Below, in pieces: positions 1 to 25,853 of a stretch of 25,853 bases of DNA (within the stretch, counting starts at the first letter, position 1; each line of letters begins with the position of its first letter). The notes beneath the pieces were generated by a model. That model was not told the origin of the DNA. It ran no database searches and saw only the letters and a program-made list of their open reading frames with translations. The stretch covers positions 1-25,853 of the IMG/VR virus record IMGVR_UViG_3300025324_000028; one strand, given 5' to 3'. This DNA comes from a virus. The position numbers and the translations under genes are program-made.

Positions 1-301
1 CGGTCCACCCGCCGCAGCCCTGACATCGGTATGCGTCGCGCTCGAAGACGGCACGCTGGACCTCACGCGAGACCTTGCGACGTCGACGCGGTGGCTTCTG
101 GCCCGTCTCCGAAAAGATCCGCCGCTCCCATTCCAGCCGCTGCTCGGTGACGAGTTCGCGGACGTGGGCGAGGGCCTCGGAGATGTTGTCACCGTGGAAC
201 GCCAGCGAAAGATCGACGGCTCGCTCAACGAGATCCGCGATCTGAGCCTCGGCCTCACGGCGAAGCGCGCGGGCGCGGTTGGGATGCACTCGCCGACGCA
301 T
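1..301 (-). CDS. HNH endonuclease-like protein, truncated by the window edge
   Basis: The first 100 codons of a gene that runs off the left edge are visible. The ATG at 301-299 lies 2 nt after the integrase stop, and GAGGAG stands 6 nt upstream, so the start is well supported. The N-terminal part is a basic, helical stretch. Residues about 76-100 read VSREVQRAVFERDAYRCQGC followed by a Gly-rich end. This matches the start of HNH nuclease domains, where an Arg-Asp-x-Tyr/Phe-x-Cys-x-x-Cys segment begins the zinc-bound fold; the catalytic His-Asn-His residues would lie beyond the edge. Such nucleases in phages can be packaging cofactors, recombination-associated nucleases or homing enzymes. The position behind the integrase at the end of the early operon favours the latter two, but the sequence cannot decide. 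Confidence 0.7.
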   Translation of the reverse strand, partial: MRRRVHPNRARALRREAEAQIADLVERAVDLSLAFHGDNISEALAHVRELVTEQRLEWERRIFSETGQKPPRRRRKVSREVQRAVFERDAYRCQGCGGWT

Positions 302-303
302 GA

Positions 304-1371
304 CTACTCCTCGTCCTCCTGGTCGTCGCGGGCCATCTCGCGCAGAGCGGATGCGAGGTCGGCCGTATCGAGCTCGGCGTAGATCGCGGTCGTGTGAATA
401 TCGCGGTGGCCGAGCATCTGCCGAGTCAGCTCGAGGTCGTGATGGGCCCGCTGCATCTCGCGTCCGACCGTGTGGCGCCCGCGGTGCATGTTCTCGCCGC
501 TCGTCGTGCCTTCCGGGACGAGCCCTGAGCGAACGATGCAGCGATACCACCAGCGATGCACGGTGTTCGGCGCCGGGCGCTGTGGCGAGTGCCTGCGCGT
601 CGTCACGTTCGCGTAACCGGCCGGTCCGCTCTTGAGCTCGATGACCTCTGTCGCCTCCTCGAGGGGCACGCGCCGGCGGCGGGTGTCCTGGCGGTAGACG
701 AGGAAGTCGTCGGGTGCGAGACCGGCTTCGAGACGGAGCTCCCCGAGGCGGCGCCAAAGCGAGGGCTCGACGATCGGCAACGGATACACGCGACCGCCCT
801 TCGTGAACACGGTGAGCTCACGGCGTTCGAAGTCGAAGTGCTTGAGCTGCAGGTTGCGGATGCCGCTGCGGCGCAGGCCGTACCGAAGGACGAGGAACAC
901 GAGCACGTGGTCGCCGACGTACTCCTGGCTCGAGAGAGCCCGACGGACGAAGTTTTCGCCGAACGTCTTGCGCTCGGGGTCGCGGGCCTTCGGGCGGGTC
1001 AGCGCGCGCGCCGGGTTCCCCGAGAGGCCGCGCTCGCGCACCGCCCAGTCGAAGAAGTCGATCCAGCTCGAGCGCACCTTCGCGCGCGTCCGAGCCGTGC
1101 GGTCCCCCCAGAAGTGATCCCAGCACTCGCGCAGCCGCTCGGTGCCGACGGGAGACGCGAAGTCACCGATCTCGAGGTCGGCGAAGTAGAGGCAGATGTT
1201 CCTCAAGTTGGCCTCGTAATCGCGCAACGTCTCTTCGGATGCGCCCCACTCGTTCTTCTTCCAGCGGTAGTAGCGCGCGACTTCGAGGCCGAGCGGGGTC
1301 GCTCTGTACGAGCGATCCTTCACGGCTTCGCGGAGCATTAGGGCTGCCTCGCCGAGAGTCAAGGTGCTCAC
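304..1371 (-). CDS. int: Tyrosine recombinase / phage integrase
   Basis: A 355-residue protein with an N-terminal core-binding (SAM-like) domain at about residues 15-125 and a C-terminal catalytic domain. All the catalytic residues of the tyrosine recombinase family can be seen: Arg167 (GLRRSGI), Lys191 (FTKGGR), His296-x-x-Arg299 (HRGRHT), His322 (LGHRDIH) and the nucleophile Tyr331 (TTAIYAEL). Length is normal for the family. The GTG start is chosen because it overlaps the sbcC stop as GTGA; the frame stays open upstream but there it is antisense-like shadow of sbcC. It most likely integrates and excises the phage at an attachment site. No excisionase and no tRNA-like att site were seen nearby. 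Placement at the end of the recombination operon, away from the regulators, is unusual but not unique, and a resolvase role cannot be excluded. Confidence 0.9.
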   Translation of the reverse strand: MSTLTLGEAALMLREAVKDRSYRATPLGLEVARYYRWKKNEWGASEETLRDYEANLRNICLYFADLEIGDFASPVGTERLRECWDHFWGDRTARTRAKVRSSWIDFFDWAVRERGLSGNPARALTRPKARDPERKTFGENFVRRALSSQEYVGDHVLVFLVLRYGLRRSGIRNLQLKHFDFERRELTVFTKGGRVYPLPIVEPSLWRRLGELRLEAGLAPDDFLVYRQDTRRRRVPLEEATEVIELKSGPAGYANVTTRRHSPQRPAPNTVHRWWYRCIVRSGLVPEGTTSGENMHRGRHTVGREMQRAHHDLELTRQMLGHRDIHTTAIYAELDTADLASALREMARDDQEDEE

Positions 1372-3665
1372 GCTGCCGCCGCCACTGACCGGTTCCCGTC
1401 CTTTACGACCTCGATCGTCTGATCGACGATGCGGCTGCGGCCGTCCTCGTTGACGACCTCGATCAGCGCGTCGAGCGGGGCATCGCGAAGCCCGCTGTAG
1501 TGGCTCGAAATCATGATCTTCGAAAACTCGTCGCGGAGGCTGAGCACGATCTCGATGAAGGCGGCCTGGTGGTTCTCGTCGAGCCCCTCGACCTCGTCGA
1601 CGACGAGGAAGGAGATGTCGGCGGCGCCGCGGTGGCGCAGGAGTCGCGCGAGTCCGACCCGCAACGCGAAGTCGAGACAGGCCCGTTCGCCGCCCGAGAA
1701 GGTCTTGTGGCCGCGCTCGCCTTCGGGGGTAATGACGGTGATCCAGAGCCCATCCTTGAGCCCGTCGCCCGACTTGCGCTCGGCCTGCGTGCGAAGCTCG
1801 ACCCGGTTCGACTCGCCGAAGGCGGCGAGGATCCTGTTCGCCTCCATCTCGATAGCTGGGATCGCGTGACGCTCGACGATCAGCGCCGGAATCCCGTCGC
1901 GCCCGTAGGCGCGCTCGAGGAGGGCGAGGAGATCGAGCTCGTCCTGCAATGCGTCGCGGCGAAGTCGACCGACCTCGAGCTCCGCCGCGATCTTGGCCGC
2001 CTGCTCGAGCGCGGCCTCGGCGCGGATGAGCGCGGCCCGCGACTCGGTCAGCCGGTGCGCGACGATGTCGAGTGAGGCCTTGGCCGTCACGGCTGCGACC
2101 CGCGCCGCGTCGAGCGCTCCAGGCTCGGGCTCGTCGATCTCGGCGAGCGCCCCCTGCGTGGAGACGAGCTCGGCGGCGAGGCGTGCTACCTCGGCGGTCA
2201 GCTCGGGCGTGACCTCGGCGACCGTCGCCTCCAGCGCGCAAAGCTTCGCCTGCCTGCCTGCCTGCTCGAGCTCGGCGGCGCGGGCGGTCCGGATCTCGTC
2301 GACGAGCGCGTCGTACGCGTCCGCGTCGGGCGAGGCTGGAATCTCGACCGCGTCGGCCGCGCTCTGCCAGACCTGCACCTTGCCGGCGATCTCGTCGATG
2401 CGAGCGCCGTAGCCGGCAACACGCCGCTCGGCCTCGTCTCGCTCCTCCCGGATCCGCTCCAGCGCGGTCATGTGCGCCTCGCCATGGAGCGCCTGCCCGC
2501 AGCGATCGCAGGTGTGCACGTTCGCGGGATCGTTGAGCGCGGCGGCTTTCCCGACGAGCACGGTGAGAGTGCCCGAGAGCGTCTCGCGCTCCTCGCTCAG
2601 TCGCACAGCCTGCCGGCGCGCATCCTCGGCGTCGGCGGCCAGGCGGTCGCGCTCGGCCTCGCGATCACGCCGGAGCTCACGCTGCCTGTCCGCCGCCGCC
2701 CGCCGCTCCTCGAGCTCAGCGAGACGGGCTCCAGGAAAACCCGCCTCGCTCAACTCGCGCTGTACCTCGACCGCCTCGAGCTTCGCGATCGTCGCCCGAT
2801 CGATGACTGCCGTGCGCTCGCGTAGGCGCGCCTCGGCGCTATGTACGTAGGAAGTACGTTCTCGGTACGTCGCCTCGGCCTGCTCGAGCGCAGTGACATT
2901 CTCGGCAGCAGCGCCGAGCTCGTTCTCTGCGACGGCGTGGGCCTCGACGACGTTCTCGACAGATTCGCCTGCATGATCTCGCGCGCGACGCAGCTCGTCC
3001 ACGTCGCCACCCGTCTCCTCGAGGAGCGCGATCCGCCCCGCGAGCTCGGCGAGTTCCCGCTCGGCCTGGCGCTTCGCCTCGCGGTTCACGTCGCGCAGCC
3101 GGTCCCACGACTGCAGCCGCATGACCTCGGCGAGGATCGCCTTGGCCTCGGCCGGGGTCGCATTCGTGAACGCGCTCGCATCCTTCTGGGCGATGAAGCA
3201 GGAGGCCCTGAACGAGTCGTGGGAGAGCCCGACCAGCTCCTCGATCGCGCTCTGGGTGGCACGGATCGACTCGCGGGTGAGCGGCATCCAGGCGACGGCC
3301 GGATACTCGTCGGGCTCGCTATCGCCGCGGCCCGGGTCGTAAGCCATGTGCTCTTCCAAGCGCTCGAGGTCCAGCGTCGGTTTGCGGCGTCCCTTCGCCG
3401 AGTACCCGCGGCGCGCCCGATACAACTCGCCAGCGCGCTCGAAAATGAGAGCGATCTCCAAGCGGTCGTCGAAGCCGATGCCGAGGTTCTCCGCGAGCGG
3501 CCCGGTGCGGCAGTCGCCGTAGAGCGCCAACTCGATTCCCTCGACTATCGACGACTTCCCCGAGCCCATTGGGCCGGTGATCGCTATGCAACCCTCGGGG
3601 AAGTGGATCTCGGGCAGCTCCTCGAACGTGCGATACGAGCGGGCGGTCAGGGAGAGCGGGTTCAC
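1368..3665 (-). CDS. sbcC: SbcC/Rad50-like ATPase of a phage SbcCD nuclease complex
   Basis: A 765-residue SMC-type ATPase. Visible motifs: Walker A GPMGSGKSS at residues 31-39; a long coiled coil at about 190-380 and 395-600; the zinc hook Cys-Asp-Arg-Cys at 386-389 at its apex; the ABC signature FSGGERA at 656-662; Walker B FLVVDE at 686-691. It is shorter than E. coli SbcC (about 1050 residues) and close to phage versions such as T4 gp46. Rad50/SbcC family ATPases work with Mre11/SbcD to process DNA ends. The GTG start overlaps the sbcD stop (GTGA), indicating translational coupling. Together with recT in the same operon, it probably supplies the resection half of a phage recombination system. 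Family assignment is firm; the pairing with RecT is inferred from context. Confidence 0.93.
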   Translation of the reverse strand: MNPLSLTARSYRTFEELPEIHFPEGCIAITGPMGSGKSSIVEGIELALYGDCRTGPLAENLGIGFDDRLEIALIFERAGELYRARRGYSAKGRRKPTLDLERLEEHMAYDPGRGDSEPDEYPAVAWMPLTRESIRATQSAIEELVGLSHDSFRASCFIAQKDASAFTNATPAEAKAILAEVMRLQSWDRLRDVNREAKRQAERELAELAGRIALLEETGGDVDELRRARDHAGESVENVVEAHAVAENELGAAAENVTALEQAEATYRERTSYVHSAEARLRERTAVIDRATIAKLEAVEVQRELSEAGFPGARLAELEERRAAADRQRELRRDREAERDRLAADAEDARRQAVRLSEERETLSGTLTVLVGKAAALNDPANVHTCDRCGQALHGEAHMTALERIREERDEAERRVAGYGARIDEIAGKVQVWQSAADAVEIPASPDADAYDALVDEIRTARAAELEQAGRQAKLCALEATVAEVTPELTAEVARLAAELVSTQGALAEIDEPEPGALDAARVAAVTAKASLDIVAHRLTESRAALIRAEAALEQAAKIAAELEVGRLRRDALQDELDLLALLERAYGRDGIPALIVERHAIPAIEMEANRILAAFGESNRVELRTQAERKSGDGLKDGLWITVITPEGERGHKTFSGGERACLDFALRVGLARLLRHRGAADISFLVVDEVEGLDENHQAAFIEIVLSLRDEFSKIMISSHYSGLRDAPLDALIEVVNEDGRSRIVDQTIEVVKDGNRSVAAAA

Positions 3666-4864
3666 GAGCGAATCTCCTCGAGATACTTCGCGTGCCGCTC
3701 GCGACCACGCGAGGCGAGTGCGTCTTCAATCCCCTCGGCCTTGAGCCACAGCTCCAATGCCGCCAGCTCGTCCAGCTCCTCGCTTAGCCCCTCGACGCGG
3801 GCGCGCTCAGGCTTTTCGATCTCGAGCTGGACGGCCCAAACCTTGTGCGCGCCGGCGTCGTACAGGGCGCGTTTGAGCCCCGCCACGTCTAGCCGCCGCG
3901 CCTCCTCTTGCGTCGCGTGGATTCGCACCTTCACGATTGCATCGGAGACATCCCGATAGCCGATCCAGGCTGAGTCGGTCAGCCACTCCATCGGGATCGC
4001 GGCGAGTGGGTCGATGTCGAGCGTCTCGAGACGGCGGCTCTCGATCGGGATGAAGCGCGCAGTCCAGCGTGCCGTATTGAGGAGCCAGACGCCGTGCTCT
4101 GTCCCGGCCTCGCCGAACGACAAGGGCACCGGCGAGCCGACGTAGAACCCGCAGCGGCCGGTCACGGCGTCAGCTTCGGCGGGCCCCTCGCCGAGAACGA
4201 ACGGCCCATGTATGTGTCCGGCGCAAATCGCATCGAAGCCGAGCGCCTCGAGATCCCCAAGCTCTAGCACCGGCTCGCGTAGCTGCTCGACCGGAAGGCC
4301 GTTCGGCAGCGCCGAGCCGGAGATGCTGAAATGCGTGAGCAGGGTCGCGGGCCCCTCCACCTGAGCGCGCAGACCCCGCGCCGTCGCGAGCAGGAGCTCG
4401 GCGGCGTAGGCGTTCACGTCGTCGCGATCGCCTCCGTCCTGCGCGGCGACGATGCGCGAGACGGGCGCCCATGGCAAGCAACAGATCGAGACGCCGGCGA
4501 CCGTGTGGATCGCGGGTTCTCTCGCCAGCGTCAGGAGTCCGGCCTCGTGGAAGACCTCAAGCCCCGTGCCGAGTGCGACGCCGGCGACGTCGTGATTACC
4601 CAACACGGCAATGAACGGGAAGCCGCGCGCATCGCCCTTGAATCCGATGAGCGGTCGCTCGAATGCGAGCAGCGCCTCCGGTGATGGACGGGCCTTGTGG
4701 AACGCGTCGCCGGCGAAGAGCACGGCGTCGACGTCCTCCTCGACAGCGATCTCGAGGCAGCGCCGCCAGACCTCTTCCTGCTCGCGCAGGCGGTCGCCGG
4801 GAGCGCGGCCGAGATCGGGACCGCAATCGAGGTGCAGGTCGCCGCAGGCGAGGAAGCGCGGCAT
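3662..4864 (-). CDS. sbcD: SbcD/Mre11-like metallophosphoesterase nuclease
   Basis: A 400-residue calcineurin-like phosphoesterase. The metal-binding motifs are all present: Asp9-x-His11 in CGDLHLD, Asp53 in FAGDAFH, Asn90-His91-Asp92 in LGNHD, His178 in LTHFS, and His217-x-His219 in GHIHG. This is the pattern of SbcD/Mre11 manganese-dependent nucleases, partners of the SbcC/Rad50 ATPase, which is encoded directly downstream with a 4-nt overlap. The chosen ATG (4864-4862) shares its A with the TGA of the preceding small zinc gene. The longer open frame upstream (to 4954) would overlap that gene and begins with sequence of low quality. The C-terminal 90 residues are Glu/Leu-rich and probably contact SbcC, as in the family. 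Expected role: end processing of replicating or recombining phage DNA. Confidence 0.92.
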   Translation of the reverse strand: MPRFLACGDLHLDCGPDLGRAPGDRLREQEEVWRRCLEIAVEEDVDAVLFAGDAFHKARPSPEALLAFERPLIGFKGDARGFPFIAVLGNHDVAGVALGTGLEVFHEAGLLTLAREPAIHTVAGVSICCLPWAPVSRIVAAQDGGDRDDVNAYAAELLLATARGLRAQVEGPATLLTHFSISGSALPNGLPVEQLREPVLELGDLEALGFDAICAGHIHGPFVLGEGPAEADAVTGRCGFYVGSPVPLSFGEAGTEHGVWLLNTARWTARFIPIESRRLETLDIDPLAAIPMEWLTDSAWIGYRDVSDAIVKVRIHATQEEARRLDVAGLKRALYDAGAHKVWAVQLEIEKPERARVEGLSEELDELAALELWLKAEGIEDALASRGRERHAKYLEEIRS

Positions 4865-5088
4865 CAGGCAGCCCGCCGCTCTTTCTGAACGTAGGCCCGC
4901 TCCATCGACTCGCGCGGCTTCGCAGATTCGAGCCCGTGGTAGAGACGGGCGCACGTGCTCGAGCAGAAGGGGTCGCGCTCATAGACCGCCGCGTCGATTC
5001 CGCGCTGCGGCTTCGGAATCTTCCGCGGCCTGCCGCAGCCAGGGCGGGCGCAGCGGCCGTCGCGGCGGACAGGCGGATCGCTCCTCAT
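4864..5088 (-). CDS. Small four-cysteine zinc-finger-like protein (74 aa)
   Basis: A 74-residue protein with two cysteine pairs, CARPGC at about residues 13-18 and CSSTC near residue 43, separated by a basic stretch. The spacing suggests one zinc-binding knuckle/ribbon. The C-terminal third is charged and helical. The start ATG has AAGGAAG about 2-8 nt upstream and overlaps the stop of the preceding 47-codon gene (ATGA); its own TGA shares an A with the sbcD ATG. Such tight coupling argues it is a real gene. Function unknown: small zinc proteins of this kind are common beside phage recombination and replication genes, possibly binding DNA or a partner enzyme. Confidence 0.7.
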   Translation of the reverse strand: MRSDPPVRRDGRCARPGCGRPRKIPKPQRGIDAAVYERDPFCSSTCARLYHGLESAKPRESMERAYVQKERRAA

Positions 5089-5228
5089 CGCTTCCTTCGC
5101 TTGTCGCAGCGCAGGACGTCACGGCAGTAGCGATTGCCCGTGTGTGTCCAGTAGACCATCCGCTCGGCGACATCGCGGCGTCCGCAGAGCGCACAAGGGA
5201 TGGTTCGTGCCTTGATCGCGGTGGCCAT
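5085..5228 (-). CDS. Tiny cysteine-rich protein (47 aa)
   Basis: A 47-residue gene recognised by its fit between neighbours. Its ATG (5228-5226) shares a base with the stop of the 62-aa gene upstream, and its TGA overlaps the next ATG (ATGA). The sequence starts MATAIKARTIPCALCGRRDV and ends in a lysine/arginine tail. It has Cys-x-x-Cys near residues 12-15, and two further cysteines in YCRDVLRC, giving a plausible single zinc finger. Third codon positions are strongly G/C, as in neighbouring true genes. A competing 71-codon frame covering the same bases has poor codon use and no coupling. Function unknown; nucleic-acid binding is the natural guess for a basic mini zinc finger. Confidence 0.65.
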   Translation of the reverse strand: MATAIKARTIPCALCGRRDVAERMVYWTHTGNRYCRDVLRCDKRRKR

Positions 5229-5416
5229 CACCACTCCTTCGGCTGCGAGTCGATGAGTGAGAGGTCTGCGTCGTGAGCGAAGGCGAGCACGCCAATGAGC
5301 TGATCGAGCCGTTCAGCGATCGCGATCAACGCCCAGGGCGTCGTCGAGTTCTCGCCGTTCACGGCTCGATCGTCGATGTCGCGGGCGCCCTGGCGGGCCA
5401 GCTTGAGAGCGTCCAC
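5228..5416 (-). CDS. Small protein of unknown function (62 aa)
   Basis: A 62-residue, mostly helical and acidic protein beginning with GTG at 5416-5414, 2 nt after the recT stop. It contains WALIAIAERLDQLIGVLAFA, an amphipathic to hydrophobic helix, and ends QPKEW. Its TGA shares a base with the ATG of the next tiny gene. The longer open frame extending upstream overlaps recT and is shadow. No family recognised. Position directly after recT suggests an accessory role in the recombination operon, but nothing in the sequence shows which. Confidence 0.6.
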   Translation of the reverse strand: MDALKLARQGARDIDDRAVNGENSTTPWALIAIAERLDQLIGVLAFAHDADLSLIDSQPKEW

Positions 5417-5418
5417 GA

Positions 5419-6525
5419 CTACGCCGCCTTCGTCTGCGACTCGAACCAGGCCGTGAGCGCCGCGTGGAACTCGGCGCCGACGTTCGGGCTCTCGGGATGG
5501 CGCATCGCCCACGAGAGCCACTTCTCGCCGTTCGCGCCGCTGGTCGCGATCTCGACGATCGTCTTGCCCGCGTACGTCCCGTCGGGAACGACAGGCGCGG
5601 TCGTGGGCTCGGGATCGTCCTCAGGAACCGAGGGGGCGGGGGAGGAAGACGCTTGCGCGCCGTCGGGGGTCGCCCCCTCGGCCTGCTGAGGCTCGGGAGC
5701 GGCTGGGGCGCTGCCCCCGTCGTCTGTCGGCGGAGGAACCACCGGCAGAATCTCGCCTGTCTCGCGATCGACCGCTTCGCCGGGCTCGAGAGCGGCGCGT
5801 GCCTGCGGGCCGTAGAGCGCGGCGACGGAGTCGGGGTAGCTGAGCGCGGCGCGCATGAGCTTGATGCGGTCGCTCTCGGCGATGGGGAGCACATCGAAGA
5901 GTCGATGCCCCGCCGTCTTCGCCCACATCGACGGCGTCCAGTCGACCCAGGCCCCCTTGTCGCCCATGCGCGAGACGGCGCGCACTTTGTCGATGTATTC
6001 CTCGTCGAGCGGCGGCAGATAGATGCGCCGCCCGTCGCGATGCTTTGCCCAGGCGTAGGCTGCAATCAGGGAGCCCTTGTCCGCGCCTGGTCGGACCGGC
6101 ACATGGTGGATCGGCGGCTCGCGCATCTCTTCGTACGAGAACTCGTCGTTCGCATACACCACGCGCGTCTGCAGATCCCAGCCGTAGTCGGCGGCCGTCT
6201 TGCGAATGCCGCCGACCATAGGAAGCGTCTGCGCGATCTTCGCCTGCTTGCGCTTGTCGAAGAACGCCACGATGGCGGCCTCGCGGCCATCCGGCATGAG
6301 GCCCATCTCGGCGCAGCGAAGGAGCGACTGCATGATCGAGTTCGGCTCCGTTCCCTCGATGGCCTCTGGGTTGTCGAGGAGCCAGGTTCCGAAGATGCGG
6401 CCGAACTTCTGTGGGCTCACGTGCTCGGGTAGAACGAGGGCGAGCTGCGACTCGAATTCGGGGTGCCGCACGCGCGCCATCAACTCCTGCTGCGGCGTGC
6501 GCTCGACGACTTCCTGGCTGGTCAT
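5419..6525 (-). CDS. recT: RecT-family single-strand annealing protein with C-terminal extension
   Basis: A 368-residue protein. Residues about 15-240 look like RecT, for example NSIMQSLLRCAEMGLMPDGR, GIRKTAADYGWDLQTRVV and the WTPSMWAKTAGHRLFDVLP segment that ends the annealing core. RecT proteins coat and anneal single-stranded DNA during phage recombination. Residues about 255-310 are a Pro/Ala/Glu linker. Residues about 312-368 (GTYAGKTIVEIA, then EKWLSWAMRHPE) resemble the small C-terminal domain found after ExoX-like exonucleases and in other phage recombination proteins; that match is from memory. The ATG is preceded by AGGAGG about 10 nt upstream and overlaps the previous stop (ATGA). 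No RecE, YqaJ or lambda-type exonuclease is present, so SbcCD downstream is the likely nuclease partner. Confidence 0.9.
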   Translation of the reverse strand: MTSQEVVERTPQQELMARVRHPEFESQLALVLPEHVSPQKFGRIFGTWLLDNPEAIEGTEPNSIMQSLLRCAEMGLMPDGREAAIVAFFDKRKQAKIAQTLPMVGGIRKTAADYGWDLQTRVVYANDEFSYEEMREPPIHHVPVRPGADKGSLIAAYAWAKHRDGRRIYLPPLDEEYIDKVRAVSRMGDKGAWVDWTPSMWAKTAGHRLFDVLPIAESDRIKLMRAALSYPDSVAALYGPQARAALEPGEAVDRETGEILPVVPPPTDDGGSAPAAPEPQQAEGATPDGAQASSSPAPSVPEDDPEPTTAPVVPDGTYAGKTIVEIATSGANGEKWLSWAMRHPESPNVGAEFHAALTAWFESQTKAA

Positions 6526-6755
6526 GGTCTATCGTCCTCCTGTCTGAGCCCGCTGCTCTTCGTCTCGTCGGCGAAGCGGCGGGCTCGGTCGTTTAGGGCT
6601 TCGATGAGCTCGAGCTGGGGGATGCGCACGTGCAGCACGCGCTCGGTGATGCGGTCGGCGTGCAGCTCGGGGTCGAAGCCGACGCAGGGGCCGAGCGCGG
6701 AGCGGATGCGCTGGCGGGTGGAGTGGCGCGCGAGCGAATGGAGGGGGTGGGTCAC
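6522..6755 (-). CDS. Small protein of unknown function (77 aa)
   Basis: A 77-residue basic protein starting with GTG at 6755-6753, with AAAGG about 7 nt upstream. Its TGA overlaps the recT ATG as ATGA. Nearly every third codon position is G or C over the whole length, which strongly supports coding. The sequence has a basic N-terminal half (MTHPLHSLARHSTRQRIRSA) and a helical, acidic second half (IPQLELIEALNDRARRFADE). One cysteine is present. No family recognised. Coupling to recT suggests membership of the early recombination operon. Confidence 0.65.
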   Translation of the reverse strand: MTHPLHSLARHSTRQRIRSALGPCVGFDPELHADRITERVLHVRIPQLELIEALNDRARRFADETKSSGLRQEDDRP

Positions 6756-7111
6756 CGCTTGACCTTTCGGCCGCGAGCGATCAGGCTTCGTGCATGCAAG
6801 AGCGCTTCGCCGATCTGATCGCGAAGCTGGACGAAGCGGAGCCGGGAGGAGTCAGTGAGAGGATCTCGCGAGACCTGATCGCCGGCGTCATCGCGCTCGC
6901 CGAGGTCCTGGAGCGGATTCAGCTGGACGCGCGGCGCATCGACGAGCTGAACGAGAAGCTCGACACTCTCAACGAGAAGCTCGACCACTTTGTGAAGGTC
7001 CTCAGCTCGCGCGGCTGAGCCGTTCCAGCGCTCGACGTTGCGACCGAGCTCCTCGAGGTGCTCGTTGAAGACCTCGCGCGACATGGGGAGCGAGAGGCGC
7101 GGGTGCGTCAA
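6752..7111 (-). CDS. Hypothetical early protein (up to 119 aa), overlapping an antisense ORF
   Basis: Open frame that begins with TTG at 7111 or ATG at 7084 (MSREVFNEHLEELGRNVERW) and whose TGA overlaps the next gene's GTG. The first third (7084 to about 7018) has almost exclusively G/C third positions and looks coding. The remaining part (7018-6752) is only about 70% G/C at third positions and overlaps a plus-strand frame with better codon statistics. The predicted protein is helical, with VVELLVESVELLVQLV in the middle. It may be a complete gene, a shorter gene with a decayed end, or coding only at its start. No family recognised. Confidence 0.45.
   Translation of the reverse strand: MTHPRLSLPMSREVFNEHLEELGRNVERWNGSAARAEDLHKVVELLVESVELLVQLVDAPRVQLNPLQDLGERDDAGDQVSRDPLTDSSRLRFVQLRDQIGEALLHARSLIARGRKVKR
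6794..7018 (+). CDS. Possible antisense small coiled-coil protein (74 aa)
   Basis: A plus-strand frame of 74 codons with about 86% G/C at third positions, better than the minus-strand frame on the same bases. The product is helical: an N-terminal amphipathic segment, then a heptad-like tail with the direct repeat NEKLDTLNEKLD. There is no clear ribosome binding site. A TTGACC box at 6759-6764 has no good -10 partner. It lies opposite the end of a minus-strand early gene, so at most one of the two is likely to be fully functional. Function unknown. Confidence 0.35.
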   Translation: MQERFADLIAKLDEAEPGGVSERISRDLIAGVIALAEVLERIQLDARRIDELNEKLDTLNEKLDHFVKVLSSRG

Positions 7112-7177
7112 GAGCGCACGTCCTCACGCGACTTGAAGGCTTGCAGCGCTTCGATCAGGGCGTCCACGAGATCGTCC

Positions 7178-7465
7178 TCACGCGGCTTCCGGAAAGGGGC
7201 TCGGCTCGAGATCCGGGTCCAGGAACCACTCGACCTGGCGTCCGGTCGCCTCCGCGTACTTCGTCAGAAGTTCGAGACTGGGACGGTTCTTCGACTTCTC
7301 CCAGTTGATGAGGGTCTGTCGAAACGTGCCCCCCATCCGTCGACCCAGCTCATCGTGCGAGGTACGAGGTTCCAGTTCGCGCCGCGCTCGCTTGATACGA
7401 GCGGCAACGAAGGCAAGGGGAGCGAGTCTGAGCTGCTCTTCCATGTCTCTGATTTCGACGGCCAC
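7178..7465 (-). CDS. XRE-family helix-turn-helix regulator (Cro/early regulator candidate)
   Basis: A 95-residue protein with a lambda-repressor-like HTH at about residues 20-80: IKRARRELEPRTSHDELGRR, then GTFRQTLINWEKSKNRPSLE and LLTKYAEATGRQVEWFL. This is the usual XRE five-helix pattern. There is no peptidase or oligomerisation domain, so it resembles Cro-like or small regulators rather than LexA-type repressors. GTG at 7465 lies only about 8 nt after the predicted -10 box, implying a nearly leaderless message; the ATG at 7444 (88 aa) is the alternative start and has only weak ribosome-binding potential. It heads the minus-strand early operon that leads to recT, sbcCD and int, and diverges from a second HTH gene across a palindrome-rich region. 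Confidence 0.85.
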   Translation of the reverse strand: MAVEIRDMEEQLRLAPLAFVAARIKRARRELEPRTSHDELGRRMGGTFRQTLINWEKSKNRPSLELLTKYAEATGRQVEWFLDPDLEPSPFPEAA

Positions 7466-7478
7466 GTTGCGGGACTAT

Positions 7479-7488
7479 ACAACGTTGT
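7479..7488. promoter_or_regulatory. Palindrome ACAACGTTGT in the early promoter spacer
   Basis: A perfect 10-bp palindrome lying between the -35 and -10 boxes of the minus-strand promoter. It is a candidate operator for one of the two flanking HTH proteins; which one is unknown. Confidence 0.5.
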
Positions 7489-7489
7489 G

Positions 7490-7497
7490 CTACGTAG
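7490..7497. promoter_or_regulatory. Operator candidate CTACGTAG overlapping the -35 box
   Basis: A perfect 8-bp palindrome, identical to another at 7539-7546 in the same intergenic region. It overlaps the first bases of the minus-strand -35 box, so a bound regulator would block the early promoter. Confidence 0.55.
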
Positions 7498-7526
7498 TCA
7501 AGGTGCGCGACTAGCGCTTAACATTT

Positions 7527-7548
7527 CACTACGTCACGCTACGTAGTG
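7527..7548. promoter_or_regulatory. Inverted repeat CACTACGT-6-ACGTAGTG at the start of the plus-strand regulator
   Basis: Two perfect 8-bp arms (7527-7534 and 7541-7548) with a 6-nt spacer. The dyad contains a second CTACGTAG (7539-7546) and reaches the GTG start of the plus-strand HTH gene. Binding here could autoregulate that gene. Repetition of the CTACGTAG core only in this region is the main evidence. Confidence 0.55.
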
Positions 7549-7967
7549 TGCCGAGGGCCGGATGGAGCGCGAGGGGACTGCTGCGACCGCTGTGGATTGA
7601 GTACCCGGGCGGTCGCGACGCTCTCGCTGAAGCTGTTGGAACGAAGGGTGCTGATCTGAGCAGCCGCAATAGCGGCGGCGCCAACCTAGGCCATGACCTC
7701 GGAGGAAGGCTCGCCACTGAGTTGTCCCGCGGCCTTGGCCGGGCGGTCAGCGTTCTGGAGCTGGGAGCGCCCGTAGAAGAGGTCGACGAAGCTGGTCAGT
7801 CCCTCGTCGACCACCTTCAAGAACTCGCAGTGAAGCTCGCGGACTCGATCGATCGGCAGCTGAAGACAGAGAGACGGGTGACTCGTCTTCAAGCTCGTGT
7901 GCGAGCGCTAGAAGCTCCGCGTGTAGCTGCCGCAGACGCGCCCAAGGGTCAGACTGCGAAGGGGTAG
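7548..7967 (+). CDS. HTH DNA-binding protein, probable lysogeny repressor (139 aa)
   Basis: A 139-residue protein. Residues about 15-70 (LWIEYPGGRDALAEAVGTKG, an Asn/Ser-rich turn, then LGGRLATELSRGLGRAVSVLELGAP) look like a compact HTH domain of the type in which PGGRxxLAxxVG begins helix 2. Residues about 75-120 form a helical, probably coiled-coil dimerisation segment with leucines and arginines in heptad-like spacing. The start used is GTG 7548, which lies inside a 22-bp inverted repeat; no Shine-Dalgarno is visible. It is one of only two plus-strand genes with convincing evidence and is followed 125 nt later by a secreted-protein gene. Divergence from the early operon and co-orientation with a cargo gene suggest it is the maintenance repressor. 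The opposite assignment, with the XRE protein as repressor, is possible. Confidence 0.65.
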   Translation: MPRAGWSARGLLRPLWIEYPGGRDALAEAVGTKGADLSSRNSGGANLGHDLGGRLATELSRGLGRAVSVLELGAPVEEVDEAGQSLVDHLQELAVKLADSIDRQLKTERRVTRLQARVRALEAPRVAAADAPKGQTAKG

Positions 7968-8092
7968 CGGTGACTTCCTCGGTGCTCATTGCCAGCCGCC
8001 CTCACCGCAAGAGCGGACTCGGGAGGCTACGCCTCAATCCGGACAGCGCGAAACCATCTCACATGCAGGTAGAAGGAAAGAGGAGGTTCACC

Positions 8093-8545
8093 ATGATCCG
8101 CACGGGCTCGGTGTTCGCTGTCTCGCTCGTGGCACTGGTTGCGGTCGGGAGCGCGCAATCCGCGCCGGACCAGACCAAGCTCCTCCTTACGAAGGTGATG
8201 CCTGCGAAGAACGTCCGGCTCGATATCCAGGTCGGTAACAAGCTCCGCTTCGACGCGAACTATGAGGAGTTGCCGCAGCCGTACCTCAGCTACACGATCA
8301 GGTCCGCCGTGCCGAAGGGACAGAGAGTGAAGCTATTCGGCTGGCTGACCTGCGACGGGTTCCGCGTCAAGAGCTTCAGCCCGAAGTTCGTCGGGTCTTT
8401 TGCGCATACGGTCCGAATCCCCAGCGGCTATCTCTCCGCAGGCTACTGCATTCTGACGGCCGGCCTGAGTCGCTTTGAGCACCTGCTCGAGACAGGCGGT
8501 GCAAAGGGCCGAATCGTCGTGCGCGTCTTCGCCGAGCTGCGCTAG
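8093..8545 (+). CDS. Secreted protein with signal peptide, candidate lysogenic-conversion gene
   Basis: A 150-residue protein starting at ATG 8093, with a perfect AGGAGG at 8081-8086, 6 nt upstream. Residues 1-24 are a classic Sec signal peptide: MIRTG, a hydrophobic core (VFAVSLVALVAVGS) and a small-residue cleavage region near AQSA. The mature part is beta-rich with two cysteines that could form a disulfide and no recognised enzyme motif. It belongs to no family I know. It lies alone with the HTH gene on the plus strand, between the immunity region and the lysis genes, a usual place for prophage cargo. Its stop TAG overlaps the holin stop on the other strand (8542-8545). Expression in the lysogen is inference. 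Confidence 0.75.
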   Translation: MIRTGSVFAVSLVALVAVGSAQSAPDQTKLLLTKVMPAKNVRLDIQVGNKLRFDANYEELPQPYLSYTIRSAVPKGQRVKLFGWLTCDGFRVKSFSPKFVGSFAHTVRIPSGYLSAGYCILTAGLSRFEHLLETGGAKGRIVVRVFAELR

Positions 8546-8775
8546 CCGGGCGGCCTGAGAAGCGACGCCGACTCGGGATCGCCGCGCAACCGCGACAGGA
8601 CCGAGAAGCCGACCGAGATCAGCCCGGCGAAGGCGCCGACGGAGCAGGCCGCGGGGATGTCCGACCAGGAGGCGCCGTCCACAGCGAGGAGCGGCAGCCC
8701 GATCGCGAGCGATCCCTGAGCGAACGTCTTGGCTGCCCGCTCGAACGCGTCGAGCCAGAAGGCTTTCGTGAACAT
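8542..8775 (-). CDS. Holin, r1t-like
   Basis: A 77-residue membrane protein that begins MFTKAFWLDAFERAAKTFAQ. This is the hallmark opening of r1t-type phage holins (F-T-x-A-F-W-x-D-x-x-E-R-A-x-K-T-F-A-Q). Two hydrophobic segments follow, at about residues 21-33 and 43-62, with a short loop, and the tail is Arg/Pro-rich. Holins form membrane lesions that let the endolysin reach the cell wall. The ATG lies 4 nt after the minus-strand 11-mer GCCGATACTCG and has no Shine-Dalgarno. It is the last late gene and ends convergently with the secreted-protein gene. Confidence 0.88.
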   Translation of the reverse strand: MFTKAFWLDAFERAAKTFAQGSLAIGLPLLAVDGASWSDIPAACSVGAFAGLISVGFSVLSRLRGDPESASLLRPPG

Positions 8776-8779
8776 CGAG

Positions 8780-8790
8780 CGAGTATCGGC
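8780..8790 (-). promoter_or_regulatory. Start-associated 11-mer GCCGATACTCG, copy 1 (holin)
   Basis: Exact 11-mer on the minus strand, 4 nt upstream of the holin ATG. No Shine-Dalgarno is visible in the gap. See the finding on this motif. Confidence 0.8.
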
Positions 8791-8828
8791 AGCGCCCAGC
8801 TGCTAACCGGTCGTCGCGATGCCCACTA

Positions 8829-9062
8829 CTACGTCAGAATCCTGAGCGCCTCGCCCACCGGGCACCCGCGCCGCAGGAGCTCTACCGCGTCGTGCAGGTC
8901 GACGCCCGCGTTCTCGGCGAGGAGCAAAGCCTCCGCATCGCGGTAGCCCGCCCGAACCAGGCAGTCGAAGCGCCACACGACGACTCCGAAGTCGCGCACG
9001 CTCGAAGTCTCGTCGCCGGGATCGCAGTCGGTGGAGAAGCGCGGGGGCACGGGCGCGACCAT
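8829..9062 (-). CDS. Small protein in the lysis cassette (77 aa)
   Basis: A 77-residue soluble, acidic protein. The C-terminal half (RFDCLVRAGYRDAEALLLAE, then VDLHDAVELLRRGCPVGEAL) looks like a small helical bundle. I have a memory of similar short proteins beside lysis genes of actinobacterial phages, but no named family. Start is ATG 9062, whose A forms TGATG with the preceding stop; GTG 9065 is an alternative one codon upstream. It sits between the coiled-coil membrane protein and the holin. Role unknown. Confidence 0.7.
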   Translation of the reverse strand: MVAPVPPRFSTDCDPGDETSSVRDFGVVVWRFDCLVRAGYRDAEALLLAENAGVDLHDAVELLRRGCPVGEALRILT

Positions 9063-9436
9063 CACGCCGCCTTCACCGCATCCCGGATCTCCGTCAGCAC
9101 GCCGACCATGCGCTCGTGGCGGACACCCGCTGATCGCTCGTGGTCCTCGATCGAGCGCAGCACCGCGCCTTGATCGCGCTGAGATAGATCGGTCACCTGC
9201 GTGCGCAGCCCGGCGATGTCACTCTCGTGCCGCGCAAGCTCGCCCTTGAGCCGCTCGACTTCCTGGTCGAGCTCCTTGTTTCGGCGGACGAGATCCTCGT
9301 TCTCTTGGCGCAGCGTGCGCGAGGAGCGGCTCCAGCCAAGGGCATCGAGCGAGCGCTCGACGATATAGGCGAGCGCGGCGAACGCGATAGCGATCTCGAC
9401 GAAGGAGACTTCGGTGATGTGGAGCGCGGCCATCAT
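9062..9436 (-). CDS. Membrane-anchored coiled-coil protein of the lysis cassette
   Basis: A 124-residue protein with one N-terminal transmembrane helix (about residues 10-27, VSFVEIAIAFAALAYIVE) followed by a long heptad-rich coiled coil (about 35-100, for example NEDLVRRNKELDQEVERLKG). It lies directly after the endolysin with overlapping start and stop (AATGATG) and before the holin. The layout resembles spanin-like or second-holin accessory proteins in phage lysis modules, though Gram-positive phages usually lack spanins. A scaffold for holin or a lysis timing factor is possible. Not a recognised family. Confidence 0.75.
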   Translation of the reverse strand: MMAALHITEVSFVEIAIAFAALAYIVERSLDALGWSRSSRTLRQENEDLVRRNKELDQEVERLKGELARHESDIAGLRTQVTDLSQRDQGAVLRSIEDHERSAGVRHERMVGVLTEIRDAVKAA

Positions 9437-10038
9437 TCGGTCTCTCCGGCGATGACGAGCTGGCGCGCCTTCGCGACCACGTACAAGGCTGGGAAATGCC
9501 CTCCGGCGTAATGAACCGGCCAGCAGTCCCAGTGCCCGGCGCCGCCGAGATAGGTGCGCGAGACGTTCCAGTGCGTCGTGACTCCGGGTCGATCAGCGCG
9601 CGAGAAGCCGAGCGGGACATGGCCCTCGACGTGCAGCCACGCGATCCAGCCGGCGACGGTGTCGAGCTGCTTCCGCCGCGGCCCCGTGGGATCCCACATC
9701 GCCTTGCGCTTCGCCTTGTCCGGCTCGAGCGGGACCTCCGACACGAGCTCAAAGCCGATCGAGCGGGTGTTTACCCTGCCCGTGCCCGAGGCCGCGTGGT
9801 CGTAGATCGCAGTCGGGTCGTAGCACCAAGCCGAGTTGCCCTCCATGTCCACGATCCCGTGGATCTCGTACCCCTTGGAGTCGAGGTACGCGGCCGGGTT
9901 CTTGATATCCCAGAGGCCCACGTAGTTGCGTGAGACGGTCTCGTGCAGGACGACGAGCGACTTCGTCCCGTGCCCCGACTCCTCACCGCGGTAGTAGGGG
10001 CGAAGGTCGACGTCGACGCGTGGACGGCGCACGCTCAC
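9433..10038 (-). CDS. Endolysin, N-acetylmuramoyl-L-alanine amidase (Amidase_2)
   Basis: A 201-residue protein with the fold signature of zinc amidases that cleave the MurNAc-L-Ala bond of peptidoglycan. The zinc ligands are likely His32 (VVLHET), His156 (TTHWNVS) and Cys172 (GHWDCWP). A conserved strand SIGFELV lies at about 93-99, and a His81-Ala-Ala segment follows the predicted active-site strand (YDHAASG). There is no signal peptide, so export would rely on the holin, and no separate cell-wall binding domain; the C-terminal 20 residues are short. Start GTG 10038 lies 3 nt from the 11-mer motif. The holin is two genes downstream. Confidence 0.88.
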   Translation of the reverse strand: MSVRRPRVDVDLRPYYRGEESGHGTKSLVVLHETVSRNYVGLWDIKNPAAYLDSKGYEIHGIVDMEGNSAWCYDPTAIYDHAASGTGRVNTRSIGFELVSEVPLEPDKAKRKAMWDPTGPRRKQLDTVAGWIAWLHVEGHVPLGFSRADRPGVTTHWNVSRTYLGGAGHWDCWPVHYAGGHFPALYVVAKARQLVIAGETE

Positions 10039-10041
10039 CCC

Positions 10042-10052
10042 CGAGTATCGGC
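10042..10052 (-). promoter_or_regulatory. Start-associated 11-mer, copy 2 (endolysin)
   Basis: Exact GCCGATACTCG on the minus strand, 3 nt upstream of the endolysin GTG, in a 19-nt gap between genes. Confidence 0.8.
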
Positions 10053-10057
10053 GCGCG

Positions 10058-10519
10058 CTACTCCGGCTCTGGCGGAGAGACGAGCGCGTCCAGCATCTCT
10101 TGTGCGCCGGAGTCCCAGCCCGTGCCGTCCGCCTTGCAGGCGACGTACAGGCGGACGTCGTCGTCAGGGGTCGACGGATCGCCGAGCGCCGAGACGAAGT
10201 AGACGTCGGGGGATGCCTTCGCGATCTTGAGCGCGCGCTCGTGGAAGGCGACGCCCTCGTCGCGGTCGCGCTGGAACGAGTTGAGCGCGCGGGTCGTAGC
10301 CTCCGCGACGAGATTCACGATCGCCGGCGTCGGGAGTCCCTTCGCGGCCGCCATCGCGGCGACGCTCGTCGCGACCTCCTCAACCAACGGGGCGATTGCC
10401 TCCGGAGTCGCCTGCTTGCGCGCCTCGGTGAGCGCCTTCTCCTCGACCGAGATAGAGCCCGAGGCGAAGGCAACCGCGTAGCCGGCAGCGCGCACGTCGG
10501 CGATTGTCGTCTTAGGCAT
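10058..10519 (-). CDS. Hypothetical late protein (153 aa)
   Basis: A 153-residue protein rich in alanine and helix-forming residues over residues 1-110 (TIADVRAAGYAVAFASGSIS, then a long Ala/Glu helix), with a beta-like C-terminus ending SPPEPE. No cysteine-rich or enzyme motifs. The ATG lies within the last 8 nt of the preceding tail gene, with GTGAGG upstream. Position between tail-tip genes and the endolysin suggests a virion or lysis-associated role, for example a tail-tip accessory protein. No family recognised. Confidence 0.75.
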   Translation of the reverse strand: MPKTTIADVRAAGYAVAFASGSISVEEKALTEARKQATPEAIAPLVEEVATSVAAMAAAKGLPTPAIVNLVAEATTRALNSFQRDRDEGVAFHERALKIAKASPDVYFVSALGDPSTPDDDVRLYVACKADGTGWDSGAQEMLDALVSPPEPE

Positions 10520-11144
10520 CGTGGCGGATCCTCACCGGCGCCACCCGCATGAACCGGTTCTCGAACTGGACCGAGCCTCCACCGACCGAGCGATATTTCG
10601 CTGTCAGCGCAACCGGCGTAAGCCCTGTCTTTCGCCGCGTCCGCGACCCAGGCCCGCCTTCCTGCTCCGCATGGTGGATCGCATCGGCATCGACCGCCCC
10701 CGTCGCCCCGATGTCGTAGGACATGAACGAGGTCTCGCTGGCGGCGGCATCGCGCGAGCCCGAGTGCTCGACGTCGTAGTCGCCCGAGCGAGGCAGGGTG
10801 ACGGAGGGTCCGGCGGTTGCCAGCGCCGCGTACGAGGTCGACGTCGTCGCCTGCGATGTCACGACCTCGCTCCATAGCGGCGGACCACCGAGAAAGCGCC
10901 ACTTGTACGTCGTCTCGGCGGCGACGTAGCGGAAGTGCCACATGATCCCATTCGCGGCATCGACCTCGACGTAGGCCTCGTCTCCGTCCTCGAGCCCGGT
11001 CAGCGCCGAGAACTGCGCGACTGTGAGCACGCGGTGACCGCGATCGAGGAGCTTGTTGATGTTGTCGCGGAGATGGGCGTCCCAGTTGGTCTCGGTGAAG
11101 ACGTCGCCCGCGGACTTGTCAGGGACGGGAACAGAGATCGGCAC
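10512..11144 (-). CDS. Tail-tip / receptor-binding-type minor structural protein
   Basis: A 210-residue protein starting with GTG 11144, 3 nt after the 11-mer motif. The N-terminus (DVFTETNWDAHLRDNINKLL) matches the opening commonly seen in small siphophage tail-fibre-type proteins, where an F-T-x-x-N-W-x-x-x-x-R-D-N segment is followed by beta structure. The remainder is Gly/Ser/Thr-rich and beta-predicted, as in receptor-binding domains (WSEVVTSQATTSTSYAALAT). It lies just downstream of the large minor tail protein and upstream of the lysis genes, the usual position of distal tail components. Specific receptor unknown. Confidence 0.65.
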   Translation of the reverse strand: MPISVPVPDKSAGDVFTETNWDAHLRDNINKLLDRGHRVLTVAQFSALTGLEDGDEAYVEVDAANGIMWHFRYVAAETTYKWRFLGGPPLWSEVVTSQATTSTSYAALATAGPSVTLPRSGDYDVEHSGSRDAAASETSFMSYDIGATGAVDADAIHHAEQEGGPGSRTRRKTGLTPVALTAKYRSVGGGSVQFENRFMRVAPVRIRHDA

Positions 11145-11147
11145 GAC

Positions 11148-11158
11148 CGAGTATCGGC
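11148..11158 (-). promoter_or_regulatory. Start-associated 11-mer, copy 3 (minor tail protein)
   Basis: Exact GCCGATACTCG on the minus strand, 3 nt before the GTG at 11144, filling most of an 18-nt gap after the upstream TAG. Confidence 0.8.
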
Positions 11159-11162
11159 GGCG

Positions 11163-12677
11163 CTAATAGACCAGCACGTCTCCCTGCGCGCCCTCGGCGA
11201 CGATCACTGACGTCCCGATCCGAAATGGCGTGATGATCTCGTGCTTGGAGAGCTGCCAGCGGATCGAGTGCGAATGGCGTCGCGGGTCGATGCGGTGCTC
11301 GAGCGATTCGATCACATAGTCCGAGAGCGCGATCTCTGCGCCGGCGGCTGCGACGGTGACGACATCGCCGAGCTCTCGCGCGAGGCACTGCACGAGGAGC
11401 GCCTCGGTGCGGTTGTCGATCTCGACGTCGCGCAGCGGCTCGCGCGGTGAGCCGAGCTCGGCGAGAATGAAGGAGGCGAGCGCGTCAGCCTGCGTGTCCG
11501 CGCTCAGGTACGGCGTCTCTATGTCCTCGAGGTCGCGATCTCCGATGACAGTGCGCGAGGCCTGGTCGATGGAGGTCGCGACGTAGCCGGTCTGCGTCCG
11601 CTTCACGCGGACGCGGTTTCGGGCACGCGAGTGGTCGATGGCGGGCACGGCCGAGCTCATCTGGTGAGAGATGACCGCCGACGACTCGCGTAGCGTCCGC
11701 GAGATGCGGTCCTCGTAGACTGCGACGCCGGCGGCGTCGACGAAGAACGTTCCACGCTCGGCCTGCAGGAGCTCGCCGATAAGCTCGAGTCCGGTCTTCG
11801 AGCCGTCGGCCGAGAAGTCGAAGATCGTGTCCCCAGTCGCCAGCGAGCGCCCGGCGGGGTCGATCAGGCCGAGCGCGTCGAGCACCTTGCCGATCGCCGC
11901 TCCGGTCGTCGTCGTCCCGGTCGCGGCGATGATCGGCCGTGCCTCCGAAAGCCACAGTAGGAGGTCCTTGCACACGAGGACGGCGCTACCGGCGCCAGAA
12001 TCGCGGCGGAGGGGGTTCCACTCGATGCGGTCGAGGAAGCCGTAGAAGAGCGGATGCATCGCCCCCGAGGGTGCGAAGCCGCGCAGTCGGACACGCTGGT
12101 AGTGCGAGCTGAGAATGCCGTACAAGGGCCCGGCGGCATTCTCGGGGTTTAGGAGCCCTGTCACATCCCGGACGGAGATCCGCGCTTCCCCGCGCACGAG
12201 GAATGTGCGCAGGTCGTCGCGCCCGCGGCGGATCGTCGCCCCACGGAACATCGCCGAGAGGTTGTCGTATGTGCCAGTGAAGGTCACGTCGAAGGGCGAG
12301 AGCGCGAGCGTGTCGGTGCCGCCGACGGTCGACGTTCCGATGACGAACGCCCCTTCTGCGTGCGCCTCCCAGGAGACCTCGAGCGTGTAGCGCGCGAGCG
12401 CGACGCGCTGCGCGACGGCTGGCGGAGCCGCCACTCCTTTCGCTGCGGTCATCGGGCGGGCGATATTTGACTCGAGCGCCTTGCCGACGGGGATCGGTGT
12501 CGGGGGTCCCGATGAAGGAACCGGCGTGATGGAAAAGGCCGTGTCCGTCTCGAGCGCTTGGTTGACGGTGCGGACGCCAGTCGGGCGCAGGAAGAACGTC
12601 GTCCACGAGTCGCGGGGCGGCGGTTGCCGCTGATCGGGGAGTTGCTGCGGCGTGGCGCGCAGGCCGATGATCGACAC
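11163..12677 (-). CDS. Minor tail (baseplate/tip) protein with N-terminal ALETD repeats
   Basis: A 504-residue protein directly after the tape measure (3 nt gap), the usual slot for the distal tail and tail-tip proteins. Residues about 38-80 hold two degenerate copies of a motif (VNQALETDTAFSI and VGKALESNIARPMTAAK). That motif recurs ten times in the repeat protein at 23125-23961. Residues about 150-500 show beta-rich segments such as RRGRDDLRTFLVRGEARISV, DVTGLLNPENAAGPLYGILS and LFYGFLDRIEW, a pattern seen in central tail-tip or baseplate hub proteins. GTG start at 12677. It probably links the tube to the receptor-binding parts. Confidence 0.75.
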   Translation of the reverse strand: MSIIGLRATPQQLPDQRQPPPRDSWTTFFLRPTGVRTVNQALETDTAFSITPVPSSGPPTPIPVGKALESNIARPMTAAKGVAAPPAVAQRVALARYTLEVSWEAHAEGAFVIGTSTVGGTDTLALSPFDVTFTGTYDNLSAMFRGATIRRGRDDLRTFLVRGEARISVRDVTGLLNPENAAGPLYGILSSHYQRVRLRGFAPSGAMHPLFYGFLDRIEWNPLRRDSGAGSAVLVCKDLLLWLSEARPIIAATGTTTTGAAIGKVLDALGLIDPAGRSLATGDTIFDFSADGSKTGLELIGELLQAERGTFFVDAAGVAVYEDRISRTLRESSAVISHQMSSAVPAIDHSRARNRVRVKRTQTGYVATSIDQASRTVIGDRDLEDIETPYLSADTQADALASFILAELGSPREPLRDVEIDNRTEALLVQCLARELGDVVTVAAAGAEIALSDYVIESLEHRIDPRRHSHSIRWQLSKHEIITPFRIGTSVIVAEGAQGDVLVY

Positions 12678-12680
12678 GGC

Positions 12681-15164
12681 CTATACCCGCGATTCGTACA
12701 TCGCGACTCGATTGAGCTCCGGCTTGATGAGTGCGGCGAGGCGCTCGACCGAGGAGCGCTCGCCGATGAAGTCGCCGGCGACGTGGACGATGAGCTGAAA
12801 GCCGCCGGCGGCGGCTCCTGCAGGCGGCGACGAGCGCAGCGCCGAGTTCGGGAGGATGCGCCCCGCGCTCGACGGGATCAGGATCTCCGGACCGGCCTCC
12901 CCGACGAGGTAGGGGAAGCCCGCGCGCACGGGGCCGCCGTGCTGGCGCTTTTTCGGTGATTTGCCGTCGGAGGAGTCCGGGACGACCACGTCGACATTGA
13001 CCCGCACCTGGATATTGCTCAGGTGCTTCATGATCGCCTGGCGAACGGCGACGGCGGCCTTCTCGACCTCGACCGCCGCTTCGCGCAACCCCTCGGCGAG
13101 CGCCGCGCCGAGCGCGACCGTCGCCTCCTTGAACGGAACGCCGTACTTGGCGAAGATCTTCAGGAGCCGCTGATTGAACTGCTCGGCCGTGAGGGCGTGA
13201 CTCGAGGCGTATGCCTGCAGCCTCGCGAGATCCTCCTCGAAATGACGCCGCCGCAGCTCGGTGCGCTCGTTCAGCGCCGCCCGCTCGCGTGTGGCCTGCT
13301 GCTCGAGCTGGAAGCGCTGCTGCGCGGCGACAGCCTCATCGAGCGCCTTCTGCGCGGCCATGATCCGGCTCGACGCCTCGCCGATCCGGCGGTTGAAGTC
13401 CTCCTCCGATTCGTCCTCCTCCCGGACCGTGTCGGCGAAGCCTGCTTGGGCTTCGCCGAGCGCCGCCTTCGCCTCGGCGATCGCACGCTTTCGCTCCGCC
13501 TTCGCCGATCGCTCGTCCATCAGCCGCAGCTGCTTCTCTGTCCGCGTCTCGATCTGCGAGGCGAGTTCGTCGAAGGCCGCGAGCGCCTCGTTCGTGAGCG
13601 TGGAGAAGGCCTGCGCGAACGCCCCACGCTTCTCTTCGACCGCCGAGATCATGCTGTCGACCAGTGCGCGCGTCTTGCCCTCCATGTCCTTCGACACGGA
13701 GACGATGCCCTGGCCGAATCCCATACCGAGGCCCTCGGCGAGGAGCTTGCCGATGTCGATCATCACCTTCGAGGGCGAGAAGATCCCGAAGCCGCTCTTG
13801 ATCGAGTCGATGAGGCCTCCGACCTTGTCGCCGATCCAACCGACGAGCGAGTCCCAGGCGGCGGCGACACCCTGGCGGATGCCGTCGACGATCGCCGCCC
13901 CGATCGCCTTGGCGGCCTGAAGGACCACCCCGGTGAGCGATCGCAGCGTCTCCACGATCGAGCCGATCGTGCGGCTGACGATGGCCTTCAGCTCGGCCCA
14001 TGCGGTAGACCAGTCGCCGCGGAGGACGGCAAGGAAGAAGTTGATCGTAGAGCCGATGTTCCGAAGCTGCGCTTCGAGGAGCGGCGGCAGGCGCGTGAGG
14101 TGCCCCCTGAGCGAGGTCTGCATGTCGGCGCCCATGCGATCCCACGCTCGAGAGATGTTCCGCGAGACGCTCGTCATCGTGGGCTCGAGGTTGCGCTCGT
14201 ACCAGAGCATCACCTCCTCGGCGGCAGCACGCACCTCGCCCCAGTGCCGACGCGCAGCTTCCGCGAGGCGCCGGAACCAGTCGATCAGCTTGCCGATGAC
14301 CGGGACGAGGAACTCGATCGCCGCGACGACGGCGTCGAGCGTCGTCTGGATCACGCGCTGGATCGTCGGCATGTTCGCGTTGACCCAGTCGAGCAGTCGC
14401 GTGAGGTAGGGGAGGAGCGTCTCCGCGATGCGCCCTGCGATCTCCTCGAACGCGATGCGCGCCTTTGCGAGCTGCCCTGGCAACGTCTCCCCGAATGCCT
14501 TGGCCGAGCCGCCAACCTGCGATTCGACCTCGCCGAGGATGAGCTTCTGCGCGCCGAGGAGATCATTCGACTTGACCATCTGCTCGATGGCCTTCTTCTG
14601 CTCCTCGGAGAAGGTGACGCCGGCTCTGCCGAGCGCGGTCATGCCCTTCACCGGATCGTTCAGCGCCTTGCCCATCTGCTTTGCGGTGGTCTCGACGGAG
14701 CCGAAGCCGGCGACCGAGAGATCGAGCGCAGCCTTCGTGGCCTGATTGAAGACGTCGTTCCCGGCCCCGACCTCGTTACGCACGTTCTTGAACGTCAGAA
14801 GCAGGTTCTCGCCGGTCTGGATCAGTTCGTCGTCGATGCCGGTCAGGCGCGAGAGCGAACCCGCGAGCCTCCCGACCTCGCCCGCGGTGACATTCGCGAT
14901 CCCGCCCGTGGACTTGAGGACGGCACCCGTCTGGGCGGCGACCTTTTGCCCCTCCTGCAGCTCGTCGAAGCCGACCTTGAGCGTGGCTGCCAGCCCGACG
15001 AAGGCGGCGCCCACGCCAACGGCCGCGATCGTACCGAGACCCTTGAGGACGGAGCCGGTCCGGCGGCCGGCACTGCCGACGTCGAGGATCCCGCTGCGCG
15101 TGCGCCTGGCGGCACGGACCGCCGAGTCGGCATCGCCGGTGAAGACGACGCGAACGTCGGCCAC
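12681..15164 (-). CDS. Tail tape measure protein
   Basis: An 827-residue protein, the longest in the window, placed after the tail assembly chaperones as expected. The N-terminal 70 residues contain a Gly/Ala-rich hydrophobic segment (about 42-62, LGTIAAVGVGAAFVGLAATL). Next comes a helical region typical of tape measures (LSRLTGIDDELIQTGENLLL; KALNDPVKGMTALGRAGVTF). Around residues 445-475, GWIGDKVGGLIDSIKSGFGIFSPSKVMIDIG is another common element (quoted from WIGDKVGGLIDSIKSGFG onward in part). Residues about 540-690 form a charged coiled coil. The C-terminus reads GGPVRAGFPYLVGEAGPEIL, a signature frequent at the end of tape measures. It sets tail length and passes DNA into the cell; an 827-residue tape predicts a tail of roughly 120 nm. 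The GTG start has GAGG upstream. Confidence 0.93.
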   Translation of the reverse strand: MADVRVVFTGDADSAVRAARRTRSGILDVGSAGRRTGSVLKGLGTIAAVGVGAAFVGLAATLKVGFDELQEGQKVAAQTGAVLKSTGGIANVTAGEVGRLAGSLSRLTGIDDELIQTGENLLLTFKNVRNEVGAGNDVFNQATKAALDLSVAGFGSVETTAKQMGKALNDPVKGMTALGRAGVTFSEEQKKAIEQMVKSNDLLGAQKLILGEVESQVGGSAKAFGETLPGQLAKARIAFEEIAGRIAETLLPYLTRLLDWVNANMPTIQRVIQTTLDAVVAAIEFLVPVIGKLIDWFRRLAEAARRHWGEVRAAAEEVMLWYERNLEPTMTSVSRNISRAWDRMGADMQTSLRGHLTRLPPLLEAQLRNIGSTINFFLAVLRGDWSTAWAELKAIVSRTIGSIVETLRSLTGVVLQAAKAIGAAIVDGIRQGVAAAWDSLVGWIGDKVGGLIDSIKSGFGIFSPSKVMIDIGKLLAEGLGMGFGQGIVSVSKDMEGKTRALVDSMISAVEEKRGAFAQAFSTLTNEALAAFDELASQIETRTEKQLRLMDERSAKAERKRAIAEAKAALGEAQAGFADTVREEDESEEDFNRRIGEASSRIMAAQKALDEAVAAQQRFQLEQQATRERAALNERTELRRRHFEEDLARLQAYASSHALTAEQFNQRLLKIFAKYGVPFKEATVALGAALAEGLREAAVEVEKAAVAVRQAIMKHLSNIQVRVNVDVVVPDSSDGKSPKKRQHGGPVRAGFPYLVGEAGPEILIPSSAGRILPNSALRSSPPAGAAAGGFQLIVHVAGDFIGERSSVERLAALIKPELNRVAMYESRV

Positions 15165-15174
15165 GCTACGGCCT

Positions 15175-15215
15175 CGCGTCCGTGGTTAGAACAGTCTTAG
15201 GGGCGCGCGGACGCG
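15175..15215 (-). other. Hairpin-forming inverted repeat before the tape measure gene
   Basis: Perfect 8-bp arms CGCGTCCG (15175-15182) and CGGACGCG (15208-15215) with a 25-nt loop, in the 99-nt gap between the chaperone stop and the tape measure start. There is no T-run, so it is not a classical terminator. It could shape the leader of the tape measure gene or be chance in GC-rich DNA. Confidence 0.3.
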
Positions 15216-15263
15216 GGAGAGGGACTGCCGACCCCGGTCGAGCGCTTCTCACGGCAGACACGC

Positions 15264-15900
15264 TCACAGCGTCCCTCCGAGCGGGTCTGGCCCGTCGCCG
15301 CCCCAGGGGATCTTCCTCCGATCCTTGACGTCGGGCGGGTCGTAGCCGTCGGGTCGGAAGCGGCTCTCGCCGCCCTCGTCCGCTAGCGCGATGCGATGCC
15401 GGACGAAGAGGGCCTCGTCCAGACAGAAGGCCGGCCAGCTCGCCAAGAGCTCACTCGGCCTCGTCCCGTACGCCTCCGCCATCGCTGCGACCGTCAGCGC
15501 CCGCTCCGTCTTCACGAAAGGTGGCGAGGCCCGCGACCCCCTGTTGGATCCAGACGAGGACGTAGCGGCGGTCTTCGTCCGACAGCTTCGAGAGCGGGAG
15601 CTCGCCGTTCTCAGGCTCGTCGTCCAGCGAGACCTTCGGCTCGACGAAGGCCGAGGCAACCGAGAAGGCCAGGAACTCGGCGGCTTCGCGGTAGTCCTGG
15701 AGTGGCTCGCCCTGGGCGACCTCGAGCGCCGCTTGCAGGAGCGGATTCGGGATCTCGCCGCGGCGCAGCTGCTCCATGACGGAAGGTCGCCGGAGGAGCG
15801 CGACCCCGCCGCTCGGCAGCGTGTGCAGCTCGGGCTCGTCGACCGGCCAGGCGTCGACCGTGGTCGGGGCTGTGCGCGGCGAGTTCTTAACGGTAGTCAT
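15264..15900 (-). CDS. Frameshifted tail assembly chaperone (G-T type fusion)
   Basis: The chaperone frame beginning at 15900 continues into a second frame that stays open to 15264. The second frame has no plausible start of its own and contains VKTERALTVAAMAEAYGTRP, then ELLASWPAFCLDEALF and a C-terminal charged tail. The change of frame is +1 (equivalently -2). The likeliest site is TTT-C at 15519-15516: the Phe tRNA on UUU can slip to UUC, giving LATF-VKTERA and a 211-residue fusion. An alternative is a -2 slip on the GGGGG run at about 15540-15536. After the site the zero frame has poor codon use, while the shifted frame looks coding. Chaperone pairs of this kind guide tape measure and tube assembly in siphophages, and are placed just as here. 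Confidence 0.75.
15451..15900 (-). CDS. Tail assembly chaperone, short (G-type) product
   Basis: The unshifted product of 149 residues. Its N-terminus, EPELHTLPSGGVALLRRPSV, is followed by a helical domain (ALEVAQGEPLQDYREAAEFL) and SDEDRRYVLVWIQQGVAGLA. The last 20 or so residues after the frameshift site are Gly/Asp/Arg-rich and look like untranslated-quality sequence, as in other phage G proteins. The ATG overlaps the stop of an alternative frame of the upstream paralogue (ATGA). It lies between major tail protein and tape measure. The N-terminal motif is repeated in the preceding ORF, so the two are probably paralogues. Confidence 0.75.
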   Translation of the reverse strand: MTTVKNSPRTAPTTVDAWPVDEPELHTLPSGGVALLRRPSVMEQLRRGEIPNPLLQAALEVAQGEPLQDYREAAEFLAFSVASAFVEPKVSLDDEPENGELPLSKLSDEDRRYVLVWIQQGVAGLATFREDGAGADGRSDGGGVRDEAE

Positions 15901-16174
15901 GCCGCGGCCTCGACGTTGGCGGCGAACTCGCGGACTCGCTCTCGCCGCCGATCTCGCCGCGACGCATCATTGCTAACACGCCCGGGCGCTGAAGCACCGC
16001 CACGTTGCCGCTCGGCAGCGTGTGCATTTCGGGCTCGTCGCGCTTCCAGGCAGACGCGCCGGTAGCTGCCTGCGGAGGCTTCTCGGCAGGCCTCGGCTTC
16101 GGCCCCTGCGGGCGCACCGCGGACGATTCGCGCCGCTCGGCCTCTTCGAGCTCGTGATCGAGAGCCGTGCTCAT
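15897..16174 (-). CDS. Paralogue of the tail chaperone N-terminus with an apparent frame change
   Basis: Begins with ATG 16174, overlapping the major tail protein stop (ATGA). Residues about 44-75 (KRDEPEMHTLPSGNVAVLQR followed by PGVLAMMRRGEI) match the start of the next gene (VDEPELHTLPSGGVALLRRP, then a conserved RRGEI). After GEIGG the zero frame runs on only to a stop at 15887 with poor codon use (SESASSPPTSRPRHDYR). The -1 frame gives RVREFAANVEAAA with near-perfect G/C third positions and ends exactly at the next gene's ATG (ATGA at 15900-15897). Thus the true product probably uses the -1 frame for its last 14 or so codons. The cause could be a programmed shift without a classical slippery heptamer, a recent single-base indel, or an assembly error. 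The zero-frame product is 95 residues. Probably a second chaperone. Confidence 0.6.
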
Positions 16175-17226
16175 GCGTAGGTGGCAATCGCGGTCGTATC
16201 GTTGACGAGCGTAAAGCGCACGTCATACCCAGCCGACTCGTCCCAGGCCGCGTACCAGTCGAACGAGGCGCCGCGCCGCCGGCGGTTCGTGATCTCGTCT
16301 GCGTCGCCGCCGACGTACTGGCAGGCGGGCATCTCGACCCAGAGCGAATACTTGTAGCTCGTCGCGGCGATCGACTTCGTCGACTTCCAGCGCGCCTTGG
16401 CCGAGAAGGTGGAGGCGTTGAGGAGCGCGTCGAAGTCGTCGGCGTCGAGTACGCGCTTCGGGACGGAGCCGGTCACCCGCACCTGCTGGTCACCGGCGAA
16501 CTCGAGGCTGGACGGGAAGAACGAGGCGGGATCGAGCAGCCAGCCAGGCGCTCCCTCGAGTGGGTTCTCGATCGCGAACGAGAAGTCGGCGGGCGTGCCG
16601 CCGCCTGTGAGCCAGGTCAGTGTCAGGTCGCCGCGGCGAAGCGGCGGGATTGCCGAGGCCACGAGCGTCGGGACGGTGGTCGTGTCGACTGCGAGACGCT
16701 GCAGGTAGCAGCCGAGGAGCTCGGCCGTGAGCTCGCCAGCGGCGTTTAGGCCGAGGCTCGAGACGCCATAGCCGTTGCCCTGGAAGCGAGCGAGCTCGTT
16801 CGCGTAGTTGATGATGATCTGCGCGGTCTGCGCCGTGATCCCGGTCTTCTTCGAGAAGACCCAGCGCTGCGGCCCGCCCGACGGAATAACCACGGCATCG
16901 GGATCGGTGATGATCCCGTCGCCGGCCGTGCGTACGCCGACGAAGCCGGCGAGCGACAGGAGCCAGGTCAGGTCCTTCCAGTACGCGCGCTCCGACAGCG
17001 AGCCGGCGGGCGTGTAGATGTCGATCAGGTCGGGCACGGAGCCCGCGATGCCGCGGAGTTCGTCGGCGCGGCTGAGATAGCCAGGCGCAGGCGAAAGGCG
17101 TGCCGCTCGAGAGGGGAGGTAGAGCTTGTCCGTCGAGACGCGCGAGGGAGTGGTTGCGTCGTCCCATGTGACCTGGTTGAGCGGACTCTCCTCGAGCGCC
17201 ATCTGCATGAAGTCGACGGCGGGCAT
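16171..17226 (-). CDS. Major tail (tube) protein
   Basis: A 351-residue protein located between head-tail connector genes and the tail chaperones, where the tube protein is expected. It is beta-rich, with segments such as TGITAQTAQIIINYANELAR, VPTLVASAIPPLRRGDLTLT and STKSIAATSYKYSLWVEMPA. The C-terminal part (SFDWYAAWDESAGYDVRFTL) would suit the tube beta-sandwich. Start ATG 17226 is immediately after the previous TAG, with GAGGAGG about 11 nt upstream. Longer than lambda gpV (246 residues), which would allow an additional surface domain. Assignment rests mainly on order and size, less on direct similarity. Confidence 0.7.
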   Translation of the reverse strand: MPAVDFMQMALEESPLNQVTWDDATTPSRVSTDKLYLPSRAARLSPAPGYLSRADELRGIAGSVPDLIDIYTPAGSLSERAYWKDLTWLLSLAGFVGVRTAGDGIITDPDAVVIPSGGPQRWVFSKKTGITAQTAQIIINYANELARFQGNGYGVSSLGLNAAGELTAELLGCYLQRLAVDTTTVPTLVASAIPPLRRGDLTLTWLTGGGTPADFSFAIENPLEGAPGWLLDPASFFPSSLEFAGDQQVRVTGSVPKRVLDADDFDALLNASTFSAKARWKSTKSIAATSYKYSLWVEMPACQYVGGDADEITNRRRRGASFDWYAAWDESAGYDVRFTLVNDTTAIATYA

Positions 17227-17541
17227 CTAGGCCTCTGCCTCCTCGGCCGGCGGCTCCGGCTCTTCCTCAGACGTGGCGGCCTCTGCCTCCTCGGGAGCGA
17301 AGCCGAAGTGATTCTCTGCAACCGGCAGCGGGGCCGAGCCCTTCTTCACGCTCTTCTCCTCGAGCGGAAGGCCGAGCTCTGCCACGGCTGCGCTCATCGC
17401 CTCGACCGACTCGAATGCGCCGAGCGCGACGAACGCCTGCGCCTCGATCGCCTCCCCTGGCGTCCAGACGCCGGGGAATCCCGGGAACGTCATCGGCCCG
17501 TTGCCGACGGCCCCTTCGGGAAGAACGAACGCGAGACTCAC
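17227..17541 (-). CDS. Small late protein with acidic tail (104 aa)
   Basis: A 104-residue protein starting with GTG 17541, 3 nt after a perfect inverted-repeat version of the 11-mer motif. The N-terminal part is Gly/Pro-rich (FVLPEGAVGNGPMTFPGFPG), followed by a helix (EAIEAQAFVALGAFESVEAM). The last 25 residues are almost only Glu, Ala and Pro, hence disordered and acidic. It lies between the head-tail connector and the major tail protein. A head-completion or tail-terminator role would suit the position, but the sequence does not show it. Confidence 0.7.
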   Translation of the reverse strand: MSLAFVLPEGAVGNGPMTFPGFPGVWTPGEAIEAQAFVALGAFESVEAMSAAVAELGLPLEEKSVKKGSAPLPVAENHFGFAPEEAEAATSEEEPEPPAEEAEA

Positions 17542-17544
17542 GGC

Positions 17545-17555
17545 CGAGTATCGGC
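17545..17555 (-). promoter_or_regulatory. Start-associated 11-mer, copy 4
   Basis: Exact GCCGATACTCG on the minus strand, 3 nt before GTG 17541. Here the flanking bases complete the perfect dyad GCCGA-TAC-TCGGC. Confidence 0.8.
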
Positions 17556-17563
17556 TCGGATGG

Positions 17564-18055
17564 TCACAGAGACTGCCCCTTCGCGAAGCCGGGAGCGAGC
17601 GAGGGCGTCAACGTAAGCGCCTCGGCCTGCACCTGCTCGGGCGTCCCGTAGTCCGGGTTCTCCTCCCAGAAGTCGCCGGCGGATGCGCCGGCACCCGCCG
17701 ACTCGAGGGCAGCGACGGCCGGGAAGGTGCCCTTCGCGATCGCGGCGAGCGCGGCGAGCCAGACAGCCTGCGCGTACTTCTGAAGCTCCTCGAGCCCGTC
17801 GTCGCCAGGCACGCCGATCAGCGCGCGGGCGAGTGCTCCATAGGCCGTGACGTCGAGGAGTGCAGCCTTCGCCGCAGCGTCGGTGACGGGAGTCGAGATC
17901 CCACGCGCGGCGATCGCTGCATTGATCTCGGCCTCGACGTCGACCAGGAGCTTCTCGATGGTCGTCTCGTCGGGCTGCTTGCCGGCAACGGAGAAGAGCG
18001 GTGCGTAACGGCCGGCCCTGGCCTCGACGTCCGCGAACGTGGCGTAGCTCGCCAC
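17564..18055 (-). CDS. Head-tail connector / adaptor protein (gp6-like)
   Basis: A 163-residue helical protein. The opening MASYATFADVEARAGR and the following DETTIEKLLVDVEAEINAAI resemble head-tail connector (adaptor) proteins of siphophages, which bind the portal and continue the DNA channel. Position between major capsid protein and tail genes agrees. Starts with GTG 18055, 6 nt after the preceding stop (tandem TAG codons). The C-terminal 50 residues are Ala/Gly-rich and extended. Similarity is judged by eye. Confidence 0.65.
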   Translation of the reverse strand: MASYATFADVEARAGRYAPLFSVAGKQPDETTIEKLLVDVEAEINAAIAARGISTPVTDAAAKAALLDVTAYGALARALIGVPGDDGLEELQKYAQAVWLAALAAIAKGTFPAVAALESAGAGASAGDFWEENPDYGTPEQVQAEALTLTPSLAPGFAKGQSL

Positions 18056-18061
18056 GTACTA

Positions 18062-18334
18062 CTACTCGCCGGACTCGTCTTCTGCTGCGGGCTCGGACTC
18101 CTGTGCCGCTGCCTCTGCGGAGGCCTCATCCTTTGCTGCGGGCTCGGACTCCTCGGCGGGAGCCTCGCCCGCCTTGCCCTTGCGGGCCTTCTTCGGAGCC
18201 TCGATCGAACCCGACGCAAGATGGCGCTCGAAGTCCTCGTCCGAAAGAGCGACGGTGTCGCCCTTCGAGTAGCGGACCGTACCCTCGCCCTCGATGACGC
18301 CCAGCCGATCGGCGAGAACCGTGGCCTTCGGCAT
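18062..18334 (-). CDS. Small protein with acidic repeated tail (90 aa)
   Basis: A 90-residue protein that begins MPKATVLADRLGVIEGEGTV, overlapping the major capsid stop as TGATG. The first 45 residues look like a compact beta domain (VRYSKGDTVALSDEDFERHL). The tail is basic (PKKARKGKAG) then acidic, with the unit ESEPAA occurring twice; these are encoded by a 20-bp direct DNA repeat (near 18078 and 18137). Small proteins with a similar opening often follow phage capsid genes. Possibly a head completion or capsid-associated factor. Confidence 0.7.
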   Translation of the reverse strand: MPKATVLADRLGVIEGEGTVRYSKGDTVALSDEDFERHLASGSIEAPKKARKGKAGEAPAEESEPAAKDEASAEAAAQESEPAAEDESGE

Positions 18335-19275
18335 CAGGCGATCGAGGTGATGTTCACGACCGCGTCGGGCTGCACGAGCGCGATCGCGGGCCAGCGGCCG
18401 GCGAAGATCTCGGAGTGCACCATCGGCTTGCCGCCCTTCTCGACCTTCGTGTAGATCGGGCGGAAGCCGGGACCCGGATCGTAGGCCGACCAGCCCTCGG
18501 TTCCATCGGGCCGCTCGTCGGCGATCGTGCCGGCAATGCCCGAGTCCATGAGGATCGCGGTCGCGGCCGGGCACTGCGGCGTGAAGACGATCGCTCCGAG
18601 TCCGAGGAAGGGGGCGATCATGCCCGTGCGGATCTGACCCGACTCGGTCTCGCGCGGCAGCGCTGCGCGAAGAGCCGTGTTGTTGAGGAGATCCTGGCGG
18701 CGAGCCGTGTTCAGGACGAGCGTCGCGCCGGAGAAGCCGTCGTAGCCGTTGTCCTTCAGCTCGAGCAGCTCCTGCGCCTCGGCGATCTCGTCGATGATGT
18801 CCGTCCCGACGGTCGTCCACACCGCGGCCGAGCCGTTCGTCTGGATTGCCGGGTAGGTCGCAGTGTCCGTGAGGACAGCCATCGCGAGCGAGTCGATGCG
18901 GCGCGTGAGCCGGTTCGCGAGCTTGCGCAGTCCGCGCTGCACCATGTCGCGCTGGTTGCGGCGGACGGCGAGATTCGTGATCCGCACCCCAAATCCGTAC
19001 TGGCGGACGGCTGCCGTCTTGACGGCCTCCGACCAGTCGGTCATCGGGAAGTCGGCGCCTTCTGCGATCTCGGAGGGATCGTCGTCGACGTATATCGACT
19101 CGAGCTCCTGGTAGCGCATCGCGCCGCCGGCGACCTGGTCAGGCGAGCCCGGCAGGAAGAGGCGGTCGGCGATGAGCCGCTTGTTGACGAGGTTGACGAG
19201 TTCGCGCGAAAGGAGGGCCGGCTGCTTGAGAAGCGCCTGAACGGTGAGCGTGGGCGACGATGATGCGTACGGCAT
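18334..19275 (-). CDS. Major capsid protein, HK97 fold
   Basis: A 313-residue protein. Features typical of HK97-fold capsid proteins of actinophages include the N-arm (TLTVQALLKQPALLSRELVN), an E-loop-like strand (MRYQELESIYVDDDPSEIAE followed by GADFPMTDW), the spine helix with VRRNQRDMVQRGLRKLANRL, and the A-domain (ATLVLNTARRQDLLNNTALR; GLGAIVFTPQCPAATAILMD). It lies after the protease/scaffold and decoration genes, the canonical order. GGTGAGG precedes the ATG by about 7 nt, and the gap to the previous stop is 1 nt. It has no N-terminal scaffold delta domain; scaffolding is supplied by the nested product upstream. Confidence 0.88.
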   Translation of the reverse strand: MPYASSSPTLTVQALLKQPALLSRELVNLVNKRLIADRLFLPGSPDQVAGGAMRYQELESIYVDDDPSEIAEGADFPMTDWSEAVKTAAVRQYGFGVRITNLAVRRNQRDMVQRGLRKLANRLTRRIDSLAMAVLTDTATYPAIQTNGSAAVWTTVGTDIIDEIAEAQELLELKDNGYDGFSGATLVLNTARRQDLLNNTALRAALPRETESGQIRTGMIAPFLGLGAIVFTPQCPAATAILMDSGIAGTIADERPDGTEGWSAYDPGPGFRPIYTKVEKGGKPMVHSEIFAGRWPAIALVQPDAVVNITSIA

Positions 19276-19276
19276 C

Positions 19277-19714
19277 TCAGACCCTCACCAGGCAGCGGCC
19301 AGAGGCCTCGTCGGCGATGTCCTCGAGCGCGATCCCGACCATGCCCAGCGCGGCGTTGATCGCCGCCTCGACGGTCGTCTCGTTCAGGGTCGCGGTCGTG
19401 TCGATTACGAGCGTGGAGACGTGCCCCTCGTTGCCGGCGCCCGTCGCGACCGCGAGCTGATCGCCAGCCGTCACAGCACCTTCCGCCGTCAGCTTGGCGA
19501 TGTAGCCGTGGCACTGCACGGCGATCACGTCGCCGGCGGCGCCGGCGCTCTGCAGCGCGACTCCGACGACCTTCTTCGAGCCGACCGCGGCCTCGCCGAC
19601 CGTCATGCCGGCGGTGACCGCGACGAGCGTTCCGGCGTCGATGGCTGCGGCGGCGGCGAAGGAGACCTTCGAGCCGGGGCCGTAGATCGGAGTTATGCCG
19701 CCCGAGACGGCCAG
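19277..19714 (-). CDS. Capsid decoration protein (DUF2190-like), apparent CTG start
   Basis: The body (VGSKKVVGVALQSAGAAGDV; VQCHGYIAKLTAEGAVTAGD) is typical of DUF2190-type capsid cement proteins: small beta proteins with many Gly/Ala/Val. The first ATG (19606) would remove the conserved start. Coding quality continues upstream through ITPIYGPGSKVSFAAAAAID to LAVSGG, directly after an in-frame TAG. Family members usually begin MAVxGG...YGPG, so the first codon should be CTG at 19714-19712. A strong GGAGGAG lies 9 nt upstream of that CTG. Length is then 145 residues. Either CTG is used as start or a point change has damaged an ATG. It would stabilise the capsid surface. Confidence 0.75.
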   Translation of the reverse strand: MAVSGGITPIYGPGSKVSFAAAAAIDAGTLVAVTAGMTVGEAAVGSKKVVGVALQSAGAAGDVIAVQCHGYIAKLTAEGAVTAGDQLAVATGAGNEGHVSTLVIDTTATLNETTVEAAINAALGMVGIALEDIADEASGRCLVRV

Positions 19715-20311
19715 CTAGATCAGCTCCTCCACCTTGACGTTCATGCGCGAAGCGAGGTCGGCCTCGTAGGCCTTCTCGAGCTGCTCCTGCTCGGTCTTCT
19801 CCTCGGCCGAAGGCTGATCCGAACCGTGCTCGCGGACGAGCTCCTCGTCGGGCTTCAGCTCGGAGACGAAGTCCTTGGCGCCCTCGGAATCCTTGTCGAA
19901 AAGGCGCTCGAGCTTCTCGCGTGCGCCCGGCGCGATCTTGCCTACCTTGATCGCGTCCTCGACGAAACCGTTGCGCCGCTCGACGCGGAGCTCCTCGGCG
20001 GTGTCCTTCGAAGTCTTCTCGGCGGCCTCGAGGCGGCGCTCGAGCTCTTTGTAGCGCTCGTTCTCCTCGCCTGTGTCGTCTCCGCCGTGCTCGTTCTTGC
20101 GCTTGAGCGCCTCGAGGAGCTTGTCGGCGGTGACATCGTCACCCTCGACTCCGGCGAGTGAGGCGAGCTCCTTCGCCTGATCGTCCGAGACAATCGGCGC
20201 TGGCTGCTCTCCCGTGATCCCTGCAGCGCCCAGCATCTCGTCCGTGACCTTGTCGGCCTCGAGGCCCGTGGCCTCCGCGAACTGCTTGCGCTGCTTCTCG
20301 GAGAACTTCAT
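19715..20311 (-). CDS. Nested scaffolding protein from an in-frame internal start
   Basis: In-frame ATG at 20311-20309 begins MKFSEKQRKQFAEATGLEAD and yields 198 residues sharing the C-terminus of the protease. The 11-mer motif stands 4 nt upstream of this ATG, exactly as it does upstream of six independent gene starts, although here it lies inside coding sequence. The product is almost entirely helical, highly charged and lacks aromatic residues, as scaffolds do. Lambda Nu3 and Mu Z are expressed in the same nested way. No Shine-Dalgarno is visible, so the motif is the only start signal. Confidence 0.75.
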   Translation of the reverse strand: MKFSEKQRKQFAEATGLEADKVTDEMLGAAGITGEQPAPIVSDDQAKELASLAGVEGDDVTADKLLEALKRKNEHGGDDTGEENERYKELERRLEAAEKTSKDTAEELRVERRNGFVEDAIKVGKIAPGAREKLERLFDKDSEGAKDFVSELKPDEELVREHGSDQPSAEEKTEQEQLEKAYEADLASRMNVKVEELI

Positions 20312-20935
20312 CGCGCGAGTATCGGCAGGAGTGGCGCCTGAACCGGGGTCGAGCTCGCGGAAGAGGGCCTCGGCGGCGTGCTCGAGGAGGAGCTCGACGA
20401 GCTCGGGCTTCGCCGGCGGGTTCTCGTAGATGACGAGCACTCGACGCTCGGCGTCGCCTTCGTACAGCTTGACGACGTCCTCGAGCGTCGAGATCGCCGG
20501 CAACCGATCGCCGAGCCAGGCGAGCCCGGTTACGACCAGGTCGTAGGTCTTGCCCGTCTTCTGGCTCGTGATCGACGACAGCTCGGCCGAGCGCTTGCGG
20601 TAGGCGCCTGCCTTTACGAGCTCGCCGAAGACCTTCGGGACCTTCTTGATGTCGGCGAGGTACTTCGTGCCGTCGGCGTTCAGCCGGTGATTCGAGAGCC
20701 AGCCCACGGCCGGGCTCGAGCGAAGCGCGCCCTCCTGCGACTCGCCCATCTTGCGGTGACCGATACGCGACGGCGCCTGAAGCTCGCCGGCGAGCTCGTT
20801 CGCCGCGTCGACCATCGCCCGCAGCTGCTCCTTCGTGTAGTGGTCGCCCTCGGGCGGTGAGCCGATCGCATGGACGGGGCCGCCCGTGCTAAGGATCTCC
20901 ACTTCCTCAAGATCAACCGTTTGTAGATCCGGCAT
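19715..20935 (-). CDS. Mu gpI-like head maturation protease fused to scaffold
   Basis: A 406-residue protein. Residues about 1-190 resemble the Mu-like protease family: EGDHYTKEQLRAMVDAANEL; APSRIGHRKMGE; SSPAVGWLSNHRLNADGTKY; GAYRKRSAELSS; DLVVTGLAWLGDRLPA. The candidate catalytic residues are His in GHRK and Ser in RSAE, the positions conserved in that family. Residues 209-406 are charged, helical scaffold-like sequence (KELERRLEAAEKTSKDTAEE) that ends MNVKVEELI. The ATG at 20935 lies 3 nt from the 11-mer motif. The protease would process scaffold and perhaps capsid parts during assembly, in the arrangement known for lambda C/Nu3 and Mu I/Z. Confidence 0.85.
   Translation of the reverse strand: MPDLQTVDLEEVEILSTGGPVHAIGSPPEGDHYTKEQLRAMVDAANELAGELQAPSRIGHRKMGESQEGALRSSPAVGWLSNHRLNADGTKYLADIKKVPKVFGELVKAGAYRKRSAELSSITSQKTGKTYDLVVTGLAWLGDRLPAISTLEDVVKLYEGDAERRVLVIYENPPAKPELVELLLEHAAEALFRELDPGSGATPADTRAMKFSEKQRKQFAEATGLEADKVTDEMLGAAGITGEQPAPIVSDDQAKELASLAGVEGDDVTADKLLEALKRKNEHGGDDTGEENERYKELERRLEAAEKTSKDTAEELRVERRNGFVEDAIKVGKIAPGAREKLERLFDKDSEGAKDFVSELKPDEELVREHGSDQPSAEEKTEQEQLEKAYEADLASRMNVKVEELI
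20316..20326 (-). promoter_or_regulatory. Start-associated 11-mer, copy 5 (internal, scaffold)
   Basis: Exact GCCGATACTCG on the minus strand inside the protease frame, 4 nt before the internal ATG 20311. Confidence 0.8.
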
Positions 20936-20938
20936 GAC

Positions 20939-20949
20939 CGAGTATCGGC
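20939..20949 (-). promoter_or_regulatory. Start-associated 11-mer, copy 6 (protease)
   Basis: Exact GCCGATACTCG on the minus strand, 3 nt before the protease ATG 20935, in a 27-nt gap after the upstream TAG. Confidence 0.8.
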
Positions 20950-20962
20950 GCGGCCGCTCGCT

Positions 20963-21478
20963 CTAGCCGAAACGTTCCACAGTCTCGAGCCTGAAGACGA
21001 GGAGCACGGCGCATCTCCACTTCGAGAACTCACGGCCGTCCTCGGTCAGGTCAGCCGGGAGCACGTCCGTCCGCCAGGTCACCGCACCCGCGTCGTTCGG
21101 GATCTCCGCCTCACCGAAGGCGCCGGTCTGGGAGAGCACTTCGAGCACGCAGCGGGCCATGCCGAGCGAAGCTTCGTAGGTCGGGCCGATCTCGCCGCGC
21201 TCGCCCTCGAACCAGATTACGACGGCGATCTGCGGGAAGTGGTCGCCCTCACTGCGGTCGATCGCCCACTGTGCGGTCGCGCCGTCGGTCGCGGCGACCT
21301 CGATCGCAGGGAACTCGATGAGAGGGTCGGCGGCTCCGAAATGGAACGCGACGGGCGCGGTCAGCGTGACTTCGTTCTCGGGCTCCGCGTTGAAGGCTGC
21401 GATCTGCGTCGGCAAGTTCGCCTGGAGAGAGGCAATCGCGGAACGGATGATCGGCGCGGCGAACGTAATCGAGGGCAT
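20963..21478 (-). CDS. Head/tail connector-type protein (171 aa)
   Basis: A 171-residue protein with a helical start (SITFAAPIIRSAIASLQANL) and a beta-rich body (PLIEFPAIEVAATDGATAQW; HFPQIAVVIWFEGERGEIGP). It ends with REFSKWRCAVLLVFRLETVE. The pattern of an N-terminal helix then strands, with a conserved W-x-x-x-x-x-V-x-F type end, is seen in small tail-completion or stopper proteins. Lies between the gpG-like protein and the protease. The ATG is 4 nt after the 11-mer motif, which fills the entire 15-nt gap from the previous TGA. Specific role not certain. Confidence 0.7.
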   Translation of the reverse strand: MPSITFAAPIIRSAIASLQANLPTQIAAFNAEPENEVTLTAPVAFHFGAADPLIEFPAIEVAATDGATAQWAIDRSEGDHFPQIAVVIWFEGERGEIGPTYEASLGMARCVLEVLSQTGAFGEAEIPNDAGAVTWRTDVLPADLTEDGREFSKWRCAVLLVFRLETVERFG

Positions 21479-21482
21479 CGAG

Positions 21483-21493
21483 CGAGTATCGGC
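21483..21493 (-). promoter_or_regulatory. Start-associated 11-mer, copy 7
   Basis: Exact GCCGATACTCG on the minus strand. It begins at the base after the upstream TGA and ends 4 nt before ATG 21478, so it is the whole intergenic region except four bases. Confidence 0.8.
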
Positions 21494-21955
21494 TCAGGTC
21501 AAGCGGCGGAGAAGATCCCGTACGTAGTCCTCTGCGGCCTCGCCGAGCTCGTGCTCAGCCTGCAGCGGCAGCCGCTCGAAGATCAGGGGTCTGGCCGGCA
21601 TCGAAGCTGTACCGCTCTGATGATGCTGAAGTTTGGGGTCGTCAATCTGAAGCGTCAGGCTCTTTGCAGTTGCGCGCCGCGAGGGTCGCGAGGCCGCCTG
21701 CTTCATGGCGCCCGTGGCCTGGAGAATCTGAGGCCGCAGGCCGAGCCGCGCCTTGCGATCGACCGTCGAGAAGGCGAGCGGTGCCCAGCCGCCGGAGCCG
21801 AAGCTGCCTTCGGTCTCGAACTGCTGACGCATCCAGCCGACGAAGAGCGGGACGACCTTCGGCCAGAACGAGCGCAGGTCTGTCAGGAAGAGCGCCAGCC
21901 GCGCTAGGTCGCGGTCGGCGTCGTCGGAGTCGACGCGGATGCGAATGTCGGTCAT
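21494..21955 (-). CDS. Phage virion morphogenesis protein (Mu gpG/tail completion-like)
   Basis: A 153-residue protein. The N-terminal helix (RDLARLALFLTDLRSFWPKV followed by VPLFVGWMRQQFETEGSFGSGGWAPL) and the segment HHQSGTASMPARPLIF are characteristic of phage virion morphogenesis family proteins. That family has conserved H-Q-x-G and P-x-R-P/x-F/I near the C-terminus, and includes Mu gpG and P2 gpS. They act in head-tail joining or tail completion. The ATG overlaps the stop of the gpF-like gene (ATGA), mirroring the F-G order of Mu. Confidence 0.8.
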   Translation of the reverse strand: MTDIRIRVDSDDADRDLARLALFLTDLRSFWPKVVPLFVGWMRQQFETEGSFGSGGWAPLAFSTVDRKARLGLRPQILQATGAMKQAASRPSRRATAKSLTLQIDDPKLQHHQSGTASMPARPLIFERLPLQAEHELGEAAEDYVRDLLRRLT

Positions 21956-22713
21956 GCTGGCGCCGGTACCGCCCTACACCTGCACCGTCCGCCACCCAGG
22001 CACGCCGGATTCGGCCCGCCTCCGGGCAGCACTTCCTGGATCGCCGCCCAACTCGGGTAGGTCGTGCCGTCGAGCGGCCAACATTCAGAACAGGTGGCAG
22101 CGTCGAGGACGGCGGAATATTCAAAACCATCAACAAGATCCTCGTTCTCCTCGAAGGTCGCGCCCATGCCCGAGTAGAGCGCCGTCGATACGACCCGGCT
22201 CGCCAGATCGCGCGCGCCCGGCACGTTCAGAAGGGCCTGCCCGATCATCGCGGAGCTGGCCGCCGACAGATCGACCGCAACGAGATCGTCACTGATGCGG
22301 ATCCCGATGCCGAGCAGGCCGCGTCGGACTGTGTTCTGCAAGCTCTCGAACCCGCCGCCGGGAAGCGGATCGGGCGCGGCGAGGAAGCGCTCCGTCTGCT
22401 CGTCGAAGCCGTAGCCGGCGCGCTCGAGCTCGTTCATGGCCTCCTCGAGCCCGAGTGCGTGCAGCTCCTCCAGCGGTGCGAGAATCTCCTTCGTCAGCTC
22501 GAGCTGCGGGTAGGGCGTCGGTTGCGCCGAGCGGATCCAGGAGCGAGTCGCCCGCAGCATCTCCTCCGAGATCGCGGCGTCGAGCTCGTTTTTCGCGCGC
22601 TCGAGGGCGCCGTGCAGGAGCAGGACGTCGATAGCGCGCTCGGACTGGCGGAGCCTGCGACCTACAGCACTCTCGACAAGCGCGAACGTCTGCTCGAGCG
22701 CAGGAGCCGCCAT
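21952..22713 (-). CDS. Minor head protein, Mu gpF / SPP1 gp7-like
   Basis: A 253-residue protein. The C-terminal domain (about residues 175-253) has the signature of Mu F-like minor head proteins: ARDLASRVVSTALYSGMGAT, then AVLDAATCSECWPLDGTTYP with Cys-x-x-Cys, and a final PNPACLGGGRCRCRAVPAP with the Cys-x-x-x-x-x-Cys-x-Cys cluster likely to bind metal. The N-terminal 170 residues are helical. Such proteins are packaged in few copies near the portal and may be ejected with DNA. A portal gene normally precedes it; here four other virion-type genes intervene. Confidence 0.83.
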   Translation of the reverse strand: MAAPALEQTFALVESAVGRRLRQSERAIDVLLLHGALERAKNELDAAISEEMLRATRSWIRSAQPTPYPQLELTKEILAPLEELHALGLEEAMNELERAGYGFDEQTERFLAAPDPLPGGGFESLQNTVRRGLLGIGIRISDDLVAVDLSAASSAMIGQALLNVPGARDLASRVVSTALYSGMGATFEENEDLVDGFEYSAVLDAATCSECWPLDGTTYPSWAAIQEVLPGGGPNPACLGGGRCRCRAVPAPA

Positions 22714-22717
22714 CGGT

Positions 22718-23128
22718 TCACGTCGCCCTCGTGACGCTCGGGACGACGATCAGCTTCCCGCGCGCGACGGTCTCGTGGCGGGAGCCGAGCTCCCAGACGG
22801 CGTCCCAGACGAGGATCGTCCGATCCTTGTACTCGGCGGCGGCATCGGCGAACGTGGCCTCGGGGATGAGCGCCGTCGCGAAGTTCTTGTCGGCCGTCGC
22901 CGGCGAGTTAAGCGTGATCCCCGAAGCCTCGGTGAGCTGGACCTCGCCGGGGTCGGCGTCGTCGACGGAGTGCTTGACGGTCAGCCACATCTTCGTCCCG
23001 ACGGCCGTCAGGTCGATTGGCACCTTCACGCCGAGATAGTTCTCCGTCGTGAGCGGGCCGAGCTCGAGCGTGACCGTGCGGGCTCGCTCGACGACGAGGT
23101 CGAACGTCGGGAGCGTCTCGATCGTCAC
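22718..23128 (-). CDS. Beta-rich virion-type protein (136 aa)
   Basis: A 136-residue protein starting with GTG 23128, which overlaps the TGA of the repeat protein (GTGA). The sequence (FDLVVERARTVTLELGPLTT; DLTAVGTKMWLTVKHSVDDA; DRTILVWDAVWELGSRHETV; ARGKLIVVPSVTRAT) has alternating strands. It resembles the small immunoglobulin-like or BppU-N-type domains attached to phage fibres, where a polynomial of W/V strands ends in a G-x-hydrophobic stretch. The frame is open further upstream but lies there on the repeat gene's antisense-quality frame. The 11-mer copy 8 is 37 nt upstream. Function unknown, probably structural. Confidence 0.7.
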   Translation of the reverse strand: MTIETLPTFDLVVERARTVTLELGPLTTENYLGVKVPIDLTAVGTKMWLTVKHSVDDADPGEVQLTEASGITLNSPATADKNFATALIPEATFADAAAEYKDRTILVWDAVWELGSRHETVARGKLIVVPSVTRAT

Positions 23129-23961
23129 GAGTGGGTCTGCGTCTTCGCCTGAGCCATGACTAGCCGAGTATCGGCGGCCCCTTGAGCCCGGCGCGCTCGC
23201 GCAGCCGTCCCGAGGACGAGCCGTACGCCGCCGACGTCGACCAAGCCCTGAATGGTCGCGCCGCCAGGCGCGAAGGCAAGCGCGAGATCGGTCTCGAGCG
23301 CCTGGCCGACGAACCTGATCTTCAGTCGGCCGAACGGCTGAGCGACGTCGAGCTCTTGTGCCTGGCCGATGGCCCTCGACTTCGTGTGAGCGAAGACCTG
23401 CGCGAGATCGACCTCGAGCGCCTGCCCCAAGGTACTCGACTTGAGCCGCCCCAGCGGCTGCGCCAGGTTCGACTCGGAGGCCTGTCCGAACGCCCGCAGC
23501 TTCAGCCTCGTGAAGGGCTGCGCGAGATCGACCTCGAGCGCCTGGTTGACGAGCCGGCGCTTGGGTGCCCACGCGATCGGCTGCGCGAGATCGGTCTCGA
23601 GCGCCTGCCCCAGCGCTTTCAGCTTGAGTCGGCCGAACGGCTGCGCCGTGTCGACCTCGAATGCCTGTCCGAAGAGGAGAACTTTCGCGCGCCCGAACGC
23701 GCTCGCCGTATCGGTCTCGAGCGCCTGTCCGATGACCACGCTCTTGACCTCGGTGAAGGGCTGGGCGACGGCGGTCTCGGCCGCCTGTCCGACGACGTAT
23801 GTGCGGAGCGGGCGGATCTGCTGCGCGACGCCGGTCTCGAGGGCCTGGCCCAGCGTCACCGTGCCCGTCGGCCCGCTAACCGGGAGCGAGCCGAGCAGTT
23901 GCGAGACGCGGATGAGTCCCGGATAGCTGTACGAGCGTGCGGGCCAGAGCGGGCGCGTCAT
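23125..23961 (-). CDS. Virion-type protein built of ten 20-residue ALETD repeats
   Basis: A 278-residue protein with ATG 23961 overlapping the previous stop (ATGA). After an N-terminal segment (MTRPLWPARSYSYPGLIRVS), residues 37-237 are ten tandem units. The consensus is roughly hydrophobic-G-Q-A-L-E-T-D-L-A-Q-P-F-G-R-L-K followed by four variable residues. Nine units are exactly 20 residues and one is 21. The end is GTAARARRAQGAADTRLVMA plus a short tail. The strict period and the alternation of small hydrophobic and acidic residues suggest a beta-solenoid or fibre shaft. The same motif occurs twice in the minor tail protein at 11163-12677. Similar runs recur in uncharacterised phage proteins as I remember, but I can name no family. 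Confidence 0.8.
   Translation of the reverse strand: MTRPLWPARSYSYPGLIRVSQLLGSLPVSGPTGTVTLGQALETGVAQQIRPLRTYVVGQAAETAVAQPFTEVKSVVIGQALETDTASAFGRAKVLLFGQAFEVDTAQPFGRLKLKALGQALETDLAQPIAWAPKRRLVNQALEVDLAQPFTRLKLRAFGQASESNLAQPLGRLKSSTLGQALEVDLAQVFAHTKSRAIGQAQELDVAQPFGRLKIRFVGQALETDLALAFAPGGATIQGLVDVGGVRLVLGTAARARRAQGAADTRLVMAQAKTQTHS
23165..23175 (-). promoter_or_regulatory. Start-associated 11-mer, copy 8 (off-register)
   Basis: Exact GCCGATACTCG on the minus strand, inside the 3' end of the repeat gene. It is the only copy not 3-4 nt from a likely gene start: an ATG lies 7 nt downstream, in frame with the repeat gene (10-codon end), and the next gene's GTG is 36 nt downstream. Confidence 0.75.
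23251..23853 (-). repeat. Tandem 60-bp coding repeats (10 units)
   Basis: DNA counterpart of the protein repeats. Units are 60 bp (one is 63). Blocks such as GCGAGATCGACCTCGAGCG recur with few changes on the plus strand, for example near 23402 and 23522, and near 23281 and 23586 with one variant. DNA similarity is high enough for unequal recombination, so copy number may vary. Confidence 0.85.
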
Positions 23962-24716
23962 GCGGGCACGTAGGGCGCCATCAGGCGGGTCGGCGGGACG
24001 AGGATGTCGGCTTCCTCGAGGCGGACGAGAATCGTCGCTCGGTCGGAGGAAGTCAGCCCAGAAGCGTCGAAGGTGTCGCCCGCCGACGTGTTCGCGAGCG
24101 TTCCGACGCGAGCTCGCACGTTCGAGGTTGCAACGCCTGCGACGCCGGATCCGATGGAGCCGAAGCCGATCTCTCCATATCCCGCATCGAGCGTGCAGGC
24201 GGTATCCACATCGTTCTCGCAGGCGGATATGCCGACGTACAGCCCGGCGACGTTCGTCAGCCCTGAGAGCGCGACCGAGTAGCTCGTGGCGGCTGCTCCG
24301 TTCGAGCCGGCTGCCCCCGAAGCCGAGAGGACGATCCGCTTGAGAACGCCCGCGGAGAGCTCTGCGAGACCTGCACCTTTGGCGGTGGCTGCGGTGCCGA
24401 GCGCGATCGAGATCGTATCCGAGGTCGTGAGCCCGGCCGAGTCGCACATGGCGAGAAAGAGCGCGCAGGTAACGCCCGTTAGGGCGGCCGTGTTCGCCTC
24501 GGTCTGCTCGCGGAGCTTCGTCCAGGTCAGGCCCTTCGTGTCGGAGACCGAGAGATGTGCGGTCTCGCCTTCCGACGTTGCCGGGTTGTCGATGACGACG
24601 GCGAGGAGCGCGAAGTTACCGCGGGCGAGATCGCCGGAGGGCGTCAGCGCGAGCGTCTGATCCGAGGTCTTCTCGGTGGCCGTGCCGCGGTTGCCGTTGA
24701 CGATCGAGATCGTCAT
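23958..24716 (-). CDS. Beta-rich virion surface-type protein (252 aa)
   Basis: A 252-residue protein of Ala, Gly, Ser, Thr and Val with regular strands (NFALLAVVIDNPATSEGETA; TGVTCALFLAMCDSAGLTTS; SVALSGLTNVAGLYVGISAC). The overall pattern is an immunoglobulin- or jelly-roll-like beta sandwich, frequent in phage tail and head-surface proteins. Three cysteines. ATG 24716 is 6 nt after the lectin-like gene's stop; its own TGA overlaps the repeat protein's ATG. It lies in a block of probable adhesion or decoration genes placed ahead of the head genes. No family recognised with certainty. Confidence 0.7.
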   Translation of the reverse strand: MTISIVNGNRGTATEKTSDQTLALTPSGDLARGNFALLAVVIDNPATSEGETAHLSVSDTKGLTWTKLREQTEANTAALTGVTCALFLAMCDSAGLTTSDTISIALGTAATAKGAGLAELSAGVLKRIVLSASGAAGSNGAAATSYSVALSGLTNVAGLYVGISACENDVDTACTLDAGYGEIGFGSIGSGVAGVATSNVRARVGTLANTSAGDTFDASGLTSSDRATILVRLEEADILVPPTRLMAPYVPA

Positions 24717-24722
24717 CGCGCA

Positions 24723-25433
24723 TCACCAGCGAAGCGGGGAGCGAAGGGTGAGAAGCGTCGGCGCGACGCTCAACGCAGCGAAGTGCGCCGAAACCCGCGC
24801 ATCCAAGAGCCCAGTGTTGTAGATCGCGAGCTCGTCGAAGACGCTCGCGCCGTCGACGTTGCCGGCGCCGGTCGAATCGCGACCGATCGTGGTCTGCTGC
24901 GAGTTGGTAGTCGGGCTTCCCGCCGTCGGGATGTTCTCCTTGACGTTGTTAACGTAGAAGTCCGTGTTGCCGCTCGCGCGCCAGGCGCAGACGAGGTGAT
25001 AGGTCGTGTTGACGACCGGCACGAAGGTCGAGATGATGTCGACGACGCCGAGGAATGTGAGCGCAAGCGCGCCCAGACGGTTTTGAAGCATCCAGCCGCC
25101 GTTGCCGAACGAGCCCTTGCCGACCAGGGTGTGCGAGTTTCCTGCGTCGATGACGGTCGGTCGCCAGAGCAGCTCCACCGTGAAAGGCGCGGCGGTGAAG
25201 GTGAGGTCGGAGGTGTGTGGCGTCGAGCAGTACGCGCCATTCAAGCAATCCATCAAAACGGCGGTGTCCGAATCGCTCCCGATGAGTCCGGGGTACTGCC
25301 GGGTCATCGCGCCTTCGTTGTTATACGTCAACGTGTGCGCGCCCGAGCCCTGGTCCGTCTCCGTGCCCGAGAGGGTGTTAAGGCGGTGGTAGAGAAGCGG
25401 TGCGTCCGCCAGAATCTCGCTGTTCAGGCTCAC
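24723..25433 (-). CDS. LamG/concanavalin-like lectin-domain protein
   Basis: A 236-residue protein starting with GTG 25433, which overlaps the previous stop (GTGA). The open frame continues upstream but there is antisense-quality and would overlap the neighbour. The sequence is typical of a LamG-type jelly roll: LADAPLLYHRLNTLSGTETD; FTVELLWRPTVIDAGNSHTL; GKGSFGNGGWMLQNRLGALA; NTTYHLVCAWRASGNTDFYV; TIGRDSTGAGNVDGASVFDE; LAIYNTGLL. The last segment (D-E-x-A-I-Y-x-x-x-L) is the hallmark strand of this fold. Such domains bind carbohydrates and are common in phage fibres and heads. Likely a virion adhesin. Confidence 0.85.
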   Translation of the reverse strand: MSLNSEILADAPLLYHRLNTLSGTETDQGSGAHTLTYNNEGAMTRQYPGLIGSDSDTAVLMDCLNGAYCSTPHTSDLTFTAAPFTVELLWRPTVIDAGNSHTLVGKGSFGNGGWMLQNRLGALALTFLGVVDIISTFVPVVNTTYHLVCAWRASGNTDFYVNNVKENIPTAGSPTTNSQQTTIGRDSTGAGNVDGASVFDELAIYNTGLLDARVSAHFAALSVAPTLLTLRSPLRW

Positions 25434-25853
25434 GGGATCACGACGTCGGACATCACCGAGCCCCGAATGAAGCCGCCGTAGTACGTCACCGCGTCGGGCA
25501 GTGAGTTGTCCGTCTTGCGGTACATCAGGAGCTGCGGAAACGTCCCCGCGTCCGGCCCTGAAGACGAGCGCCACATCGTGCTCACGTCGGTCATGGCGGC
25601 GTACTGGACATACCCCTGCCCGTCGCCCGAGTCGACGTACCAGTCAAACTCACCCTGCTCGAAGGCGTCCCACTTGACCCGGTAGATCGACTTGTAGGTC
25701 GTGCCCGCCGTGAACACCGGCCCCTGGATGCGGCGGCAGGTGTGCTCGGCGTCCTCGGTAGGCCCGCCGCTGTTTAGGCCCCCGGTGAGCGCGATTCCTA
25801 GCCGAGGCGGACTGAGGTGCGCCCAGCCCCCCGCGGCGTTGCACGTCCACCAC
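25430..25853 (-). CDS. Polysaccharide lyase-like / jelly-roll virion protein, N-terminus beyond the window
   Basis: The last 140 codons are visible; the frame is open to the window edge and no start is seen. It reads WTCNAAGGWAHLSPPRLGIA, then a Cys-containing segment, TYKSIYRVKWDAFEQGEFDW, YVDSGDGQGYVQYAAMTDVS, FPQLLMYRK and TYYGGFIRG near the end. This resembles the C-terminal half of heparin-lyase-like jelly-roll proteins, where a V-x-W-x-x-x-x-x-G-x-x-x-W-V-x-G segment precedes strands ending Y-Y-G-G. Either it degrades a surface polysaccharide or it only binds it; the catalytic residues cannot be judged from this fragment. It is coupled to the lectin-like gene by GTGA. Confidence 0.6.
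   Translation of the reverse strand, partial: WWTCNAAGGWAHLSPPRLGIALTGGLNSGGPTEDAEHTCRRIQGPVFTAGTTYKSIYRVKWDAFEQGEFDWYVDSGDGQGYVQYAAMTDVSTMWRSSSGPDAGTFPQLLMYRKTDNSLPDAVTYYGGFIRGSVMSDVVIP

Follow-up and report, generated by a model that had tools for sequence, protein, structure and literature searches.

A start-codon-abutting repeat as a candidate single-element late promoter for a putative phage sigma factor in a family of uncultured tailed phages

The late genes of phage T4 are preceded by many promoters that consist of a -10 element only (TATAAATA) and are served by a minimal sigma factor, gp55. T4 late mRNAs have leaders with a Shine-Dalgarno sequence, and gp55 is devoid of region 4. In phiEco32, gp36 is a phage sigma factor that uses the single element tAATGTAtA at middle and late promoters, with RNA starting 6 to 8 nt downstream (PMC8948821), and in its relative, phage 7-11, both the sigma factor and the promoters have diverged (PMC8948821, PMC4331800). 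A different kind of repeat is found in cluster K mycobacteriophages, whose start-associated sequence (SAS), GGGATAGGAGCCC, contains a Shine-Dalgarno sequence and sits outside the structural genes (PMC3203893). Mycobacteria commonly produce leaderless transcripts (PMC4633059).

The sequence analyzed here (the window, 25,853 nucleotides of IMG/VR record IMGVR_UViG_3300025324_000028) comes from an uncultured tailed phage and covers part of its genome. Genes for head, connector, tail and lysis functions lie in the right part, all of them in minus-strand orientation, while integrase, RecT, SMC-like and phosphoesterase genes are located in the left part. The initial annotation had singled out an 11-mer, GCCGATACTCG, in eight exact copies on the minus strand, and a new sequence search returned all eight at the same positions. 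There were no one-mismatch copies in the window, and when two-mismatch matches were also counted, the total was 28 versus 19 expected. The Markov-model expectation for the minus strand was 0.019 copies, and simulation of 200 sequences produced no 11-mer with more than 6 occurrences. In seven cases the copy stops 3 or 4 nt short of an ATG or GTG, as had been reported, with a binomial chance of 5.5e-10. The copies and the two head genes used as landmarks are as follows:

8780..8790, minus strand: motif copy 1, 4 nt before ATG 8775; holin gene 8542-8775 (PHROG 443)
10042..10052, minus strand: motif copy 2, 3 nt before GTG 10038; 201-aa gene 9433-10038, with a weak endolysin match
11148..11158, minus strand: motif copy 3, 3 nt before GTG 11144; 210-aa minor tail gene 10512-11144
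17545..17555, minus strand: motif copy 4, 3 nt before GTG 17541; 104-aa gene 17227-17541
20316..20326, minus strand: motif copy 5, within the protease ORF, 4 nt before the in-frame internal ATG 20311
20939..20949, minus strand: motif copy 6, 3 nt before ATG 20935; protease-scaffold ORF 19715-20935
21483..21493, minus strand: motif copy 7, 4 nt before ATG 21478; 171-aa gene 20963-21478
23165..23175, minus strand: motif copy 8, inside the 3' end of ORF 23125-24447, 36 to 37 nt before GTG 23128 of the next gene
19715..20935, minus strand: head maturation protease with an in-frame internal scaffold start (PHROG 3894/976)
18334..19275, minus strand: major capsid gene (PHROG 1650)

The reading frame opened by the internal ATG at 20311 has 199 codons including the stop and corresponds to the scaffold. 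The initial annotation had also pointed to the lack of Shine-Dalgarno sequences at these starts, and GGAG-type sites were indeed found at 0 of the 7 window starts (5 of 64 over all phages, against a background of 15%), a contrast that discriminates weakly because the motif itself fills that region.

A second fragment, G003 (3300002124_000142), overlaps the window by 6,295 bases at 99.9% identity and holds the upstream part of the same phage. The major capsid gene served to find the family, and ten more related phages were retrieved by capsid, protease and terminase queries (G001; G002, of which G004 is an identical fragment; G005 to G011; and G015), with capsid identities of 51 to 77% and a family G+C content of 67 to 72%. 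Neither these relatives nor the tRNA sites and sigma-like gene described below were part of the material of the initial annotation. Among cultured phages, the closest capsids belong to phages of Gordonia, Mycobacterium and Arthrobacter, at about 30% identity (31 to 33%) over four fifths of the protein, which makes an actinobacterial host likely; for terminase, identity to cultured relatives was 27 to 33% over half of the protein or less. Two scans of genome contigs by capsid and terminase alignment yielded no prophage relatives for host assignment. When the collection was scanned for the motif, many single chance copies appeared, and among the matches listed the only multi-copy records belonged to this phage family.

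Each relative has its own enriched word, placed before gene starts as in the window:

CGATACTCG: motif word of the window, G002 and G011
CGATAGTAG: motif word of G001 and G015
CGAAYCTAG: motif word of G005 to G008
CGACATTCG: motif word of G009 and G010

All classes share the form CGANNNT[AC]G-nnC-R. In total, 86 sites were collected in 11 phages, 85 of them on the coding strand, so that a conserved element in one orientation heads the structural and lysis units. Of the 71 sites followed by an ORF, 57 are separated from the start codon by 3 nt (42 sites) or 4 nt (15 sites), gaps being 5 to 7 nt in G009 and G010, and the start codons were GTG (42), ATG (27) and TTG (2). For a small number of sites no gene clearly follows, e.g., G011:14099 and G008 minus 25440. 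The initial annotation had proposed a motif search at starts in related phages and named its lack at orthologous starts as a refutation; the comparison showed the opposite, a motif there at equal spacing. The word differs and the site is kept before portal, the 171-aa gene, the protease, the internal scaffold start and the 104-aa gene, the last with the motif retained in 8 relatives, and the scaffold site inside the protease gene is present in every relative covering that region. Orthologues of the 210-aa minor tail gene in G001 and G011 also carry it, and copy 8 has the same placement in G002, before the orthologous gene. In all relatives, capsid, tape measure and terminase are never preceded by the motif, which fits promoters that head units.

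Taking the purine 4 nt past the motif as +1, information over 85 sites was confined to positions -14 to +3. The layout is GC at -14/-13 followed by C G A N N N T [A/C] G, with C-12, G-11, A-10, T-6 and G-4 invariant; the method of site collection partly accounts for invariance within these nine bases, but C, G, A, T and G are also shared by all four motif classes, each of which was identified on its own. C-1 occurs in 75% of the sites and G or A at +1 in 77%. An A and a T with three bases between them are spaced like the two key positions of a -10 element, and the invariant pair matches A-11 and T-7 of that element with a shift of one base, while the first T of the hexamer is replaced by G in every phage. 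No position between -72 and -15 exceeded 0.1 bit over the 85 sites and no upstream element appeared in the per-phage consensus, in agreement with the earlier remark that no -35 was shared. On the whole, the comparison makes it probable that a phage sigma factor uses the motif as a late promoter of one element, and that its transcripts are leaderless or nearly so.

A candidate for such a factor was found upstream of the terminase gene in all 10 phages whose sequence covers the region. In all 10, sigma regions 2 and 4 are encoded in two overlapping frames, region 4 always being in the +1 frame relative to region 2; it begins with ATG in five cases and with GTG, TTG or CTG in four, and conservation is seen in the region-4 frame but for the most part not in the other one. 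Pfam domain matches were mostly below the cut-offs: Sigma70_r2 was found in 6 of 9 phages, just one of them above the cut-off, in a whole-genome search, and Sigma70_r4_2 in 8 of 9. A PDB profile search with region 2 returned mostly sigma factors (FliA, SigI and WhiG), and the phage collection contained no relative of this region. Sigma factors (SigH, SigB and T4 gp55) rank first for the predicted region-2 fold, and the predicted region-4 fold matches region 4 of SigD, sigma-E and SigL but also LuxR-type DNA-binding domains; the best Z-scores, 8.6 and 7.7, lie in the range reachable by common helical arrangements, and Foldseek E-values for the models were above 0.1. No nearest sigma class was set apart by the fold comparison, in which T4 gp55 and ECF sigma factors rank together. 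Each of these lines is weak alone, but all agree, and we regard the gene as a putative, diverged phage sigma factor of remote assignment. Its two regions might be joined by programmed frameshifting or might act as a two-subunit sigma factor; SigO/RsoA of Bacillus is an example of the latter.

Motif sequence and sigma-like protein seem to change together. Motif distance correlated with region-2 identity (r = -0.75) more strongly than with terminase (-0.63) or capsid (-0.47) identity, over ten phages and with terminase adjoining the sigma gene, and the relationship to region 2 remained when capsid was held constant (permutation p = 0.003). One recombinant phage, G006, displays the pairing directly: its capsid is of the window lineage (69 to 72%), its region 2 is of the type found in G005, G007 and G008 (49 to 59%), and its sites, including those of protease and scaffold, carry the GAAYCT word. 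The motif tracks region 2 better than it tracks capsid, which we take as support for recognition rather than as proof, since ten phages are few and terminase neighbors the sigma gene.

This pairing bears on the most serious alternative, that the promoter is read by the host sigma factor with a phage activator or sigma-remodeling protein, as in P23-45 or the T4 middle promoters, and that the sigma-like gene serves other promoters. A -10-like core with GC upstream resembles extended -10 promoters, the class to which the middle and late promoters of Thermus phage P23-45 belong (PMC7403470), and a host factor would also account for the invariant A and T. P23-45 likewise has phage genes preceded by promoters with no -35, although it redirects the host sigma holoenzyme via gp39, whereas a phage sigma factor is proposed here (PMC7403470). 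However, a host factor would be expected to keep the core constant, while the core varies between phages along with sigma region 2, and every phage has G in place of the first T of the hexamer. We therefore consider the host-sigma explanation unlikely. The sites also resemble mycobacterial leaderless promoters, in which the -10 element directly precedes ATG or GTG (PMC4633059), but those are read by host sigma factors, unlike the phage-specific element described here.

Another explanation is that the motif acts in translation, with the 5' untranslated region offering a site to which RNA or protein binds in place of the Shine-Dalgarno sequence. The motif occupies the Shine-Dalgarno position of genes that have no such sequence, and SAS are also short asymmetric repeats in one orientation, 3 to 7 nt from starts (PMC3203893). 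Nevertheless, in G001, G007 and G015 the motif is followed after 3 to 7 nt by a tRNA gene with a Met anticodon (CAT), detected by ARAGORN and for two of them by Rfam, and a tRNA-like cloverleaf, not recognized by Rfam, lies at the same distance in G005 and G008. At such sites, with no reading frame behind the motif, a ribosome signal has no use, which argues for an element acting in transcription rather than translation, and on these grounds we rejected the translation signal. Two orthologous sites 36 to 37 nt from the start codon and the lack, by eye, of complementarity to the 3' end of 16S rRNA are also against it, and we give it little chance. The parallel with cluster K drawn in the initial annotation did not hold up either, as consensus, Shine-Dalgarno content and gene class all differ: the SAS core AGGAG is absent from every motif class, and the sites here lie in the structural and lysis module and before tRNA genes.

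Least probable of all is an operator like the one-directional L5-type stoperators, at which a repressor would block transcription in lysogeny: the motif is asymmetric, lineage specific and present in many copies in a single orientation, and the window phage looks temperate because of its integrase, but a promoter agrees better with the constant distance from start codons and tRNA ends, the nnC-purine after the motif, the restriction to late genes and the copy that all relatives have within the protease gene ahead of the scaffold start, and the motif changes follow the sigma protein. The near-palindrome noted in the initial annotation is not conserved, since the 3' half and the flanks differ in the relatives, and the palindrome-binding regulator suggested there was thereby weakened and finally rejected.

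We thus favor a late promoter recognized by the phage sigma factor. The initial annotation had already preferred a -10-like element for leaderless late mRNA, a reading that the comparison strengthens by means of the orthologous spacing, the lack of an upstream element and the tRNA sites. Single-element late promoters of a phage sigma factor are a kind known from phiEco32 gp36 and T4 gp55; those described here would be a further variant, and the comparative case is strong. As in phiEco32, a phage sigma factor would act at one short, highly conserved element with no -35 before structural genes, and motif and sigma diverge between relatives as in phiEco32 and 7-11. The element itself is different, with RNA starting at about 4 nt by our inference as opposed to 6 to 8 nt, and the sigma factor is here encoded in two reading frames; coupling to start codons, an internal scaffold site and a tRNA site are not reported in the available portion of the phiEco32 account (PMC8948821). 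The T4 late promoters are alike in being numerous -10-only elements, and gp55 is among the sigma factors matched by the predicted region-2 model (Z of 8.2), although region 4 is present here and the element differs.

Start site, leaderless translation, late timing and recognition of the motif by the sigma factor are all parts that we infer. Early genes would be transcribed by the host enzyme. The sigma factor, whose gene sits just upstream of the terminase gene and the late operon, would then be made and, by homology, bind core RNA polymerase, and the pairing suggests that this holoenzyme opens DNA at the single element with no need of a -35. The nnC-purine pattern and the tRNA ends place the probable RNA start at the purine about 4 nt past the element, usually the first base of ATG or GTG or the base before it, so that most late mRNAs would be leaderless or have a leader of a few nucleotides, to be translated by actinobacterial ribosomes. 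The internal site in the protease gene would give a separate scaffold message, and a tRNA behind the element would start approximately at its mature 5' end, as a late tRNA.

If so, the motif provides a readable late-gene code for an uncultured phage family, marking gene units, the scaffold start and a late tRNA. The relatives, one of them recombinant, would pair naturally varying sigma factors with their respective promoter variants, from which to learn how -10 specificity is determined by region 2. The motif also suggests a possible role for the short repeats found next to gene starts in phage genomes. By eye, the anticodon stems of the G001 and G015 tRNAs have three G-C pairs and the tRNAs have no pair at positions 1-72, and from these features the motif-linked tRNAs look initiator-like. 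A broader proposal, which we offer only tentatively, is that this is an undescribed phage family with a leaderless late regulon, in which a two-frame sigma factor (by frameshift or as two subunits) reads promoters abutting start codons, one of which drives an initiator-like tRNA that could assist ribosome binding by leaderless mRNAs. Points against the promoter reading are the wider gaps in G009 and G010, the sites with no clear gene, and the discriminator, which T-6 would make one base shorter than usual were RNA to begin at the start codon.

The putative, diverged sigma factor encoded upstream of the terminase has the same layout in all ten phages (G001, G002, G005-G009, G011, G015 and G003, a record overlapping the window that holds the upstream part of the same phage), with regions 2 and 4 in overlapping frames offset by one base. 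An NTG is present at the junction of the two regions in 9/10, and the arrangement may represent either a frameshift fusion or a two-subunit sigma. In G001, G002 and G006, a small Cys-rich, zinc-ribbon-like protein with the signature CGWR-Y-PNG-PGW is encoded downstream of region 4, in the region-2 frame. G015 carries a second, ordinary sigma region 2 that scores above the Pfam cut-off.

788-1379 (L118, G003): sigma regions 2 and 4, overlapping frames
9668-10178 (L176, G015): family sigma
1344-1550 (L176, G015): second sigma region 2

Directly 3' of the motif, the start-abutting element proposed as a late promoter, three related phages encode a tRNA with a CAT anticodon (oriented coordinates):

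13709-13781 (G001): tRNA, CAT anticodon
8140-8212 (G007): tRNA, CAT anticodon
16336-16408 (G015): tRNA, CAT anticodon

From their sequences, these look like initiator tRNAs: the 1-72 pair is absent from them, and two of the three have an anticodon stem with three G-C pairs. In G005 and G008, the equivalent place is taken by a tRNA-like cloverleaf, which Rfam did not recognize. An orthologous gene after the motif seems to start with ATC in G005 (9438) and G007 (8221, both oriented coordinates); its orthologues in G006 and G008 start with GTG.

G006 (L153, L154) is an apparent recombinant, with the capsid of the window lineage and the sigma, terminase and motif class of G005, G007 and G008.

Among other repeated words, GTTCCTGTTCC, a tandem-like word unrelated to the motif, is enriched in G002 (L132/L133; six copies). 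Simulation suggests that up to six copies of an 11-mer per strand are possible by chance in window-type sequence; another 11-mer, CTCGAGCGCCT, has seven copies in the whole window, both strands counted.
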